DNA of 64,000 bases from NCBI RefSeq assembly GCF_000745005.1, contig NZ_JQNB01000001.1, positions 3,093,501 through 3,157,500 on the forward strand, read 5' to 3'. Position numbers and translations under genes: made by a program. Source of the DNA: Luteibacter sp. 9135 (GTDB lineage Bacteria > Pseudomonadota > Gammaproteobacteria > Xanthomonadales > Rhodanobacteraceae). Every line of letters begins with the position of its first letter. Position 1 is the first letter of the stretch. Shown here piece by piece: positions 1 to 64,000 of the stretch. The notes under the pieces were generated by a model. It worked only from the letters and a program-made list of their open reading frames with translations. It searched no databases and was not told where the DNA came from.

Positions 1-1
1 A

Positions 2-391
2 GGGCAGGGGCCGCAGACCGACCTTAGCCGCGTGCTGGTGGTGGCCTGCCTGGCCGCTTACCTGATGCTCAACTGCGGCGGCTTCGGCGTGTGCATCTGG
101 CTGATCAATTCCGAGGTTTATCCGCTGTTCGTCCGCGGCAAGGGCGCCAGCCTGGGTGCCTTCAGCCACTGGTTCTTCGACCTCCTGGTGACGCTGAGCA
201 CGTTGTCGCTGGTGACCTGGCTGGGCGCCTCGCACACGTTCTGGCTGTATGCGGTGATCTCGCTGGGCGCGCTGGTGTTCATCTACTACATGGTGCCCGA
301 GACGATGGGCAAGAGCCTGGAACAGATCGAGCACGAACTGCGCGAGGAACGCTTCTACCCGTTCCAGCAGAAGCGCAGCAGGCATCGCTGA
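2..391 (+). CDS. MFS sugar-porter family transporter, C-terminal fragment
   Basis: This is the last ~129 residues of a major facilitator superfamily sugar transporter. The frame is open to the window edge, so the gene begins upstream. It shows the final membrane helices and the typical cytoplasmic sugar-porter ending PETMGKSLEQIEHEL, matching the family PETKGxxLEEIE motif. The INSEVYPLFVRGKGAS stretch corresponds to the family's ExxPxxxRxxG-type loop. An inner-membrane sugar:proton symporter is likely; the substrate cannot be told. GTG at 32 is an internal codon rather than the start. Confidence 0.85.
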   Translation, partial: GQGPQTDLSRVLVVACLAAYLMLNCGGFGVCIWLINSEVYPLFVRGKGASLGAFSHWFFDLLVTLSTLSLVTWLGASHTFWLYAVISLGALVFIYYMVPETMGKSLEQIEHELREERFYPFQQKRSRHR

Positions 392-467
392 TCCGACAGG
401 GCCATGCCCGCAAAAGCGCCCGGGCGTGGTCCAGCATGGCGTGCCTCAACCCAAGGAACACCACGTC

Positions 468-1544
468 ATGCTGAAACCCACCCTTGTCGCGCTGTCGCTG
501 GCCTTGTCGCTGGTCCCGTTGGCGGCGATGGCCACGGGTGACGCCGCCGCCGCGGGCTTTCCCGCAGCCGCCACGAGCGCCATGCCCGCCGACGTGGGCA
601 CCGATGCACCGAAGGCCACCGGTGCGGCAGACCGGTCGGCCGTCTTGCAGGCCTCGCTGCAGTCGCTTGCCGACAAGGCAAAGCCCGCCCACTTCGGCAT
701 CATCGTGACCGACCTGGACGACGGCACCACGGCGCGGGTCGGCGACGACCGCGCCTACATGCTGATGAGCGTGTTCAAGGCGCCGGTCGCCGCTGCCGTG
801 TTGCACGGCGTGGACGCAGGCACGTTGCACCTCGACCAGAGGGTGCACCTGACGCCGGCCGACGTGGTGGCGGGCTCCGCGGTACCGTCGATCGGCACGC
901 GGGCAGCGAAGGGAGCCATCGATGTCACGGTGGCCGAACTGCTGTCGGCGTCGGTCTCACAGAGCGACAACACGGCCGTGGACGCGTTGCTCAAGCTGCT
1001 CGGCGGTGGCCCCAAGGTCACGGCGTACCTCGACGGTAAAGGCGTCCATGGCATGCGCATCGACGTGGGCGAACGGGAGATCGGGCAGGTGTTCGACGGC
1101 CTGGCCGACGGCACAGCGGTTCCGGTACACGAGACCGCGCAGGCGAAAGATGCGCGGCGTCGTCGCGGCTACGAGGCCGCCATCGCCATGCCGCAGAACA
1201 CCACGACGCTGGACGGCGCGGCCACGTTCCTGCGCAAGCTGCAGGCCGGCGAACTGCTGTCGCCCGTGTCGACGCGCTACCTGCTGTCGCTGATGCAGGC
1301 CCAGGTCGTGCCCACGCGTATCCGCGCCGGCCTGCCGGCCGGCTTCGGCATCGCCGACAAGACCGGTACGGGTGCGAGCTACGGCAAGCGCATCGCCGCC
1401 TGGAACGATATGGCCATCGTCACCGCGCCCAACGGCAAAAGCGCCGTCGTGGCGGCTTTCCTGCGCGATACCACGTCGACGGACGATGAGCGTGCCGCGT
1501 GGTTCAGGGAACTGGGCGCGCTGGTCGCGGCGCAGTTGCGGTAA
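468..1544 (+). CDS. Class A beta-lactamase
   Basis: Secreted serine beta-lactamase of 358 residues. The ATG at 468 is preferred over upstream codons because a signal peptide (LVALSLALSLVPLAAMA) follows directly and AAGGA lies just upstream. Visible motifs are SVFK (Ser101/Lys104), SDN (166-168) and KTG (298-300), all in class A order. By alignment with TEM, the omega-loop Glu falls in IDVGEREIG, but the usual Asn170 position is Gly. About 30 extra residues, including an RRRR run, precede NTTT. The enzyme probably hydrolyses beta-lactams in the periplasm; the altered omega loop makes the spectrum unpredictable. No AmpR-like regulator is adjacent. Confidence 0.88.
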   Translation: MLKPTLVALSLALSLVPLAAMATGDAAAAGFPAAATSAMPADVGTDAPKATGAADRSAVLQASLQSLADKAKPAHFGIIVTDLDDGTTARVGDDRAYMLMSVFKAPVAAAVLHGVDAGTLHLDQRVHLTPADVVAGSAVPSIGTRAAKGAIDVTVAELLSASVSQSDNTAVDALLKLLGGGPKVTAYLDGKGVHGMRIDVGEREIGQVFDGLADGTAVPVHETAQAKDARRRRGYEAAIAMPQNTTTLDGAATFLRKLQAGELLSPVSTRYLLSLMQAQVVPTRIRAGLPAGFGIADKTGTGASYGKRIAAWNDMAIVTAPNGKSAVVAAFLRDTTSTDDERAAWFRELGALVAAQLR

Positions 1545-1582
1545 CGCCCGGACCCGATAAAGCCCCGACGTCCGACCACGCC

Positions 1583-1617
1583 ACATGCCACGCGCCGGAT
1601 CGCGGCGCGTGGCATGT
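1583..1617. terminator. Bidirectional hairpin terminator candidate
   Basis: A perfect 14-bp inverted repeat (ACATGCCACGCGCC and its complement) with a 7-base loop sits between two convergent genes, ending at 1544 and 1627. No T-run follows on either strand, so intrinsic termination is inferred from position and stem strength. Confidence 0.6.
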
Positions 1618-1626
1618 CGACTTACC

Positions 1627-2448
1627 TCAGGCCTTGATGAAAGCCAGCAGGTCCGGGTTGATGACATCCGCGTGCAGGGTCAGCATGCCGTGCGGGTAGC
1701 CCTTGTAGAGCTTCAGCTGGGCGCCCGGAACGAGCTTGGCGGAAAGCACGCCCGCATCCTCGTAGGGCACGATCTGGTCGTCGTCACCGTGCATGACCAG
1801 CGTGGGTACGGTGATGGCCTTGAGGTCGTCGGTGAAGTCGGTTTCCGAGAACGCCTTGATGCAGTCGTAATGGGCCTTGATGCCGCCCATCATGCCCTGG
1901 CGCCACCAGTTGTCGACCACGCCGTCGAGCGTGGTCACGCCCGGGCGGTTGAAGCCGTAGAAGGGAATGGGTACCTCGCGGTAGAACTGCGCGCGGTTGT
2001 CCGCCAGCGACGTGCGGAAGCCGTCGAACACCGAGATGTCCAGGCCGCCGGGATTGGCCGGGGTCTTGACCATGATCGGCGGCACTGCGCTGACCAGCAC
2101 GGCCTTGGCCACACGGCCCGTGCCGTGACGCGCCACGTAGCGCGCCACTTCGCCGCCGCCGGTGGAATGGCCGATGTGCACGGCGTCCTTCAGGTCCAGG
2201 TGCGCGGCCAGTTCGGCCACGTCGGCCGCGTAGGTATCCATGTCGTTGCCGGTCGCCGTCTGCGACGAACGCCCGTGGCCCCGGCGGTCATGCGCGATGA
2301 CGCGAAAACCGTGGGCGAGGAAGAACATCATCTGCGCGTCCCAGTCGTCCGCACTCAGCGGCCAACCGTGGTGGAAGACGACCGGCTGGCCGGTGCCCCA
2401 GTCCTTGTAGTAGATCTGCGTGCCGTCTCGCATCGTGATGAATGACAT
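1627..2448 (-). CDS. Alpha/beta hydrolase (non-haem chloroperoxidase/arylesterase type)
   Basis: A 273-residue cytoplasmic alpha/beta-hydrolase with no signal peptide. It shows the oxyanion motif HHGWPLS, the nucleophile elbow GHSTGGG (Ser), Asp in [10 protein letters not shown] and a late His in GYPHGM. This is the order of cofactor-free haloperoxidases and arylesterases such as Pseudomonas fluorescens esterase. The frame stays open far upstream, but ATG at 2448, preceded by AAGG, is where family similarity starts. It lies 68 bases downstream of the GH35 gene on the same strand and could be cotranscribed. The natural substrate cannot be inferred. Confidence 0.85.
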
Positions 2449-2516
2449 AGCCTTGGCCTTCTTCGGTTCCGGGAGGGAAGCTGAAGGGTAACGCGGACGC
2501 CCGCTTCCGTGCGCTC

Positions 2517-4196
2517 TTACCGTGCGGGATCGGCGGGATCGGCGGGAACGGGGTGATCGGCGGTGTCGGTCAGGGTGGTGGGAAAATCCCCCAGACGCAC
2601 CCGGAGGTAAACCGGACGGTCGCCGAGGTTGAGGCCATAGTCGGTCTCGTCGCCGTTCCACCAGCGGCGGGACACCCAGGTGCCGTTGCGGTATTCGCCT
2701 TCCTCCACGCGCAGTAGCTGGCCCATGCGGCCGTCCTGCCGAGTGCGCTCGAACTCCACGCGCGCGTGGAAGCCGACCAGCAGGTACTCGTCCTTGTCCA
2801 GCGGCAGCAGGAGGATGTGGCCGTCCGCGGTGGGATTGCCCGGCAGTTCCGGCGGCGCGTCGCCCCAGGGCGGGGCGCCGTAGGACACATGGGCCGTCCA
2901 GCCATCGCCCAGCGCGATGTCCGTTTTCGGTTGGCCGCGTTGCTCCACGGCGGCCTTGAGCGTGCCCTTGAACGCCGCATCGGCGACCCGGCCCTGGATC
3001 GGGCCGAGCAGGGCGAAGTTGCGCGCGTGGGCTTCCGTCGCGGCCTTGCGTTCCGCGGTGTCGGCGGCGTGGTCCACGCCGAAGATCGAGAAACCCACGC
3101 CGCCCTGCGCGAGCACGTGGAACAGGTAGGGCGCGTTGCCGGCGTCGTAGCCGGTCTCGGAGATCCACGGCGGGTTGTCGGCGCGGGTGTATTGGCCGAC
3201 CACCTTGGTGAACTCGTGGTAGTCGGTGCTGTAAAGGTCGGTGCCGATCAGGTCGATGTGCGGTGCGCTGGCCTTCCAGGTGTCCAGCACGTTCCAGGTG
3301 GCGCCGCCGCTGGGGTAGTCGTAGCCGGGCATGTGCTTGCCCTTGTAGCGCAGCCACGTGTTGACGTACATCGGCAGCGCGTAGCGCGCCTTGCCGCTGG
3401 CCGCCACCTGGTCGATATAGCGCGCGATGCCGTAGGCGTTGAACTGTTCGTCGGCATCGGCACCGAAGGTCGCCGTCCAGGTGCGGCCGGCTGGCCGGTG
3501 CAGGGCCTGCGCCAGCGCCTCGGGTACCGGTGCGGCGAACGCGCGCTCCGCTGCCGCGGAGTGGTCGCGGATGGCACCGACGCTGCCGGGCTCGTTTTCC
3601 ACCTGCACCATGATCACGGTGTGGCGATCGCCGTCCACCTTGCGCAGGTGGTCCATGAGGGCGGCGAACGCGGCCTGGTCCGCGTGCAGGTTGGCATCGG
3701 CGTAGGGCGAGAGATCTTCCAGCGGCGTGCCGTGTTCATCCAGCGCCCGCGGGTAGCGGGCGGGATCGGCCTTCATCCACTCCGGCACGTAGTGCATCTG
3801 GCCGTTCTTCCAGCTGCCGAACCAGAGCACCACCAGGCGCAGGCCGTGCGCTCGGGCGCCGGCAATCAGCGCGTCGAGGTTGGCCGTGTCGTAGCGACCC
3901 GGGGAGGGCTCGAACTGTTCCCAGTAGACCGGCGCCTCCAGGGTGTTCGGGTGCAGCGCGAGCACCTCGTCCCACACCTCGGGCAGGACGGCGGGCCATG
4001 CGCTGGAGTTGTGCAGCTGCACGGCCAGCATCGTGTAGGGCTTGCCGTCCACCTGCAGCGCGTGGCGTCCGTTCGCATGCACCACCTGGGGCAGCTGCGC
4101 GGCGAGCGCCGGTGCGCTGGCCAGGACCAGGGCACCCGTCAGGGCGACGGCCCGCGCCTGGGCGAAGGCACGCACGCGGCCGGGCAGGCGGATCAA
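2517..4196 (-). CDS. GH35-type beta-galactosidase-like enzyme (DUF5597 C-terminus likely)
   Basis: A 559-residue exported glycoside hydrolase. The N-terminus has a signal sequence ending near APALAAQ. The (beta/alpha)8 barrel has PVYWEQFEP, the acid/base motif VENEPG (Glu202) and the likely nucleophile in WISETGYD (Glu347), as in GH35. The C-terminal beta region resembles the DUF5597 part of Xanthomonas and Bacteroides enzymes. The start is TTG, whose TTGA overlaps the stop of the TonB receptor, indicating translational coupling. Substrate is probably a terminal beta-galactose or related sugar on plant wall glycans, by inference from family and context. Confidence 0.82.
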
Positions 4197-7099
4197 AACG
4201 ACACCGTGGCGCGCATCCAGTAATAGCGGCCCAGCAGGTCGTAGGTGGCGACGTCGGTATTGGCGTTGGTCACGTTGTTGGCGAAATACAGCGGCGGTTG
4301 CTTGTCGGCCAGGTTGTCGACACCGAGCTCGAAGCGCGTGTGCCAGGGTTCGACCTTATAGGCAACCTGCACGTTGTGGTAGACGTATGCGCCGATCTTG
4401 CGCTCGATGCCCGGCAGGTCGGCATCCGCCGAAAGCCCCTGGGTGAGGTCGCTGCTGCCGATCTGGGTGCGGCCGACATAGCGCAGCCGCCAGGAGGCAC
4501 TGAAGTTGCCCATGGACCAGTTCAGCGTGCCCAGGCCGCGCCAGCGGGGGAAGTTGCCATAGGAATAGGTGTAGATGCCGGCGTTGTGGATCACCACCGA
4601 ATGCGGGTCGGTGGTGTCGGGGTTGATGTCGTATCGCTTCACGTAGGTGCCGTTGAGCGAGGCGGCGAACTTGCCGTAGGCCGTTTCGGGAAAGCGATAC
4701 GCCAGGCCGACATCGGTGCCGGCCGCCCACAGCTTGCCGAGGTTGACGGTGGGCTCGGCCACGTAGTTGATGGTGCCGTTGCCGTTGCGATGCACCAGCG
4801 CACAGAACGCGCTGGCCGGGTTGGCGTAGCACTGGTTCAGCACCGTCTGTGCCGACACCTGGGAGATCGTGTCCTTGAGGTTGATCTTCCAGCTGTCCAC
4901 GCTGAAGGACAGGCCGTCCAGCCAGTGTGGATCGTAGACCAGGCCGATGTCGTACGAGCGCCCGGTTTCCGGCTTGAGCTGGTAGCCGGCCAGCACCGAG
5001 CCCGACGCCTTGCCCGACACCTGGCCGTCTGCCTGGCGGTAGGAGCCATCGGTAGGCACGTTGGCGCAGGCCACGTCATGCCCCCCGGTGTAGCCGTTGC
5101 ACGGGTCGTTGGCGGTGGCCGAATCGCCGGCCACGCCCGCGTACAGTTCGCTGGTGTTGGGTGCACGGAACACCTGCGACACCGTACCGCGCAACAGCAG
5201 GTCGTCCAGCGGACGCCATTCCAGCGCCACCTTGCTGTTGGTCTTGCTGCCGACCGTGCTGTAGTCGGACCAGCGCGAGCCCAGCGTCAGGTTGAGCGAG
5301 CGGATGCCCGGCAGGTCGGACAGCAGGGGCACCAGCGCCTCCGCATAGGCTTCCTTGACGTTGAAGCCGCCGGCCAGCGTGGAAGCGCAGAACTCGACCA
5401 CCCCGCACAGTCCGTTCTCGTCGCCGGTCCACAGCGGGTCGGCCTGCGTGGAGGTGCTTTCCTTGCGGTAGGACACCCCGGTGGCGAGGCTGACCGTGCC
5501 GGCGGGCAGGTCGAACAGGTTACCGTTGGCATTGGCTTCCCACTGCTTCACGGTGTACACGCTGGTGACCGTCGGGTTGACGATCATCGACTGCAACGTG
5601 GCCAGGCTGGACGGCGCGTTGAGGTTGAAGATGTCCAGCGGCGTGCAGCCGGCGATCGCATTGCCCGCGCTGCCGCAACGCACGGTGCCGTCGGTATCGC
5701 GGAACGACGGCCCTACCGCCTGGTTGAACTGCGCATAGTCCAGGAAGCCGTTGTTGCGCGATATCTGGCGCACGCGACCGTAGTTGATATCGGTGGACCA
5801 TTGCCAGGTGCTGTCGCCGAACGCGCCGCGCAACCCCGGGTTCACCTGCAGGTTGTACGTGTTGTACTGGTAGCTGCGGTTGCCCAGCACCGTGGCGCGC
5901 GTATTGAGGTCGTTGTACGACATGCCCGTGGCGCGGTCGGTGCCGAAGTTCACCCCGAACGGGTTGTAAGCGCTGGCGGAGGACACCAGGAAATTGTCGC
6001 CGTTGGCGAACACGGGGATCGGCGCGATTACCGACGACGATTTGGTCTTGCTGAAATAGGCGTTGACGTAGCCCTGCACCGAGGGCGTGAACTGGTACTT
6101 GCCCAGGACGAAGGCGTTCGTGCGCTTCTGCGGCGTCTGCAACAGGTTGTAGGGCTGGTAGTTGTACGAATCGCTGCCGTGGTAGCAGTGGAAATCGCCG
6201 CGGCCCGGCTGTCCGCTCACGCCGGGGTTGAGGGTGACGCGCGAGCAGCCGGACGCGGCGGCCAACGCGGTGGACGCATCGGAGCCGTCGTTGAAATTGA
6301 CCGAACCGCCGGGCGTGGCGGACGAGCCCTGCTTCACCGGGGCGCCATCCACCAGATACAGGGCGTCCTTCGAGTAGGGACGGGCGGCCGCCGACACCGC
6401 GTCGATATCGCTGTACGACAGCCCGGCGATGACGCCGTAGTTGCTGCCGGTGTGCCCGGCGGTCAGTGCGAAGTTGCGTCGGTTGCCGTCACTGCGCTTG
6501 CTGGTGCCGAAGTCGCTGGACAGCTGCACGCCATCGAAGTGGTCGCGCAGGATGAAGTTGACCACGCCGCCGATGGCATCCGAGCCGTACACGGCCGAGG
6601 CACCGTCGCTGAGCACCTCGACGCGCTCGATCATGCTCGCCGGAATGGCGTTGACGTCGTTGTAGGCCAGGCGCACGCCATTGACCAGGATCAGCGTGCG
6701 CTTGTCGCCCAGGCCACGCAGGGACACCGTGGAGGCGCCGGTGCCGCCGCCGCTGTTGGTATTGGGATTGGTCGCGTTGCCGGCGATGGAAGGCAACTCC
6801 TGGACCAGGTCGCCCAGCGTCGGCTTGCCGGTGGCCTCGATGGCGGCGCGATCCAGCGTCACCACGGGATTGGCCGTCTCGGTGTCCACTCGGCGGATGC
6901 GCGAGCCCGTGACGGTCACCGCGTCGAGCGTCTTCGCCTCGGTGGCGCTGGCGTCCTTCGGGGTGTCCTGCGCCTGCGAGGTGGCGCAGGTTCCCAGTAG
7001 CGCCAGCGCGATGGCGGCCTGCAACGTCGTGCCGACGAGCCTCGCGGAAAACCCCGTACAGGAGGAGCGGTCGGACCTGGAGCGATGACGTGGATACAT
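4193..7099 (-). CDS. TonB-dependent outer-membrane receptor
   Basis: A 968-residue receptor. ATG at 7099, with GAGGA just upstream, is chosen over an ATG 11 codons earlier. A signal peptide ends near ATSQAQ and is followed by a TonB-box-like LDAVTVTGSRI. The plug domain follows (ELPSIAGN, VSLRGLG, RVEVLSDGASAVYGSDAIGG). The beta-barrel then runs to a terminal aromatic strand, [10 protein letters not shown]. It imports a ligand across the outer membrane using TonB energy. Flanking GH127 and GH35 genes suggest a glycan or glycopeptide rather than iron. It overlaps the GH35 gene by 4 bases. Confidence 0.92.
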   Translation of the reverse strand: MYPRHRSRSDRSSCTGFSARLVGTTLQAAIALALLGTCATSQAQDTPKDASATEAKTLDAVTVTGSRIRRVDTETANPVVTLDRAAIEATGKPTLGDLVQELPSIAGNATNPNTNSGGGTGASTVSLRGLGDKRTLILVNGVRLAYNDVNAIPASMIERVEVLSDGASAVYGSDAIGGVVNFILRDHFDGVQLSSDFGTSKRSDGNRRNFALTAGHTGSNYGVIAGLSYSDIDAVSAAARPYSKDALYLVDGAPVKQGSSATPGGSVNFNDGSDASTALAAASGCSRVTLNPGVSGQPGRGDFHCYHGSDSYNYQPYNLLQTPQKRTNAFVLGKYQFTPSVQGYVNAYFSKTKSSSVIAPIPVFANGDNFLVSSASAYNPFGVNFGTDRATGMSYNDLNTRATVLGNRSYQYNTYNLQVNPGLRGAFGDSTWQWSTDINYGRVRQISRNNGFLDYAQFNQAVGPSFRDTDGTVRCGSAGNAIAGCTPLDIFNLNAPSSLATLQSMIVNPTVTSVYTVKQWEANANGNLFDLPAGTVSLATGVSYRKESTSTQADPLWTGDENGLCGVVEFCASTLAGGFNVKEAYAEALVPLLSDLPGIRSLNLTLGSRWSDYSTVGSKTNSKVALEWRPLDDLLLRGTVSQVFRAPNTSELYAGVAGDSATANDPCNGYTGGHDVACANVPTDGSYRQADGQVSGKASGSVLAGYQLKPETGRSYDIGLVYDPHWLDGLSFSVDSWKINLKDTISQVSAQTVLNQCYANPASAFCALVHRNGNGTINYVAEPTVNLGKLWAAGTDVGLAYRFPETAYGKFAASLNGTYVKRYDINPDTTDPHSVVIHNAGIYTYSYGNFPRWRGLGTLNWSMGNFSASWRLRYVGRTQIGSSDLTQGLSADADLPGIERKIGAYVYHNVQVAYKVEPWHTRFELGVDNLADKQPPLYFANNVTNANTDVATYDLLGRYYWMRATVSF

Positions 7100-7140
7100 G
7101 GCGTTCCTCGGGGCGGTGGCGAAAAGGTGCACGGGGCCGT

Positions 7141-7162
7141 CGAGCGGTCCGCGGACCGCTCG
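7141..7162. promoter_or_regulatory. Perfect 22-bp palindrome upstream of the TonB receptor
   Basis: Eleven bases (CGAGCGGTCCG) are followed immediately by their exact complement, in the 94-base gap between the GH127 stop and the receptor start. It could be an operator, or fold in RNA as an attenuator or processing hairpin that sets receptor expression relative to GH127. There is no loop and no T-run. Confidence 0.45.
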
Positions 7163-7193
7163 GGGTGGGTGGAATGCGTGGTGGCCTTGAAGC

Positions 7194-9131
7194 TCAGGTG
7201 GCGCCGGAGGCGGCGCCTTCGGTTTGCCAGTACACGGCGTAACGCTCGCCCTGGATCGTATTCAGCGGTGCCACGTCGATCACGCCGTGCCGGGTGGTGG
7301 CGCGGTAGGTGAGCGGGGTGTCCGTCGGCACCAGCCACGCCAGTGGATGCGCATCGTCCGGCGCGATCTGCGGTGCGGGCTGGGGTTTGGGTTCGGGTGA
7401 CGGACCCGATTCGTAGCGGCCGTACTGCTGATCGTGCGTGAGGCCCTTCGAACCCAGCCGCGCCGCCAGCACGATTGGACCGATCGTCACCGCCTGCAAC
7501 GTGTCATCGCCGGGCAGGGTCACGCTGCGCAGCGCCATGGGCAGCGTGAGCGACACGCGGTCGCCCGTCTGCCAGGTGCGCCGCAGGGTGAGGTAACTGC
7601 CCGGGGACGCAAAGGTGTCCAGGGCTTCACCGTTCACCTCGACGCGCGCGCCCGGGGCGATCCACGAGGGGATGCGCAGGTTGAGGGCGATGTCGCGCGG
7701 CTGCTTCAGCGTGAACCGGAAATGCGTGGCCGCTTCGCGGGGGAAACCGGTGTCCTGGCGCAGGGTCAGGCCCATCTCGGGCCAGTCCAGCTCGGACGGG
7801 ATGAACAGGTTGACGTGCAGCGCGTCGCCGTCGCGGAAATAGATCGCGTCGTTGAAGCGGGCGAACTCCTCTGCGCCGCTGCCGGTGCAGCACCAGAACG
7901 AGTCCATGGGCGAGTTGTAGAACTTCGCGCCACCGGGCTGCAGCGAGTAGTAGTACAGCTTCATGCCCTGGGCGTCCTGCGTGCCCAGGCGGGCGTTGTA
8001 GAGGTTGCGCTCGTAGTAGTCGAAGGCGCGCGGGTCGCCGCTCCACGCGTAGACATGCCGCGTGAGCTTGAGCAGGTTGTAGGCCACGCAGCATTCCGCC
8101 GCGTAGAGGCCCAGCTGGTCCTTCAGGTCGCCCGGGCCGGTCTTCCAGAATTCGTCGTTGCTGGAGCCACCGGTGGCATAGGTGCGGTTCTGCGTCACCG
8201 TTTCCCAGAAGAATTCCGCGATGCGCCGGTAGCGCGGTTCGCCGGTCAGCTCATAGCGGCGTGCCGCGCCGATCACCTTGGGGATCTGCGTGTTGCTGTG
8301 CAGGCCCTTCAGTTCATCGCGATGCGAGGCCAGCGGGTCGAACAGCGACACCTGGTCGAACCGGTGCGCGGCATCCAGGTAGCGGGTGTCGCCGGTGATG
8401 GCGTAGAGGTCCGCCATCGATTCGTTCATGCCGCCGTATTCGGTCTTGAGGATGTGCGCGATGTCCGTATCGGAGAGCCCGTTCAGCCAGCGCACGGTCC
8501 AGTTGCCGATGCCCCTGGCGACGGCAAGTGCCTGCGTATTTCCGGCCAGCCGGTACATGTCGAGCATGCCGGCCTGGATCTTGTGCACCGTGTAGAACGG
8601 CGCCCAGACCTTCTGGCCGGCGCTCAGCCGGTCGAAGAACGATTCGGGGAAGGCGCTGAGGTAGCCGTTGGGTCGCTGGCAACCTGCCAGGATGCTGACC
8701 AGTTCATCGCCGCGCGCCTTCAGCGTGGCGTCGCCGTGCGCGGACCATGCGATGGCGGCCGCCGAAAGGTAATGCCCGCCGGTGAAATGGCCGCGAAGTT
8801 CGCAATCGGGTTTTTCCCAGCCGCCCAGCGGCTTCGCGGTGGAAGGCAGGCCGGCCTGCACACGGAAGCTGTGCGCCAGGCGGTCCACGGGCAGGCTGTG
8901 CAGGTAGTCGAGGTTGATCGCCGCGGCCCGGCTGAAATCGCTGTCCAGCAGGCGGACCTGGTTCAGCGCGAAAGGCTGCATCCGGCACACCGGCTTCTCA
9001 CGCGCGGCCACGGCGGTCGCGCTGGCCGGGTCGGCGGTATCGAAGGCCTGCAACCGCGGCGCGGCCAGGGCGCTGGCGAGTGCGATCGCACCCGTTTTCA
9101 GAAATCGCCTGCGTTCGTCCGATTCGTGCAT
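7194..9131 (-). CDS. GH127-family (DUF1680) beta-L-arabinofuranosidase
   Basis: A 645-residue Tat-exported enzyme (RRRFLK near the N-terminus, then a hydrophobic stretch ending LQA). ATG at 9131 is chosen because GGGGG precedes it and the Tat motif follows. The DUF1680 barrel shows HFTGGHYLSA, Glu346-x-Cys348 and the Cys414-Cys415 pair in FWCCTGSG. These match the glutamate and zinc-binding/nucleophile cysteines of Bifidobacterium HypBA1. That family removes L-arabinofuranose from hydroxyproline-linked beta-arabinooligosaccharides of extensin. GH146 is a close alternative with related specificity. Confidence 0.85.
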   Translation of the reverse strand: MHESDERRRFLKTGAIALASALAAPRLQAFDTADPASATAVAAREKPVCRMQPFALNQVRLLDSDFSRAAAINLDYLHSLPVDRLAHSFRVQAGLPSTAKPLGGWEKPDCELRGHFTGGHYLSAAAIAWSAHGDATLKARGDELVSILAGCQRPNGYLSAFPESFFDRLSAGQKVWAPFYTVHKIQAGMLDMYRLAGNTQALAVARGIGNWTVRWLNGLSDTDIAHILKTEYGGMNESMADLYAITGDTRYLDAAHRFDQVSLFDPLASHRDELKGLHSNTQIPKVIGAARRYELTGEPRYRRIAEFFWETVTQNRTYATGGSSNDEFWKTGPGDLKDQLGLYAAECCVAYNLLKLTRHVYAWSGDPRAFDYYERNLYNARLGTQDAQGMKLYYYSLQPGGAKFYNSPMDSFWCCTGSGAEEFARFNDAIYFRDGDALHVNLFIPSELDWPEMGLTLRQDTGFPREAATHFRFTLKQPRDIALNLRIPSWIAPGARVEVNGEALDTFASPGSYLTLRRTWQTGDRVSLTLPMALRSVTLPGDDTLQAVTIGPIVLAARLGSKGLTHDQQYGRYESGPSPEPKPQPAPQIAPDDAHPLAWLVPTDTPLTYRATTRHGVIDVAPLNTIQGERYAVYWQTEGAASGAT

Positions 9132-9214
9132 GTCGCCCCCACCGCGTGGCCGCCGCGCATCAGGCCCGGCGTACCCGCACACCCCCCGATGCGCGCTTTC
9201 ATCGTGCCGTCACG

Positions 9215-9252
9215 CACCGGCAGCGTCTTGTGTCATTTACAAGACGCCGGTG
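9215..9252. promoter_or_regulatory. Stable hairpin between the exported 799-residue protein and GH127
   Basis: The inner stem CGTCTTGT/ACAAGACG (8 bp, loop GTCATTT) is continued by the outer stem CACCGG/CCGGTG across a 3-base bulge. It begins 22 bases after the upstream gene's stop on the minus strand. There is no U-tract, so it may be an attenuator, an mRNA-stabilising 3' end or a weak terminator. Confidence 0.5.
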
Positions 9253-9274
9253 CGGCATCCTGCACAGTATCGGG

Positions 9275-11674
9275 TCACGTGAAGGCCAGCGTGACCTCGA
9301 TCCGTTGCCCGGGACGGCCGTGCAGGCGGATATGCTCGCCGCTTAGGTCGCCGGCCGGTGCGGCGGCACCGTCGATCCGCACCATGCCACGCGTCGCCTG
9401 TGGCGGCGTGCGCAGCGTGAGCCAGACCGCCTTTGGCGTCGCTGCGTCGGGCAGCACCACCGTGGCGGACAGCATGCCCGCGCTGCGTCGCAGGTGCAGG
9501 CTGCACCGTCCCCACCGCGTCGGCGCCGCATCCAAGGACAGCGGATGGTTTCCGGTCCACCAGGCATGCGGCACGGCACGGCCCAGTCGCAGGGTGGCAC
9601 CGTCGCTGTCGTCGTGGACGAAGGCCCAGCGCAGCAGCAGGGGAATCGTCATCTGCGCCGGCATGCAGAACAGCGGCATGCCTCCGGCTATGTCGGTGAC
9701 CTCGCCGGCAGTCCAGCTGCCGGGCGTATGCCCGTGGTAGCGGTGCGCGTAGAGGAACAGCAGGTATTCGTCCACGCGATCCAGGCGCAGCAGCTGCTGC
9801 GCGTAACCGTAAGAGATGAAACCGAGGATATCGCGGCTCTTCGGGTCCACCGGGCCGATGTTGGCCACGACACCGAGGCTGGTCGCCCCATGGCCGCGCA
9901 TCGCGTCGATCACCCGGTGCGCCAGGTCATCCGGCAGCACGTCGGCCTGCAACAGTTCCGCATAGGCGCGGTGCGGCCATTGCTGCTCGCTGGGATGTTC
10001 GGCGGCGAGTGCCTCGCGGAAGGTGCGCTTCACACCGGGCAACGGCGGCACGTAAGGCGGCTTGAGGTCGTGGCGCACGCTGGCGCGCACACTGGCCACC
10101 AGCCGCTCGCGCAGGGCGGTGGCGCGCGTCGTCCAATGCGACGCGGTGGCGACGTCGCCCGGTGCGATACGCGACCATGCGCCGGCCAGATCGGTGAGTC
10201 CGCGCACGGCCAGCGCGCTGTTGGCGAAGTACGGCTTCCACCACAGCATGGGATCGGGGAACAGGCAGGCGTCGGATTCGTTCCAGCCGTGGATGAGGCC
10301 ATGGCCCGGGTCGGTGGCCGCCAGCCGCAGCGACGCGTCGTGCAGTTCGAGCAGGATGGCCGCGGTGGCCTCGATCTTCGCACGGTGCTTGCGGCACAGC
10401 GCCAAGTCGCCCGTGTAGGCCACGTATCGCGCGATCAGCGAGAGCGTGAGGCCGAACTGGCCCATCTCCGCGCCGCGCATGTTGATCATGCCGTCCGGCT
10501 GGACGAAATCGGTGAAATAGCCGTCGAACACCGCGGCGGCCTGGGCGAAGCGGCCCCATTCCAGGTTGGCGTAGAGCGAACTGGTGAAGGTGTCCTGGAA
10601 GCCGTCGTACTCGTTGCCGTAGTAGTCGCGATCCACCGCGCCGTACTTGGGGTAGGTGCCTTCCGGGCGTACGACCAGCTCGCGCGCGAACGCGTAGCGC
10701 GCCATGTCCGCCCAGCCGGGGGCCGGTATCGTCGCCACCGCCATGTCGGCCAGTTCGGCATGCCAGCGGTCGTGAAAGCGCAGCAGCGCGGCGTGGAACG
10801 CATCGGCGGTGGGGGCCTGCCGTCGCGGCGGGCAGGCCGGATAGCTGTGCCCGTAGACGACACGCGTCATCGCGCCATGTTCGACGAGCGCCGTGCGATG
10901 CCAGGTCTGCACCACGAAGCGATCCGTGGCATCCACGTCGGCGAGGACGATCACGTCGTACCAGCGCTCCGCGTCGATCGGCACCACCTTGTGCACCGCC
11001 GGTAGCCAGCCACCGAGCAGGCCCTCGCGACGGCGGGCCACTTTCTTCGGGTCGTGCAGGTCGGCGAAGGCCTGGTCGGCGTGGTAGCCGCGCGTGCTGC
11101 CGGAGGTGTAGACCGGCATCGTGTCCAGGCACTGGCGGGTGCCGACGAAGGTCGTCCACGGCAGGCGGCCGTAATAGTCCTCCGGGTTAAGCACCGAGGC
11201 CGGTGGCGGCGCGGCCCGCCGCACCTGGTCTTCGTCGGGCTGTCCCTTGGCCAGCAGGCGGTCGGCAAGCAGGTCGGGGCCGGCGACCGCGATCTCGGCC
11301 AGTGCGAGGCCGAGGTACGGCTTGTCGGCCTCGTCCCAGGTGGCCTCGGTCCGCTTGCCGATCACCACGGCCTGCGTGCCGTCGGTGAGCACGAGGTCGC
11401 CATCCGTGTGGCGCAGGTTTTCCAGCACGCGCCACGCGCGGTCGCCGTCGCGGAAGGTCGCCACGGGCGCGAAGCCGTCGAGGGACACGCCAGGCAAGGG
11501 CACCCGCGAGGCGGGCGGCGGCGCACTGGTGGTGGGCGCGACAGGTGCCCCGCCGGTATCGCCGCGCCACAGCGCTTCGGCCGACAGGGGTGCGAGGCCG
11601 GCCGCCGCGCTGGCGGCGGCGAGGGTGCGCAGGAAGTCGCGGCGCGCCATCGGCGAGCGGTAGTGGTCACTCAT
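9275..11674 (-). CDS. Tat-exported protein, probable (alpha/alpha)6-barrel carbohydrate-active enzyme
   Basis: A 799-residue protein I cannot place in a named family. The N-terminus has a Tat signal (ARRDFLRTLAAASAAAG). The middle is rich in Trp, Tyr and acidic residues (NPEDYYGRLPW, GNEYDGFQDTF, GLIHGWNESD, FPDPMLWWKPYF) with alternating helical segments, as in six-hairpin glycosidases. The C-terminal part looks like a beta-sandwich. It overlaps the permease gene by 8 bases, so it belongs to the hydroxyproline operon. A role in cutting a hydroxyproline-linked glycan is inferred from context only. ATG at 11650 is an alternative start. Confidence 0.6.
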   Translation of the reverse strand: MSDHYRSPMARRDFLRTLAAASAAAGLAPLSAEALWRGDTGGAPVAPTTSAPPPASRVPLPGVSLDGFAPVATFRDGDRAWRVLENLRHTDGDLVLTDGTQAVVIGKRTEATWDEADKPYLGLALAEIAVAGPDLLADRLLAKGQPDEDQVRRAAPPPASVLNPEDYYGRLPWTTFVGTRQCLDTMPVYTSGSTRGYHADQAFADLHDPKKVARRREGLLGGWLPAVHKVVPIDAERWYDVIVLADVDATDRFVVQTWHRTALVEHGAMTRVVYGHSYPACPPRRQAPTADAFHAALLRFHDRWHAELADMAVATIPAPGWADMARYAFARELVVRPEGTYPKYGAVDRDYYGNEYDGFQDTFTSSLYANLEWGRFAQAAAVFDGYFTDFVQPDGMINMRGAEMGQFGLTLSLIARYVAYTGDLALCRKHRAKIEATAAILLELHDASLRLAATDPGHGLIHGWNESDACLFPDPMLWWKPYFANSALAVRGLTDLAGAWSRIAPGDVATASHWTTRATALRERLVASVRASVRHDLKPPYVPPLPGVKRTFREALAAEHPSEQQWPHRAYAELLQADVLPDDLAHRVIDAMRGHGATSLGVVANIGPVDPKSRDILGFISYGYAQQLLRLDRVDEYLLFLYAHRYHGHTPGSWTAGEVTDIAGGMPLFCMPAQMTIPLLLRWAFVHDDSDGATLRLGRAVPHAWWTGNHPLSLDAAPTRWGRCSLHLRRSAGMLSATVVLPDAATPKAVWLTLRTPPQATRGMVRIDGAAAPAGDLSGEHIRLHGRPGQRIEVTLAFT

Positions 11675-13250
11675 CGTCGTCGTCCAGGGCAAGCGCGGAA
11701 GCGGGCAGGCCCGTGCAGGCACCCCAGTAGTAGATGGCCACGGACGCCACCAGCACCACGACGGAATCCCAGGGATGGGGCAGGCTGCCGTTGCCGCCGA
11801 ACGTACCCAGCGCGGACGCGGCGATGATGACGACGTAGAAGCCGATCAGCCATGCCGCCGAGCGCACCTGCTGGGCGAGCAGCGCGCGGGGTGCGCCCGT
11901 GGCGCGCTTGACCAGTACATACCCGGCGAACATGGCGATCTGCAGGCCGAGCAGCCACGACACCGTGCTCCAGCCGGACCAGTAGACGATCAGTCCGGCC
12001 ACGGCGAACGACACGGGCCCGATGACGGCGAAGCCACGCACGCGGAACGGGCGTTCGAGTGCCGGCGCGCTGCGGCGCAGCGCCGCGACGGTGACCGGGG
12101 CCACCGCGTAGCTGAGTACCAGCGCGGCCGAGACCACCTGGATCAGCGCCTCCCACGAGGGAAACGGCAGCGTCCAGAAGATGGACAGGGCCAGGGTCAG
12201 CCACAACGCCGGCCGTGGGATGCCCGATGCGCGGTCGATCCGTGTGAGCGCTGGGAAGAAGCCACCGCTGCGGGCCCAGCCGTAGACGATGCGCGGTGTG
12301 GCGTTCATGTAGATGTTGCCCGTGCCGCTGGGCGAGATCACCGCGTCGCAGACCACCAGCGTGGCCAGCCAGCCGAAGCCGAGCGCCAGCGCGATGTCGT
12401 GGTACGGCAGGGCGAACGCCTTGTCCATGCCGCTCCAGCCGCCGGCCAGCATGTCGGTGGGGATACCGCCCAGGAACGCCAGCTGCAGCAGCACGTAGAT
12501 CACGGTGGACAGCACCACGGAAAGGATCAGCGCGATGGGAATGGTGCGCTGGGGATCGCGTACCTCGCTGGCCACCGAGACGATGGGCGTCAGGCCCAGG
12601 TAGGCGAAGATGATGCCACCGGCGGATACCGCGGCTTCCACGCCGGACAGGCCGTTGGGAGCGAGGCCGTGGATGCTCAGGTTGGCGGGATGGAAGTGGG
12701 TCAGCAGCATCACGATGACCAGCACGGGCACCACGAACTTGAACACGCTGATGATGTTGTTGGCCTTGGCGAAGGTTTTCACGCTGTAGTAGTTGAGCGC
12801 GAAGAACATCAGCAGCAAGGCCAGCTGCACGAACCAGCCCAGCACGCTGGCATGCGTGCTGCCGGGCATGTTCAGCGCGGGCAGCCACGCGGCGGCGTAT
12901 TGCCGGCAGGCCACCGTCTCGATGGCGATCAGGCTGGAGAACGCGATGAGCGTGATGAAGCCCATCAGCGCGCCCAGCAGTGCGCCGTGCGAGTACTCGG
13001 GATAGCGCACGGCACCGCCCGCGCGCGGCAACGCGGCGCCGAGCTCGCAGTAGACCAGGCCCAGCAGCAGCACCGCGGCGCCGCCGATCAGCCAGGAGAC
13101 GATGCCCGCCGGGCCGGCCAGCGCGGCCACATGCCCGGCCGCGAACAGCCAGCCGGAGCCGAAGATCGCACCCAGCCCGATGAAGGTCAGGTCGACCAGG
13201 GTGAGGCGTTTGTGGAAGTGGCCCTGGGTGTCGTTCGGCATGTCGCTCAT
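11667..13250 (-). CDS. APC-superfamily amino-acid permease
   Basis: A 527-residue inner-membrane protein with about 12 hydrophobic helices and the APC signature near the N-terminus (IGLGAIFGSGWLFA). The conserved GGI-type region is at VSAGGIIFAYLG. ATG at 13250 overlaps the stop of the upstream peptidase gene as ATGA. Its own end overlaps the next gene by 8 bases. Position between peptidases and hydroxyproline genes suggests uptake of proline, hydroxyproline or short imino peptides. The substrate is inferred from context, not sequence. Confidence 0.88.
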   Translation of the reverse strand: MSDMPNDTQGHFHKRLTLVDLTFIGLGAIFGSGWLFAAGHVAALAGPAGIVSWLIGGAAVLLLGLVYCELGAALPRAGGAVRYPEYSHGALLGALMGFITLIAFSSLIAIETVACRQYAAAWLPALNMPGSTHASVLGWFVQLALLLMFFALNYYSVKTFAKANNIISVFKFVVPVLVIVMLLTHFHPANLSIHGLAPNGLSGVEAAVSAGGIIFAYLGLTPIVSVASEVRDPQRTIPIALILSVVLSTVIYVLLQLAFLGGIPTDMLAGGWSGMDKAFALPYHDIALALGFGWLATLVVCDAVISPSGTGNIYMNATPRIVYGWARSGGFFPALTRIDRASGIPRPALWLTLALSIFWTLPFPSWEALIQVVSAALVLSYAVAPVTVAALRRSAPALERPFRVRGFAVIGPVSFAVAGLIVYWSGWSTVSWLLGLQIAMFAGYVLVKRATGAPRALLAQQVRSAAWLIGFYVVIIAASALGTFGGNGSLPHPWDSVVVLVASVAIYYWGACTGLPASALALDDDDE

Positions 13251-15016
13251 GGACGTGGCGCTCCCGCGGTGGACGCATAGGGCGACTTGCCGCCGCCGGC
13301 GATGAAGGCGTCGATCCGCTGGTTCAGCACGGGCAGCGGCACGGAGCCGGTGGACAGCACGGTGTCGTGGAAGGCGCGGATGTCGAAGCGTTCACCCAGC
13401 GCCTTCGTTGCCCGCGCACGGCCCTCGCGGATGGCCATCTCGCCCAGGTAATACGACAGCGCCTGGCCCGGCCACGCGATATAGCGATCCACCTCGGTGT
13501 CGATCTCGTGCTCGGCCAGCGCGGTGTTGTCGCGCAGGTACTGGCGCGCCTGCTCGCGCGTCCAGTGCAGGTGATGGATGCCGGTGTCCACGACCAGTCG
13601 TGCCGCACGCCATGCCTGGTAACTGAGGTAACCGAAGCGCTCGTACGGCGTGTGGTAGATGCCCATCTCCTGGCCCAGGTATTCGCAATACAGCGCCCAG
13701 CCCTCGCCATAGGCGGAGATGAAACCGTAGCGACGGTAGTCCGGCAGGCCCGTGGTCTCGGCGGCCAGCGGCATTTGCAGGGCGTGCCCGGGCGAGGATT
13801 CGTGCAGGGTCAGCGCCGGCAGCGAATACAGGGGCCGCGAAGGCAGGTTGTACGTGTTGACCAGATAAATCCCCGGGCCGCCGCGGCCGCCCGTATAGAT
13901 CGGCGCGAGGTCGGCGGGCACCGGCTTGATCGCGAAGCGGCGGCGCGGCAGCAAGCCGATGTAATCGCCGACCACGGCATCCACTTCCTTGGCGATCCAC
14001 GCGGCGTCTTTCAGCAGCTCGTCCGGCGTTTTGGCGTAGAACTGCGGATCGGTACGCAGGAAATGCAGGAATTCCGGGAAGGTGCCCTTGAAGTTCACCT
14101 CGCGCATCACCGCCAGCATCTGGTCGTGGATATCGGCCATCTCCTTCAGGCCCAGCGCGTGGATTTCGTCCGGGCTCTTGTCCAGCGTGGTGTATTCGAG
14201 GATTTGCGAACGGTAGAAGGCCACGCCGTCCGGCAGGTCCTCGGCGGCCAGCCCGTCGCGCGCGGCCGGGTAATACTCGTTGCGCATGAAAGCCAGCAGG
14301 TGGGCGTACGCGGGCCGCACCTGGGTCTCGATCGCCTTCTTCGCTTCGTCGCGCAGGCGGGCCTGTTCCGCCGCGGGGATGGTCGGCGACATCTTCAGGA
14401 ACGGCGTATAGAACAGGTTCGCTTCACCCGCGGCATCGGCCACGCTGCGGATGCCGTCGTACTGGCTGGCCACCACCAGCTTCGGCTGGCTGAAACCGCG
14501 CGCCAGGCCCAGGCGCATGGCCGCCGTTTCCTCGTCGAAGTAACGCGGCACGTCGCGCAGGCGGGCCAGGTAATGACGGTACGACGCGGCATCGGTGAAC
14601 GTGGCGCGCGCACTGAAACCCAGGTTGCTCCAGAATGCGGAGTCCGCGTTGAACGGCATTTGCCAGGTGTGGAAGCGCTGGTCGGCCAGCAGCACCTCCA
14701 CCTGTTGCCGGTAGACGGCGTAGTTGGTCGGATCCTCGCCGGTCAGCCGTGCGGGATCGATGCCCTGCAACTGCGCGAGCACGTCGCTCCAGTAGCGTTC
14801 GCGCGTGGCCTGCGTGGCGGCGTCCATCCGCGGCAGGTGATCCGACGGTGCCGCCGGCCCGTTTTCGTCGTCGGCACCGGCGAACTGCGCCTGCCGCCAG
14901 GTGTATTCGCGCGTGGCGATGTCGCGGAAACGTCGGCCCACGTCCTCGGCGTGTGTCGGGGTAGCGAGGGCCGCCATGCCGAGCAGGCAGGCGATACCGA
15001 CGAGGGAACGGGACAT
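13247..15016 (-). CDS. DUF885 secreted metallopeptidase-like protein (copy 1)
   Basis: A 589-residue DUF885 protein. ATG at 15016 has GGAGA upstream and is followed by a signal peptide ending PTHAED. It carries the zinc-peptidase-like motif HESSPGHALQ and the family's EGWALYCEYLG helix. DUF885 proteins resemble gluzincin-type peptidases; few have been characterised. Export plus context suggests cleavage of Pro/Hyp-containing peptides in the periplasm or outside. It starts 13 bases after copy 2 ends and overlaps the permease by 4 bases. Confidence 0.85.
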   Translation of the reverse strand: MSRSLVGIACLLGMAALATPTHAEDVGRRFRDIATREYTWRQAQFAGADDENGPAAPSDHLPRMDAATQATRERYWSDVLAQLQGIDPARLTGEDPTNYAVYRQQVEVLLADQRFHTWQMPFNADSAFWSNLGFSARATFTDAASYRHYLARLRDVPRYFDEETAAMRLGLARGFSQPKLVVASQYDGIRSVADAAGEANLFYTPFLKMSPTIPAAEQARLRDEAKKAIETQVRPAYAHLLAFMRNEYYPAARDGLAAEDLPDGVAFYRSQILEYTTLDKSPDEIHALGLKEMADIHDQMLAVMREVNFKGTFPEFLHFLRTDPQFYAKTPDELLKDAAWIAKEVDAVVGDYIGLLPRRRFAIKPVPADLAPIYTGGRGGPGIYLVNTYNLPSRPLYSLPALTLHESSPGHALQMPLAAETTGLPDYRRYGFISAYGEGWALYCEYLGQEMGIYHTPYERFGYLSYQAWRAARLVVDTGIHHLHWTREQARQYLRDNTALAEHEIDTEVDRYIAWPGQALSYYLGEMAIREGRARATKALGERFDIRAFHDTVLSTGSVPLPVLNQRIDAFIAGGGKSPYASTAGAPRP

Positions 15017-15029
15017 GGCGACTCTCCGG

Positions 15030-16817
15030 TCAATGAGGGGTGGATGCCGCCTTGACGGTGGCGATCCAGGCATCGGTGCGCGCATCCAGCAGTTCCAGCG
15101 GCATGGCGCCGCCGGACAGCATCTGGTCGTGGAACGCGCGGATGTCGAACGCGGGGCCCAGCGCTTTCTCCGCGCGCTGGCGCAGTTCCAGGAACTTCAG
15201 CTGGCCCAGCTTGTAGCCCAGCGCCTGGCCTGGCCACGCGATGTAACGATCGGTCTCGGCCTGCATGCTGGGCTCGTCTTCCGCCGGGTGGGCATGGAAG
15301 AAGTCGATCATCTGCTGGCGTGTCCAGTGCAGCGCATGCACGCCGGTGTCCAGCACGAGTCGATCGGCGCGCAGCAGATCGCCGCTGAGACGGCCATAGT
15401 CGTTGTACGGATCCTTGTAGAAGCCCGCTTCCCTGGCCAGCTTCTCGGCATACAGCGCCCACCCCTCGATATAGGCGTTGTACGCGGCCTGCTGGCGGAA
15501 CGGCGGCAACGGCAGGCCCTGCGCGATCGAGATCTGCAGGTGATGCCCGGGCACGCCCTCGTGATAGGCGGTGTCCTCGATGGTGTACAGCGTGCGCTGG
15601 GCGAAGTCGCCGGTGTTGACGAAGACCACGCCGGGGCGTTTGCCGTCCGGCGTGCCCTGGTGGTATTCGGCGCCGGGCGCATCCTTCTCACGGTACGCCT
15701 CCACCGCCTGCACCTTCAGCGCCGTGGTCGGCAGGTGGCCGAACAGCTTCGGCAGCTCCGGCTGCATGCCGGCGATATAGCCGCGGTAAAGGTCCAGGAT
15801 CTGCTCGCGCGAGGTGGCGTAGCGTTTCGGGTCCTTGACGATCGCGGCGCGAAACGCGGGCAGGTCGGCATAGCCCAACTGGTGCGAGATGGCCGTCATC
15901 TCGCCCTCGATGCGCTTGACCTCGTCCAGGCCGATCTGGTGGATACGCTGCGGGTCCAGGTCCGTGGTGGTCTGCGTGTGGATGGCGAAGCGGTAGCGCG
16001 CCTCGCCGTCGGGCAGCGACCAGATGCCTTCCTGCATGCGCCCGTGCGGCGCGTAATCGTTGGCGACGAAGTCGGCCAGCTTCCGGTAAGCGGGACGCAC
16101 CTGTTCGTCCACGGCCGCGAGGATGGCCTGCTTCAGCCGTGCCTTGTCCTTCGCCGACATGCTGGCAGGCATAGCGTCCACCGGCTGGCCGAACACGTTG
16201 GCCGCGCCGGCCGGTTCGGCGATCTGCCGTGCCTGCACGGACACCTTTTCCAGCAGGTAGCGCGGCTGCATCAGCCTGTCCGTCATGCCTTGCCGCGACG
16301 CGGCGATCAGCTGGTCGATAACGCGGGGAATGGCCTTCAGTCGCACCAGGTAGTGGTCGTAGTGCTGCGTGGAATCGAACGGGATGGTCGGCACGAACCC
16401 GGGCAGCTGCAGCTGCACGCCGCCCAGCTGGTCCAGCGGCATCTCGTGGTTCTTCAGGCGGATCGCCTCCAGGCGGTCCTTCAGCTCGCGCACGGCCATG
16501 GCCTGGCTGAGGCGGCGCTGCTCGTCCAGCTTCGTGACGTCAACCGCTTCGAAGCGCTGAAGGAACGCCGCCGTGGCCTTCCCGTCCACGGCCACGTGGG
16601 CCAGCGAATAATCCGTCCAGCGGTCGTTGTAACGGTAGTCGCCGATGGTGGTGGCCAGCTCCGGGCTTTCCTTCAGCTGGTAGGCCCAGCGTTCGGCGAC
16701 CAGGGCATCGAATGCCTTGGCCGGACCGGTCGGCGCCTCGGCCGCCTGGGCGGGAACAGCGGTCGCGGCGATCAGGCACGCGAGCAACACGCCGCGAGCG
16801 GCCGGGAAACGAATCAT
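15030..16817 (-). CDS. DUF885 secreted metallopeptidase-like protein (copy 2)
   Basis: A 595-residue DUF885 paralogue with a signal peptide (LLACLIAATAVPAQA) directly after ATG at 16817, which has AAGGGGG upstream. It contains the fuller family motif HEGVPGHHLQ and YIEGWALYAEKL. The two copies are clearly diverged, so they may have different cleavage preferences. It lies in the hydroxyproline operon between the M24 peptidase (23-base gap) and copy 1. The peptidase role is known only weakly for the family. Confidence 0.86.
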   Translation of the reverse strand: MIRFPAARGVLLACLIAATAVPAQAAEAPTGPAKAFDALVAERWAYQLKESPELATTIGDYRYNDRWTDYSLAHVAVDGKATAAFLQRFEAVDVTKLDEQRRLSQAMAVRELKDRLEAIRLKNHEMPLDQLGGVQLQLPGFVPTIPFDSTQHYDHYLVRLKAIPRVIDQLIAASRQGMTDRLMQPRYLLEKVSVQARQIAEPAGAANVFGQPVDAMPASMSAKDKARLKQAILAAVDEQVRPAYRKLADFVANDYAPHGRMQEGIWSLPDGEARYRFAIHTQTTTDLDPQRIHQIGLDEVKRIEGEMTAISHQLGYADLPAFRAAIVKDPKRYATSREQILDLYRGYIAGMQPELPKLFGHLPTTALKVQAVEAYREKDAPGAEYHQGTPDGKRPGVVFVNTGDFAQRTLYTIEDTAYHEGVPGHHLQISIAQGLPLPPFRQQAAYNAYIEGWALYAEKLAREAGFYKDPYNDYGRLSGDLLRADRLVLDTGVHALHWTRQQMIDFFHAHPAEDEPSMQAETDRYIAWPGQALGYKLGQLKFLELRQRAEKALGPAFDIRAFHDQMLSGGAMPLELLDARTDAWIATVKAASTPH

Positions 16818-16840
16818 GCGATACCCCCTTCGGTGGAACG

Positions 16841-18043
16841 TCACGCAAACGGTTGGTCGATCGACGGCGACGGCGCGGTGAACCAGGCGCCGCCGTCGTC
16901 GGTCACGTAGAAATGATCTTCCAGCCGGATGCCGAAGCGCCCTGGGATGACGATCATCGGTTCGTCGCTGCAGCAGTTGCCCGGCGCGAGCGGCGCCTGG
17001 TTGCCACGCACCAGATAGGGTGCTTCGTGGATGGCCATGCCGCAACCGTGTCCGGTGCGGTGGGGCAGACCGGGCAGGCGATAATCCGGACCCAGGCCGC
17101 CGGCCTCGATCACGCGACGTGCCGCGGCATCCACGTCGGCACAGGCCACGCCGGGCCGCACCGCGTCGAAGGCGGCCTGTTGCGCGGCGCGCTCTAGATC
17201 CCAGATGCGCGACTGCTCGGCATCCGGCGTGCCGAAGACATAGGTTCGGGTGATGTCGGACTGGTAGCCCGCCACGCTGCACCCGGTGTCGATCAGCACC
17301 ACCTGGTCCTGTTCGAGGTATTGCTCGCCGGGCACGCCATGCGGGAAGGACGTGGCCGTGCCGAACTGCACGATGCAGAAGGTGGAGCCGTTGTCCGCGC
17401 CGAGCGCGCGATGCGCGGTGTCGATGAAGCGCTTCACCTCGCCCGCGGCGATGCCTTCCTGCAGCATGCCGGCGGCCAGGGCCTGCACCTTCAGCGTCAT
17501 CGCCGTGGCCTGCTTCATCAGCCCCAGCTCGGCGGGCGACTTGCAGGCACGGCAGCCATCGATCACCGGCGTGGCATCCACGATGTCGCGTGTGCCCAGC
17601 GCGGCGGCCAGGCCGGAGAACACGCCGAAGGGTGCCGCCGGGTCGAGCGCCAGCGTGCGTGCGCCACGCGATGCCATGCACGAGGCAACCAGCGCGTGCG
17701 GGTCCTCGTGTTCTTCCCAGAACAGCATCGGCAGCGGATGCGCCAGTTCGGCCTGCAACGAGCCCTCCTCGAAGGCCGGACAGATCAGCACCGCATCGCC
17801 CTGCCGGGGCAGCAGCATGCCGACCAGACGTTCCGTGGCGCCCCAGGGAATACCGGTGAAATAGCGCAGCGACGTGCCCGCGGTGACCAGTAGCGCATCG
17901 GCTCCCGTGGCCTCCAGCAGGCGCTGCGCACGCGCCAGCCGGCCCAGGTATTCGTCGGTGCCGATGCGCGGGGCGAGCGCGGTCCACGGCATGCACGCGG
18001 CACGCGCACGTTCGATACCCAGGTGTCCGATCTGTGCGTTCAT
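16841..18043 (-). CDS. M24-family Xaa-Pro peptidase
   Basis: A 400-residue cytoplasmic pita-bread metallopeptidase. All five metal ligands are visible in order: Asp in LIDTGCS, Asp in QSDITRTY, His in HRTGHGCGMAIHE, Glu in SDEPM and Glu in RLEDHFYV. The N-terminal creatinase-like domain (DALLVTAGTSLRYFTGIPWG) is typical of Xaa-Pro dipeptidases and aminopeptidases. ATG at 18043 overlaps the dehydrogenase stop as ATGA. In this operon it probably releases proline or hydroxyproline from imported peptides. Confidence 0.9.
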   Translation of the reverse strand: MNAQIGHLGIERARAACMPWTALAPRIGTDEYLGRLARAQRLLEATGADALLVTAGTSLRYFTGIPWGATERLVGMLLPRQGDAVLICPAFEEGSLQAELAHPLPMLFWEEHEDPHALVASCMASRGARTLALDPAAPFGVFSGLAAALGTRDIVDATPVIDGCRACKSPAELGLMKQATAMTLKVQALAAGMLQEGIAAGEVKRFIDTAHRALGADNGSTFCIVQFGTATSFPHGVPGEQYLEQDQVVLIDTGCSVAGYQSDITRTYVFGTPDAEQSRIWDLERAAQQAAFDAVRPGVACADVDAAARRVIEAGGLGPDYRLPGLPHRTGHGCGMAIHEAPYLVRGNQAPLAPGNCCSDEPMIVIPGRFGIRLEDHFYVTDDGGAWFTAPSPSIDQPFA

Positions 18044-19635
18044 GCGTCGGCTCCCACGTCGGCGGTGGTCCAGCGACCGTCGATCCGGCGCTGCACGCCG
18101 CCGGGGTTGCGGTCGCGCAGGTCCGCCGGCAGCAGCGCGTCGGGGACGTTGTCGTAGCTGTGCAGCGCGGTGAAGCGATGGATGGCCGCGGGCATGCCGA
18201 CGGCGGTGAACCCGGCATGGCTGGTGGCGGGGAAGGGCCCGCCATGGTTCATCGCGGCGCTGACCGCCACGCCGGTGGGCATGCGGTTGGCGATCAGACG
18301 ACCCACGCGCGGCCGCAGGTGACGTGCGATGGCTTGCCATAGCGCGTCGTCGCGGCCGTCGGCCGCGCGGTAGAGCGTGCCGGTGAGGTTGCCCTCGAAC
18401 GCCTCCGCCACGCCAGCGAACGCCACGTCGTCGTCCACGCGGACCAGCAGGCTGACCGGGCCGAACGCCTCGGCCTGCAGGGCACGTGCATTCTTCAGGA
18501 ACGCCTCGGCGTGCACGCTCAGCAGCGTCGGCTGGAAACGGTAGCCGGCGTCCTTGCCGGGGCCTCCGCCGGCGAGCACGGTCGCGCCGGCCGCGGTCAA
18601 CCCGGCGACGGCGCGGCTCAGGCTGTCGAGGACACCCCGGGAAAACAACGGCCGCGGCGCGGCGTCGGCGAAACGACGCGTGGCCGCGGCGACGAAGGCG
18701 TCGCCGGCGGCACCCGCCGGTACCACCACGATGCCGGGGTTGGTGCAGAACTGGCCGCTGCCCATGGTGCAGGAGGTGAAGAACGCCTCCGCCAGGGCAT
18801 CCGCACCCTCGGCCAGCGCGCCCGGCAGCAGGAACACCGGGTTGACGCTGGACATCTCGGCGTAGATGGGCACGCCCGCCGCATCGGCGGCCTGCTTCAG
18901 GGCGAGGCCACCGGTACGACTGCCGGTGAAGCCGATCGCGCCCAGACGCGAATCGCCCGCCAGGGCCGCGCCCGTCGCGTTGTCGAAGTGGTAGAGCAGC
19001 TGCACCGACGCGGGCGGCAGGCCGGCTGCCTGCACGGCATCGCGCGCGATCTGCGCCAGTCGCCGCGAGGTGGACGGGTGCGACGGATGCGCCTTGGCGA
19101 TCACCGGGTTGCGGGCCGCGATGGCGGACGCGAAATCGCTGCCGGCCACGGCGTTGAAGGCGAAGGGGAAGTTGTTGGGCCCGAACACCAGCACCGGCTT
19201 GCCCAGCGGCGCGCGATGCGCACGCAGCCCGCTGGCCGTATCGATCGTGGCATCGCTCCAGGCCTGCTCGCGCACCGCGCGTGCCGCCTGGCGCAACTGG
19301 CCGCTGGCGCGGGGCAGTTCCACCGAGCGCAGGCGCGGCTCCGCCGGCAACGCCGTCTCGGCCGTGGCCAGCGCGACCAGCGTCTCCGCGTCGGCGTCGA
19401 TGCCCTCGGCGTAGCGCTCGAGGAAATCGGCGATGCATTCCGGCGGCAGCGCCGCGAGGTCGGCGGCAACCGAGACGGCGGCCACGAGGGCCGCCTCCGC
19501 ATCCGCCGCGCCACTGATCGGGAAGGCCGGCCCGATCGCTTCACCCCGCGTGGGATCCTCGGCGCGGAACGTCCCGGTGGGCGCATCGGCCGCGCGCCAC
19601 CGTCCGCCGATCAGTACCTGCGGCTGGTCGCTCAT
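18040..19635 (-). CDS. 2-Oxoglutarate semialdehyde dehydrogenase (2,5-dioxovalerate dehydrogenase)
   Basis: A 531-residue NAD(P)+ aldehyde dehydrogenase, last enzyme of hydroxyproline breakdown, forming 2-oxoglutarate. Features are PNNFPFAFN, the nucleotide-binding FTGSRTGG, catalytic Glu260 in AEMSSVNP and catalytic Cys297 in GSGQFCTNPG. This signature belongs to the KGSADH clade shared by sugar-acid and hydroxyproline routes. It begins 4 bases after the DapA-like gene on the same strand and overlaps the M24 peptidase gene. The neighbouring epimerase and deaminase fix the assignment to the hydroxyproline route. Confidence 0.92.
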   Translation of the reverse strand: MSDQPQVLIGGRWRAADAPTGTFRAEDPTRGEAIGPAFPISGAADAEAALVAAVSVAADLAALPPECIADFLERYAEGIDADAETLVALATAETALPAEPRLRSVELPRASGQLRQAARAVREQAWSDATIDTASGLRAHRAPLGKPVLVFGPNNFPFAFNAVAGSDFASAIAARNPVIAKAHPSHPSTSRRLAQIARDAVQAAGLPPASVQLLYHFDNATGAALAGDSRLGAIGFTGSRTGGLALKQAADAAGVPIYAEMSSVNPVFLLPGALAEGADALAEAFFTSCTMGSGQFCTNPGIVVVPAGAAGDAFVAAATRRFADAAPRPLFSRGVLDSLSRAVAGLTAAGATVLAGGGPGKDAGYRFQPTLLSVHAEAFLKNARALQAEAFGPVSLLVRVDDDVAFAGVAEAFEGNLTGTLYRAADGRDDALWQAIARHLRPRVGRLIANRMPTGVAVSAAMNHGGPFPATSHAGFTAVGMPAAIHRFTALHSYDNVPDALLPADLRDRNPGGVQRRIDGRWTTADVGADA

Positions 19636-19638
19636 GGA

Positions 19639-20544
19639 TCAGAGCCCCGGCCGGGTGGCGATCGCGTGGTCGATCACCTTCATGGCGTATTCGCGCTCGG
19701 CACCGACTACCGGCAGGCGCGGGGCGCGTACGGTTTCGCTGCCCATGCCCACGCGCGCCTGTACCAGCTTGATCAGCTGCACGAAGGTGGGCACGGTATC
19801 CAGGCGCAGCAGCGGCAGGAACCAGGCATACAGCGATTCCGCCGCCTTGGCGCCACCGTCGCGGGCCAGCTCGAACAGCTTCACCGATTCCGCCGGATAC
19901 GCGTTGACCAGGCCAGCCACCCAGCCCACCGCACCCATGCTCACGCCTTCCACCAGCGCATCGTCCATGCCGACCAGCAGCTGCAGGCGATCGCCCACGA
20001 GCGCGCGGATGGCGGCGAAGCGACGCACGTCGCCCGAGGATTCCTTCACGGCCTGCAGGTTGGCGTGCTGGCCGGCCAGTTCGGCCATCTGCTCGGGCGT
20101 GAAATCGGTCTTGTAGGCCACCGGGTTGTTGTAGAGCATGCAGGGCAGGTCGGTCGCGGCGATCACGGCCTTGGCGTGCGCGCTCATCTCGCGCCAGTCG
20201 GTCGAGTACACGTACGGCGGCAGCACCATCAGGCCGGCGCAGCCGATGGCCTTGGCTTCCTTGGCAAGGCGAACGGCCTCGTCGGTGGACAGCGAGGCGA
20301 TGCCCGGGATCACCGGTGCGCGGCCGTCGAGGGCCTTGACCAGCGTGCGCAGCACCGCCGTCTTGTCGTCGAAGCTCAGGGTGGCCGCTTCGCCCAGCGA
20401 ACCGAGCGGTACGATGCCCTTGCAGCCGGCGTCGATCATCTGCACGGCATGCTTGGCGAGGAAGTCGTGGTCGATCTGGCCGTCGGCCGTGAACGGGGTG
20501 GTGATGGCGGGAAGGACGCCGTGCCAGAGGGATGTGTTGCTCAT
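19639..20544 (-). CDS. DapA-family deaminase (1-pyrroline-4-hydroxy-2-carboxylate deaminase)
   Basis: A 301-residue class I aldolase-fold protein of the DHDPS family. The Schiff-base Lys167 lies in AVKESSGD and Tyr138 in LYNNPVAY; the phosphate-loop equivalent is PLGSLGEAATL. In hydroxyproline operons this branch converts pyrroline-4-hydroxy-2-carboxylate to 2-oxoglutarate semialdehyde plus ammonia. Placement between the dehydrogenase subunits and the semialdehyde dehydrogenase supports that over lysine synthesis. Start ATG at 20544. Confidence 0.9.
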   Translation of the reverse strand: MSNTSLWHGVLPAITTPFTADGQIDHDFLAKHAVQMIDAGCKGIVPLGSLGEAATLSFDDKTAVLRTLVKALDGRAPVIPGIASLSTDEAVRLAKEAKAIGCAGLMVLPPYVYSTDWREMSAHAKAVIAATDLPCMLYNNPVAYKTDFTPEQMAELAGQHANLQAVKESSGDVRRFAAIRALVGDRLQLLVGMDDALVEGVSMGAVGWVAGLVNAYPAESVKLFELARDGGAKAAESLYAWFLPLLRLDTVPTFVQLIKLVQARVGMGSETVRAPRLPVVGAEREYAMKVIDHAIATRPGL

Positions 20545-20557
20545 GTGGATGTGCCTC

Positions 20558-21847
20558 TCAAGGTGAAGGTAGGGAACAGGAAAGGTCCGGCTCGCCCAGG
20601 GTGGACAGGCGAGCGGGAAAGAGCGGGGGGCGCGGATCGGTGCGCAGGCCATGGCCCAGTTCGGCGAGCGCGGCGCCGCAGATGCGGCCCTGGCACGCGC
20701 CCATGCCGCAGCGGGTGGCGAGTTTGGCGCTGCGTGCGTCGGTATGCGTGCGCACGGCGCCCAGCGTGACGTCCTCGCAGCGACAGACCAGGGTGTCGTC
20801 GCGGGCCAGGTCCCGCACACGCGGCGACAACGTGAAATGCCGCTGCAGGTGTGTGGCAAACGCGCGGGCGTGATCGCGTCGGCGTAGCAGCGCGTCGGGC
20901 ACGCGGGCACCGGCGGCGGCGAGCCCGGCGATCTCGCCCTCCAGGCAAGCGCTGTCGCGTCCGCCGATACCGCAGCTTTCGCCGGCGGCGAAGGTGTCGT
21001 CACGGCTGGTGCGCTGGTAAGGGTCGACGACGATCCGGGGATGCACCTCGTTATCGCCGACGCGCGTCGCACAACCGAGTTGTCGGGCGAGGGCCAGGTC
21101 AGGCACCAGTCCGAAGCCGGCGGCCAGCACGTCGCACGCGACATGCCGCGTGCCATGGCCGTCGTCGATATCGGCGGCCACCAGCGCCTGCTCGCCTACG
21201 GCGGCGGTGACCACGCTACCGGTGTGATAGCCCACGCCGCGCAGCGACAGGCGCAGCGCGGCGGCCTGCGTGGCCTTGCCCGGCCAGCGCCAGAGCCCGC
21301 GGGCGAACGCGTTGATGGCGGCGGCCGGTGCCTGCTCATGGATGCCCAGTACGATGGCGCCGTGCCGGTGCGCGGTGGCGGCGGCGGCCAGTAACAGTGG
21401 ACCGCTGCCGGCGATCAACACGCGCCGTCCGCGCAGGGCCCAGCCCTGTTTCAGCAGCGCCTGCAGACCACCGGCGCCGACCACGCCGGGCAGCGTCCAG
21501 CCGGGAAACGGCAGCAGCAGTTCGCGGGCGCCGGTGGCGACCACCAGCGAGCGGAAAGGCAGCAGGTAACCGCGCCGCGGGTCCTGCAACAGTAACTGGC
21601 CGGGTTCCGCGGCGATCACCTGCGTCTCGGGCAGCCAGGTCACGCCGCGCGTGGTCAGCGCGCCGTCGATGCTGCGCCGGGCCATGGCCGGGTAGCCGTA
21701 CGCGATGTCCTGCCGCCAGACCTGTCCACCAGCCGCGGGCTGACTGTCGATCAGGGCCACGCGGTGTCCGTGCGCGGCGGCGGCGGTGGCCGCGGCCAGT
21801 CCGGCCGGGCCCGCGCCCACGACGGCGATGTCGAAGCGGTCATGCAT
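20558..21847 (-). CDS. D-hydroxyproline dehydrogenase, NAD(P)/FAD pyridine-nucleotide oxidoreductase subunit
   Basis: A 429-residue flavoprotein with two dinucleotide folds: VVGAGPAGLAAATA at the N-terminus and RRVLIAGSGPLL in the middle. The C-terminus carries a BFD-like [2Fe-2S] cysteine cluster (CRCEDVTLG then CGMGACQGRICG). This is the architecture of HcnB/OoxA-type subunits, which work with a DadA-like subunit and a small ferredoxin. It overlaps the ferredoxin gene by 8 bases. The complex oxidises cis-4-hydroxy-D-proline. Confidence 0.88.
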   Translation of the reverse strand: MHDRFDIAVVGAGPAGLAAATAAAAHGHRVALIDSQPAAGGQVWRQDIAYGYPAMARRSIDGALTTRGVTWLPETQVIAAEPGQLLLQDPRRGYLLPFRSLVVATGARELLLPFPGWTLPGVVGAGGLQALLKQGWALRGRRVLIAGSGPLLLAAAATAHRHGAIVLGIHEQAPAAAINAFARGLWRWPGKATQAAALRLSLRGVGYHTGSVVTAAVGEQALVAADIDDGHGTRHVACDVLAAGFGLVPDLALARQLGCATRVGDNEVHPRIVVDPYQRTSRDDTFAAGESCGIGGRDSACLEGEIAGLAAAGARVPDALLRRRDHARAFATHLQRHFTLSPRVRDLARDDTLVCRCEDVTLGAVRTHTDARSAKLATRCGMGACQGRICGAALAELGHGLRTDPRPPLFPARLSTLGEPDLSCSLPSP

Positions 21848-22085
21848 CGGTATCCACCCTCATGCCCTCGCGCACGGTGACCTGGCAGGCGCGTTGCTGC
21901 GCCAGGCCGTCGATGCCCACACGGCACTCGAAACACACGCCCATGCCGCACACGGCGGCGCGATGTTGTCCGCCGACCGAGCGGCGGAACGGCCGTTCCA
22001 GGCCGAGCAGCGCGGCGGCGACGCTGATCCGCTCCGGCACCTCGACCGGCAGGCCGTCTATCACGATGCGTACATGCCCGCTCAT
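21840..22085 (-). CDS. D-hydroxyproline dehydrogenase, small [2Fe-2S] ferredoxin subunit
   Basis: An 81-residue ferredoxin-like protein (HcnA/SoxD-type) hidden inside a longer open frame. The start ATG at 22085 overlaps the preceding flavoprotein's stop as ATGA. The cysteine pattern AVCGMGVCFECRVG plus a later Cys in QQRACQV is that of plant-type [2Fe-2S] domains used in multi-subunit imino-acid dehydrogenases. It likely carries electrons between the two flavoprotein subunits on either side. Confidence 0.85.
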   Translation of the reverse strand: MSGHVRIVIDGLPVEVPERISVAAALLGLERPFRRSVGGQHRAAVCGMGVCFECRVGIDGLAQQRACQVTVREGMRVDTDA

Positions 22086-23179
22086 CGGGCCACCCGCGCG
22101 GGATCGTAGGGCGAGGCATCGATGGCCGTGGGGCGTCCGAGCAGCCGGTCGATCAGCAGCTGCGCGCTGCCCAGCGAGGTGGTGACGCCCAGGCCCTCGT
22201 GCCCGGCGGCCACCCATGTGTCGGTCATGCCGGGAACACGGCCGAGGTAGGGCAAGCCATCGACGCTCACCGGACGGAAACCGGTCCAGATGCGCACGGC
22301 CGACAAGTCGCGCAGGAAGGGCAGGAAACGGAAACTGCGCTGGAGCATGCGCTGCACCATGGCCATGGAAACGCCGGCGTCGGCCGCATCGTATTCGCGC
22401 GACGAACCGATCAGGATCTGGCCCGTGGGGCGCGGCTGCACGTTGAACGCCACGCTGGCCGCATCCGCACCGTGGGCGCTGTCCGCGTAGCCCAGTTCGA
22501 GCAGCTGGTGGGTTACCTTGCCGGCATAGCGGTCGGTGATCACCAGGTGGCCCTTGCGGGCACGGATGGGTAGCGTCGGCAGCAGCTGTGGCAGGGCACA
22601 CCCGGTGGCGACCAGGACGGGGCCGCGCAGCGTGCTGCCGTCGTGCAGCACCACCCCTTGCGGATAGAGACTGGCGGCCGTCTGCCGGTGCAGCATGGCG
22701 CCCGCGCGCAGCGCACGATCGACCAGGTGGCGCGCGACCGCCGGCGGATACACCACGGCTTCGTTCGGAATGCGCAGGCCACCGGCCAGGCCGGGCGCCA
22801 GGGCGGGCTCGTGTTCGTAGAGCGCGCGGGCGTCCAGCGGCTCGGCCTGCACACCGGCCGCGAGGAGGCGATCGAGCTTGTCCGGGATGCGCGCCAGTTC
22901 GTCGTCGTTGCTGGCCACCCACAGGGTGCCGCAGCGGCTGAACTCCGCGCCCGGCAGGTTGGCGAAGGCGTCCCACAACCCCAGCGAATAGCGGGACAGG
23001 GCGAACTCGGCCGGATCGTCGTCCATGGCAACCAGGTGTCCCATGGCCGCCGCGGTGGCGCCGCCGCCGATCGCGCCGGGCTCCACGATGGCGACGCTTA
23101 GCCCGGCCGCGCTGGCGCGTTCCGCACAGGCGGCACCGACGATGCCGGCACCGATCACGATCAGGTCGAACGTGCTCAC
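22082..23179 (-). CDS. D-hydroxyproline dehydrogenase, DadA-like FAD subunit
   Basis: A 365-residue D-amino-acid-oxidase-fold protein (HcnC/OoxB/DadA type). The N-terminal FAD motif is [16 protein letters not shown] and a C-terminal [14 protein letters not shown] / [12 protein letters not shown] segment binds the cofactor. It should hold the active site that oxidises cis-4-hydroxy-D-proline to the pyrroline. The start is GTG at 23179, overlapping the epimerase stop as GTGA. The lack of an alternative ATG and this coupling favour it. Confidence 0.88.
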
Positions 23180-24117
23180 GCGGCGCCGATACCCCAGGCC
23201 AGCGGGTCGGCCTCATCGATCAGCAGGGTGCCTTGCATCGTGACATGGGCACTGCCGGTGATCCGGGGCAAGACGCCGCGCTCGCCGTGCCGGTAGGTGG
23301 CCTCGAAGACGCTGCCCAGGATGCCTGCCTGATGCCAGACCTGGCCCGGATCGAGCTTGCCGTCGGCGGCCAGGCAGGCCACCTTCGCGCTGGTGCCGGT
23401 GCCGCACGGCGAACGGTCGTAGGCCATGCCCGGGCAGAGGACGAAGTTGCGTGCGTCGTTGCCGCCCTCGGGGTCGTGGCTGTTGAGTTCGATGTGATCG
23501 ATTTCCTGACCGCCCGCACCGGTGATGCCGGCGTGCTCCAGGCTGGCGCGGATGGCTTCGGTGTACGCGGTGAGCCCGCGCTGGTTGGCCAGCGTGAGCG
23601 GCAGCGGCGTTTCGCCCGTGATGAAGAACCAGTTGCCGCCCCAGGCGACGTCACCGGTGATGCTGCCGTAGCCCGCGACATCGACCGACACGCTGCGGCG
23701 GTGACGGTAGCTCTCGACGTTTTCGATGGCCACGCGGCCGTCGTCGAGCAGTTCGACGCCCACCATGCCCACCGGCGTTTCCAGGCGATGGCGCCCCGGC
23801 GCGATGCGGCCCAGGTGCTGCAAGGTGCGTACCAGGCCGATGCTGCCGTGTCCGCACATGCCCAGGTAGCCAACGTTGTTGAAGAAGATCACCCCGGCAC
23901 AGGCCGTGGGATCGGTCGGCTCTACCAGCAGGGCGCCCACCATGGTGTCCGAGCCGCGCGGTTCGCAGGCGATCGCCTGCCGCCAGGTGTCGTGTTGCGC
24001 GCGCATGCGCTGCAGTCGCGCGGCCAGCGGGCCGTCGCCGAGATCGGGAAAACCGGAAAGAACGACACGCGTGGGTTCGCCGCCGGTGTGGGAGTCGATG
24101 AAGTCGATTCGATGCAT
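23176..24117 (-). CDS. 4-Hydroxyproline 2-epimerase (proline racemase family)
   Basis: A 313-residue cytoplasmic enzyme converting trans-4-hydroxy-L-proline to cis-4-hydroxy-D-proline. Both catalytic cysteines are present: Cys88 in GMCGHG and Cys238 in [10 protein letters not shown] trans-3-hydroxyproline dehydratase would have Ser or Thr at one site, so epimerase is favoured. ATG at 24117 precedes the conserved [15 protein letters not shown]; the frame extends 31 codons upstream with no family similarity. First gene of the operon, divergent from the AraC regulator. Confidence 0.93.
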
Positions 24118-24331
24118 GGGTCCATGCTCACCGGGCAGCCCCTGTGGCGTATAGAAAGCTTTGCTATCGGCAGATGCGGAATTTTGCATAATTGGCTGCA
24201 AGTTCGGCAAGCCGTGCCGAGAATGCCTGTTTCCTTGGCTTTCGCGGCGCGAAGCGGTTTATGATGCATCGCGCCATGGTCCATACGGTCCTGAAACCCG
24301 TGCGCAGCTGTGCCGAAGGAGCATCCTTACC
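24118..24331. promoter_or_regulatory. Divergent control region of the hydroxyproline operon and its AraC regulator
   Basis: A 214-base AT-richer gap between divergent starts. A near-palindrome ATAG-AAAGCTTTG-CTAT lies at 24151-24167, close to the epimerase start, and CGGCA-N5-TGCCG at 24205-24219. Both are operator candidates for the adjacent regulator. Confidence 0.5.
24235..24265 (+). promoter_or_regulatory. Sigma70-like promoter candidate for the PAS-AraC gene
   Basis: TTGGCT (24235-24240) and TATGAT (24260-24265) are separated by 19 bases, longer than ideal. The -10 matches the consensus at five of six positions and lies 67 bases before the start codon. Confidence 0.35.
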
Positions 24332-25072
24332 ATGAAGATTTCCGCCGATGAACTCGAGCCGTTGTTCGATGCGTTGCCCGATGTCGTGTTCTTCGTCAAG
24401 GACACCGAAGGCCGGTACACGCATGCCAACCTGACCCTGGTCCGCCGCCTCGGCCTGAAGCAGCGCAGCGAGGTGATCGGTCGCGGCGTCACCGAACTGT
24501 TTCCCGCGCTCATGGGTGGGTCTTACGCCGCACAGGATCGCCGGGTGCTCGCCGGCGAAGTGATCGAGAACCAGCTCGAGGTCCACATCTTCAGCAACCG
24601 GGCGCCTGGCTGGTGCCTCACCTGCAAGCGGCCGGTGTCCTCGCGCGGCGAGATTCGCGGCGTGATCGGTATCTCGCGCGATCTGGGCCTTCCCGACGGC
24701 AAGCATCCCACGTACGAGCGGCTGCGCCGCGTGCTCGGCTACATGCAGGAGCACTACGGCGAAGGCGTGCGAATTCCCGCGCTGGCCGAACTGGCCGGGT
24801 TGTCGGTCGCGCAGCTGGAGCGGCATTTCCGCCGGGTGTTCCAACTGACCCCGCAGCAGGTGCTGACCAAGTTGCGTATCGAGGCGGCCATGCGCCTGCT
24901 CGGCGGCGACGACAACGTGGCGTCCATCGGCATGGCCTGCGGCTTCGTGGACCAGAGCGCCTTCGCCCGGCAGTTCAAGGCCACCGTGGGCATGACCCCG
25001 AGCGAATACCGCGCCGTGGCGGCCCTGGCGGCACCGGCGCGCAACACGCGGGGCGTAACGAACTCCGCCTGA
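24332..25072 (+). CDS. PAS-domain AraC-family transcriptional regulator
   Basis: A 246-residue regulator. The N-terminal half is a PAS sensor (LPDVVFFVKDTEGRYTHAN, then GVIGISRDLG). The C-terminal ~100 residues form the two-helix-turn-helix AraC domain (LAELAGLSVAQLERHFRRVF and VASIGMACGFVDQSAFARQF). ATG at 24332 has AAGGAG ten bases upstream; the frame is open further upstream without recognisable sequence. Divergent position makes it the likely activator of the hydroxyproline operon, responding to a small ligand through the PAS domain. The ligand is unknown. Confidence 0.88.
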   Translation: MKISADELEPLFDALPDVVFFVKDTEGRYTHANLTLVRRLGLKQRSEVIGRGVTELFPALMGGSYAAQDRRVLAGEVIENQLEVHIFSNRAPGWCLTCKRPVSSRGEIRGVIGISRDLGLPDGKHPTYERLRRVLGYMQEHYGEGVRIPALAELAGLSVAQLERHFRRVFQLTPQQVLTKLRIEAAMRLLGGDDNVASIGMACGFVDQSAFARQFKATVGMTPSEYRAVAALAAPARNTRGVTNSA

Positions 25073-25084
25073 AAAGGTCGCGCG

Positions 25085-25417
25085 TCAGGCGGCCGGCTGG
25101 GCGTCCATCCAGCCCCGCATGAAGGTTTCCAGCGGGACGCGCGGCGGCGGCGTCAGTCCCGCCTCTCGCGCCACTTCCATCGCGGCTTTCAGGAATGCCT
25201 GCTTCGCCTGCGCGGAGGCCTGCCGTGCGGCAGCCTGCTTCTGGCGCAGCTGCACGGTGTGCGCGGATGGCTGGCCCGGGCGGGCGAACTTCTGGTAGCG
25301 ACGTAACTCATCGGCCGCCAGCGCCGTGTCCGCGGCCGCCTTGTCCACGGCGACACGCGCCGCGACGAGTTTCGTGTACCACGCGCTGTGCGGCGGCGGG
25401 GTCGGTGCTGTGGTCAT
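25085..25417 (-). CDS. Hypothetical Ala/Lys-rich helical protein
   Basis: A 110-residue protein of unknown function. The centre is an Ala-, Lys- and Gln-rich stretch (AAARQASAQAKQAFLKAA) likely to form a long helix, flanked by Pro-rich ends. There is no signal peptide or membrane segment. ATG at 25417 overlaps the PAP2 stop as ATGA, so the two are translated together. It ends 12 bases from the convergent AraC gene. Confidence 0.6.
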   Translation of the reverse strand: MTTAPTPPPHSAWYTKLVAARVAVDKAAADTALAADELRRYQKFARPGQPSAHTVQLRQKQAAARQASAQAKQAFLKAAMEVAREAGLTPPPRVPLETFMRGWMDAQPAA

Positions 25418-26046
25418 GGCGAGTCCTGTCGAAGGCGACGGGTGAAGACCTCGCCGTGGCCGCTCAGCCATTGCGCGATGTCCTTGAGGATGTGCTGGGA
25501 CGGAAACACGCGGCCATGGCAGGCCACGGTGATCGCCAGCGCTCCCAGGCCCAACAGCAGCGCGACGTGGCGACGTCGTGGCGCCGGCAGCTCGGCCCGA
25601 GGCGCCACGCCGCGCACGAACCACGCCATGACCGCCACGCCGAGTACCGCGCCGAGCACGACTTCCGACGGGCTGTGCACCTTCAGGGCCAGCCGCGATA
25701 CGGCAACGGCCACACCGAGGCACGTGGCCAGCGCGATGGCGCCGCGGCGAACGAGCAGCGCCCCATCGCGTGCGAGCAAGGCGGCCAGCGAGGGCCAGAC
25801 CAGCAGCGCCAGCGTGGTATGCCCGCTGAAGCCCGTGTAGTCGAGTTCGGCGGGGCCGACGCCCCAGCCCATGAAGAGCAGCTTGGACAGGCAGACGATG
25901 CCGCCGGCGAACACCACCGCGACCGCCCATCGCCGCGCATCGCGCACGCGCAACGGCGGCACCAGCAGGCACAGGCCCATCCAGGCGATCAGGGGGAGCA
26001 GCAGGGCGCTGTCGCCGAAGGCGGTGATGGCGTGCCACGGGTTCAT
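25414..26046 (-). CDS. PAP2-family membrane phosphatase
   Basis: A 210-residue membrane protein with about five or six hydrophobic helices. PAP2 motif 2 is FSGHTTLALL and motif 3 is SRLALKVHSPSE, where the usual final Asp is Glu. Motif 1 (KxxxxxxRP) is weak at KLLFMGWGVGP. The family dephosphorylates lipid phosphates such as undecaprenyl pyrophosphate or phosphatidate. With an exopolysaccharide locus next door, carrier-lipid recycling is plausible but unproven. It is divergent from the tyrosine phosphatase gene. Confidence 0.78.
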   Translation of the reverse strand: MNPWHAITAFGDSALLLPLIAWMGLCLLVPPLRVRDARRWAVAVVFAGGIVCLSKLLFMGWGVGPAELDYTGFSGHTTLALLVWPSLAALLARDGALLVRRGAIALATCLGVAVAVSRLALKVHSPSEVVLGAVLGVAVMAWFVRGVAPRAELPAPRRRHVALLLGLGALAITVACHGRVFPSQHILKDIAQWLSGHGEVFTRRLRQDSP

Positions 26047-26127
26047 GCCATGCCTTCGCGTATCGCTATCATGTCGGTTGCGTTCGTCGCCACGGCGTCG
26101 TCCAAGCCACGGAGTATCGCAGCACCC

Positions 26128-26565
26128 ATGTTCGAACGGATACTGATCGTCTGCGTCGGCAACATCTGTCGCAGCCCCATCGCCGAGTACGTGCTGCGCA
26201 CGCGCCTGGGCGATGGCCATCGTACGCGGGTGGAAAGCGCGGGCCTGGGCGCGCTGGTCGGTCATCCCATGGACGCCACGGCGCGCCAGCTGCTGCACGA
26301 GCACGGCATCGACGGCGATGCGCATCGCGCGCGCCAGGTCGATCGTGCGCTGCTGCGGCCCTACGACGTCATCCTGGCGATGGAGAAGCGGCATGTGGCC
26401 GAACTGGGACGTATCGCGCCGGAGGTCAGCGGCAAGGTGTTCCTGCTCGATCGCTGGGGTGAGGGGCGTGACATTCCCGATCCCTATCGCCAGCAACGCG
26501 AAGCCTTCGAACATGTATACACACTGATCGACGCGTCCGTTTCGGCATGGTTGCGCTATTTGTGA
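26128..26565 (+). CDS. Low-molecular-weight protein tyrosine phosphatase (Wzb type)
   Basis: A 145-residue phosphatase with the N-terminal P-loop CVGNICRS (Cys9, Arg15) and the general-acid loop DPY (Asp118-Tyr120). Such enzymes dephosphorylate the tyrosine-rich tail of Wzc-like kinases and so control polymer length. A Wzc-type kinase lies at the far end of this locus (45058-47247). ATG at 26128 follows GGAG; the upstream open frame is the antisense of the PAP2 gene. Confidence 0.92.
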   Translation: MFERILIVCVGNICRSPIAEYVLRTRLGDGHRTRVESAGLGALVGHPMDATARQLLHEHGIDGDAHRARQVDRALLRPYDVILAMEKRHVAELGRIAPEVSGKVFLLDRWGEGRDIPDPYRQQREAFEHVYTLIDASVSAWLRYL

Positions 26566-26620
26566 CGCGTGCCGTGACGGGTGTCATTTTTCGGCACGTT
26601 CGCCTCGTGTAAGGTTTTCG

Positions 26621-27421
26621 ATGCACCCCGGTCGTCCCCCTGTGGGCGCCGGCTCCACGGTCAGTGTTGTCCTGCATCGCTTCGGCGCCCGCGCGCCGAA
26701 AACCGACCTCTACCCGACGGACCCGCCACTGATTTTGGAATGCCCCCCGACCCAACGCGCGAGCGTCGCGCCACGTTTTCTGCATGCCGTCGTCTGCGCC
26801 CTGACGCTTTGGCTGGTGGCCGGTTGCTCGACGGTATCGGTCGGCAGCGTCGAAAGCCTGCGTCTCGCGTTGCACGGCGGTACCGTGGATGCCACGCCGG
26901 CCTCCGTGGCCGCCTCGCCGTATTTCCAGTTGCAGGTGGACGCGCCGTCGGGCCGGGCCATCCTGATCCTGGCGAACACGGCGCATGGCGTGCTCGGCTG
27001 GTACGGCGTGGGGCACGACATCGTGTTCACCCGTGACGGCCTGGTTACCCGTACGGTCGGCCTGCCGCAGAACCTCGACGCCTCCGTGTTTACCGGAGCC
27101 GATCCGTTCCACGATGGCTTGCATCGCCTGCACGGCACGACGCGCTACACGCGCCGCATGGACTGGTCGCCGGGCTACCGTTACGGCGTCGTGCTGGACG
27201 GGCAGCTGGTGCCCGGCGACCTGGAAGACGTGACGATCCTGGACACCGTGCGCCGGCTGCGGCGCGTGGATGAAACCCTGGTGGGGCAGGGGATCCATCT
27301 GCACAACCGCTACTGGGTCGACCCCGCGGACGGCTTCATCTGGAAAAGCCGCCAGTACGTGGCCCCGGACTACCCGCTCGAGCTGGTCCAGTTGCGGCCG
27401 TATCGCGAGTCGGCCCCGTGA
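26621..27421 (+). CDS. YjbF/GfcB-family outer-membrane lipoprotein
   Basis: A lipoprotein of the group-4-capsule/YjbF family, up to 266 residues. A hydrophobic segment ends in the lipobox LVAGC, followed by the conserved domain (YFQLQVDAPSG, GLPQNLDA, ETLVGQGIHLHNRYWVDPADGFIWKSRQ). ATG at 26621 has AAGG upstream but gives an unusually long 68-residue leader. TTG at 26735 would give a normal 30-residue signal, so the start is uncertain. Its stop overlaps the next gene (GTGA). It works with the two following genes in polysaccharide export. Confidence 0.8.
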   Translation: MHPGRPPVGAGSTVSVVLHRFGARAPKTDLYPTDPPLILECPPTQRASVAPRFLHAVVCALTLWLVAGCSTVSVGSVESLRLALHGGTVDATPASVAASPYFQLQVDAPSGRAILILANTAHGVLGWYGVGHDIVFTRDGLVTRTVGLPQNLDASVFTGADPFHDGLHRLHGTTRYTRRMDWSPGYRYGVVLDGQLVPGDLEDVTILDTVRRLRRVDETLVGQGIHLHNRYWVDPADGFIWKSRQYVAPDYPLELVQLRPYRESAP

Positions 27422-28257
27422 GGCGCTTCAGTTTGTCCGACCGATCTTTTGTCGTGCGGTGGGTGTTCGCCGTCGCTTTCGCTGTCGTTGTAGCGTTTGC
27501 TTTCGGCTCGGCGCAGGCGCAGGAGCCGTCTGCGCAGACGATACGGGTGACCGTCGACGGCGCCGTGGGCCGCGCGGGTACGGCCGTCTATCCGGCCAGT
27601 GCACGGCTGGCCGACGTGGCCCTGGCGGCGGATATCGCGCCGGATGCCTACCTGCTAGGTGCCGCCTGGTTGCAGCCCGGCCTGCGTCGCGAGCAGGTGC
27701 GTCTGCAGGCCGGCCTGGTCTACGAGCTGGGCGCGATTCGCCGCCAGGCCATGGCGCGGGGCGAGGACATCCTGTCGATACGCGCCGCGGCGTTCCAGGC
27801 CTGGCTTGCGGCGTTGCCGGTCACCGGCCGGCGCGCGCCGGTATCGCTGGATGCCGCGCGGCTGGAAGTCACCCCGGAAGACAACCTGCCGGTGCACCAC
27901 GGCGACAGGCTCGTCTATCCGCGGCGTCCGTCGGACATCCATGTGGTGGGCGCCGTCGATGCGCCGTGCCAGTTGCCACAGGTGGCGCTGCAGGATGCCA
28001 GGGCCTACCTGCGGGCATGCGCGATATCTCCCGCCGCGGACCCGGACACGATCTTCGTGGTGCAGCCCGACGGCGCGGTGTTCGCGCAGAACATCGCCCT
28101 GTGGAATCGTGACGCGCCGCGTCCGCTGGCGCCGGGCGCATGGATCTACGTGCCCTTCGACCGCAAGGCGATCGCCGGCGCGGCGGACGACGCGTTCGAT
28201 CGCGAGGTGGCGGCGTTCCTCGCCACGCAGTGGCCGGACGACGGGGACCACCCGTAG
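27418..28257 (+). CDS. GfcC/YjbG-family capsule export protein
   Basis: A 279-residue periplasmic protein with a signal peptide ending GSAQAQE. It has two beta-grasp-like (SLBB-type) segments typical of GfcC: VTVDGAVGRAG near the N-terminus and PSDIHVVGAVDAP in the C-terminal half. The start is GTG at 27418, whose GTGA overlaps the stop of the YjbF-like gene. The last base of its TAG is the first base of the next start. The family is thought to assist passage of polymer through the outer-membrane channel. Confidence 0.82.
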   Translation: MRRFSLSDRSFVVRWVFAVAFAVVVAFAFGSAQAQEPSAQTIRVTVDGAVGRAGTAVYPASARLADVALAADIAPDAYLLGAAWLQPGLRREQVRLQAGLVYELGAIRRQAMARGEDILSIRAAAFQAWLAALPVTGRRAPVSLDAARLEVTPEDNLPVHHGDRLVYPRRPSDIHVVGAVDAPCQLPQVALQDARAYLRACAISPAADPDTIFVVQPDGAVFAQNIALWNRDAPRPLAPGAWIYVPFDRKAIAGAADDAFDREVAAFLATQWPDDGDHP

Positions 28258-30482
28258 TGCGCTTGGCAGCCGCTTCCCGCCGCGGTCTCCGCCGCGTCGC
28301 GTCGTACGGTGGTCGCGCCTTGCGGCTGGGCGTGCTGGCGGGCGTCGCCTCGGCGGCGAGTGCGCAGGAGGTCTACACGCAAAGCGACTTCGGCGGTGTC
28401 GGCCTGATGCAGTCGCCTGCCGCACGGATGGCGCAGGAAGGCGAGTTCAGTTTCGTGCTCAGTCGCACCACGCCCTACACGAACTACAACGTGTCCCTGC
28501 AACCGCTGCCGTGGCTGGAGGGCTCGTTCCGCTACACCAACGTCAGCAACCGGCCGTATGGGCCGACGTACCTGAGTGGCAGCCAGACCTACAAGGACAA
28601 GTCCATCGACGCCAAGGTGCGCCTGCGCGAAGAGAGTCGCTGGCTGCCCGCGGTGGCCGTGGGTGCCCGGGATATCGGCGGCACGGGGCTGTTTTCCAGC
28701 GAATACATCGTGGCCAGCAAGCGCGCGGGGCCGTTCGACTTCAGCCTGGGCCTCGCATGGGGCTATATCGGCAACCGCGGCGACATCGCCAACCCGCTGG
28801 ACTTCATCAGCGACAAGTTCGACACCCGCCCCAACAGCGGCACGGGGGCGACGGGCGCGCTCAGCATCAACAAGTTCCTGCGCGGGCGTCCGGGGTTCTT
28901 CGGCGGCGTGGAGTATCGGTCGTCGTGGCGCTGGCTGGTGCTCAAGGCCGAGCTCGACGGCAACGACTACAAACACCAGCCGCAGAACAACAACCAGCCG
29001 CAGCGGTGGCCCGTCAACCTGGGCGCCGTGTTCCGCCTGAACGGCAACGTGGACCTCACGCTGGGCTACGAGCGCGGCCACGTCGGCACCGCCGCGATCA
29101 ACCTGCACAGCAACCTGGCCACGCATGTGGACCCGCCGAAACTGTCCGACCCGAAGCCGGAGGCCGTGGCGTACACGAGCGCCCCCGTGCGCGCATCTTC
29201 GGAGACGCCGGCCGCGCTGCCGGACGACAAGGCCGCAGACGCCGGTGCGCCCGAGCCCGCGCGCCGCGCGCCCGCGCAGGTGGACTGGGCGGAGATGGCC
29301 AACGCGCTGGGCAACAACGCCGGGATCGATGTGCGCAGCATCGGCCGGCGTGGCTCCGAGCTGGTCATCCACGGGCAGCAGGATCGCTTCTTCTACGCGG
29401 CGGAAGGCGTGGGACGCGCGACGCGGATCGTCGACAACCGGGTGGACGGCACGATCGACTGGGTCACCGTATCCGCCGAGCGCAGCGGGCTGGCCACCGT
29501 GGACACCAGCGTGCACCGGCCCCGTTTCCTCGCACTGCTCGATCACCGGCTGGACCTGCCCGACTTCCGTCGCAGCGTGGAACAGGACCCGGTGACGGCG
29601 CGCGACGAGGAGGTGCTGTACCGCGCGCCGCTGCGACGCTTCACCGGCGGCACGTCGCTCGGTTACCAGCAGAACCTGGGCGGCCCCGACGCTTTCGTGC
29701 TGTACCAGGTGTACGCCGCGGCGTCGGGCACGTTCAACGTGACGCGTCACCTGTGGGTCGACGGCGTGCTCTCGGTCAACCTCGCCAACAACTACGATAC
29801 CTTCCGCTACGACGCGCCGAGCAACCTGCCGCGCGTGCGCACCGACGTACGCCGTTATCTCACCAGCTCCGATGTCACGGTGCCGAACCTGCAACTTACC
29901 GGCACGCGCAAGCTGGGCCAGGATCTCTACGGCCTGGCTTACGCCGGCATGCTGGAAAGCATGTATGGCGGCGCCGGTGGGGAAGTGCTTTACCGGCCGT
30001 TCGGCCAGCACTGGGCGATTGGCGCCGACCTGAACTGGGTGAAGTCGCGTGGCTTCCGGCAGGACCTGTCGTTCCGCAACTACCACGTGATCACGGGCCA
30101 GGCCACGGGTTACCTCGATACCGGCTATCACAACGTCACCGTGGCGGTGAGCGTCGGGCGCTACCTGGCGGGGGACTGGGGTACCACCGTGGACGTGTCA
30201 CGGCAGTTCGCCAACGGGGCCCGCATGGGCGCGTTTGCCACCATCACCAACCAGTCGGGCAACGCCGGCTACGGTGAGGGCAGCTTCGACAAGGGCATCT
30301 ACGTGTCCATTCCCTTCGACCTGCTGCTGCCGCGGTCGTCGCGCAACCGTGCCACCTTGCTGTGGCAGCCCCTGCAGCGCGACGGTGGCGCGCGCCTGAA
30401 CAAGCGTTACACGCTCTACACGTTGACCAACGACCTGGACAGCGATCTGTTCGACAAGAACCTCGGCAGGATCGCCGAGTAG
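28257..30482 (+). CDS. YjbH/GfcD-family outer-membrane beta-barrel
   Basis: A 741-residue outer-membrane protein. GTG at 28257 overlaps the previous stop by one base and directly precedes an Arg-rich signal peptide ending ASAASAQE. The N-terminal YjbH barrel (FGGVGLMQSPAARMAQEGEF, YTNVSNRPYG) and the C-terminal barrel (GYLDTGYHNVTVAVSVGRYL) flank a middle periplasmic region of Ala/Pro-rich linker and a small mixed domain. Predicted as a two-barrel export porin for exopolysaccharide, working with the two preceding genes. It faces ugd. Confidence 0.85.
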   Translation: MRLAAASRRGLRRVASYGGRALRLGVLAGVASAASAQEVYTQSDFGGVGLMQSPAARMAQEGEFSFVLSRTTPYTNYNVSLQPLPWLEGSFRYTNVSNRPYGPTYLSGSQTYKDKSIDAKVRLREESRWLPAVAVGARDIGGTGLFSSEYIVASKRAGPFDFSLGLAWGYIGNRGDIANPLDFISDKFDTRPNSGTGATGALSINKFLRGRPGFFGGVEYRSSWRWLVLKAELDGNDYKHQPQNNNQPQRWPVNLGAVFRLNGNVDLTLGYERGHVGTAAINLHSNLATHVDPPKLSDPKPEAVAYTSAPVRASSETPAALPDDKAADAGAPEPARRAPAQVDWAEMANALGNNAGIDVRSIGRRGSELVIHGQQDRFFYAAEGVGRATRIVDNRVDGTIDWVTVSAERSGLATVDTSVHRPRFLALLDHRLDLPDFRRSVEQDPVTARDEEVLYRAPLRRFTGGTSLGYQQNLGGPDAFVLYQVYAAASGTFNVTRHLWVDGVLSVNLANNYDTFRYDAPSNLPRVRTDVRRYLTSSDVTVPNLQLTGTRKLGQDLYGLAYAGMLESMYGGAGGEVLYRPFGQHWAIGADLNWVKSRGFRQDLSFRNYHVITGQATGYLDTGYHNVTVAVSVGRYLAGDWGTTVDVSRQFANGARMGAFATITNQSGNAGYGEGSFDKGIYVSIPFDLLLPRSSRNRATLLWQPLQRDGGARLNKRYTLYTLTNDLDSDLFDKNLGRIAE

Positions 30483-30516
30483 GGCGGGCCGAGCGCGCGG
30501 TGGCGCCGGCCCGTCC
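30483..30516. terminator. Hairpin between convergent YjbH-like and ugd genes
   Basis: GGCGGGCCG (30483-30491) pairs with CGGCCCGTCC (30507-30516), one mismatch, around a 15-base GC-rich loop. Position between convergent stops suggests bidirectional termination. It lacks a T-run. Confidence 0.42.
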
Positions 30517-30520
30517 TGGT

Positions 30521-31858
30521 TCAACGTTGCAGCGAACGCCCCCGCCCGATGCCGTAGTACGCGATGCCGGCGTCCTCGACGGTGGCGGGATCGTAGAGGT
30601 TGCGACCGTCGAAAATCGCCGGCGTCTTCAGCATGGCCTTCACGCGGGCGAAATCCGGGCTGCGGAAGGCCTTCCATTCGGTCAGCAGCACCAGCACATC
30701 GGCGCCTTCCAGGGCGTCGTAGGCACCCTGGCACAGCACCAGGTCGTCGCGCTGGCCGTAGATGCGCGTGGTCTCGTCGCGGGCTTCCGGATCGAAGGCA
30801 CGCACGCGGGCGCCTGCTTCCCACAGCGATTCCATCAAGCGACGGCTGGGTGCCTCGCGCATGTCGTCCGTGTTCGGCTTGAAGGACAGGCCCCACAGGG
30901 CGATCGTCTTGCCGGCGATATCGCCCTCGAAGTGGCGCAGCAGGTGCTCGAACACGCGGTGTTTCTGCGCCGCGTTCACCGCCTCCACCATGGCCAGCAG
31001 CCGCGCGTCGTAGCCATGGCCGCGGGCAATGCGTTCCAGCGCCTGCACGTCCTTGGGAAAGCACGATCCGCCGTAGCCGGCGCCGGGGTAGATGAAGTGA
31101 TAACCGATGCGCGGGTCCGCGCCGATGCCCTGGCGGACCAACTCGACATCCGCACCCACACGCTCGGCAATGTTGGCGATCTCGTTCATGAAACTGATCT
31201 TCGTCGCCAGCATGGCGTTGGCGGCGTATTTGGTCAGTTCGGCGGAGCGTTCATCCATCACCACCATGCGGTCGTGGTTGCGGTTGAAGGGGGCGTACAA
31301 CTTGCGCAGGCGGGCCACGGCGCGCTCGCTGGACGAGCCGACCACGATGCGATCCGGACGGAGGCAATCCTCCACGGCATCGCCTTCCTTGAGGAACTCC
31401 GGGTTGGAGACCACGTCGAAGTCGATCGCCGCGCCGCGCGCCGCCAGCGCGTCCGCGATGGTCGCGCGGACGCGGTCGGCGGTGCCCACCGGCACGGTGG
31501 ACTTGTTCACGACCACGGCATAGGCGTCGATATGCTCGCCGATGGTGCGTGCCACGCTGAGCACGTATTTCATGTCCGCACTGCCGTCTTCGTCCGGCGG
31601 CGTGCCCACCGCGATGAAGATCAGTTCGCCATTGGCCACGGCAGGCGCGGGATCGGTGGTGAAGTCGAGCTGCCCGGAGGCGTAGTTGCGCGTGACGATG
31701 GGTGCCAGGCCCGGCTCGTAGATAGGCACGACGCCTTGCCTCAGTCCCTCAACCTTGGCCTGGTCCACGTCCACGCACACCACGTGGTTGCCCATCTCGG
31801 CAAGGCACGCGCCGGTAACCAGTCCCACGTAGCCCGTGCCGAATATTGTGACCTTCAT
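30521..31858 (-). CDS. ugd: UDP-glucose 6-dehydrogenase
   Basis: A 445-residue NAD+ enzyme oxidising UDP-glucose to UDP-glucuronate, a precursor for acidic exopolysaccharide. The Rossmann motif is [18 protein letters not shown], the catalytic Cys266 is in [12 protein letters not shown], and the UDP-binding C-terminal domain includes [14 protein letters not shown]. Length and motifs are standard. It lies 43 bases downstream of the Wza-like gene on the same strand. Its presence predicts a uronic acid in the polymer. Confidence 0.96.
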
Positions 31859-31901
31859 GGATGTCGCCTTTAGACGTCTGGATGGAGCGGAGCGGGCAGC
31901 A

Positions 31902-33017
31902 TCAGAGCTGGCTGGCCCGGTCCAGGTTGTATGTCGCGCTCGCCGCGTTGCTGACCAGGCCGGACAGCGGCAGCAGCTGGCTGATGAAGCGGTTCCAGCG
32001 GGTGATGCCGGCCGGCCCGACGAAGATGACGTCGCCCGGCTTGACCGAGAACTGTGCCGCCACGGCGAAGGCCGCGGGCGAGGTGTTGTCCAGCTGATAG
32101 ATGGTCGCCGGGGCTTTCTCCATGTCTTCCACGCCGCGGATGACGTACACCGATCGTCCGTTGGCGCTGCTCTGGTTGAGTCCGCCCGACCGGCCCAGTG
32201 CCTGCGTGAGCGTGAGGTCGCTGGTCTTGAACGAGATAGCCTGGGGCCGTAGCACCTCGCCGATCACGTAGGCCTCGTGACGGTCGTTATAGGGCAGGTA
32301 GATGCTGTCGCCGCCCTTCAGGTACACCTGCTTGCCGCCGTCGCGCGAGCGCGACAGCGCGTCCAGGTCGATATGGTATTCGTGGTCGTCGCGGCGGAGC
32401 ACCACGTCGGAGAGGTCGGCCAGCTCGGCGTTGACACCGGCGCTGCCCACCGCCTGGGTGAGGGTGAGCGGCGTCACGGTGATGTTCTGCGGCTCGGTGC
32501 GCACGAACGCGCCACCGAGCGTCACGCGCTGGCTGGCGTACGCGATGATGCTGATATCGACCTGCGGTTTCTCCACGTATTTCGTCAGGCGATCGGTGAT
32601 CGCCTGACGCAGTTCCTCGACGGTCAGCCCAGAGGCCTTGAGCAATCCGACGTACGGGTAGAACAGCGTGCCGTCAGGGCGCACCATGCGACCGTTGGCA
32701 CCTGTCTGCTGCTGCGAGCCCGCCGGGGAAGTGAGTTCGGGGTGCTCCCACACCGTGATGTAGAGCGAATCGCCGGGCCCGATGCGATAGGCATCGGGCT
32801 GGTAGGACGTGAGTGTGGGGTCGATGGCGGGCGCGCTTGCCGTGGCGCGATCCATCGCGATCAGCTTGGGTGTGATGGGCACCAGCTGGTAGCGGCTACC
32901 CGTGGCGCTCTGTTTGTCGTTCAGTTCGCCTGTTTTCATGTGCTGGCCGGGCGCGAGTATGCAGCCGTTGAGCAACAGGCTGCATCCCGCGGCACCCAGC
33001 GCAAGCAGCAGCCTCAA
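31902..33017 (-). CDS. Wza/GumB-like polysaccharide export lipoprotein
   Basis: A 371-residue outer-membrane auxiliary protein. The N-terminus is a lipoprotein signal with lipobox LLNGC. The Poly_export domain ([38 protein letters not shown]) is followed by two SLBB repeats ([15 protein letters not shown] and [13 protein letters not shown]). It should form the octameric channel that carries polymer across the outer membrane, pairing with the Wzc-like kinase. The start is TTG at 33017, overlapping the upstream stop as TTGA. No in-frame ATG lies between this codon and the lipobox. Confidence 0.9.
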
Positions 33018-33340
33018 CGCGTGCCGCCCGTGCCACCCGAGCCGCCGGTACCCCCGGTGCCACCGGTACCGCCCGTGCCGTCGTTGCCGGTGCCGCTGGT
33101 GTTGTTCGCGGCAGCGCCGCTGACGGCGCCCATGGCGGCGGTGCCTGGCCCGACGCGCGCCGGGGCGATCGCGCCGCGCGACGCTTCACGTGCTTCGTCG
33201 GGACGCGCCACGCGCGGTGGCGTGGCGTCGGCGGGCCGTGCGTTCGGTGGAGTGGTCGGCGGTCGGTCGGTACGTTGGCTCTGGGCCCAGACAGGAATCG
33301 CGACGGCAAGTATCGCGCTGGCAAACAGCAGACGTCTCAT
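33014..33340 (-). CDS. Small exported Pro-rich protein with Gly/Thr repeat tail
   Basis: A 108-residue protein of unknown function. ATG at 33340 is favoured over ATG 33349 because GGAG sits nine bases before it and the signal peptide LLFASAILAVAIPVWAQ follows. The mature part is Pro/Arg/Ala-rich, then ends in a low-complexity tail of repeated GTGG units. Its stop overlaps the TTG start of the Wza-like gene. Because it is coupled to the exporter, it may be a periplasmic or surface accessory, but nothing in it is diagnostic. Confidence 0.7.
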   Translation of the reverse strand: MRRLLFASAILAVAIPVWAQSQRTDRPPTTPPNARPADATPPRVARPDEAREASRGAIAPARVGPGTAAMGAVSGAAANNTSGTGNDGTGGTGGTGGTGGSGGTGGTR

Positions 33341-33714
33341 GGTCGTCATCTCCGGTGATGTGAAGCGATGCGTGCACGCATGCATGCATCGCGAAGGCAG
33401 GGTTATTCACTGCCAACTCGCAAGGAAGTGCAAGGCAATCGGCTGAACGTGCGTTATCGAAAATTCTTTTTGTGACACGACCCGCAAATCGCATGATCTT
33501 GCATTGCCGTCAAAATTCTGGCGGTGCAGCATGGGGTCATCGTTACACACACACTGCGAAGTGTTGAGTTGGCGGCCCCACGGGAATGTCGTGGGCCGAC
33601 CGTCACGTGTTGGGCCGCTACGTGTCCCTGGAGGGACAACGCGATCCCACGGGGGGCACGTACCTGGGCACGCCGATGAAACGGCGATCATCGTGTCGAA
33701 ATAGGGTACCTGTC
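33341..33714. promoter_or_regulatory. Divergent intergenic region of the exopolysaccharide locus
   Basis: A 374-base gap between divergent starts. It includes an AT-richer core near 33440-33520 with two copies of AAAATTCT. Close to the plus-strand gene are two hairpins: GGCCCCACG/CGTGGGCC (33574-33597, one bulge) and the perfect TGTCCC-TGGA-GGGACA (33623-33638). I see no convincing sigma70 pair. The hairpins would lie in the leader mRNA of the initiating transferase. Confidence 0.5.
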
Positions 33715-35160
33715 ATGCAACTGTCCAAATTCAACGCGTTAGTGGATCTCGAGCTCCGCGTGAGCGATCCCGTCTGCGCCGTGTCGGCCAGTTTCCTCGC
33801 GTACTACCTGCGCTTCGGCACGCTGGCCATGACCAGCCTGTACTCGGTGGCCCTCGTCATCCTCCTGTTGTCCACGCTGACGGCGTCGGCCGTGTTCCGC
33901 GTCTATGAGCAGCCCATCGGGCAACGCCCCATCGGCCAGTATTGGCGCATCGCAGCATCGTGGTCCATGGCGTTCGCCGTGCTGCTTGCGATGGGCTATC
34001 TGTTGAAGGTCAGCGAGCTGTACTCGCGTGGCTGGGTATCGCTGGTGTTCGCGCTCGGACTCGCTTTCATGGCAGTGGTGCGCCTGGTCGCGTACCGCGC
34101 CACGACCCGCCTGCACGAGCGCGGCGTGGGTATCAGCCGTTGCCTGCTGATCGGCGCGACCGACTCGGGCATCCATATGATCGAGCAGGTCGAAGCCAAT
34201 CCCGCGCTGGGGATGAAGATCACCGCGTACGTGCGTACCAGTTACGACAACGGTGTGCCGGCAGACATCCCGATGGCCGGCTCGCTGCTGGAACTGGACG
34301 AGGTGCTGGCCTGCCGCGACTGGGACCAGGTGCTGGTGGCGTTGCCGGTCGGCGCCAACCGCGCCATCAATTACGTGCTTGACCGCATGGAGCAACACGT
34401 CATGACGGTGAAGTTCGTGCCCGACATGCTCGGGCGCCAGCTGATCAACCACCGCATGGAAGACGTGGCCGGCGTGCCGCTGGTCACGCTGCGGGAAAGC
34501 CCGCTGCTGGGCAATGCATGGCTGTTGAAGGATATCGAGGACCGCGTCATCGCCGGCACCATCCTGCTGATGATCGCGCCGCTGATGCTCGCGCTCGCCG
34601 TGGGCGTGAAGCTGTCCAGTCCCGGTCCTGTCCTTTACCGCCAGCGCCGTGTCGGCCTGGACGGCAAGGAATTCGAGATGATGAAATTCCGCTCCATGCC
34701 CGTGGACATGGAGAAGAACAAGACCGTGCAATGGGGCGGTGCGCAGAACAAGACGGTGACGCGCTTCGGCCGATTCATCCGGCAGACCAGCCTCGACGAG
34801 CTGCCGCAGTTCCTCAACGTGCTGCGCGGCGACATGTCCATCGTGGGGCCGCGCCCGGAGCGGCCGATGTTCGTGGAGAAGTTCAAGGGCGAGATCGCCG
34901 GCTACATGCACAAGCACATGGTGAAGGCGGGCATTACCGGCTGGGCGCAGATCAACGGCTGGCGCGGCGACACCGACCTGGTCAAGCGTATCCAGCATGA
35001 TCTTTACTACATCAACCACTGGTCGTTGGGCTTCGACCTGCGCATCATTTTCCTTACCCTGTTCAAGGGCTTCGTGCACAGCGAGGCTCCTCCCGCGTCC
35101 TCGGCACCGGGAAAGCCCGCGTTGTCGACCGTTACGGCCGCCGTGGAGGAATCGCGTTGA
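33715..35160 (+). CDS. Undecaprenyl-phosphate glucose/galactose phosphotransferase (WcaJ/GumD type)
   Basis: A 481-residue polyprenyl-phosphate hexose-1-phosphate transferase that starts repeat-unit synthesis. The N-terminus has four membrane helices, followed by a CoA-binding-like domain (CLLIGATDSGIHMI), a fifth helix, and the catalytic sugar-transferase domain. Its signatures are KFRSMPVDME, TSLDELPQFLNVLRGDMS and VGPRPERP. ATG at 33715 follows AGGG; the frame runs upstream into noncoding DNA. The sugar is probably glucose, as UDP-glucose enzymes neighbour it. Confidence 0.92.
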   Translation: MQLSKFNALVDLELRVSDPVCAVSASFLAYYLRFGTLAMTSLYSVALVILLLSTLTASAVFRVYEQPIGQRPIGQYWRIAASWSMAFAVLLAMGYLLKVSELYSRGWVSLVFALGLAFMAVVRLVAYRATTRLHERGVGISRCLLIGATDSGIHMIEQVEANPALGMKITAYVRTSYDNGVPADIPMAGSLLELDEVLACRDWDQVLVALPVGANRAINYVLDRMEQHVMTVKFVPDMLGRQLINHRMEDVAGVPLVTLRESPLLGNAWLLKDIEDRVIAGTILLMIAPLMLALAVGVKLSSPGPVLYRQRRVGLDGKEFEMMKFRSMPVDMEKNKTVQWGGAQNKTVTRFGRFIRQTSLDELPQFLNVLRGDMSIVGPRPERPMFVEKFKGEIAGYMHKHMVKAGITGWAQINGWRGDTDLVKRIQHDLYYINHWSLGFDLRIIFLTLFKGFVHSEAPPASSAPGKPALSTVTAAVEESR

Positions 35161-35209
35161 TCCCGCCACGTTCGTGCCGCTTGCCCCTCGAATCAGTCGG
35201 AACGGTCGC

Positions 35210-36190
35210 GTGAAGCTGCTGATCTGCGGCGGGGCGGGCTATGTCGGCTCGCACATGGTGCGCTACCTCACCGGCCAGGGACACGAGGCGGTCGTCTACG
35301 ACGATCTTTCCACGGGTCACCGCCAGGCGGTGCCGCGCGAGGTGGCCTTCGTCCATGGCGACATCGGCGACGCTGCGCGCCTGGCGCGCGTATTCGCCAC
35401 CCAGCGCTTCGACGCGGTCATCCACTTCTGCGCCAAGTCGCTGGTGGGTGAATCCGTCGGTGAACCCTATGCCTATTACCGGAACAACGTGGCCAACACC
35501 CTGGTGCTGCTGGGCGCGATGCGCGATGCGGACGTGGACCGGCTGGTGTTTTCCTCCACGGCTGCCGTGTTCGGGCATCCGCAGGCCGAACGCATCGACG
35601 AGTCGCACCCCACCGCGCCGATCAATCCGTACGGGCAGAGCAAGCTGATGATCGAGCACGTGCTGGCTGATGCGGCGAAGGCCTATGGTCTGCGCTCGGT
35701 CGCCTTGCGCTACTTCAATGCGGCCGGCGCCGATCCACAAGGCACGATCGGCGAGGCGCACGAGCCGGAAACCCACCTGATCCCCAACGTGCTGAAGGCG
35801 GTGCTGGGTCAGGGCGCGGCGTTGAACGTGTTCGGCGACGACTACGCCACCCGCGACGGCACCTGCGTGCGCGACTACGTGCACGTGAACGACCTGGCCT
35901 CGGCGCACCTTTTGGCCATCGAATACCTGGCCGGGCAGCCCGGAGCGCACCGCTTCAACCTCGGTAACGGCGAGGGCTTCAGCGTGCGCGAGGTGATCGC
36001 CGCCGCCGAACGCGTGACGGGAAAGGCGGTACCGCACACCATTGCGCCACGGCGTGCGGGCGACCCGGCCACGCTGGTTGCCTCCAGTGCGCTGGCTCGT
36101 GCGGAACTGGGCTGGGAGCCGCGGATGGTCCGCCTGGACGATATCCTGGCCAGCGCATGGCGCTGGCATCGCGAGCCGGCGTTCGGGTAG
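35210..36190 (+). CDS. galE: UDP-glucose 4-epimerase
   Basis: A 326-residue extended SDR. It has the NAD-binding motif GGAGYVGSH at the N-terminus, the catalytic Tyr141/Lys145 pair in NPYGQSK, SSTAAVFG upstream, and the GalE signature ALRYFNAAGADP. It interconverts UDP-glucose and UDP-galactose, supplying galactose to the polymer. The start is GTG at 35210; the frame upstream overlaps the transferase and has no family similarity. It follows the transferase by 49 bases. Confidence 0.95.
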   Translation: MKLLICGGAGYVGSHMVRYLTGQGHEAVVYDDLSTGHRQAVPREVAFVHGDIGDAARLARVFATQRFDAVIHFCAKSLVGESVGEPYAYYRNNVANTLVLLGAMRDADVDRLVFSSTAAVFGHPQAERIDESHPTAPINPYGQSKLMIEHVLADAAKAYGLRSVALRYFNAAGADPQGTIGEAHEPETHLIPNVLKAVLGQGAALNVFGDDYATRDGTCVRDYVHVNDLASAHLLAIEYLAGQPGAHRFNLGNGEGFSVREVIAAAERVTGKAVPHTIAPRRAGDPATLVASSALARAELGWEPRMVRLDDILASAWRWHREPAFG

Positions 36191-36194
36191 CGCC

Positions 36195-37700
36195 CTATGC
36201 CGCCAGCCGACCGATCCGCGCCAGCGCGTCGGACACCGGCTTGCCTTCGACGAAGCACTCGCGAACCAGCGTGTTCACCTGGTCCAGCGTAGGCCGGTAG
36301 CGGCGGAATCGCGCCAGCAGCGCGGCGTCACCCGCGGCCGCACGCATCCGCCCGGGCGCGGCGTCCTGCGGCGTATCGGTGTATACGGCGTTGTCGCCCA
36401 GCCGGGTCTGGGTGGCCAGGGCCATGTCCATGCCCGGCGACCGCGCGGCCACGATGATGTTGTCGTGGATGGCGGTGTCGTCGGGCACGCCTTGCCAGCG
36501 CGTGGCCTTGAACACGGTGACTTCCGCGTCGGCGACGGGCTTGTCCGGGATGATGATGATGTTGTTGTAGATCCGGCTGCCGGCCACGGGGCCGGAGAGG
36601 CGCAGCGAAGCACTGTCCGTGGCGCGCAGTGCGTCGTTGATGCTGACGTTGAAGCGCACGACGGTGCCCGTGTTGCCCACGGCGGAGGCGTTGCGCCCGT
36701 CGTTGCATACCAGCGCCATGCCACCGACGTTGTCGTGGCTGTAGTTGTACTGGATGACCGTGCCGCGGCAGTTGAAATCCGCGTCGTACGCCTGGCCGTC
36801 GGCATGGGCGCGGTGGTCGCTCACCTCGTTGTACTGGATCAGCGTGTCGTCGCAGTCGAACGGCCAGATGCCGGCGGCGGCTTCACCGCGTGGCAGGGCG
36901 CCGCACTGGCTGACCGCGTTGCGCTCCACGATCGCGCCGGTGCAGCCCTTGACCAGGATGGCGTCGCCGGGCACGCCGGCAAGGCGGTTGCCCCTGACCA
37001 CCACGCCGGTGGCAAGGCCGGATCGGCGGCTACCCGCGCCGAGGAACAGGATGCCGTCGCGGCCACAACGCTCGATGCGGTTGTCGGCGATGGTGAGGTC
37101 CTGGTAGCGGGTGGGGGTTTGCTTGCCCAGCGCCTGCACGAGGATGGCGCTGCCGCCGCCGTCTTTCTTGACCAGGCTGCCGTTGACGTCACGCAGGTAA
37201 AGGTCTTCCAGCACGATGCCGTGCACGACACCCGCATCCTGGTGGAACAGGTGTAAGGCGGTCCGGCGTGGTGCGGGCTGCGCGCCGGTATTGGATATCT
37301 CCAGGTGGCGTAGCTCCCAGTATTCGACGTTTTGCAACCTTACCGTGGACGGGCTGTCGCCGTCGGCGTGCAGATGAGGCAGGGCGCCGTCGCCATAGGC
37401 ATCCACGGTGACCGGTGCGCCAGCGCGGCCGGAGCCTTTCGGCAGGAAGGCGCCGGGGTAGTCCCCGCCCCTACGAAAGAGGATGCGGTCGCCCGGGCCG
37501 AATCGCACCTGGTTCAACCGTCGCAGGCTGCGCCAGGCCTGTGCGGGGGTGGAGCCGTCCCGGCCGTCCTCGCCATCGATCCCGTCGATATGGAACACGC
37601 CACCCGTGGTGGCCGCGCGCAGCGGCGGCAGCGGCAGGAGCGCACAGGCGCCGGCCACCCAGGCCGAGCCGCGTAGGAAGGTGCGACGGTCCATGGCCAT
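36195..37700 (-). CDS. Tat-exported right-handed parallel beta-helix protein (polysaccharide lyase/epimerase-like)
   Basis: A 501-residue protein with a Tat signal (DRRTFLRGSAWVAGACALL) and many ~22-25-residue beta-helix turns (IADNRIERCGRDGILF, VVRGNRLAGVPGDAI, IQYNEVSDHRAHADG, IQYNYSHDNVGG). Such folds in polymer loci are often lyases or C5-epimerases that trim or edit the product in the periplasm. No catalytic signature fixes which. It ends 4 bases from galE (convergent) and starts 5 bases after a glycosyltransferase. ATG 37694 is an equally possible start. Confidence 0.8.
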   Translation of the reverse strand: MAMDRRTFLRGSAWVAGACALLPLPPLRAATTGGVFHIDGIDGEDGRDGSTPAQAWRSLRRLNQVRFGPGDRILFRRGGDYPGAFLPKGSGRAGAPVTVDAYGDGALPHLHADGDSPSTVRLQNVEYWELRHLEISNTGAQPAPRRTALHLFHQDAGVVHGIVLEDLYLRDVNGSLVKKDGGGSAILVQALGKQTPTRYQDLTIADNRIERCGRDGILFLGAGSRRSGLATGVVVRGNRLAGVPGDAILVKGCTGAIVERNAVSQCGALPRGEAAAGIWPFDCDDTLIQYNEVSDHRAHADGQAYDADFNCRGTVIQYNYSHDNVGGMALVCNDGRNASAVGNTGTVVRFNVSINDALRATDSASLRLSGPVAGSRIYNNIIIIPDKPVADAEVTVFKATRWQGVPDDTAIHDNIIVAARSPGMDMALATQTRLGDNAVYTDTPQDAAPGRMRAAAGDAALLARFRRYRPTLDQVNTLVRECFVEGKPVSDALARIGRLAA

Positions 37701-37705
37701 GTCCC

Positions 37706-38527
37706 TCAGCGCCGTTCGTCGAGCGTATAGCGATACACCCCGCCATGCTTCCGCAGCATGTAGGCGAAGCCGGCCAGGTGCCTGAGCGCGAGGCGCGAGA
37801 ACTTGCGCGTGCGCCGCTTGTAGTCGTGTACGACGGAAATGCGCCGGCAGTAGTAGTTGCGCAGGCCCAGCTTGCGTGTGCGCACGCAGAACTCCGCATC
37901 CTCGGGGCCGAAGAAGATCCGGTCGTCGTAGCCCATCAACAGGGCGGCCACCTTCTTGGTGAAGGTCTGGTTGGCGCCCAGCACGTAGTCCACCTCGAGC
38001 GGATCGTCGGCATCGTCGAACGCGGTATCCACCATCAGGTGGCGGTCCAGTTCGCGCTGGACGAAGCCGAGCTTGCGTGTGGCCGGAATGCGGGCGGCGA
38101 TGGGCTGGAAGAAGCGGGGAAACCGGCGGGTGGAATCCTGGCGCGTGCGATCGACGTTGAGCAGTTCGAATCCCACCACGCCCGCGTCGGGGTGGGTCTG
38201 GAAGAACTCGTCGACGATGCTGCCGGGATCGGCGGTCAGGAAGATGGTGTCGTTGTCCAGCGTCATGCAATACCGGCCGCGGGCCAGGAACAGGCCGCGG
38301 TTGCGCGCGGGGCCCACGCCGTAGTTGCTGTCCAGCGGGAAATAGCGCACCTGCGGCAGCGTCGCGACGAATTCGGCGCTGCCGTCACGTGAGCCGTTGT
38401 CCACGACGATCACCTCGTCGCGCTCGAAGTCCAGCTTGTCCATCAGCGAGAGCAGGCAGCGTTGCAGGTTGTCCTTCTCGTTCCAGGTGATGATGACGAT
38501 CGACAGGCGCACATCGGCCTCGCTCAT
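37706..38527 (-). CDS. Family 2 glycosyltransferase
   Basis: A 273-residue GT-A fold enzyme. The N-terminus is VRLSIVIITWNEKDNLQRC, the nucleotide-sugar metal motif is TLDNDTIFL, and the acceptor-side helix region is FFGPEDAEFCVRTRKLG. It is similar in shape to rhamnosyl- and glucosyltransferases acting at the cytoplasmic membrane. ATG at 38527 overlaps the acyltransferase stop as ATGA. It should add one sugar to the lipid-linked repeat; donor and linkage are unknown. Confidence 0.88.
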   Translation of the reverse strand: MSEADVRLSIVIITWNEKDNLQRCLLSLMDKLDFERDEVIVVDNGSRDGSAEFVATLPQVRYFPLDSNYGVGPARNRGLFLARGRYCMTLDNDTIFLTADPGSIVDEFFQTHPDAGVVGFELLNVDRTRQDSTRRFPRFFQPIAARIPATRKLGFVQRELDRHLMVDTAFDDADDPLEVDYVLGANQTFTKKVAALLMGYDDRIFFGPEDAEFCVRTRKLGLRNYYCRRISVVHDYKRRTRKFSRLALRHLAGFAYMLRKHGGVYRYTLDERR

Positions 38528-39033
38528 GACGGTGCTCCAGCGTGGGGCGGGGTGGAAACGGAGGGTGCGGCGCTTGCACGCATCGACGACGGGGTGATGA
38601 CCGCATTGGCCTTCACCACGAAATGGTCGGGGATGACCACCGGGCCGAAGATGCAGGCCCCGGTGCCGATGGTGACGTTGTCGCCGATCACGGGCGCGCC
38701 GTCGCCGGGAAAACGGTTGCCGATGCATACCCGCGCATAGAGGGTGCAGTTGGCGCCGATGGTGGTCTTGCCGTTCACGATGATGCCGAAGGCATGGTAG
38801 ATCACCAGCCCCGGACCTATGGTGGCGGTGGTCGGCAGGTAGCACTTGAAGACGAATTCGGCCAGTTTCTCCAGCACGCGCAGCGGTACATGCAGCACCG
38901 TGCCGCGCGCGCCGGCCAGCAGCCGGTAGGTCAGGATCACCCAGAACGACTGGTCCAGCATCCACCAGGCCAGGCTGCGGTACCCGGGCAGTGAGCGGAG
39001 CCGGCGGACGTCGGCGCGGAAAGCGTCAAGCAT
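38524..39033 (-). CDS. Serine acetyltransferase-like hexapeptide acyltransferase
   Basis: A 169-residue left-handed beta-helix acyltransferase. The C-terminal half shows hexapeptide repeats (TATIGPGLVIYH, TTIGANCTLYARVCIGNR, PVIGDNVTIGTGACIFGPV). The N-terminal helical part resembles CysE-like proteins found in exopolysaccharide loci. It probably O-acetylates a sugar or uses a related acceptor. It overlaps the upstream polymerase gene by 8 bases and the downstream glycosyltransferase by 4. Confidence 0.85.
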   Translation of the reverse strand: MLDAFRADVRRLRSLPGYRSLAWWMLDQSFWVILTYRLLAGARGTVLHVPLRVLEKLAEFVFKCYLPTTATIGPGLVIYHAFGIIVNGKTTIGANCTLYARVCIGNRFPGDGAPVIGDNVTIGTGACIFGPVVIPDHFVVKANAVITPSSMRASAAPSVSTPPHAGAPS

Positions 39034-40258
39034 GGGAAGGGTCCATGGAAGGTTCGGCGGGCGATCGGTCGGGACGTTGCACGCGCGCCTGCAGGTGCCG
39101 CTTCGCTTCCGTGCGTTGCGCGGCGCGCCGCAGGTCGGCACGCGCGTAGAACATGCCCACGAAGAACCAGAAATACGCCTCGTAGCCGCTGAACTCGATG
39201 CAGGCCAGCATGAGGTAGCACAGCAGGAAGAACTTGATGTTGCGCTGCGGGCCCTCGGTACGGGTGAGTAGGATCTGCGCGCCCATGGCCAGGAACAGCA
39301 ACAACGACTGCACGCCACCTTCGAGCAGGAACTGCAGGTAGATGTTGTGGACGTTGTTCTCCACGAAGGTCAGCCCGGACAGTTGCTCCATCACCGGCAC
39401 GCCGTTGCCCACGCCGTAGCCGAGCAGGTTGTGCTCCAGGGCGGTGCCCGCGCTGTTCCACAGGGCCAGGCGCCCGACATTCTTGTGTTCCAGCTGGGTC
39501 TCGGCCTGGAGGTTGAAGCGGTCCAGCACCGGGATGTCGATCACCGACGAAAGCACCAGCCCGACCAGCAGCACGGCCATGGCCACGCCGAAAAACGTGA
39601 AGAAGTAATAGTGGCGCGACTTGCGGGCCTGGAAGCAGGCGATGCCGATCGATACCGCGGTGCCCACCAGCCCTGCGCGCGACAGCATCATGCCGCTGGT
39701 CAGCAAGGCGATGCCGGCGGCGATCGGGTAGGCGCGGGTGCCCAGCAGCAACAGCGAAAGCAGGGCCAGCAGGCTGGCTTCGATATTGCGGCCGCCGGTG
39801 GACATGTACAGGATGCTGGACGCGCCTTCGGTGCGCGCGTAGACCGCGCCCAGGCTGCCCGCGTAGACCAGATCGCGCAGGATGACGAAGGCGAGGCAGC
39901 AGCCCAGCATCCAGGTGAAGATCCGGCGCAGTTCCACGTCCTGCAGCTTGCGGCCGAAGACCACGCCGAGGAAATACGCCGCCGCCACGAACACGATCAG
40001 CGTGGAGCGCAGGCCGCCGCCGTAGGTGGCCCCGGCGGCCAGCGCGGTGGCGGCCATGGTGACGATGAAGGCCGTGGCCGGGTTGAGTTTCAGGTAACGC
40101 GCGGCGGGAAGGTAGAGCACCGGCATCAGCAGGAGCAGCAGGTGGTAGACGTTCACGTGCGACTTGCTGCTGGTGCTGTGGCCCAGCGGCACCTGCACGA
40201 ATAGCATGGCCATCAGCACGATGGCGGCACCCCGGGTCTTGTGGATCGCGATGGCCAT
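39026..40258 (-). CDS. O-antigen ligase/Wzy-like polysaccharide polymerase
   Basis: A 410-residue inner-membrane protein with about ten hydrophobic helices. A large periplasmic loop contains RLALWNSAGTALEHNLLGYGVGNG and ENNVHNIYLQFLLEGG, the hallmarks of the Wzy_C/WaaL family. With a flippase and a Wzc-like kinase in the same run, the likely role is polymerisation of flipped repeat units. The C-terminus is a charged cytoplasmic tail. Start ATG at 40258, 4 bases after a glycosyltransferase. Confidence 0.87.
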   Translation of the reverse strand: MAIAIHKTRGAAIVLMAMLFVQVPLGHSTSSKSHVNVYHLLLLLMPVLYLPAARYLKLNPATAFIVTMAATALAAGATYGGGLRSTLIVFVAAAYFLGVVFGRKLQDVELRRIFTWMLGCCLAFVILRDLVYAGSLGAVYARTEGASSILYMSTGGRNIEASLLALLSLLLLGTRAYPIAAGIALLTSGMMLSRAGLVGTAVSIGIACFQARKSRHYYFFTFFGVAMAVLLVGLVLSSVIDIPVLDRFNLQAETQLEHKNVGRLALWNSAGTALEHNLLGYGVGNGVPVMEQLSGLTFVENNVHNIYLQFLLEGGVQSLLLFLAMGAQILLTRTEGPQRNIKFFLLCYLMLACIEFSGYEAYFWFFVGMFYARADLRRAAQRTEAKRHLQARVQRPDRSPAEPSMDPSHA

Positions 40259-40262
40259 GCGC

Positions 40263-41147
40263 TCAGCCGATCGCCCGGCCGAAGAACTTGTGCAGCAACA
40301 CCTTCAGCGTGGACTTGTAGCCGCCCAGCGACAGGTTGCGCACGATCTCGCGCAGCGGTGCGCGCTGGCCGCCGATGACGAACTGGATGTTGCGATGGTT
40401 GCGCTTCTGGTCGGCGCTCATCAGCCGGGCATGCTTGGCCAGGAAGCGCTCGCTGCCTTCGGCGCGCTTGCTGGAGTTGCGGATGCGCGCCCGCGAGCGG
40501 TCGTCGTCCACGAAGGACAGCACGGCCCGCGTGCGCAGGGCCGGGCCGAAACGGTCGGCCAGGCGTATCCACATGTCGTAGTCCTGCCAGGACGGCATGG
40601 CTTCGTCGAAACCGCCCAGCTCGCGCATCCGCGACAGTTCCGTCAGCACCTGGTTGCCGGCCAGGTTGGCGTAGAGAAGGGCGGGCAGAGCCAGGCGCTC
40701 GGTCGCGTGCAGCTCGACCACGCGGTAAGACCGGCCGCGCAGCGCGGCGATCTGCGACTCCTCCTGGAAATAGCGGAAGCGGCTGCACACGAACGACACG
40801 TCGTGCCGACGATAGAGCTCGACCAGGCAGGCGATGCGCTGCGGGTGGAACAGGTCGTCGTCGTCCAGTCCGGTCACATAGGTGCCGGCGGCGTGCTCGA
40901 TGCAGCGGTTGCGGGCGCGGCAGGCACCCTGCGGCGTGTCGTTGCGCAGATAGGTGAAGCGCCCCGGGTGGCGTTGCGCATACGTGGCCACCACCTCGGC
41001 GGTGTCGTCGGTGGAGGCCTCGTCGCAGATCAGGATCTCGATCCGCGGGTAGCTCTGCGCCAGCACCGAATCCACCGCGCGCCGAAGCAGCGCCGAGCGA
41101 TTGCGCGTGGGGATGTATACGCTCACTAGCGGCAGGGTGTCCGTCAT
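40263..41147 (-). CDS. Family 2 glycosyltransferase
   Basis: A 294-residue GT2 enzyme. The start region is LVSVYIPTRNRSALLRRAVDS, the metal motif is the acidic run TGLDDDDLFHP, and MPSWQDYDMWIRLADRFG supplies the catalytic-base region. A basic C-terminal tail may associate with the membrane. ATG at 41147 overlaps the flippase stop as ATGA. It adds a sugar to the growing repeat unit; specificity is not readable. Confidence 0.88.
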   Translation of the reverse strand: MTDTLPLVSVYIPTRNRSALLRRAVDSVLAQSYPRIEILICDEASTDDTAEVVATYAQRHPGRFTYLRNDTPQGACRARNRCIEHAAGTYVTGLDDDDLFHPQRIACLVELYRRHDVSFVCSRFRYFQEESQIAALRGRSYRVVELHATERLALPALLYANLAGNQVLTELSRMRELGGFDEAMPSWQDYDMWIRLADRFGPALRTRAVLSFVDDDRSRARIRNSSKRAEGSERFLAKHARLMSADQKRNHRNIQFVIGGQRAPLREIVRNLSLGGYKSTLKVLLHKFFGRAIG

Positions 41148-42568
41148 GCGCTTACCGCCTGGAGCTGTCGATGGATCAGGATATGGCGGCTGCGCCAGAT
41201 CACCCACGCCAGCGCCGGCGCGGCGAAGGCGAACCGCACGGCGCTGGCCGTCCAGCCGTCGCCCGGGTACGCCGTGACGGCCAGCATCAGGCAGGCATAG
41301 GGCACGAAGCTGGCCGTGACCCAGGCGTCGAAGAACTCGCGCGCCGTGGTCCGGATGAGTTTCGAGGAGAAGAAGTAATACGAAAGCACCGTGGACAGCA
41401 CCTGGCTGAGGGCGAGGGCGACCGCCATGACTTCCAGCGAACGGGAGGCCGCGCCCGCCACGCTCACGGCCAGCGTGATCCCGCAAATCCGCACGTTCCA
41501 GCCGAACTCGATGTCCGAGCGGCCGCGGCTCTGGCTCAGCGCGCCGATCAGCGAGCCCAGCGGCCGCAGCATGCCGAACAGCAGCATCAGCGGGACCAGA
41601 CGCGCGACGCCGTCGTAGCGATGGCCGTAGAGGATCGAGACGGCCGGCGGCGCGAACACCGCCAGCATGATGAAGACCACGGCGCTGAAGATCGCCACGC
41701 CACGCAGCCCGACGAGGAACAGGCGACGCAGCGCCTCGGGATCGTCCTGCAGCGTGGCCAGCCTTGGTAGTGCAAGGCGTCCGGCCACGGGCATGATCAG
41801 CTTGGTCGGTTGCAGCACCAGTTCCTTGGCCAAGGAGTACACGCCCAGTGACGACAGCCCGAGGAATTTGCCCAGGATGATCTGGTCGGCCTGGCTGCGC
41901 AGCTGGTTGATCACCTGCGAGCCGAGCTGGAAGGCCCCGTAGCGAAGCGCCTCGCGCATGATGCCGCGATCGAAGGCGCGGCCCGGATGCCAGTCGCGCT
42001 CGGACACCGTCAGGAAGCAGGCCAGGCGCACCAGGCTGTTGACGATCATCGCGTACACGGCGGCCTCGATGGAGGCGTGGAACACCAGCACCAGCACCAG
42101 CAGCGTGGCCAGCCCGCACAGCCGGCCGATCACTTCGATGCGGGCCAGGCGGGGCAGGCGGAAGGCCTTGATCAGGCTGGCCTGGTACTGCGCCGCCACG
42201 CCGAGCAGGATGAAGTTCACCGTCGACAGGCGCAGCAGGTCGCCCAGCAGGTCCGACCGGTAGAAATAGGCCACCGCGTACGAGATCGCGAACAGCGTCG
42301 CCGCCGACGCCAGGCCCAGGCCCACGCTGATGATGAACAGCGAGGTGCGCTGCGGGCGGCTGATGTCCTGCCGGTGGATCAGGTAACTGCTCAGGCCCAT
42401 GTCCTGCAGCAGCGTGGCGATGGCGTTGACCACGTTGACGATGGCCAGCGCGCCCAGCATGTGTGCGTCGACGTGATGCGCGAGCACCGCGATCTGCAGC
42501 AGCTGGCTGGCCGCGCTGACCACGGTGGACCCGGCCGTCCACAACGCATCGCGTCGTGCCGAGGTCAC
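41144..42568 (-). CDS. Wzx-like oligosaccharide flippase
   Basis: A 474-residue membrane protein with about 12-14 helices of the MVF/MATE polysaccharide-transporter type. It shows GSTVVSAASQLLQIAVLAHH at the N-terminus and SQADQIILGKFLGLSSLGVYSLA in the middle, typical of this family. It translocates undecaprenyl-linked repeat units to the periplasm. The start is GTG at 42568, overlapping the upstream glycosyltransferase stop as GTGA. The frame extends further upstream inside that gene without family similarity. Confidence 0.9.
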   Translation of the reverse strand: MTSARRDALWTAGSTVVSAASQLLQIAVLAHHVDAHMLGALAIVNVVNAIATLLQDMGLSSYLIHRQDISRPQRTSLFIISVGLGLASAATLFAISYAVAYFYRSDLLGDLLRLSTVNFILLGVAAQYQASLIKAFRLPRLARIEVIGRLCGLATLLVLVLVFHASIEAAVYAMIVNSLVRLACFLTVSERDWHPGRAFDRGIMREALRYGAFQLGSQVINQLRSQADQIILGKFLGLSSLGVYSLAKELVLQPTKLIMPVAGRLALPRLATLQDDPEALRRLFLVGLRGVAIFSAVVFIMLAVFAPPAVSILYGHRYDGVARLVPLMLLFGMLRPLGSLIGALSQSRGRSDIEFGWNVRICGITLAVSVAGAASRSLEVMAVALALSQVLSTVLSYYFFSSKLIRTTAREFFDAWVTASFVPYACLMLAVTAYPGDGWTASAVRFAFAAPALAWVIWRSRHILIHRQLQAVSA

Positions 42569-43815
42569 GGGGCCGCCTGCGCGTGCAGCTGCGCGGCAAG
42601 GCTGTCGTGCAGCCGGCGCTGGTCGAAGTGCGTCTCCACGGTGTGCCGGGCCTCGCGCGCGATGGCCGCCAGGTCGAAGTCGCCCGCCTGGATACGCGCC
42701 AGCACGTCCGCCAGCGCATCGATGTCGCGCTCGGGCACCAGCCAGCCGGAACGGCCATCCTCGATCAGCTCGGGGATGCCGCTGTGCACCGTCGAAAGAC
42801 ACGGCACGCCGCTGGCCATGGCCTCCATCAGGGACACGGGAATGCCTTCCTGGTCGCCATCGGCCGCGGTGACGCTGGGCAGCGCGAACACATCGGCGCT
42901 ACGCAGGGCCTCCTGCACATAGGTCGTGTCGCGACGGCCGAGGATATGGATGGCATCCTGCATGCCTTGCTCGTCGACGAAACGCCGGAGTGTCGCGTGC
43001 AGCGGGCCGTCGCCGATCACGTCCAGGCGCAGGGGAACACCGCGCCGCACCAGCCGGGCCACGGCCTCGCAGAGGTAGCGCACACCCTTCTTCTCGACCA
43101 GGCGCGCCACGCATAGCAGGCGCAATTCACGCCCGGGTGCCGGCGCGCCGTTCGTCGCCGGCGGTGCGTAACGGAAGCCCTCCAGGTCTACGCCCATCCG
43201 ATGCACCTGGATCTTTTCGGCCGCGCAACCCAGAGCCTCCAGCTTGCCGCGCCAGCGTTGGCTGATCGGCAGCATCCGCTCGCCATGCGCGAACAGGTGG
43301 CGATAGTCGGCCGCATGCCGCGCCAGCACGCTGTGCTGCGACAGATCGAAGCCGTGGAAGACGGTGTACAGCGGTCCCTCGATGAGGCCGAGCGTGCGCA
43401 GGTGCGTGGCCAGCACGCCGGTCGGGCCGAAGTGGGCGACGATCGCCCGGGCCCGCAGTGGGGTAGGCAGGCGGCGTACCGCACCGGCCAGCACCAGGCT
43501 CTTCGCCGCGTGACCGAAGCGACGCACGGACAGCGCCCGCCGCACGCGGGCGCTGGGCAGGCCAGGCAGCACGCGGCGCAGCCGCCGCAGCAACACCTGC
43601 CAGGGGGCCGAAGCGCTGGCGGGGTGATCGAAGACGAAGGTGGCCCGCGCCATCAGGCCGCGGGTATCGACGATGTCGCCGGGCACGGGTGACGGCCCCC
43701 GGCTGATGGCGAGGATGCGCACGTCGAACCCGCGGTCCAGCAGGCCGACGATCTGGTCGATGACGAAGGTTTCCGAATAGCGCGGAAACTCGGCGAGGAC
43801 GAACAGCACCGGCAT
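42565..43815 (-). CDS. Family 4 glycosyltransferase
   Basis: A 416-residue GT-B enzyme. The N-terminal domain starts MPVLFVLAEFPRYSETFV. The C-terminal donor domain has ELRLLCVARLVEKKGVRYL, DVIGDGPL and the E(x7)E-type motif near SLMEAMASGVPCLST. This is the arrangement of colanic-acid WcaL-like transferases. It starts two bases after the pyruvyl transferase stop. It likely extends the repeat unit on the cytoplasmic side. Confidence 0.9.
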   Translation of the reverse strand: MPVLFVLAEFPRYSETFVIDQIVGLLDRGFDVRILAISRGPSPVPGDIVDTRGLMARATFVFDHPASASAPWQVLLRRLRRVLPGLPSARVRRALSVRRFGHAAKSLVLAGAVRRLPTPLRARAIVAHFGPTGVLATHLRTLGLIEGPLYTVFHGFDLSQHSVLARHAADYRHLFAHGERMLPISQRWRGKLEALGCAAEKIQVHRMGVDLEGFRYAPPATNGAPAPGRELRLLCVARLVEKKGVRYLCEAVARLVRRGVPLRLDVIGDGPLHATLRRFVDEQGMQDAIHILGRRDTTYVQEALRSADVFALPSVTAADGDQEGIPVSLMEAMASGVPCLSTVHSGIPELIEDGRSGWLVPERDIDALADVLARIQAGDFDLAAIAREARHTVETHFDQRRLHDSLAAQLHAQAAP

Positions 43816-43817
43816 GC

Positions 43818-45047
43818 TCAGGCTCCGATCCCCAGGGTGGCCAGCACGGATTCGCGTGCGAAGGCCTTCTCTCGCGCCACCGCCACGGCCACGCGGGCGC
43901 GCAGCGTGTCGTCCCGCAACAGCCCAAGCACCTGGCTACGCAGGCTGCCATCGAGCAGGGCGGTGACCGGCACCGCCAGTTCGTCCACGCCCAGGCGCTT
44001 CATGATGCCCTCGGACTTGTGTTCGTAGTTGAGCGCCACCGACGGGGTGCCGAAGTTCATCGAGAGGATGGCGCTGTGCAGACGCGTGCCGATAGTCAGC
44101 ACGCATGCACCCAGGCAACGGCCCAGGTCTACGTCGGTCAGCTCGTTCATCTCCACGTGGTAGGCCTCGGCGTGGCGCATGCGCGCACCGACGCGCAGGG
44201 CCACCATCCGGTCGTCCTTCGGATAACCGTCGATCGCCGTGCACGTGGAATACGCCACCACGCGGTAGCCCGCCTCGATCACCGCGTCCAGCAGGATGGC
44301 GAAGGCCTCCTCGTACTGTGCCTGGGTGACGCCCAGCCGCTTGTCGAAGGGGGCCAGTTCGCGAAACGTCACCGCGACGGTGGGCGGATCGGCGATGGCC
44401 ACGGGCGTACCCGGGTCCACCAGCCACGCGGTGTCGGATGTCCAGCGCAGCGTGTCCTGCGGGATGCCGTCCTCGGCCATGTAGCGTGCGCTCACTTCCT
44501 CGCGCAGGGCCAGCGCCTGGACCCGGCGCATGACGTCCCGGGATATGCGCCGGAAGAAGGGTTGCCGGAACGGCCCTACGCTGTGGCCGATCATGTACAC
44601 CGGTCGCCCGGCGAGCAGCGCGCAGATCGACTGGTCGTACTGGGTGGGGCCGTACAGGTCGACGAAGAACGATCCGCCCACCTGGATCACCAGGTCGTAG
44701 TCGGCCATCCACGCGATGGTGTCGCGATGGCGTTGCGGCAACGGTACCCAGCGCGCCCACCACAGTCCCGTGAGATGCGCGTGCAACAGGCGCGGCACGA
44801 GGCGCCGCAGCAGTTGCGGGCGAAACCGGCCGAAGCGTTGGCTGGCCGCTTCGCGGTAATAGGCATCCAGCCCGTCGGGCAACAGCGGGCGGCCGAGCAG
44901 GTAGGCGGAGCTGGTCGGGAAGCGGCTGGTGACATCCACCTCGCAGCCCGGCAACGCGGTGGCCAGGCATTCCAGCAGCCCGCGCAGGATCGCGGCATCG
45001 CCGCGGTTGCCGCAGGTGTGGTTGCCGACGATCAGGATGCGCGACAT
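43818..45047 (-). CDS. Polysaccharide pyruvyl transferase family protein (WcaK/CsaB-like)
   Basis: A 409-residue protein. The N-terminus is ILIVGNHTCGNRGDAAILRGL and the domain includes LVIQVGGSFFVDLYG, YMIGHSVGPF and a C-terminal TIGTRLHSAILSMNFGTPSVAL. These are standard for the family, which adds pyruvate ketals to sugars and makes the polymer more acidic. ATG at 45047 has GAAGG upstream; the frame extends 27 codons further. It follows the Wzc-like gene by 10 bases. Confidence 0.88.
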   Translation of the reverse strand: MSRILIVGNHTCGNRGDAAILRGLLECLATALPGCEVDVTSRFPTSSAYLLGRPLLPDGLDAYYREAASQRFGRFRPQLLRRLVPRLLHAHLTGLWWARWVPLPQRHRDTIAWMADYDLVIQVGGSFFVDLYGPTQYDQSICALLAGRPVYMIGHSVGPFRQPFFRRISRDVMRRVQALALREEVSARYMAEDGIPQDTLRWTSDTAWLVDPGTPVAIADPPTVAVTFRELAPFDKRLGVTQAQYEEAFAILLDAVIEAGYRVVAYSTCTAIDGYPKDDRMVALRVGARMRHAEAYHVEMNELTDVDLGRCLGACVLTIGTRLHSAILSMNFGTPSVALNYEHKSEGIMKRLGVDELAVPVTALLDGSLRSQVLGLLRDDTLRARVAVAVAREKAFARESVLATLGIGA

Positions 45048-45057
45048 GGGAACGCCT

Positions 45058-47247
45058 TCATGCTGGATCGGCCTGGTACTTGTAGTAGGCATAGGCGGAG
45101 TAGCCCGCCGTGCGCCGCTCCACGGCATTGAAGATGGCGCCCTTGAGTTCCACGCCGTTCTGCTCGAAACGCTGCTTGGCCAGCGCCAGTTCGCGTTGCT
45201 TGTTCAGGCCGAAGCGGGCCACCAGCAGGCTGGTGCCGGCGTGGTGGCCGATCACCGCCGCGTCGGTTACCGCGAGGATCGGCGGCGTGTCGATGATGAT
45301 CAGGTCGTAGGCGGGGACGACGCTGGCGATGAACCGGGTGAAATGCGCATGCATCAGCAGCTCGGACGGGTTGGGCGGCACCTGCCCGCGACTGATGAAG
45401 TGCACGTTCTCGGTCGGGCCCGGCTGTATGACGTCGGCCAGCGCGGCGCTCCCGACCAGCAGGTCCGACAGGCCGCGGCCGGTGCGCACGCCGAGCAGCT
45501 GGTGCAGCGTGCCACGGCGCATGTCGCCGTCGACCAGCAGTACGCGCTGCCCGGCTTGCGCGATCACCGCGGCGAGATTGGCCGAGACGAAGGTCTTGCC
45601 GGCGAAGGGGCTGGAGCCGGTGATCATCAGGATATTGTTCTTCGCCTCCAGCCGGGCGAAATGCAGGCTGGTACGCAGGCTGCGGATCGATTCGACGGCC
45701 AGGTCGGCGGGGTCGGCGATGGCCAGCAGCGGGCCGTGTGCGGCGTGTGAACGGCCGCGACCCAACAGGCGCGCGCCCTGGCCGGGGCTCAGCGGCACAG
45801 AGGCGTAGACGGGCAGGCCCAGGTCCTCGATCAGTGCGGGGTCCTCGATACCGCGGTTCAGTATCTGCCGCAGGAACACGAAGGCCAGCGCGAGGAACCC
45901 GCCGAGGAAGGTGACGACGATCACCACCAGCGCCTTGCGCGGCTGCACCGGCACGTTGGGGTCCACTGCGGCGCTGTCCACGATGCGCACGTTGCCCACC
46001 GTGCCGGCGCGTGCGATGTCCAGCTGCTGTGCCTGGTTGAGCAGGCTGGTGTAGGTGTTGCCGCTGACCTGCACGTCACGGCTCAGCTTGAGCAGCTCTT
46101 GCTGCGTATCCGGCAGGTCGCCCACTTCCTTCTGCATCCGATCCTTCTGCGCCTGCAACTGGCCCATCTGCTGTTGCAGCGCCTTGTAGGCGGGATGATC
46201 GTGGGTGAAGCGCCGTTCGATATCGGCTTCCTGCAGGTGAAGTTGCTGGAGGTTGTTCTCCACGGACACGATCTGGTCCAGCAACCCCTTGGTCTGCATG
46301 CTCAGGTCCACGGAGTGGGACTTCATCTGGAACGCGTTCATCGCCGCCTGCGCCTTGTCCAGGTCCTGGCGCACCTTGGGCAGCTGGTCCTTGACGAACT
46401 GCAGCTGGCTGGCGGCTTCCGCGGAATTGCGCTCGACGTTCTGCCGCACGTAGGCGCGCGTGACGTGCTCGAGCACCTGTCGCGCGAGGTCGGGATCGGC
46501 GTTGTTGTAGGTCAGCCCGATGATCCCGGAGTCGTTGCCCTGTTCCAGCGCGACGATGTCGGACTGCAGTTTCGTCGTGGTCGTCAGCGGCGGCTGCACC
46601 ACCACGTCGAAGCGGGTGCCCGGGTTGGCCACCAGCTGGCGAATCTGCAACGTGACGCCCTTGCCGGTCACCGGCTGTCCCACCGCACCCTGGGCCACGC
46701 GGTTGCCGTCGTCGTCGTACAGGCTGAAGCGACCGCCGGCTTCGGCGCGCAACTCGAAGGTCGCGCTCATGCCCGGATCGGGCAAGGTCAGGCGGAAGAT
46801 ATCCACCAGTTCGCCGCCCCAGCCGTAGCGGCTGAGACCGAAGCGAGGCTTGCCGGGCTGGCCGGGCTTGTGTCCGCGAGAGAGGTAATTGCCGATCAGC
46901 GGCATGCGCCGCGGTTGCACCTGCACGTTCAGGCGCATGTCGTCCACGGTCTGTCCCACCACCAGTCGCGAGGTGATCAGGGCGATCTCGGTCACCGCCT
47001 GCGACGCACTGGTTCCCAGCGACTGCGACAGGTCGCTCAGGCCCGGCAGGCTGGGTGTTTTCTGTTCGACCTGCACCACGGCGGTCGCCTGGTAGATGGG
47101 CGTGGCCAGCACCGTATACAGCACCCCGGCCACGAAGAAGCAGCCGGTGATCGCGACGATCAGCCACTTGTGATCCAGCAACGTGCCGAACAACGCGTTG
47201 AGGTCGATGGTGTCGTCGTCGTGTGCCTGCTCAATCTTCGTCGTCAT
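45058..47247 (-). CDS. Wzc-type polysaccharide co-polymerase with bacterial tyrosine kinase domain
   Basis: A 729-residue inner-membrane protein controlling chain length and export. The N-terminal Wzz domain follows DLNALFGTLLDHKW and includes a first membrane helix. A periplasmic coiled-coil region and the PCP-type second membrane helix (near residue 435) follow. The kinase has Walker A SSPFAGKTFVSANLA, Walker A' LLVDGDMRRG and Walker B IIIDTPP. It ends in the tyrosine-rich tail GYSAYAYYKYQ that is autophosphorylated. The matching phosphatase is at 26128. First gene of the long minus-strand run. Confidence 0.95.
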   Translation of the reverse strand: MTTKIEQAHDDDTIDLNALFGTLLDHKWLIVAITGCFFVAGVLYTVLATPIYQATAVVQVEQKTPSLPGLSDLSQSLGTSASQAVTEIALITSRLVVGQTVDDMRLNVQVQPRRMPLIGNYLSRGHKPGQPGKPRFGLSRYGWGGELVDIFRLTLPDPGMSATFELRAEAGGRFSLYDDDGNRVAQGAVGQPVTGKGVTLQIRQLVANPGTRFDVVVQPPLTTTTKLQSDIVALEQGNDSGIIGLTYNNADPDLARQVLEHVTRAYVRQNVERNSAEAASQLQFVKDQLPKVRQDLDKAQAAMNAFQMKSHSVDLSMQTKGLLDQIVSVENNLQQLHLQEADIERRFTHDHPAYKALQQQMGQLQAQKDRMQKEVGDLPDTQQELLKLSRDVQVSGNTYTSLLNQAQQLDIARAGTVGNVRIVDSAAVDPNVPVQPRKALVVIVVTFLGGFLALAFVFLRQILNRGIEDPALIEDLGLPVYASVPLSPGQGARLLGRGRSHAAHGPLLAIADPADLAVESIRSLRTSLHFARLEAKNNILMITGSSPFAGKTFVSANLAAVIAQAGQRVLLVDGDMRRGTLHQLLGVRTGRGLSDLLVGSAALADVIQPGPTENVHFISRGQVPPNPSELLMHAHFTRFIASVVPAYDLIIIDTPPILAVTDAAVIGHHAGTSLLVARFGLNKQRELALAKQRFEQNGVELKGAIFNAVERRTAGYSAYAYYKYQADPA

Positions 47248-47576
47248 GCGGCGGCGTGGTTTCCTGGGTCATGAAGGGAACGCCTGGGCGTCTGCGTTGC
47301 ACACCCGGTAGGCCGCTTCGACGCGTGCGTCGATGGCATGTGCTTTGTCGCGTCAGGGCGAGTCACACGTGTGATCGGCGCCGATGAGCTTTGAGCTTAG
47401 TCGCGCAGGATGGGCACACAAAGCGAGCGAGGTCGGTTTTGCGACATGCGTCAAGGAACCGTCGATTTGTCGGCGGTGTGTTGCGTGACAGCATTATGTT
47501 TTTGTTAAATATTCGCGTAATTTATTGCACGAATATCTAATGAATCGTTCATTGGGTGGTCATTTCGCTTTTGGAT
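47248..47576 (-). promoter_or_regulatory. AT-rich control region upstream of the Wzc-type operon
   Basis: The gene-free stretch before the kinase start is strikingly AT-rich around 47480-47560. A -10 candidate CATAAT (minus strand, 47493-47498) fits five of six consensus bases but has only a poor -35. This would give a leader of roughly 240 bases. Inverted repeats at 47509-47536 and 47541-47551 flank the candidate. Confidence 0.5.
47509..47536. promoter_or_regulatory. 28-bp inverted repeat, operator candidate
   Basis: ATATTCG (47509-47515) and its exact complement CGAATAT (47530-47536) are separated by 14 AT-rich bases. The site lies just upstream of the -10 candidate of the exopolysaccharide operon. 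Size and symmetry suit a dimeric regulator. A smaller TGAA-TCG-TTCA palindrome follows at 47541-47551. Confidence 0.5.
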
Positions 47577-47667
47577 TCATGGTTTTGGGTGTTGGGGTGA
47601 GGGTCGTGGGAATTGGCGGATTCGTTCCGGGGTCTTGCGGCGCAGCAAGAGCCATGGGGCTTGGAGC

Positions 47668-47905
47668 AAGAGCCGGCGGGTAGCCCCCTCGGTGCCACGC
47701 CTGCGGCGACCCGCTAGGGAAAGGCCGCTCCGCGGCCGCTTATCTATTGCCCTTCGGGCCGGGTCGGGCTTCGCACAGGGGTTCTCGACTCGACATCCTG
47801 TCTCGCGAGAACGGCCGGCCGTCCTGGCCGGCCCCCTTCGGGCCTGATCTGTGCGAATCCCTCGCCTGCGGCTACCGGCCCCGAGGGGGCTACCCGCCGG
47901 CTCTT
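47668..47905. repeat. ~240-bp structured palindromic repeat, copy 1 (inverted orientation)
   Basis: The ends are a perfect 25-bp inverted repeat (47668-47692 against 47881-47905) beginning AAGAGCCGGCGGGT. Nested inside are TTCGCACAG/CTGTGCGAA (47770-47778, 47849-47857), GTTCTCG/CGAGAAC (47781-47787, 47806-47812) and shorter GC-rich hairpins. The same element recurs in reverse at 48742-48982. Open frames through it are not credible genes. It could be a non-autonomous mobile element or a structured RNA/DNA module. Confidence 0.85.
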
Positions 47906-47983
47906 CCGTAAACTGAGGTGACGTGTTGGGCGAGCAGTGCGTGCGGGTGAACGTGCAGCGTTCGGGTACGGCGTCGCTGCTTC

Positions 47984-48015
47984 GTTGGCTTTTCGCCCAC
48001 ATCGTGCGCTCCTGC
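47984..48015 (-). repeat. REP hairpin (GCAGGAGC variant)
   Basis: On the minus strand the sequence reads GCAGGAGCGCAC-GAT-GTGGGCG, a short imperfect hairpin with a G-rich head, followed by AAAAGCC. It is nearly the same as the hairpin at 49011-49042 and faces the one at 48066, forming a paired REP/BIME arrangement. Confidence 0.65.
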
Positions 48016-48065
48016 CGCAAGGGTAGGCAGGTTGTTGTATATCCAATGCGTGATCTGCCCGCTGG

Positions 48066-48090
48066 GTAGGAGCGCACGCACGTGCGCGAC
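48066..48090 (+). repeat. REP hairpin with GTAG head
   Basis: GTAGGAGC leads into a perfect GCGCAC-GCAC-GTGCGC stem-loop (48072-48087). GTAG at the hairpin foot is the mark of REP sequences mobilised by RAYT (TnpA-REP) transposases. It is inverted relative to the REP at 47984. Confidence 0.65.
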
Positions 48091-48180
48091 CCCTCGACGG
48101 TGGGGATACTTATTTCTGGTGTGGTGTCAGCTCGGCCGTCGCAAAGCCAGCTATATCTACCTGCGGCCAATGCTGGCAGC

Positions 48181-48510
48181 ATGAAAGCTGGTGTCAAAAA
48201 ACGTCAGGCGGCATACTTAATGCGCGCAATCGGTATCTTCATAGCCTTTGCAGGCATAGCGTTGAGCGCCGCATTTTTGTACGGGTTCGGCGGGGTACTG
48301 ACTTGCGGTACATGGAATCTGGGTTGTCTTGTTTACGCGACCGTAACCGCCCTCGTCACGCAATCCTGCGCTGCTGTTGTCCTTTTCTCTAGCATTACCG
48401 CCACCAAGGCCGGATCAGCAGCCAGGTACATGGTTATATTGCTCGCGTCGGTTTGTAGCTTGCTCGCAATGGGCTGTCTCAGCGCGATTCTTCTGGTGGT
48501 GGCAAGGTAG
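48181..48510 (+). CDS. Small hypothetical membrane protein
   Basis: A 109-residue protein with about three hydrophobic helices (GIFIAFAGIALSAAFLYGF, a Cys/Val/Ala-rich middle segment, and MVILLASVCSLLAMGCLSAI). ATG at 48181 is followed by a basic stretch (KAGVKKR), giving a sensible membrane topology; the frame is open 33 codons further upstream. Base composition is clearly more AT-rich than its neighbours. It stands alone between two repeat elements, suggesting transfer. No family recognised and no strong ribosome binding site. Confidence 0.5.
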   Translation: MKAGVKKRQAAYLMRAIGIFIAFAGIALSAAFLYGFGGVLTCGTWNLGCLVYATVTALVTQSCAAVVLFSSITATKAGSAARYMVILLASVCSLLAMGCLSAILLVVAR

Positions 48511-48741
48511 TCGGTCTGCAAGGCGCGCTCCGCTCGCTCGTCGCCGAATTGAGATGGATGACATGACTCCAGCCGAACCCGCTGTCGTGCTGAACCGACA
48601 TCGCGCGGAAGCGATCAATGTGACTTGGCCGTACGCATACGCCATGGCGATCGATGCGATGCACACCATGTAAGCGAGCGTTCCCTGCAACAAAGCAAAA
48701 CCATGCATTTCGCTCTTCCCACACGCAACCTCAGTCTTCGA

Positions 48742-48982
48742 AAGAGCCGGCGGGTGCCACCCTCGGGGCCGGTAGCCGCAGGCGAGGGGTTCGAACGGAC
48801 AAGGCCGCGAAGCGGGGCCGGCCAGGACGGCCGGCCATTTCCGCGAGACAGGATGTCGAGTCGGAAATCCCCATTCGAAGCCCGACCCGGCCCGAAGGGC
48901 AATCAATAAACGGCCGCGGACGCGGCCCTTCCTTGACGGGTCGCCGCAGGCGTGGCCCCGAGGGTGGCACCCGCCGGCTCTT
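48742..48982. repeat. ~240-bp structured palindromic repeat, copy 2
   Basis: Ends are a perfect 25-bp inverted repeat (48742-48766 against 48958-48982). It shares long blocks with the reverse complement of copy 1, such as CGCGAGACAGGATGTCGAG and a GGCCGGCC-N5-GGCCGGCC stem. Three bases in each terminal arm differ from copy 1, yet all remain paired. Inner stems also changed in pairs: ATTTCCG/CGGAAAT at 48837-48843 and 48862-48868. The 231 bases before it (48511-48741) hold no supportable gene. Confidence 0.85.
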
Positions 48983-49010
48983 GCTCCGAAGCATTCGGCG
49001 TCAACGCGCT

Positions 49011-49042
49011 GTTGGTTTTTCGCCCACATCGTGGGCTCCTAC
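49011..49042 (-). repeat. REP hairpin with GTAG head
   Basis: On the minus strand GTAGGAGCCCAC-GAT-GTGGGC forms a perfect stem, followed by GAAAAACCAAC. It lies 28 bases after palindromic repeat copy 2 and matches the REP at 47984-48015 over most of its length. Confidence 0.7.
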
Positions 49043-49185
49043 GGTTGCCTATGTGCAAATACGGCAGGAGGTGATGGTGGACTCATGCCGTTATCCGGCA
49101 GATAGCGCGGCGCGAAGCCGTCTTCATGGCGTACCCACCTGCATTTACCGATCGTAAGAACTTGCTGGTTGCAAAGCCGACGGTC

Positions 49186-49197
49186 TTCTTCGAAGAA
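49186..49197. promoter_or_regulatory. 12-bp perfect palindrome upstream of mbtH
   Basis: TTCTTCGAAGAA lies about 146 bases before the MbtH start, in the 301-base gap 49043-49343 that must hold the promoter of the biosynthetic cluster. It is an operator candidate. I see no convincing -35/-10 pair and no supportable gene in this gap. Confidence 0.35.
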
Positions 49198-49343
49198 TGA
49201 TCTGAGACACAGACCGGCACACTGCAAGCATGCTGCGTGTATCGGTCGAGGGGATCAGGGCCACATAAAACCATCGTTCCACGCTGTGACACGACGATCG
49301 CACTATCGAGAGCGACGACGTCATCGTTTGCACAGGAGCAAGC

Positions 49344-49553
49344 ATGTCCACGAGTTCGAACGCGTCAGAAACCTTGTACGACGTGGTGGTCAACCAGGAG
49401 GGCCAGCACTCGATCTGGCCGTTGCCGAAGTCGCTGCCGCTGGGCTGGACGAAAGTCGGCGTAAAGGGAACGAAGGCCTCGTGCCTTGCCTATATCGGTG
49501 AAGCGTGGACCGACATGCGTCCGCGGTCGCTGGCTGTCGAGTCGAGGCATTAA
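49344..49553 (+). CDS. MbtH-family NRPS accessory protein
   Basis: A 69-residue protein with the full MbtH signature: NQEGQHSIWP, a central PLGWTKVG, and a CLAYIGEAWTDMRPRSL ending. MbtH proteins bind adenylation domains of nonribosomal peptide synthetases and are needed for their folding or activity. AGGAG sits nine bases before the ATG. No adenylation domain is in the window, so an NRPS module probably lies downstream in the same cluster. Transcribed toward the polyketide genes. Confidence 0.95.
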   Translation: MSTSSNASETLYDVVVNQEGQHSIWPLPKSLPLGWTKVGVKGTKASCLAYIGEAWTDMRPRSLAVESRH

Positions 49554-49581
49554 CGGCTAGAACCGATCGATAGTGAGTTTC

Positions 49582-49603
49582 GGACGACCCGCACGGGTCG
49601 TCC
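49582..49603. terminator. Hairpin between mbtH and the acyltransferase gene
   Basis: GGACGACCCG and its exact complement (10 bp) are separated only by CA, 29 bases after the mbtH stop. No T-run follows; instead a run of eight Gs occurs at 49613-49620. It may partly terminate, so that mbtH is made in excess, or act as a processing site. Confidence 0.5.
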
Positions 49604-49691
49604 GCGTGCCCCGGGGGGGGAGGGGAGTTGGCAGCACGGTCTGCGCTGCGTTCCGGGTCGATACGAATCGTCCGTGGGCGCAGGTGCAAGG

Positions 49692-52600
49692 ATGGATGCG
49701 TCGCTCTTGAATACCGTATTTCTTTTTTCCGGCCAGGGCTCCCAGCACGTCGAGATGGGGCGGGAGCTGTACGAGGCCGATCACTGCTTTCGTTCGACGA
49801 TGCGTCATGCCGACCGGCTGTTCCGCGAACGGACCGGTGTGTCGGTGCTGGCGGTGCTGTTCGCGCAGGGTGCTGATGCGGATATGCCGCTACAGCGCCT
49901 GCTGTACAGCCATGCCGCCATCTTCATGGTGGAGTACGCGCTGGCCACCAGCCTGCTCGAACGCGGGCTGCGGGTCGATGCCGTGCTGGGTGCGAGCCTG
50001 GGTTCGTTCGCGGCGGCGGCGGTGGCCGGATGGCTGGACCCGGACGACGCCTTGCTCGCCGTGGTGGAGCAGGCCCTTATCGTGGAAGCGCACGCGGAGC
50101 CGGGCTGCATGATCGCGGTGGTCGGTGAGCCGGCGCGATTCCTGGAGCCGGATGTGCTCGCCCTGTGCGAGCTTGGCGCGCGCAACTTCGCCACGCATTC
50201 CGTGCTGTCTCTTCCCGCGCGGAACAGCGATGCGGTCGAGACGGCGTTGCGTCGCCGCGGCCTGGCGTTCCAGCGGCTGCCGGTGGGGTTTGCCTTTCAT
50301 TCGCGCTGGATCGACGCGGCGCGCGAACCGTACATGGCCTTCCTGCGCACGCTGCCGTACCGGCAAGGGCACGTTCCGCTGATGTGCTGCGCCCAGGGTG
50401 GCCATGTCGATGCGCCCTCGGCGGATCATTTCTGGGCCGTGGTGCGCGAGCCCATTCGCCTGGCCGAGACCCTCGCGACGCTGCCGCCGCGGGACGACTA
50501 CCGCTACATCGACGTCGGCCCCGCGGGAACGATGGCGACCTTCCTCAAATACCTGTTGCCCGCCGGTACGGCGTCCCGCGTGCACGCGGTGATGTCGCCC
50601 TTCGGCGGCGACCTCGCGCGCCTGGATGCCCTGGCGCCCGACACCCGAACCGTACGCATGCCGGAGCCAGACACGATGAAAGCGGTCATTTTTCCCGGGC
50701 AGGGATCGCAGTTCAGGGGCATGGGCAAGGACCTGTTCCCGTTGTATCCGGATGAGGTGCGCCGTGCGTCCGAGATCCTCGGCTACTCCGTCGAGGACCT
50801 GTGCCTCAACGACCGCGACGGCCTGCTGGCGAAGACGCAGTACACGCAGCCGGCGCTGTACGTGGTCAACGCGCTGCATTACTACCGCGAGCAGGCGTTG
50901 CAGGCCGATGGCGCGGCAGGTCGGGCCCCGGCGTTCTTTGCCGGGCACAGCCTGGGCGAATACAACGCGCTGCATGCGGCCGGGGTGTTCTCGTTCGAGG
51001 ACGGACTGAGGCTGGTGAAGAAGCGGGGCGAGCTGATGGGGCGTGCCGGCGGCGGTGGCATGGCCGCCGTACTGGGCACCTCGGCCGGACAGATCCGCGT
51101 CGTGCTCGACGAGCATCGGCTGGACGGCGTGGATATCGCCAACCTCAACACGCCGACGCAGACGGTGATCGCGGGCGATCACGAGGCACTGGCCGCCGCG
51201 GCGGAGCTGTTCGCGACGCTGAAACTGCGCTGCGTGCCGCTCAACGTCAGCGCGCCGTTCCATTCGCGACACATGCGGCCGGTCGAGGCGGAGTTTGCCG
51301 ATTACCTGGGCCAGTTCACCTTTGCCGCGCCCACCGCCACCGTGATCGCCAACGCCACCGCGCGGCCGTACGACGGTGCCTCCATCGCGCGGACGCTGGC
51401 CAGCCAGATCGCCAGCCCCGTGCAATGGGTGGATTCCATCCGCTACGTGATGGGCAAGGGCGACATCGAATTCCAGGAGATGGGCGCGAACATCCTGTCG
51501 AAGATGGTGCAGGAGATCCGCACCAAGGAAACGCCGATCCACGACGAACGGCAGGACACGGTGGTGCAGCCTGTGCCCGCGATGCCCGCGGCGGCCGATG
51601 GTGCGGATACCGGCGGCGTCGGCGACGATGACCCCGATGCGTCGTATCGCATCCACGCCACGGCGCTGGGCAGCGAGGTGTTCCAGCGACGCTTCGGCGT
51701 GCGCTACGCCTATATGACCGGCGCCATGTACCGCGGTGTCGCCTCCGCGGAGCTGGTGGTGCGCATGGGTCGCGCCGGTTTCCTCAGTTTCTTCGGTGCC
51801 GGTGGCCTGTCGCCGCAGACCATCGAGGCCAATATCGTGCGCATCCAGGCCGGACTGGACGCCGGTCAGCCGTACGGCATGAACCTGCTGGCCAACTACG
51901 AGAACCCGGCCCATGAGGAAGCGGTGGTCGACCTCTGCCTGCGCTACGGCATCCGCAACGTCGAGGCGGCCGCCTTCATGCAGATGACCCCGGCGCTGGT
52001 CCGGTTCCGGCTGCAGGGCTTGCGCCGCGATGCGAACGGCACGGTGGTGAGCGATCACCGCATCGTGGCCAAGGTGTCGCGTCCCGAAGTGGCGCGGGCG
52101 TTCATGAGCCCGCCGCCGCCAGCGCTGGTGCAGCGCCTGCTGGACAAGGGGCAGGTGACGCCGGAGCAGGCGCAGTGGGCGCAGGCGTTGCCGGTCAGCT
52201 ACGACATCTGCGTCGAGGCCGATTCCGGCGGCCATACCGACGGCGGCATCGCGGCCGTGATGCTGCCGCCGTTGTTGCGTCTGCGCGACGAGATGCAAGT
52301 TACTCACGGCTACGCCGAGCCGATCTGCATGGGCTTGGCCGGTGGTATCGGTGGTCCCGAGGCCGCGGCGGCCGCGTTCCTGCTCGGCGCCGACTTCATC
52401 GCCACCGGTTCGATCAACCAGTGCACGGTGGAGTCGGGCATGAGCGCCGACGGCAAGGCGCTGTTGCAGGCAATGGATATCCAGGACACCGAATACGCGC
52501 CCGCCGGCGACATGTTCGAGATCGGCGCGCAGGTGCAGGTGCTGAAGAAGTCGGTGTTCTTCCCGGCGCGCGCGAACAAGCTGCTGTCGCTGTACCGCCA

Positions 52601-53003
52601 CCACGACAGCCTGGAAGACATCCCCGAGCGCACCCGGCAGCAGCTGGAAACCACGTTCTTCCACAAGAGTTTCGAGGCGATCTGGCAGGAGACCTCGGCG
52701 TACTTCCGTTCCGTGGGCCGGGATCACGAGATCGCCAAGGCGGAGGCCAACGGCAAGCACAAGATGGCGCTGGTGTTCCGCTGGTACTTCGCCTACTGCA
52801 CGCGCATCGCCATGGAGGGTAACGGCGACGACCGGGTGAATTACCAGATCCAGACAGGACCGGCGCTGGGCTCGTTCAACCAGTGGGTGAAGGGCACCGC
52901 GCTGGAACCGTGGACCGCGCGCCACGTGGACGACATCGCCGTGCGGATCATGGACGCCGCCGCCGCGCACCTCACCCGCACCTTCAGCCGACTTCGTCGC
53001 TGA
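49692..53003 (+). CDS. trans-AT polyketide acyltransferase: AT-like domain, malonyl-AT and enoyl reductase
   Basis: A 1103-residue three-domain enzyme. AT1 (residues ~5-300) has GQGSQ, Ser102 in GASLGS and FHSRW, but Gln127 where malonyl-transferases have Arg. AT2 (~329-620) has GQGSQ, Ser420 in GHSLGE, Arg445 in KKRGEL and FHSRHM, so it is the likely malonyl-CoA loader. The C-terminus (~650-1100) is a PfaD/PksE-type FMN enoyl reductase (YMTGAMYRGVASAELVVRMG, EADSGGHTDGG). It serves the AT-less synthase downstream in trans. ATG at 49692 begins right before the AT fold; GTG at 49674 is possible. Confidence 0.92.
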   Translation: MDASLLNTVFLFSGQGSQHVEMGRELYEADHCFRSTMRHADRLFRERTGVSVLAVLFAQGADADMPLQRLLYSHAAIFMVEYALATSLLERGLRVDAVLGASLGSFAAAAVAGWLDPDDALLAVVEQALIVEAHAEPGCMIAVVGEPARFLEPDVLALCELGARNFATHSVLSLPARNSDAVETALRRRGLAFQRLPVGFAFHSRWIDAAREPYMAFLRTLPYRQGHVPLMCCAQGGHVDAPSADHFWAVVREPIRLAETLATLPPRDDYRYIDVGPAGTMATFLKYLLPAGTASRVHAVMSPFGGDLARLDALAPDTRTVRMPEPDTMKAVIFPGQGSQFRGMGKDLFPLYPDEVRRASEILGYSVEDLCLNDRDGLLAKTQYTQPALYVVNALHYYREQALQADGAAGRAPAFFAGHSLGEYNALHAAGVFSFEDGLRLVKKRGELMGRAGGGGMAAVLGTSAGQIRVVLDEHRLDGVDIANLNTPTQTVIAGDHEALAAAAELFATLKLRCVPLNVSAPFHSRHMRPVEAEFADYLGQFTFAAPTATVIANATARPYDGASIARTLASQIASPVQWVDSIRYVMGKGDIEFQEMGANILSKMVQEIRTKETPIHDERQDTVVQPVPAMPAAADGADTGGVGDDDPDASYRIHATALGSEVFQRRFGVRYAYMTGAMYRGVASAELVVRMGRAGFLSFFGAGGLSPQTIEANIVRIQAGLDAGQPYGMNLLANYENPAHEEAVVDLCLRYGIRNVEAAAFMQMTPALVRFRLQGLRRDANGTVVSDHRIVAKVSRPEVARAFMSPPPPALVQRLLDKGQVTPEQAQWAQALPVSYDICVEADSGGHTDGGIAAVMLPPLLRLRDEMQVTHGYAEPICMGLAGGIGGPEAAAAAFLLGADFIATGSINQCTVESGMSADGKALLQAMDIQDTEYAPAGDMFEIGAQVQVLKKSVFFPARANKLLSLYRHHDSLEDIPERTRQQLETTFFHKSFEAIWQETSAYFRSVGRDHEIAKAEANGKHKMALVFRWYFAYCTRIAMEGNGDDRVNYQIQTGPALGSFNQWVKGTALEPWTARHVDDIAVRIMDAAAAHLTRTFSRLRR

Positions 53004-53020
53004 GTGAACCACCTTTCCAC

Positions 53021-56000
53021 ATGGGCACTTTCATGAACGTGGATATCGCCATCATCGGCATGGCCTGCCGCTTTCCGGGCGCCGCCGATTACGCCGCTTT
53101 CTGGGACAACCTGCGCCAGGGCGTGTCCAGCGTCGGCGAGGTGCCCGCGGTACGCTGGGATCGCGAGGCCTTCTACGCCGCCGACGGGCGCGAGCCGAAC
53201 CGCTCGGTCAGCAAGTGGGGCGGTTTCATCGACGGCGTTGAGTATTTCGATGCCGATTTCTTCGGCATCTCCGCGCGCGAGGCGGCGGTCATGGACCCCC
53301 AGCAGCGCGTGATGCTGGAGCAAGCGTGGAACTGCCTGGAAGACGCTGGCTACGATCCCGCCGTGTTCAGTGGCACGCGTACCGGCGTCTACGTCGGCGT
53401 CTTCACCTTCGACTACCGCGATCACCTGAGCCGCGCGCTGGAGACGATCGAGGGCCATCTCGCCACGGGGACGCACACCGCGCTGATCCCCAACCGCATC
53501 TCGTATTTCCTCAACCTGCATGGCCCCAGCCTGCCCATCGACACGGCCTGTTCCAGTTCCCTGGTGGCCCTGCACAAGGCCGCGCACGCGATCCGCCGGG
53601 GCGAGTGCGAGCAGGCGCTGGTCGGCGGCGTCAGCGTGCTGTGCAGCCCCACGCATTTCATCTCGTTCTCCAAGACGGGCATGCTCTCGCCGGACGGAAG
53701 CTGCAAGAGTTTCGACGAGCGGGCCAACGGCTACGTGCGTGGCGAGGGCGCGGCCATGGTGCTGCTCAAGCCGCTGGACCGTGCCCTGCGCGACAACGAT
53801 CGCATCGTAGGCGTGCTGCGCGGCACGGCGATGAACCACGGCGGCCACGCCCGCACCGTGACCTATCCCGGCTCGCTGGCCCAGTCGCACGTGATCGGCG
53901 ACGCCCTGCGTGAGGCGGATATCGACGTGGCCAGCATCGGCTATGTCGAGGCCCACGGCACCGGCACGCCCAAGGGCGATCCGATCGAGATCGAGGGGCT
54001 GAAGCTGGCCTTCTCGCGCGTGGCCGCGGATCGCGGTGAAGCGCCGGGCGAGGGCACCTGCGGGATCGGCAGCGTCAAGACCAACATCGGCCACCTGGAA
54101 TCGGTGGCGGGACTGGCGGGGCTCATCAAGACCCTGCTGTGCATGAAGCACCAGGCGTTCCCGCCGCTGGTCCATTACCAGCGGCTCAACCCGCGCATCG
54201 ACCTGTCCGGCAGTCCGTTCTTCATCGTCGACCAGGCGCGGCCATGGCCGGTGCCGACCGATGCCGACGGACAGGCGATACCACGTCGCGCCGGCATCAG
54301 TTCGTTCGGTTTCGGCGGCGTCAACGCGCACGTCGTCGTCGAGGAACATGTGGACACGGCACCCGCGCCGGTGACCGACACCCGTCCGGCACTGATCGTG
54401 CTGTCGGCACGCACGGCACCCGCGCTGCGCAAGCGCGTCCGGCAACTGGTCGATGCGCTGACCGCGCACGAATCGCGCGACGCCGACCTGCATGACCTGG
54501 CCTACACGCTGCAACTCGGCCGGCACGCCATGGCGATGCGTCTGGCGACGGTGGTCGATTCGGTGGCGACGCTGACCTCGCGACTGGAAGCATGGCTGGC
54601 TTCGTCCGCGGAACGCGACGATGTGCTCACGGGCGAGGTGCCGGTGGATGTCGCCACCACGGGCGACGAAACGTCCGGCAGCGAAACCCTGGCCGGGCAC
54701 CTCGCCGGGGGTGACCTGGCTGCGGTGGCGTCAGCCTGGGTGCACGGCGCCACGGTCGACTGGATGCCGTTGTACGCTTCGGGTCCGCGACGCCGCCTGG
54801 CCTTGCCCACGTATCCCTTTGCCCGGGAGCGGCATTGGGTGGATGCGAAGCCCACCGCCACGCACTCGATGCAGGCGGCGATCCATCCACTGGTCCAGCG
54901 CAACACCTCCAACGCAGCGGGCTTGCGATACACCAGCCAGTTCACCGGACGGGAATTCTTCCTCGACGATCACCGTGTGCGCGGCGAGCGGACCCTGCCC
55001 GCGGCGGCCCAGCTGGAGATGCTGCGCTGCGCCGCCGACCTCGCCAGTGCGTCATCCATCCGGTATCGCATCGAGGACGTGGTGTGGCTTCGCCCCTTCA
55101 CCGTCGGCGATGCGCCGAAGGAGCTGCATGTCGCGCTGTTTCCCGAAGCCCGCGGTGGTTTCAGCTTCGAGATCTACGACGACGGCGCCACCGGCGACGG
55201 CACCGTCTACACGCAGGGCCTGCTCGCCGTCGCCGTACCCGACGCTGCGGACGGCAGCGTTAGCCACGACATCGAAGCGATTCGCCAGGCGTGCACGCGC
55301 TCGCAGCGATCTGCCGCGGCGTGCCACGCGCTGTTCGACCGGGTGGGATTGCACTACGGGCCGGCCCACCGCAGCCTGGAGGAACTGCTCATCGGCGATG
55401 GCGTGGCACTGGCACGGATCGTCCTGCCGGCGACGGTGACGTCGGGACGCGAGGCCTATGTCGTGCATCCCGCCGTGCTCGACGCGGCGTTGCAGGCCGT
55501 CATCGCGGTGCAGGCGAATGACGCGGGCACATGGGACGGCGGGGCGCTGTCGCTGCCGTTCGCGCTGGCCTCGCTCGACGTGCGCGGCACGTGCAACGGC
55601 GACGGCTGGGCTGTGATTCGCCACCGCGCCGGTCGTGGTTCGGCTGCCTCCGCGGTGCAGGCGTTCGACGTGGACCTGTGCGATGCGCAAGGCACGGTGC
55701 TGGCACGGCTGGATGGCTTCTCCACGCGTACTGTCCCGGTGGCGATTGCGCCCGCTTCGACGCGCACGGCACTGTTCATGCCGACCTGGACGGAGCCGTC
55801 CTCGGTGTCCACCGAGCCGGCCACCTACGCACATCACACCGTCCTGGTGTGCGCGGATGTGGCGTTGCCGGAACAGGTTTCGACCGACCTGCAGGCACGC
55901 CTGCCCGAGGCGCGGATCGTTGCGATCGACGACGACGCGGCGCTCGCGTCACGCTACGAAAGCGCGGCGGTGTCGTTGCTGGAACAGCTCCAGGGCGCCG

Positions 56001-59000
56001 CCGCGCGGCCGGGACGGCACCTGGTCCAGCTGGTCGTCGCCGACCACGGCGCCGGGCAGCTCATGGCCGGCCTGGGCGGCATGCTGCGCACGGCGATGCG
56101 GGAAAACCCGCGGATCGTCGGCCAGGTAATCCGGCTCGGCTCGGCGGCGGACATCGTCCAGGCGATCGTCGAACATCGCGACGCGCCGGCCGGTGACAGT
56201 CGCTACCGCGGTGGCATCCGGCAGGTGGCCGGGTGGTCCGAGGTGGCGACGCAGCCTGACGTCGCCTCGCCGTGGAAGGCGGGTGGCGTATATCTCATCA
56301 CCGGTGGCGCCGGCGGCCTGGGCGCGATTCTGGCGCGTGATATCGCCCGTGACGCCAGCGGAGCCACGCTGGTACTTACCGGACGCTCGCCTGTCGGCGC
56401 GACGGTGCAGGCGTTGCTCGCGGAACTCGAGTCGCTGGGCGCGAAGCCCCTGTACCGCCCGCTCGATGTGGCCGATGCGGACGCCGTGTCGCACCTCGTG
56501 CGCGAGGTGGCTGCGACGCATGGCCTGCACGGCATCGTGCACGCCGCCGGGGTCTTGCGCGACGGCCTGCTGCCGCGCAAGACGCGCGACGACCTGCACG
56601 ACGTGCTGAGGGCGAAGGTGGCCGGCACGCTGCACCTGGACGAGGCCAGCCGCGACCTTCCGCTGGACTGCTTCATCTGCTTCGCCTCCACCTCGGGTGC
56701 CTTCGGCAACGTGGGCCAGGCCGATTACGCCGCCGCGAACGCCTTCATGGACGCCTTCGCGATCCAGCGCGCCACGCAGGTGGTGGAGGGACATCGCTAC
56801 GGTCGCACGCTGTCGGTGGACTGGCCGCTGTGGGAGGAAGGTGGCATGCGCGTGGATGACGCCACGCGCGAGGCGATGACCGCGCAGACGGGACTGGTGC
56901 CGTTGGTCACCGCCAGCGGCCTCGCCGCGCTCCGGCAGGCGATGGCGACGGCGCTGCCGCAGGTGGTGGTGGCCGAAGGCGCGATCGATCGCTTCGTGGC
57001 GAGCTGGTCGGGCGCGCCGGCACCGGCGGTCGCATCAATGTCGTCGCCGGTCACGTCGTCGTCGCCTGCCGGCAGCGCGGTCGCCGATACCGGTGAGGCC
57101 ACGGACGCCCTGCGCGACAAGGCCGAGCGTTACCTGGTCCGCCTGCTGTCGAGCACGCTGAAGCGTCCCGCCCAGAGCATCGATCCACGGGTGCGCATGG
57201 AGGCGTACGGCATCGATTCCATCCTCGTGATGGAACTGACCCGCGCGTTGGAGCCGGTGTTCGGGCCGTTGTCGAAGACGCTGTTGTTCGAGTACCAGAC
57301 CCTGGCCGAGCTGGCCGGCTATTTCCTGGGCGAGCACCGCGCCGCGCTGGTCGAGGCGCTGGGTGCGTCGGGTAACGTGACGGCCGCTGCCACTGTTGCT
57401 GCTTCGGCGTCAGCCCCAGCCGTAACGAGGACCTCGGTTGCAGAGCCGACGTCGGGGGCGCCGAACGGTCCGGCGCAGAGCGCGGCGCACGACGAGTCGT
57501 TCGCGCCGCCGATGCCCCGCCGGCCCCGCTTCGGCAGCGAGCCGCCGCGCACGCTGCCCGCGGTGGACGCCCAGGCCGCGACGGAGATCGCCATCGTCGG
57601 CGTCGCCGGGCGCTATCCGCAGGCGGCGGACCTGGCCGCTTTCTGGGCCAACCTCAGCCAGGGCCGGGACAGCATCACCGAGATTCCGGCCGAGCGTTGG
57701 GACTATCGCCTCTACTACGACCCGGACCGCAACGCGGTCGGCAAGACCTACGGCAAGTGGGGCGGCTTCATCGACGGCATCGACCGTTTCGACCCGCTGT
57801 TCTTCAACATCGCCCCGCGCGAGGCGGAGATGATGGACCCTCAGGAACGGCTGTTCCTGGAATGCGTGCATGCCACGCTGGAAGACGCCGGCTATACGCG
57901 CGAGAGCGTGTCCAGTGACGGCAACGTCGGCGTCTTCGCCGGTGTGATGTACGAGGAATACCAGCTCTACGGTGCGCAGGCGCAGGCGCGCGGCCACAAC
58001 CTCGCCGTGTTCAACAGCCCGGCGTCGATCGCCAACCGGATCTCCTATTTCTGCGATTTCCACGGTCCCAGCATGGCGCTGGACACCATGTGCTCGTCGT
58101 CGCTGACGGCCATCCATCTGGCCTGCCAGGCGATCCAGCGCGGCGATTGCGCGGTGGCGATCGCCGGCGGCGTCAACGTCTCCGTGCATCCCAACAAGTA
58201 CCTCATGCTGGCCCAGGGCCGCTTCATCTCGGGCAAGGGCCGCTGCGAGAGCTTCGGCGAGGGCGGCGAAGGCTACGTGCCGGGCGAGGGCGTCGGTGCG
58301 GTGCTGCTGAAGCCCCTGGATCGCGCCATCGCCGATGGCGACCATATCCACGGCGTGATCCGCGCCACCGCGGTCAACCACGGCGGCAAGAACAACGGCT
58401 ACACCGTGCCCAATCCCAACGCCCAGGCGAAGGTGATCGAGCGTGCGTTGCGTGCCGGCGGCGTCGATGCCCGCGCGATCAGCTACATCGAGGCGCACGG
58501 CACGGGCACCAGCCTGGGCGATCCCATCGAGATCGCCGGCCTGTCCAGGGCGTTCCGCGAGTGGACGCCGGATACCGGCTTCTGTGCGATCGGTTCGGCC
58601 AAATCCAACATCGGCCATTGCGAAAGCGCCGCGGGTATCGCCGGCGTCACCAAGGTACTGCTGCAGTTGAAGCACCGGCAGCTGGCGCCGAGCCTGCATT
58701 CGGCCGTGCTGAATCCGAACATCGACTTCGCGCGCACGCCCTTCGTCGTGCAGCAGGAACTCGCCGACTGGTCGCGTCCCGTGCTGGACGGGCACGAGCG
58801 TCCGCGGCTGGCCGGCGTCTCGTCGTTCGGTGCCGGCGGCGCCAACGCGCACGTGGTGATCGAGGAATACGTGGCATCACCGTCACCGGTGCCTGCGGAA
58901 CCGACCGGCCCGGCGCTGGTGCTGCTGTCTGCGCGGCAGGAAGACCGGCTGGCCGACCAGGTGCGGCGCCTGCTGGCGGCCATCGACGACCAGCCGGACA

Positions 59001-62000
59001 TGCGCCTGCACGAGCTGGCCTACACGCTGCAGGCAGGCCGCGAGGCCATGGACGAGCGCCTGGGTATCGTGGCGACCTCGCTGGCGGACCTGCGTGCGAA
59101 GCTGGCGGCCTGCGTCGCCGGCGACATGGCGGTGGAGGATGTGTATCGCGGCCAGGTCAAGCCGAACAGGGACGCGCTGGCCCCACTGGCCGGCGACGAC
59201 GACATGGCCACGCTGGCCGACGCGTGGATGGCGCGCGGCAAGTTCGGCAAGCTGCTGGACCTGTGGGTCAAGGGCGTGTCGTTCGACTGGCGACGCCTGT
59301 ATGCGGAGCGGACGCCGCGACGCATCAGCCTGCCGACCTATCCCTTCGCCGGCGAACGCTACTGGATTCCGGTCGATACCGCCGCGCCCGCCGCTGCTGC
59401 CGTGGAAGCGCCGGTGCTGCATCCGCTGGTGCACCGGAACACCTCCGACATCGGCGGACTGCGCTTCAGCGCACGCTTCACCGGTGCCGAATCCTTCTTT
59501 ACCGATCACGTGATCCGCGGCGCACGCATGCTCCCCGGCGTGGCGCACTTGGAAATGGTACGTGCCGCGCTCCACGAGGCGGTCGACGACGGTCGCACCT
59601 GGGCCGTGCACAACATGGCGTGGCTGCGCCCGGTCGTCGACGATGGCGCCGGCGTGTCGCTGCACGTCGCCCTGCATCCGCAGACGGACGCCGCGATCGG
59701 CTTCACCATCTACGCGGACGGTGACAACGGTGATGCCCTGGTGCATAGCCAGGGCACGCTGGTCGCCGATCACGACGATACAGATCCGGGTGTTTCGCAC
59801 GATCTTTCCGCCTGGCGCGCGACATGCACGCTCGGCCACAGCGACGCGGCGGCCTGCTATGCGCGGCTGGAGCGGATGGGCCTGCATTACGGGCCGGCGT
59901 TCCAGGGCGTGCGCGAGTGGTTCGTCGGCGAGGGACGTGTCCTTGCGCGGGTGGCCTTGCCGCCGTCGGCGACAATGGACGGCTACGGCCTGCCGCCGAG
60001 CCTGCTCGACGCGGCGCTGCAGGCAACCCTGGCGCTGCCGTCCACGTCGGCCGGCGACGCCACGACGCCGATGATTCCGTTCGCCCTGGGCGGCCTGCGG
60101 TTCCTGCGTGCGTGCAAGCCGGATATGTGGGCGCTGGTGCGGTACAGCGAAGGCAGTGCGCCGGGTGATGCCGTGCCGCGGCTGGACATCGACCTCTGCG
60201 ACACGGAGGGCGCGGTCTGCGTGCGACTGACCGGCCTCGGCCTGCGGGCGATGTCCGCCCCGGCTGCGGCGGATGCGGCGGCCACAGCCCACGCGGCCCA
60301 TCGGGCCCATCCAGCCACTATGGTCGCTACGGCATCTGACGCCTCGGAAGCTACTGAGGCCGGCCTTCTCCTCTTGCAGCCGTCGTGGACGGCGGCTGCC
60401 GCGACCGCGGGCAACCGCGCGTTCGACGGTCATCTCGTCATGCTTTGCGGTGTGGACGCGCATGGCGTGCGGCAGGCGTGGCCCGACGCGACGCTGGTGG
60501 TATTGGAAAACACCGGCAACCTGGCGGAACGCTACGAAGCCGCGGCGACGCTGCTGCTGGACCAGTTGCAGGCGTTGAACGGCCGCGGCGGCATGCAGCG
60601 GCTGCAATTGGTGGTGCCGGGCGACGGCGAAGGCCGGACCCTGGCGGGATTGGCCGGCATGGTGCGTACGGCGCAGCGGGAAAACCCGCGTGTGCAGGGC
60701 CAGGTGATCGAGATAACGGCCGGGCAGGACGTGGTCGGGGCGCTCGGGGAGAACCTCGGCGACACCGCGACGCACGTGCGTTACGTCGGCGGCGTGCGTG
60801 AAACGCTGGGCTGGCAGGAGTACACGCCCGTGGTGGAGGCCGCGGTGCCGTGGCGGGATCGCGGCGCTTACCTCATCACCGGCGGCGCCGGTGGCCTGGG
60901 CCTGATCGTGGCGCGCGAGATCGCCAGCCACGCGCGCAATCCGGTGCTGGTGCTGACCGGTCGCTCGGCGCCGGACGAGCGCATCCACGCATGCGTGCGC
61001 GAACTGGAAACCCTCGGCGCGGTGGTCCGCTACCACGCGGTGGATGTCGGTGACGCGGCGGCGGTGTCGCACCTGGTGGCCAGCATCCCCGAGGAGTTCG
61101 AGCGCCTGGACGGCATCATCCACAGCGCCGGCGTGGTGCGTGACGCCTTCCTGGCCAGGAAGACACCGGCGCAACTGCGCGAGGTGCTTGCCGCGAAACT
61201 GCACGGCACGTTGAACCTCGACCATGCCAGCCGCGACATGGACCTGGACTGCTTCATCTGCTTCGCGTCCATCGCCGGTGTGCTCGGCAATGTGGGGCAG
61301 GCCGACTACGCCTGTGCGAACGCCTTCATGGACGCCTTCGCCCACGAGCGCAACCGTCGCGTCGCCAGGGGCGAGCGCCGGGGACACACCGTGTCGATCG
61401 ACTGGCCGCTATGGGACGAGGGCGGCATGCAGGCGGACGCGGCCACCCGCGCGATGCTGGCCCGCCAGTGGGGCATGCAGCCGATGGCCAGCGCTACCGG
61501 CGTGCAGGCCTTGCGCCAGGCGCTGGCGAGCGGGCTGGGCCAGGTGCTGGCGATCGAGGGCGACCTGGGCCGCATGCGCGGCGTGCTGATGGACGTGGCG
61601 CCCGTTGCCTCCGCTGTCGTATCCGGCGAAGCGTCCGGCCGTCCTGTGCCCGATCTGCGCCGCGACGTGAAGCGGGCGCTGATGGAGGTGGTGTCGGCGC
61701 TCATCAAGGTGAGGCCGGGCGACCTGGACGGCGACACCGCGCTGAGCGAATACGGCTTCGATTCGATCTCGCTGACCGAGTTCGGCAACGTGCTGAACCA
61801 GCGCTACGGGCTGGACCTCACGCCGACGATCTTCTTCGAGTTTCCCACGCTGGATGGCCTGGCCGGTTATCTGGCTCGCGAGCATGCGGCGTTGCTTGCG
61901 CCGGTCTTCGCGCCCAGGCCTGCATCGTCGCCCACCACTCCCGGCATGGCCGCCATGGTCACGACGGCGGCGGCCGGCACTGGGATCGCAACCGCATCCG

Positions 62001-64000
62001 CATCCGCGCCGCGGCCGTCGCGTTTGCCGTCGCTTTCGGCGGACGCGATGCGCACGCCGATCCCGGCGCGCCGCGGCTTCGCGGCGATGATGGCCGCCCC
62101 GGCGTCCGCGCCGGAACGCACCCGCGAGCCGGTGGCGATCATCGGCATGAGTGGGCAGTTCCCGCACGCGCCCGACCTGGACAGCTTCTGGCGCAACCTG
62201 CGCGACGGTAAGGATTGCATCGACGCGATACCGGCGGGGCGTGACTGGCCGGGCGGCCCATGTGCGCAGGGTGGTTTCATCGACGGGGTCGACGCGTTCG
62301 ATCCGATGTTCTTCGGTATCTCGCCGCGCGAGGCCGAGCTGATGGACCCGCAGCAGCGGCTGATGATGATCCACATCTGGAAGGCGCTGGAAGACGCCGG
62401 CTATGCCGGTGGCGCCTTGTCCGGCAGCGATACGGCGATCTACGTCGGCACGATGCCCAGCGGATACGCCGCGCTGGCCGGTCGGGCCGGCATGGCGGTG
62501 GAAGGCTATTCGTCCACCGGCGCGGTCGCCTCGGTCGGCCCCAATCGCATGAGCTACTTCCTGGATTTCCACGGGGCGAGCGAGCCGGTGGAAACCGCCT
62601 GTTCCAGCTCGCTGGTCGCGTTGCGCCGCGCGGTGCTGGCGATCGAGCGCGGCGAGTGCACGGTCGCGATCGCCGGTGGGGTGAACACCCTGGTTGATCC
62701 CGCGTTGCACGTCAGTTTCGACAAGGCCGGCATGCTCAGCGTGGACGCCCGCTGCAAGACGTTCTCGGCCGAAGCGAACGGTTACGTGCGTGGCGAGGGC
62801 GTCGGCATGCTGGTGCTGAAATCGCTCTCGGCCGCCGAGCGCGACGGCGATGCCATCCATGGGTTGGTGCGTGGCACGGCCGAGAACCACGGTGGCCGCG
62901 CCAGTTCGCTGACCGCGCCGAACCCCACGGCACAGGCCGCAGTGATCCGCGACGCCTGGCGTCAGGCGGGGGTCGATCCGCGTAGCGTCAGCTATATCGA
63001 GGCACACGGCACGGGCACGCCCCTGGGCGATCCCGTGGAAATCCGCGGTCTCAAGGCCGCTTTCGCGGACCTCTACGCGGACAACGGCGACGGCACGGTG
63101 GCCTCGGCGCATTGCGGGCTGGGTTCGGTGAAGACCAACATCGGTCACCTGGAACTGGCGGCCGGCGTGGCGGGCGTCATCAAGGTGCTGTTGCAGATGA
63201 AGCACCGCACGCTGGTGAAGAGCCTGCACGGCGACACCCTCAATCCGTACATCGATCTGTCCGGCACGCCGTTCTACCTGCTGCGCGATGCGCGCGAGTG
63301 GATCGCCCTGCGTGGCGAGGACGGTCGTCCGCTGCCGCGCCGCGCGGGTGTCAGCTCGTTCGGCTTCGGCGGCGTCAATGCCCATGTGGTGCTCGAAGAA
63401 TACGTTGCGCCCGCCCGGCGACCCGTCGTCGACGCGCCGGTGGCCATCGTGCTTTCCGCGCGCAGCGACGAGCGCCTGCGCGAGCAGGTGCAGGCGCTGC
63501 ATGCGTTTCTCGACGATACCCGCCTGTCGGGCGACATCGTCCTGGCGGACCTGGCGTATACGTTGCAGGTGGGGCGTGAGGCCATGGTGCACCGGCTCGG
63601 CTTCGTGGCCGGCTCGGTCGCCGAGGTGCGCGACCGGCTGACGCGTTACCTCGACGACGGCGCCGGCGGCATGCATCGCGCGGACGTCGGCGAACATCGC
63701 GAGGCGATGGATGCCTTCGTGCCCGATCTGGCGCTGCGTGGGCTCATGCGGCCCGCCATCGACCGGGCCGGCCTGGACCGGCTTCTCGCCCTATGGGTCA
63801 AGGGATATGCCGTCGAATGGCCGGCCCTGTATGGCGAAGACAGGCCTGATCGCGTGCACCTCCCCACCTACGCGTTCGCGCGGGAGCGCTACTGGGTGCC
63901 TGCTACCGGTTCGAACGGATCCGAGGGGAAATCCCTGCATCCGCTGGTCCAGCGCAACGTGTCCACCCTGGATGGCGTGTCCTTCGGCAGCCATTTCGAC
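53021..64000 (+). CDS. Giant trans-AT modular polyketide synthase, 5' part (runs off the window)
   Basis: At least 3660 residues in one open frame with no stop before the window end. Domain order is KS-DH-KR-ACP, KS-DH-KR-ACP, KS-DH(start). No acyltransferase lies between KS and DH; instead each KS is followed by a ~200-residue linker/docking domain ending in a TYPFARERHW-like motif. Malonyl units must therefore come from the upstream AT2. There is no loading domain, so the first KS receives its chain from another protein or from free acyl-ACP. ATG at 53021 is 17 bases after the AT gene; ATG at 53033 is an alternative. Confidence 0.95.
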   Translation, partial: MGTFMNVDIAIIGMACRFPGAADYAAFWDNLRQGVSSVGEVPAVRWDREAFYAADGREPNRSVSKWGGFIDGVEYFDADFFGISAREAAVMDPQQRVMLEQAWNCLEDAGYDPAVFSGTRTGVYVGVFTFDYRDHLSRALETIEGHLATGTHTALIPNRISYFLNLHGPSLPIDTACSSSLVALHKAAHAIRRGECEQALVGGVSVLCSPTHFISFSKTGMLSPDGSCKSFDERANGYVRGEGAAMVLLKPLDRALRDNDRIVGVLRGTAMNHGGHARTVTYPGSLAQSHVIGDALREADIDVASIGYVEAHGTGTPKGDPIEIEGLKLAFSRVAADRGEAPGEGTCGIGSVKTNIGHLESVAGLAGLIKTLLCMKHQAFPPLVHYQRLNPRIDLSGSPFFIVDQARPWPVPTDADGQAIPRRAGISSFGFGGVNAHVVVEEHVDTAPAPVTDTRPALIVLSARTAPALRKRVRQLVDALTAHESRDADLHDLAYTLQLGRHAMAMRLATVVDSVATLTSRLEAWLASSAERDDVLTGEVPVDVATTGDETSGSETLAGHLAGGDLAAVASAWVHGATVDWMPLYASGPRRRLALPTYPFARERHWVDAKPTATHSMQAAIHPLVQRNTSNAAGLRYTSQFTGREFFLDDHRVRGERTLPAAAQLEMLRCAADLASASSIRYRIEDVVWLRPFTVGDAPKELHVALFPEARGGFSFEIYDDGATGDGTVYTQGLLAVAVPDAADGSVSHDIEAIRQACTRSQRSAAACHALFDRVGLHYGPAHRSLEELLIGDGVALARIVLPATVTSGREAYVVHPAVLDAALQAVIAVQANDAGTWDGGALSLPFALASLDVRGTCNGDGWAVIRHRAGRGSAASAVQAFDVDLCDAQGTVLARLDGFSTRTVPVAIAPASTRTALFMPTWTEPSSVSTEPATYAHHTVLVCADVALPEQVSTDLQARLPEARIVAIDDDAALASRYESAAVSLLEQLQGAAARPGRHLVQLVVADHGAGQLMAGLGGMLRTAMRENPRIVGQVIRLGSAADIVQAIVEHRDAPAGDSRYRGGIRQVAGWSEVATQPDVASPWKAGGVYLITGGAGGLGAILARDIARDASGATLVLTGRSPVGATVQALLAELESLGAKPLYRPLDVADADAVSHLVREVAATHGLHGIVHAAGVLRDGLLPRKTRDDLHDVLRAKVAGTLHLDEASRDLPLDCFICFASTSGAFGNVGQADYAAANAFMDAFAIQRATQVVEGHRYGRTLSVDWPLWEEGGMRVDDATREAMTAQTGLVPLVTASGLAALRQAMATALPQVVVAEGAIDRFVASWSGAPAPAVASMSSPVTSSSPAGSAVADTGEATDALRDKAERYLVRLLSSTLKRPAQSIDPRVRMEAYGIDSILVMELTRALEPVFGPLSKTLLFEYQTLAELAGYFLGEHRAALVEALGASGNVTAAATVAASASAPAVTRTSVAEPTSGAPNGPAQSAAHDESFAPPMPRRPRFGSEPPRTLPAVDAQAATEIAIVGVAGRYPQAADLAAFWANLSQGRDSITEIPAERWDYRLYYDPDRNAVGKTYGKWGGFIDGIDRFDPLFFNIAPREAEMMDPQERLFLECVHATLEDAGYTRESVSSDGNVGVFAGVMYEEYQLYGAQAQARGHNLAVFNSPASIANRISYFCDFHGPSMALDTMCSSSLTAIHLACQAIQRGDCAVAIAGGVNVSVHPNKYLMLAQGRFISGKGRCESFGEGGEGYVPGEGVGAVLLKPLDRAIADGDHIHGVIRATAVNHGGKNNGYTVPNPNAQAKVIERALRAGGVDARAISYIEAHGTGTSLGDPIEIAGLSRAFREWTPDTGFCAIGSAKSNIGHCESAAGIAGVTKVLLQLKHRQLAPSLHSAVLNPNIDFARTPFVVQQELADWSRPVLDGHERPRLAGVSSFGAGGANAHVVIEEYVASPSPVPAEPTGPALVLLSARQEDRLADQVRRLLAAIDDQPDMRLHELAYTLQAGREAMDERLGIVATSLADLRAKLAACVAGDMAVEDVYRGQVKPNRDALAPLAGDDDMATLADAWMARGKFGKLLDLWVKGVSFDWRRLYAERTPRRISLPTYPFAGERYWIPVDTAAPAAAAVEAPVLHPLVHRNTSDIGGLRFSARFTGAESFFTDHVIRGARMLPGVAHLEMVRAALHEAVDDGRTWAVHNMAWLRPVVDDGAGVSLHVALHPQTDAAIGFTIYADGDNGDALVHSQGTLVADHDDTDPGVSHDLSAWRATCTLGHSDAAACYARLERMGLHYGPAFQGVREWFVGEGRVLARVALPPSATMDGYGLPPSLLDAALQATLALPSTSAGDATTPMIPFALGGLRFLRACKPDMWALVRYSEGSAPGDAVPRLDIDLCDTEGAVCVRLTGLGLRAMSAPAAADAAATAHAAHRAHPATMVATASDASEATEAGLLLLQPSWTAAAATAGNRAFDGHLVMLCGVDAHGVRQAWPDATLVVLENTGNLAERYEAAATLLLDQLQALNGRGGMQRLQLVVPGDGEGRTLAGLAGMVRTAQRENPRVQGQVIEITAGQDVVGALGENLGDTATHVRYVGGVRETLGWQEYTPVVEAAVPWRDRGAYLITGGAGGLGLIVAREIASHARNPVLVLTGRSAPDERIHACVRELETLGAVVRYHAVDVGDAAAVSHLVASIPEEFERLDGIIHSAGVVRDAFLARKTPAQLREVLAAKLHGTLNLDHASRDMDLDCFICFASIAGVLGNVGQADYACANAFMDAFAHERNRRVARGERRGHTVSIDWPLWDEGGMQADAATRAMLARQWGMQPMASATGVQALRQALASGLGQVLAIEGDLGRMRGVLMDVAPVASAVVSGEASGRPVPDLRRDVKRALMEVVSALIKVRPGDLDGDTALSEYGFDSISLTEFGNVLNQRYGLDLTPTIFFEFPTLDGLAGYLAREHAALLAPVFAPRPASSPTTPGMAAMVTTAAAGTGIATASASAPRPSRLPSLSADAMRTPIPARRGFAAMMAAPASAPERTREPVAIIGMSGQFPHAPDLDSFWRNLRDGKDCIDAIPAGRDWPGGPCAQGGFIDGVDAFDPMFFGISPREAELMDPQQRLMMIHIWKALEDAGYAGGALSGSDTAIYVGTMPSGYAALAGRAGMAVEGYSSTGAVASVGPNRMSYFLDFHGASEPVETACSSSLVALRRAVLAIERGECTVAIAGGVNTLVDPALHVSFDKAGMLSVDARCKTFSAEANGYVRGEGVGMLVLKSLSAAERDGDAIHGLVRGTAENHGGRASSLTAPNPTAQAAVIRDAWRQAGVDPRSVSYIEAHGTGTPLGDPVEIRGLKAAFADLYADNGDGTVASAHCGLGSVKTNIGHLELAAGVAGVIKVLLQMKHRTLVKSLHGDTLNPYIDLSGTPFYLLRDAREWIALRGEDGRPLPRRAGVSSFGFGGVNAHVVLEEYVAPARRPVVDAPVAIVLSARSDERLREQVQALHAFLDDTRLSGDIVLADLAYTLQVGREAMVHRLGFVAGSVAEVRDRLTRYLDDGAGGMHRADVGEHREAMDAFVPDLALRGLMRPAIDRAGLDRLLALWVKGYAVEWPALYGEDRPDRVHLPTYAFARERYWVPATGSNGSEGKSLHPLVQRNVSTLDGVSFGSHFD
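53036..57345 (+). other. PKS module 1: KS-DH-KR-ACP
   Basis: KS1 has Cys177 (DTACSSS), His312 (EAHGTGT) and His358 (KTNIGHLE), all intact. DH1 has His651 in HRVRGERTLP and Asp821 in LDAALQ, so it should be active. KR1 has the NADPH loop LITGGAGGLG and a Ser/Tyr catalytic set in FASTSGAFGNVGQADYAAAN. ACP1 carries Ser1400 in YGIDSI. Expected output is a trans or cis double bond per round. Confidence 0.9.
57584..61890 (+). other. PKS module 2: KS-DH-KR-ACP
   Basis: An Ala/Pro-rich linker joins it to ACP1. KS2 has Cys1691 in the unusual context DTMCSSS, plus EAHGTGT and SNIGHCE. DH2 has His2163 in HVIRGARMLP and Asp2330 in LDAALQ. KR2 has LITGGAGGLG and FASIAGVLGNVGQADYACAN. ACP2 carries Ser2915 in YGFDSI. 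All domains look functional, so a second conjugated double bond is expected. Confidence 0.9.
62130..64000 (+). other. PKS module 3: KS and start of DH (truncated by window)
   Basis: KS3 has Cys3194 in ETACSSS, EAHGTGT and KTNIGHLE, and is followed by the same docking linker ending TYAFARERYW. A new dehydratase begins (LHPLVQRNVS) at the window end. The rest of the module is not visible. Confidence 0.88.

Follow-up and report, generated by a model that had tools for sequence, protein, structure and literature searches.

A probable hydroxyproline-rich-glycoprotein utilisation locus in Luteibacter, with homologous runs in Xanthomonas

Luteibacter is a soil and plant-associated bacterium. The window analysed here, 64,000 nucleotides of the chromosome of Luteibacter sp. 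9135, contains a run of minus-strand genes reaching from 24117 down to 2517, with a divergent PAS-AraC regulator at its head (Table 1). An earlier note, made from the sequence alone, had described a run that combines a hydroxyproline (Hyp) pathway, peptidases, a permease, glycosidases and a receptor; every gene it named was found, all on the minus strand. Its limits of 2517..25072 apply to the run only as far as 24117, since 25072 is the end of the plus-strand regulator.

Table 1. Features of the locus, with positions in the window and supporting matches.
Feature	Position	Strand	Basis
AraC-family regulator with PAS_4	24332..25072	+	Pfam HTH_18 3.9e-24, PAS_4 2.3e-20
Divergent intergenic region, 214 bases	24118..24331	.	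HypE ATG to regulator ATG, by hand from translations
trans-4-Hydroxyproline 2-epimerase (HypE)	23176..24117	-	NF010577 456.3 bits, cut-off 442
FAD-dependent D-Hyp oxidase/dehydrogenase subunit (DAO)	22082..23179	-	PF01266 1.7e-61; role from pathway context
2Fe-2S subunit (Fer2_4), D-Hyp dehydrogenase	21840..22085	-	PF13510 6.6e-19; role from context
Pyr_redox_2 subunit, D-Hyp dehydrogenase	20558..21847	-	PF07992 1e-28; role from context
DHDPS-family pyrroline-4-hydroxy-2-carboxylate deaminase	19639..20544	-	PF00701 5.3e-61; role from pathway context
Aldehyde dehydrogenase (ALDH), likely 2-oxoglutarate semialdehyde dehydrogenase	18040..19635	-	PF00171 4e-45; role from pathway context
M24 Xaa-Pro dipeptidase-type peptidase	16841..18043	-	PF00557 4.1e-53, PF01321 (Creatinase_N) 1.2e-21
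DUF885 protein a, exported (by eye), putative metallopeptidase	15030..16817	-	PF05960 2.8e-167
DUF885 protein b, exported	13247..15085 (likely start 15016)	-	PF05960 8.1e-153
APC amino-acid permease (AA_permease_2)	11667..13250	-	PF13520 6.6e-43
P0001, Tat-type, 799 aa, candidate new glycosidase family	9275..11674	-	No Pfam family; six-hairpin (alpha/alpha)6 fold (predicted)
GH146-type beta-L-arabinofuranosidase, Tat-like RRRFLK motif	7194..9131	-	PF07944 (Beta-AFase) 1.1e-111; PDB 5opj 4e-97
TonB-dependent outer-membrane receptor	4193..7099	-	PF00593 3.4e-32, PF07715 3.7e-23
GH35 (DUF5597) beta-galactosidase-like enzyme, start uncertain	2517..4196	-	PF18120 1.4e-33, PF01301 1.9e-6

The coordinates also bear out the many 4- or 8-base overlaps that had been reported. 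Four bases are shared at the HypE/DAO, DAO/Fer2, ALDH/M24 and DUF885b/permease junctions, and at the TonB receptor/GH35 junction provided that the TTG start is correct; eight are shared by Fer2 and Pyr_redox and by the permease and P0001 (P0001 ATG at 11674). The remaining junctions as far as P0001 are gaps of 3 to 23 bases, and the arabinofuranosidase gene is flanked by gaps of about 143 and 94 bases (all distances computed by hand from ORF coordinates). The divergent intergenic region is likely the promoter/operator of the run. Upstream of the regulator, the ORF is open from 24161, ATG 24332 being its likely start. A sigma-70 promoter and terminator scan of 1500-20000 gave matches at chance level only. 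The same type of regulator adjoins the Hyp epimerase in five further genomes (G015, G018, G021, G024, G036) and in Rhodanobacter sp. ANJX3, X. hortorum and X. phaseoli.

The enzyme families listed for the trans-4-hydroxyproline pathway (epimerase, D-Hyp oxidase, deaminase and semialdehyde dehydrogenase; PMC4113996) are all present, with putative substrates assigned accordingly. The nearest PDB sequence to HypE is 4juu (E 3e-149), the X. campestris 4HypE (PMC4113996). No signal peptide was seen in the M24 peptidase on inspection by eye. DUF885a contains an HEGVPGH stretch and EGWA, and we take both DUF885 proteins to be peptidases. The GH35 enzyme matches PDB 8faa (1e-207) and reaches 462.6 bits with NF051902, under the cut-off of 500.

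In polysaccharide utilisation loci with TonB receptors, the receptor, exported glycosidases, catabolism and a regulator are found in one locus. The Luteibacter run likewise comprises a receptor, several exported glycosidases (export judged by motif or by eye) and a regulator, and this arrangement is conserved. It differs in that its main monomer would be an imino acid and that peptidases belong to its core. No SusD-family protein occurs among the Pfam matches of its genes, and it is thus not a Bacteroidetes-type SusC/SusD locus.

The arabinofuranosidase retains E363, C365, C431 and C432, a Glu-x-Cys plus Cys-Cys set given as zinc ligands for GH127/GH146 (PMC10850190). The earlier note had recognised this Glu/Cys set but placed the enzyme in GH127. 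A plain GH127 assignment was ruled out, because the nearest solved relative is GH146 BT0349 (5opj, E 4e-97), 8k7y also matches at 9e-59, and HypBA1 is distant (3wkw, E 5e-12). By sequence the enzyme is nearer GH146 than GH127, and activity on Araf-Hyp is predicted. XeHypBA1 of Xanthomonas euvesicatoria, a member of GH146, cleaves Ara-Hyp (PMC10850190); the window enzyme is related to the XeHypBA1-type proteins of X. euvesicatoria (38%) and X. melonis (39%). No other PF07944 gene was found in the Luteibacter genome.

P0001 has 799 or 815 residues depending on the start, is of Tat type and contains no Pfam domain; relaxing the Pfam threshold to E 1 brought up weak matches that were of no use. 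It matched no Pfam or NCBIfam glycoside hydrolase family above the curated cut-off, and it may belong to a CAZy family. Searches of PDB sequences, single or as profile, reached at best E 0.094 and 0.26. The predicted structure is an (alpha/alpha)6 barrel with flanking beta-sandwiches, which places the protein in the six-hairpin glycosidase superfamily; no single GH family stands out within it among the model matches listed. This model is the second, built from 60 sequences, and replaced a first one from 25 sequences (pLDDT 70.4). At least 1565 relatives were returned by one search, and 80 loci were kept from 157 relatives found via two short peptide patterns. Conservation was compared in P0001 plus 24 of 120 listed proteins, and in a second set that joined the window's own P0001 to 10 proteins from databases and to those of 49 of the 80 loci.

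P0001 might instead be a non-glycosidase on this scaffold (a lyase, phosphorylase or epimerase), in which case the rest of our proposal would hold. The six-hairpin fold also hosts phosphorylases and other enzymes, and the putative catalytic pair, E458 and E650 (counted from the ATG at 11650), is a guess made solely from conservation. Still, we regard this alternative as doubtful: the Tat-type signal speaks against a phosphorylase, and GH146 lies within 400 bases of P0001 in 8 of 29 Acidobacteriota loci.

Within the genus, 3 of 22 congeners carry true orthologues of all three of P0001, the arabinofuranosidase and HypE, with gene order unchanged. HypE had no match in the remaining congeners, and elsewhere in the genus P0001 is represented by just two fragments, both from one genome that is 80% complete. 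L. jiangsuensis CC60 and L. rhizovicinus LP_13_YM are carriers of the block; in LP_13_YM it is without GH35 and DUF885a. Outside the genus, the set searched for this comparison held HypE-family matches in eight genomes; weak arabinofuranosidase matches (23-42%) in a further 16 of 41 genomes were not counted as orthologues. At the level of the family, the synteny search proposed in the earlier note found P0001 in 15 of 147 genomes, from six genera, each time with HypE within 12 kb (distances taken by hand; on draft genomes a shared contig was deduced from matching coordinates). HypE is near full length in 58 of the 147 genomes, a count made by eye at 360 bits or more in which one entry, G189, covers 239 residues and which excludes 29 genomes whose matches are all shorter or weaker. 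The co-occurrence has a naive hypergeometric probability of 2.5e-7. Chance neighbourhood was ruled out by the conservation of the block in genus, family and Xanthomonas. Because 43 of the 58 HypE genomes lack P0001, the glycan half appears to be an add-on. In two Rhodanobacter loci (L058, L059), a GH27 alpha-galactosidase gene lies between P0001 and GH146; extensin serines carry alpha-galactose.

Clusters of Hyp and DUF885 genes without P0001 also exist (G024, L047). They would suit a different peptide source, collagen or another non-plant Hyp protein, with the glycosidases being chance neighbours or otherwise employed, and for the Alteromonadales, the available part of PMC5343134 describes HypR regulons that include collagenases as well as proline peptidases. 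We consider such a source highly improbable, given that collagenase families are absent from the run's Pfam matches and that the P0001-HypE association is kept in six genera of the family and in Xanthomonas. Moreover, beta-L-arabinofuranose is a plant sugar.

The comparison with Xanthomonas supports a glycoprotein target. X. hortorum and X. phaseoli possess a homologous run of AraC regulator, Hyp genes, DUF885, permease and P0001, followed by GH121 and GH43 (for the latter, an ORF call in X. phaseoli and a tblastn hit at locus L077 of X. hortorum); in X. hortorum the run extends to an XeHypBA1-type GH146. The GH121 and GH43 genes match XeHypBA2 and XeHypAA. X. euvesicatoria itself has a homologous locus (L086) with P0001, a TonB receptor, GH121 (6m5a, E 9e-212) and a GH43 of 528 aa, equal to the published XeHypAA length, and the single GH146 match found in its genome has 791 aa, equal to the published length of XeHypBA1. 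The enzymes of the xehypBA2-xehypAA operon and xehypBA1 are proven on Hyp-arabinosides according to the available text of PMC6085000. Counting only matches of at least 33% identity, so that weaker TonB receptors and DUF885 proteins go uncounted, 21 of the 45 Xanthomonadales loci have the GH121/GH43 pair and 36 of the 45 have peptidases. The Luteibacter run differs from the X. euvesicatoria operon in that neither GH121 nor GH43 is among its Pfam matches; this lack of the enzymes that Xanthomonas uses on Ara4-Hyp sits awkwardly with a glycoprotein target.

Alternatively, the glycosidases could act on a polysaccharide or an arabinogalactan protein (AGP), with arabinan, side chains of RG-I or AGP galactan as targets, and free Hyp would be what the Hyp genes serve, a shared regulator controlling both halves for separate polymers. 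BT0349, which among solved structures matches the arabinofuranosidase best, belongs to an RG-I locus, GH35 is a beta-galactosidase family, and two Asticcacaulis loci contain a GH2 beta-galactosidase-family gene. Against this, enzymes for pectin, arabinan or galactan backbones are absent from the run's Pfam matches, and both the peptidases and the GH121/GH43 pair, Hyp-arabinoside-specific in X. euvesicatoria, recur in Xanthomonadales at the frequencies given above. We therefore think separate polymers improbable. As an observation on the other side, GH35 suits beta-galactosides (AGP, xyloglucan) better than extensin.

Taken together, gene content and comparative genomics suggest that the run is quite probably a locus for the utilisation of hydroxyproline-rich glycoproteins (HRGPs). 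The earlier note's idea of one locus for sugar coat and imino-acid backbone is supported in this way; its choice of extensin rather than other Hyp-rich glycoproteins is presumptive. Glycopeptides would enter via the TonB receptor, and in the periplasm the exported GH146, P0001 and GH35 would strip the O-glycans. The bared Pro/Hyp-rich peptide would be cut by the exported DUF885 peptidases (plus DPP-IV-type peptidases in relatives), Hyp or small Hyp peptides would be imported by the APC permease, and Xaa-Hyp dipeptides would be split by the cytoplasmic M24 enzyme. Epimerase, three-part D-Hyp dehydrogenase, deaminase and aldehyde dehydrogenase could then convert Hyp to 2-oxoglutarate. The run is probably switched on by the divergent PAS-AraC protein. 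What the analysis shows is which genes are there, their order and conservation, the families they belong to and the predicted fold of P0001; substrate, compartments, induction and the linkage cut by P0001 are what we infer.

Most likely, the locus harvests hydroxyproline and arabinose is not the sole gain, induction and enzyme activities being predicted. No match to AraA_N (L-arabinose isomerase) was found in any of 12 locus-bearing genomes, and therefore arabinose is not the obvious prize; its standing as the sole prize is weakened. The IlvD/Edd family (PF00920) has 2 to 4 matches per locus-bearing genome, G000 having a third such gene, counts that leave room for an oxidative arabinose route in G000, G021, G123 and G192. 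In G055, two of four PF00920 matches are apparently pieces of one gene.

HRGPs, extensin among them, are wall polymers that are difficult to digest. As far as the available parts of the sources go, the bacterial systems compared cover one half each, arabinose removal or Hyp/collagen catabolism, whereas the Luteibacter locus appears to join both. HypBA1/HypBA2/HypAA of Bifidobacterium longum are likewise beta-L-arabinofuranosidases acting on Hyp-linked arabinose; arabinose is freed as a carbon source, with no mention of Hyp catabolism in the available text (PMC6085000; PMC7263609), and an ABC transporter takes the place of the TonB receptor. Proteobacterial HypR regulons, as described in the accessible portion of PMC5343134, share the Hyp-to-2-oxoglutarate genes and proline peptidases, in some cases with a TonB receptor. 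They differ by the GntR regulator HypR instead of PAS-AraC, by collagenases with collagen as proposed source, and by glycosidases not being described there. HRGP use was proposed for Latescibacteria on the basis of AGP enzymes and a GH127 gene (PMC4454575, in part). No paper joining HRGP deglycosylation and Hyp catabolism in one locus was recognised in our literature search, with subscription journals and papers citing PMC6085000 outside its scope.

For X. euvesicatoria, the accessible text of PMC6085000 reports inability to use L-arabinose and deletion mutants that are still pathogenic, and queries the purpose of the enzymes. It notes a broken prolyl-peptidase gene next to the glycosidases, and offers the ideas that deglycosylated HRGP is accessible to proteases and that the nearby prolyl peptidase might degrade it; Hyp catabolic genes, DUF885, permease and P0001 are not mentioned in that text. 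The Xanthomonas run suggests an answer: the sugars may be removed to reach the Hyp backbone, a carbon and nitrogen source.

The run draws attention as well to a family of uncharacterised proteins for which a clear biochemical hypothesis can be stated. P0001 may be a new glycosidase family for Hyp-rich glycoprotein glycans and mark a widespread, backbone-reaching type of locus (Xanthomonadales, Acidobacteriota, Sphingomonadales/Caulobacterales), giving the known Xanthomonas Hyp-arabinoside enzymes their missing purpose; we hold the chances of this to be even. If true, P0001 would cut, for example, Ser-linked galactose where GH43, GH121 and GH146 already cover Ara1-4-Hyp. HypE was not found near P0001 in 7 of 33 genomes checked (33 of the 80 loci; L102 is broken by contig ends). 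With matches counted from 33% identity upwards, 9 of the 29 loci from Acidobacteriota, 1 of the 5 from Alphaproteobacteria and the one from Shewanella had none of the partners sought, and the 10 neighbours scanned in four partner-less P0001 loci included no glycosidase. Among Acidobacteriota and Alphaproteobacteria, P0001 has GH146 or Hyp genes beside it in some genomes and neither in others. In Acidobacteriota locus L106, the genes from HypE to ALDH, DUF885, P0001, DPP-IV and DUF5695 are consecutive. The 'HypE' near P0001 in two Alphaproteobacteria is only 38-39% identical and may be another proline-racemase-family enzyme.

The minus-strand run comprises 14 genes by gene calls and Pfam/NCBIfam matches, in a Luteibacter genome of 4.49 Mb on one contig. 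Genes 1–9 cover a complete path from hydroxyproline (Hyp) to 2-oxoglutarate, whose D-Hyp dehydrogenase has three parts, together with an M24 peptidase and two DUF885 proteins. They are followed in order by a permease, P0001 (the Tat-type 799-aa protein), a beta-L-arabinofuranosidase, a TonB receptor and a GH35 protein, so that all gene types named in the earlier note are present. The 4- or 8-base overlaps it described were found within the first eleven genes, beside gaps of 3 to 23 bases (distances by hand, one depending on the choice of the DUF885b start); at the glycan end there are gaps of about 143 and 94 bases, and a 4-base overlap between TonB receptor and GH35 if the TTG start holds. 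P0001 and the arabinofuranosidase start with Tat-like motifs (RRDFLR and RRRFLK, respectively); the Pfam TAT_signal match of P0001 is sub-threshold (18.7 bits, cut-off 22.7). P0001 is 95% identical to a Luteibacter sp. PvP120 protein. Elsewhere in the window, the stretch from YjbH to Wzc looks like an exopolysaccharide cluster, and some of the long frames may be antisense, as the genome is high in GC.

Positions of features in the window and in compared loci
Feature	Position	Strand	Remark
14-gene run	window 24117-2517	-	
PAS-AraC regulator	window 24332-25072	+	divergent, ahead of the run
Beta-lactamase-family protein	window 426-1544	+	PF13354 2.4e-44; just beyond locus
YjbH, UDP-sugar dehydrogenase, bacterial sugar transferase, beta-helix protein, GT2, Wzc	window 28140-47247		
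Long open frames	window 49890-54700 and 58883-63697	-	no Pfam match at 1e-8
GH27 alpha-galactosidase-like gene	L058:12297-13628; L059:12496-13713		Rhodanobacter; between P0001 and GH146
DUF5694 gene	L071:8477-9643	-	Xanthomonas melonis; between GH35 and P0001, against operon direction
DUF5695 protein	L106:14859-17720; L098:7191-10043		

The arabinofuranosidase had been read as a GH127-type enzyme with the HypBA1 Glu/Cys set. The set is there (E363, C365, C431, C432), but this Glu-x-Cys/Cys-Cys zinc site is common to GH127 and GH146 (PMC10850190, in part), and by sequence the enzyme is closer to GH146, since its structure-database matches include 5opj (BT0349) at E 4e-97 and HypBA1 3wkw at E 5e-12. 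XeHypBA1 (XCV2724) of Xanthomonas euvesicatoria is itself a GH146 enzyme that cleaves predominantly Araf-beta-Hyp (PMC10850190, in part). The X. euvesicatoria genome gave one match, a 791-residue ORF with 38% identity over 580 columns; 791 residues is the published XeHypBA1 length (PMC6085000, in part), and from organism, length and place, not accession, we infer that the two are the same. No further PF07944 gene was found in the Luteibacter source genome.

In the proposed mechanism, the glycopeptide would enter via the TonB receptor and be deglycosylated in the periplasm, the DUF885 enzymes would cut the peptide, the permease would import Hyp, M24 would split Xaa-Hyp, and Hyp would be oxidised to 2-oxoglutarate. 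A search of 12 locus-bearing genomes gave no AraA_N match. Genome G000, with three PF00920 genes, might have an oxidative arabinose path; in seven of these genomes, however, just two such genes occur, as IlvD and Edd would account for. X. euvesicatoria is reported to be unable to use L-arabinose, and the purpose of its arabinoside enzymes was posed as a question (PMC6085000, in part). Because of this and the missing AraA_N, the harvested prize seems to be Hyp.

The block of HypE (the Hyp 2-epimerase), P0001 and arabinofuranosidase moves as one unit. Three of 22 congeners (G015, G018, G021) each carry true orthologues of all three in the same order (arabinofuranosidase 73–89%, P0001 69–79%, HypE 76–83% identity). 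Among the remaining congeners searched, none has a HypE match; others show weak arabinofuranosidase-family matches (23–33% identity), and the 80%-complete genome G006 has two P0001 fragments, one adjoining a permease gene. In the stretch read, G015 lacks GH35, DUF885a and a close permease; therefore the edges of the block are variable. Of the 147 genomes sampled across the family, 15 (from 6 of 26 genera) have P0001 and 58 a near full-length HypE. All 15 P0001-bearing genomes have HypE 8.7 to 11.6 kb away, on the opposite strand in one (G080). The naive hypergeometric probability, 2.5e-7, is too generous given shared ancestry. The glycan half has been added onto a Hyp-peptide core, since 43 of the 58 HypE-bearing genomes lack P0001 and the G024 cluster has DUF885, M24 and a distant permease without it.

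A P0001-family pattern scan of GTDB species genomes found 157 relatives, of which 80 loci were kept; partners were counted at >=33% identity within 10 kb or less. The 45 Xanthomonadales loci contain a GH146 or GH121 gene (41), a TonB receptor (42), a peptidase of the sought set (36), GH35 (28) and a GH121 + GH43 pair (21). X. hortorum and X. phaseoli share the run AraC, HypE, DAO, (Fer2), Pyr, (DHDPS), ALDH, M24, DUF885, DUF885, permease, DPP-IV, (GH35), P0001, TonB receptor, GH121, (GH43), DPP-IV, TonB receptor, bracketed genes being called in just one of the two; tblastn shows GH43 in X. hortorum and GH35 in X. phaseoli. The X. hortorum run also includes GH146 further on. In X. euvesicatoria (L086), GH121 is HypBA2-like (6m5a, E 9e-212) and GH43 has 528 residues, like XeHypAA (PMC6085000, in part). 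Because of this gene order and these matches, the Hyp-arabinoside operon already published appears to be the distal part of the P0001/Hyp locus. In X. phaseoli (L139-L140), one TonB receptor and the GH121 region each show up as several reading-frame pieces, in agreement with the arabinoside-gene decay noted in PMC6085000 (in part). X. hortorum has an ORF of equal length and orientation at the place of the X. melonis DUF5694 gene.

It had been proposed that stripped Hyp-rich glycoproteins (HRGPs) become accessible to proteases, and a broken prolyl-oligopeptidase neighbour was already noted (both PMC6085000, in part); Hyp regulons with collagenases are also described (PMC5343134, in part). In line with the earlier note, which knew of no described system joining both halves, our literature search found no report of a single conserved locus that combines arabinose removal with peptidases and the entire Hyp path. 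We read it as a glycoprotein-utilisation locus, including one candidate new enzyme family.

HypE was sought genome-wide for 33 of the 80 loci and matched in 32. It lies within about 28 kb of P0001 on the same contig in 26 (21/23 Gammaproteobacteria, 2/3 Alphaproteobacteria, 3/7 Acidobacteriota), and is not near or not placeable in L102, L103, L104, L107, L114, L118 and L125. The nearby match has 55–59% identity in the three Acidobacteriota and 38–39% in the two Alphaproteobacteria, where it is perhaps, judging from sequence, another proline-racemase-family enzyme. Gene order outside Xanthomonadales differs, which suggests repeated joining: L106 (Acidobacteriota) runs from HypE to ALDH, DUF885, P0001, DPP-IV and DUF5695, and L098 (Stakelama), after distant Hyp genes, has DAO-family, DPP-IV, DUF5695, P0001, GH146, a distant TonB receptor, GH35 and DUF885. 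GH146 and P0001 are no more than 400 bases apart in L098 and in 8/29 Acidobacteriota loci (L109, L114, L115, L120, L121, L122, L126, L129). No sought partner was found in 9/29 Acidobacteriota and 1/5 Alphaproteobacteria loci or the sole Shewanella locus, some on short contigs. The 10 neighbours scanned in L103, L107, L111 and L116 include no glycosidase; L103 has an M48 peptidase, and L116 a symporter and an outer-membrane barrel. A DUF5695 protein (PF18951) of roughly 950 residues is found close to P0001 in Stakelama and 10/29 Acidobacteriota loci (L106 and 9 others), and may be a further HRGP enzyme.
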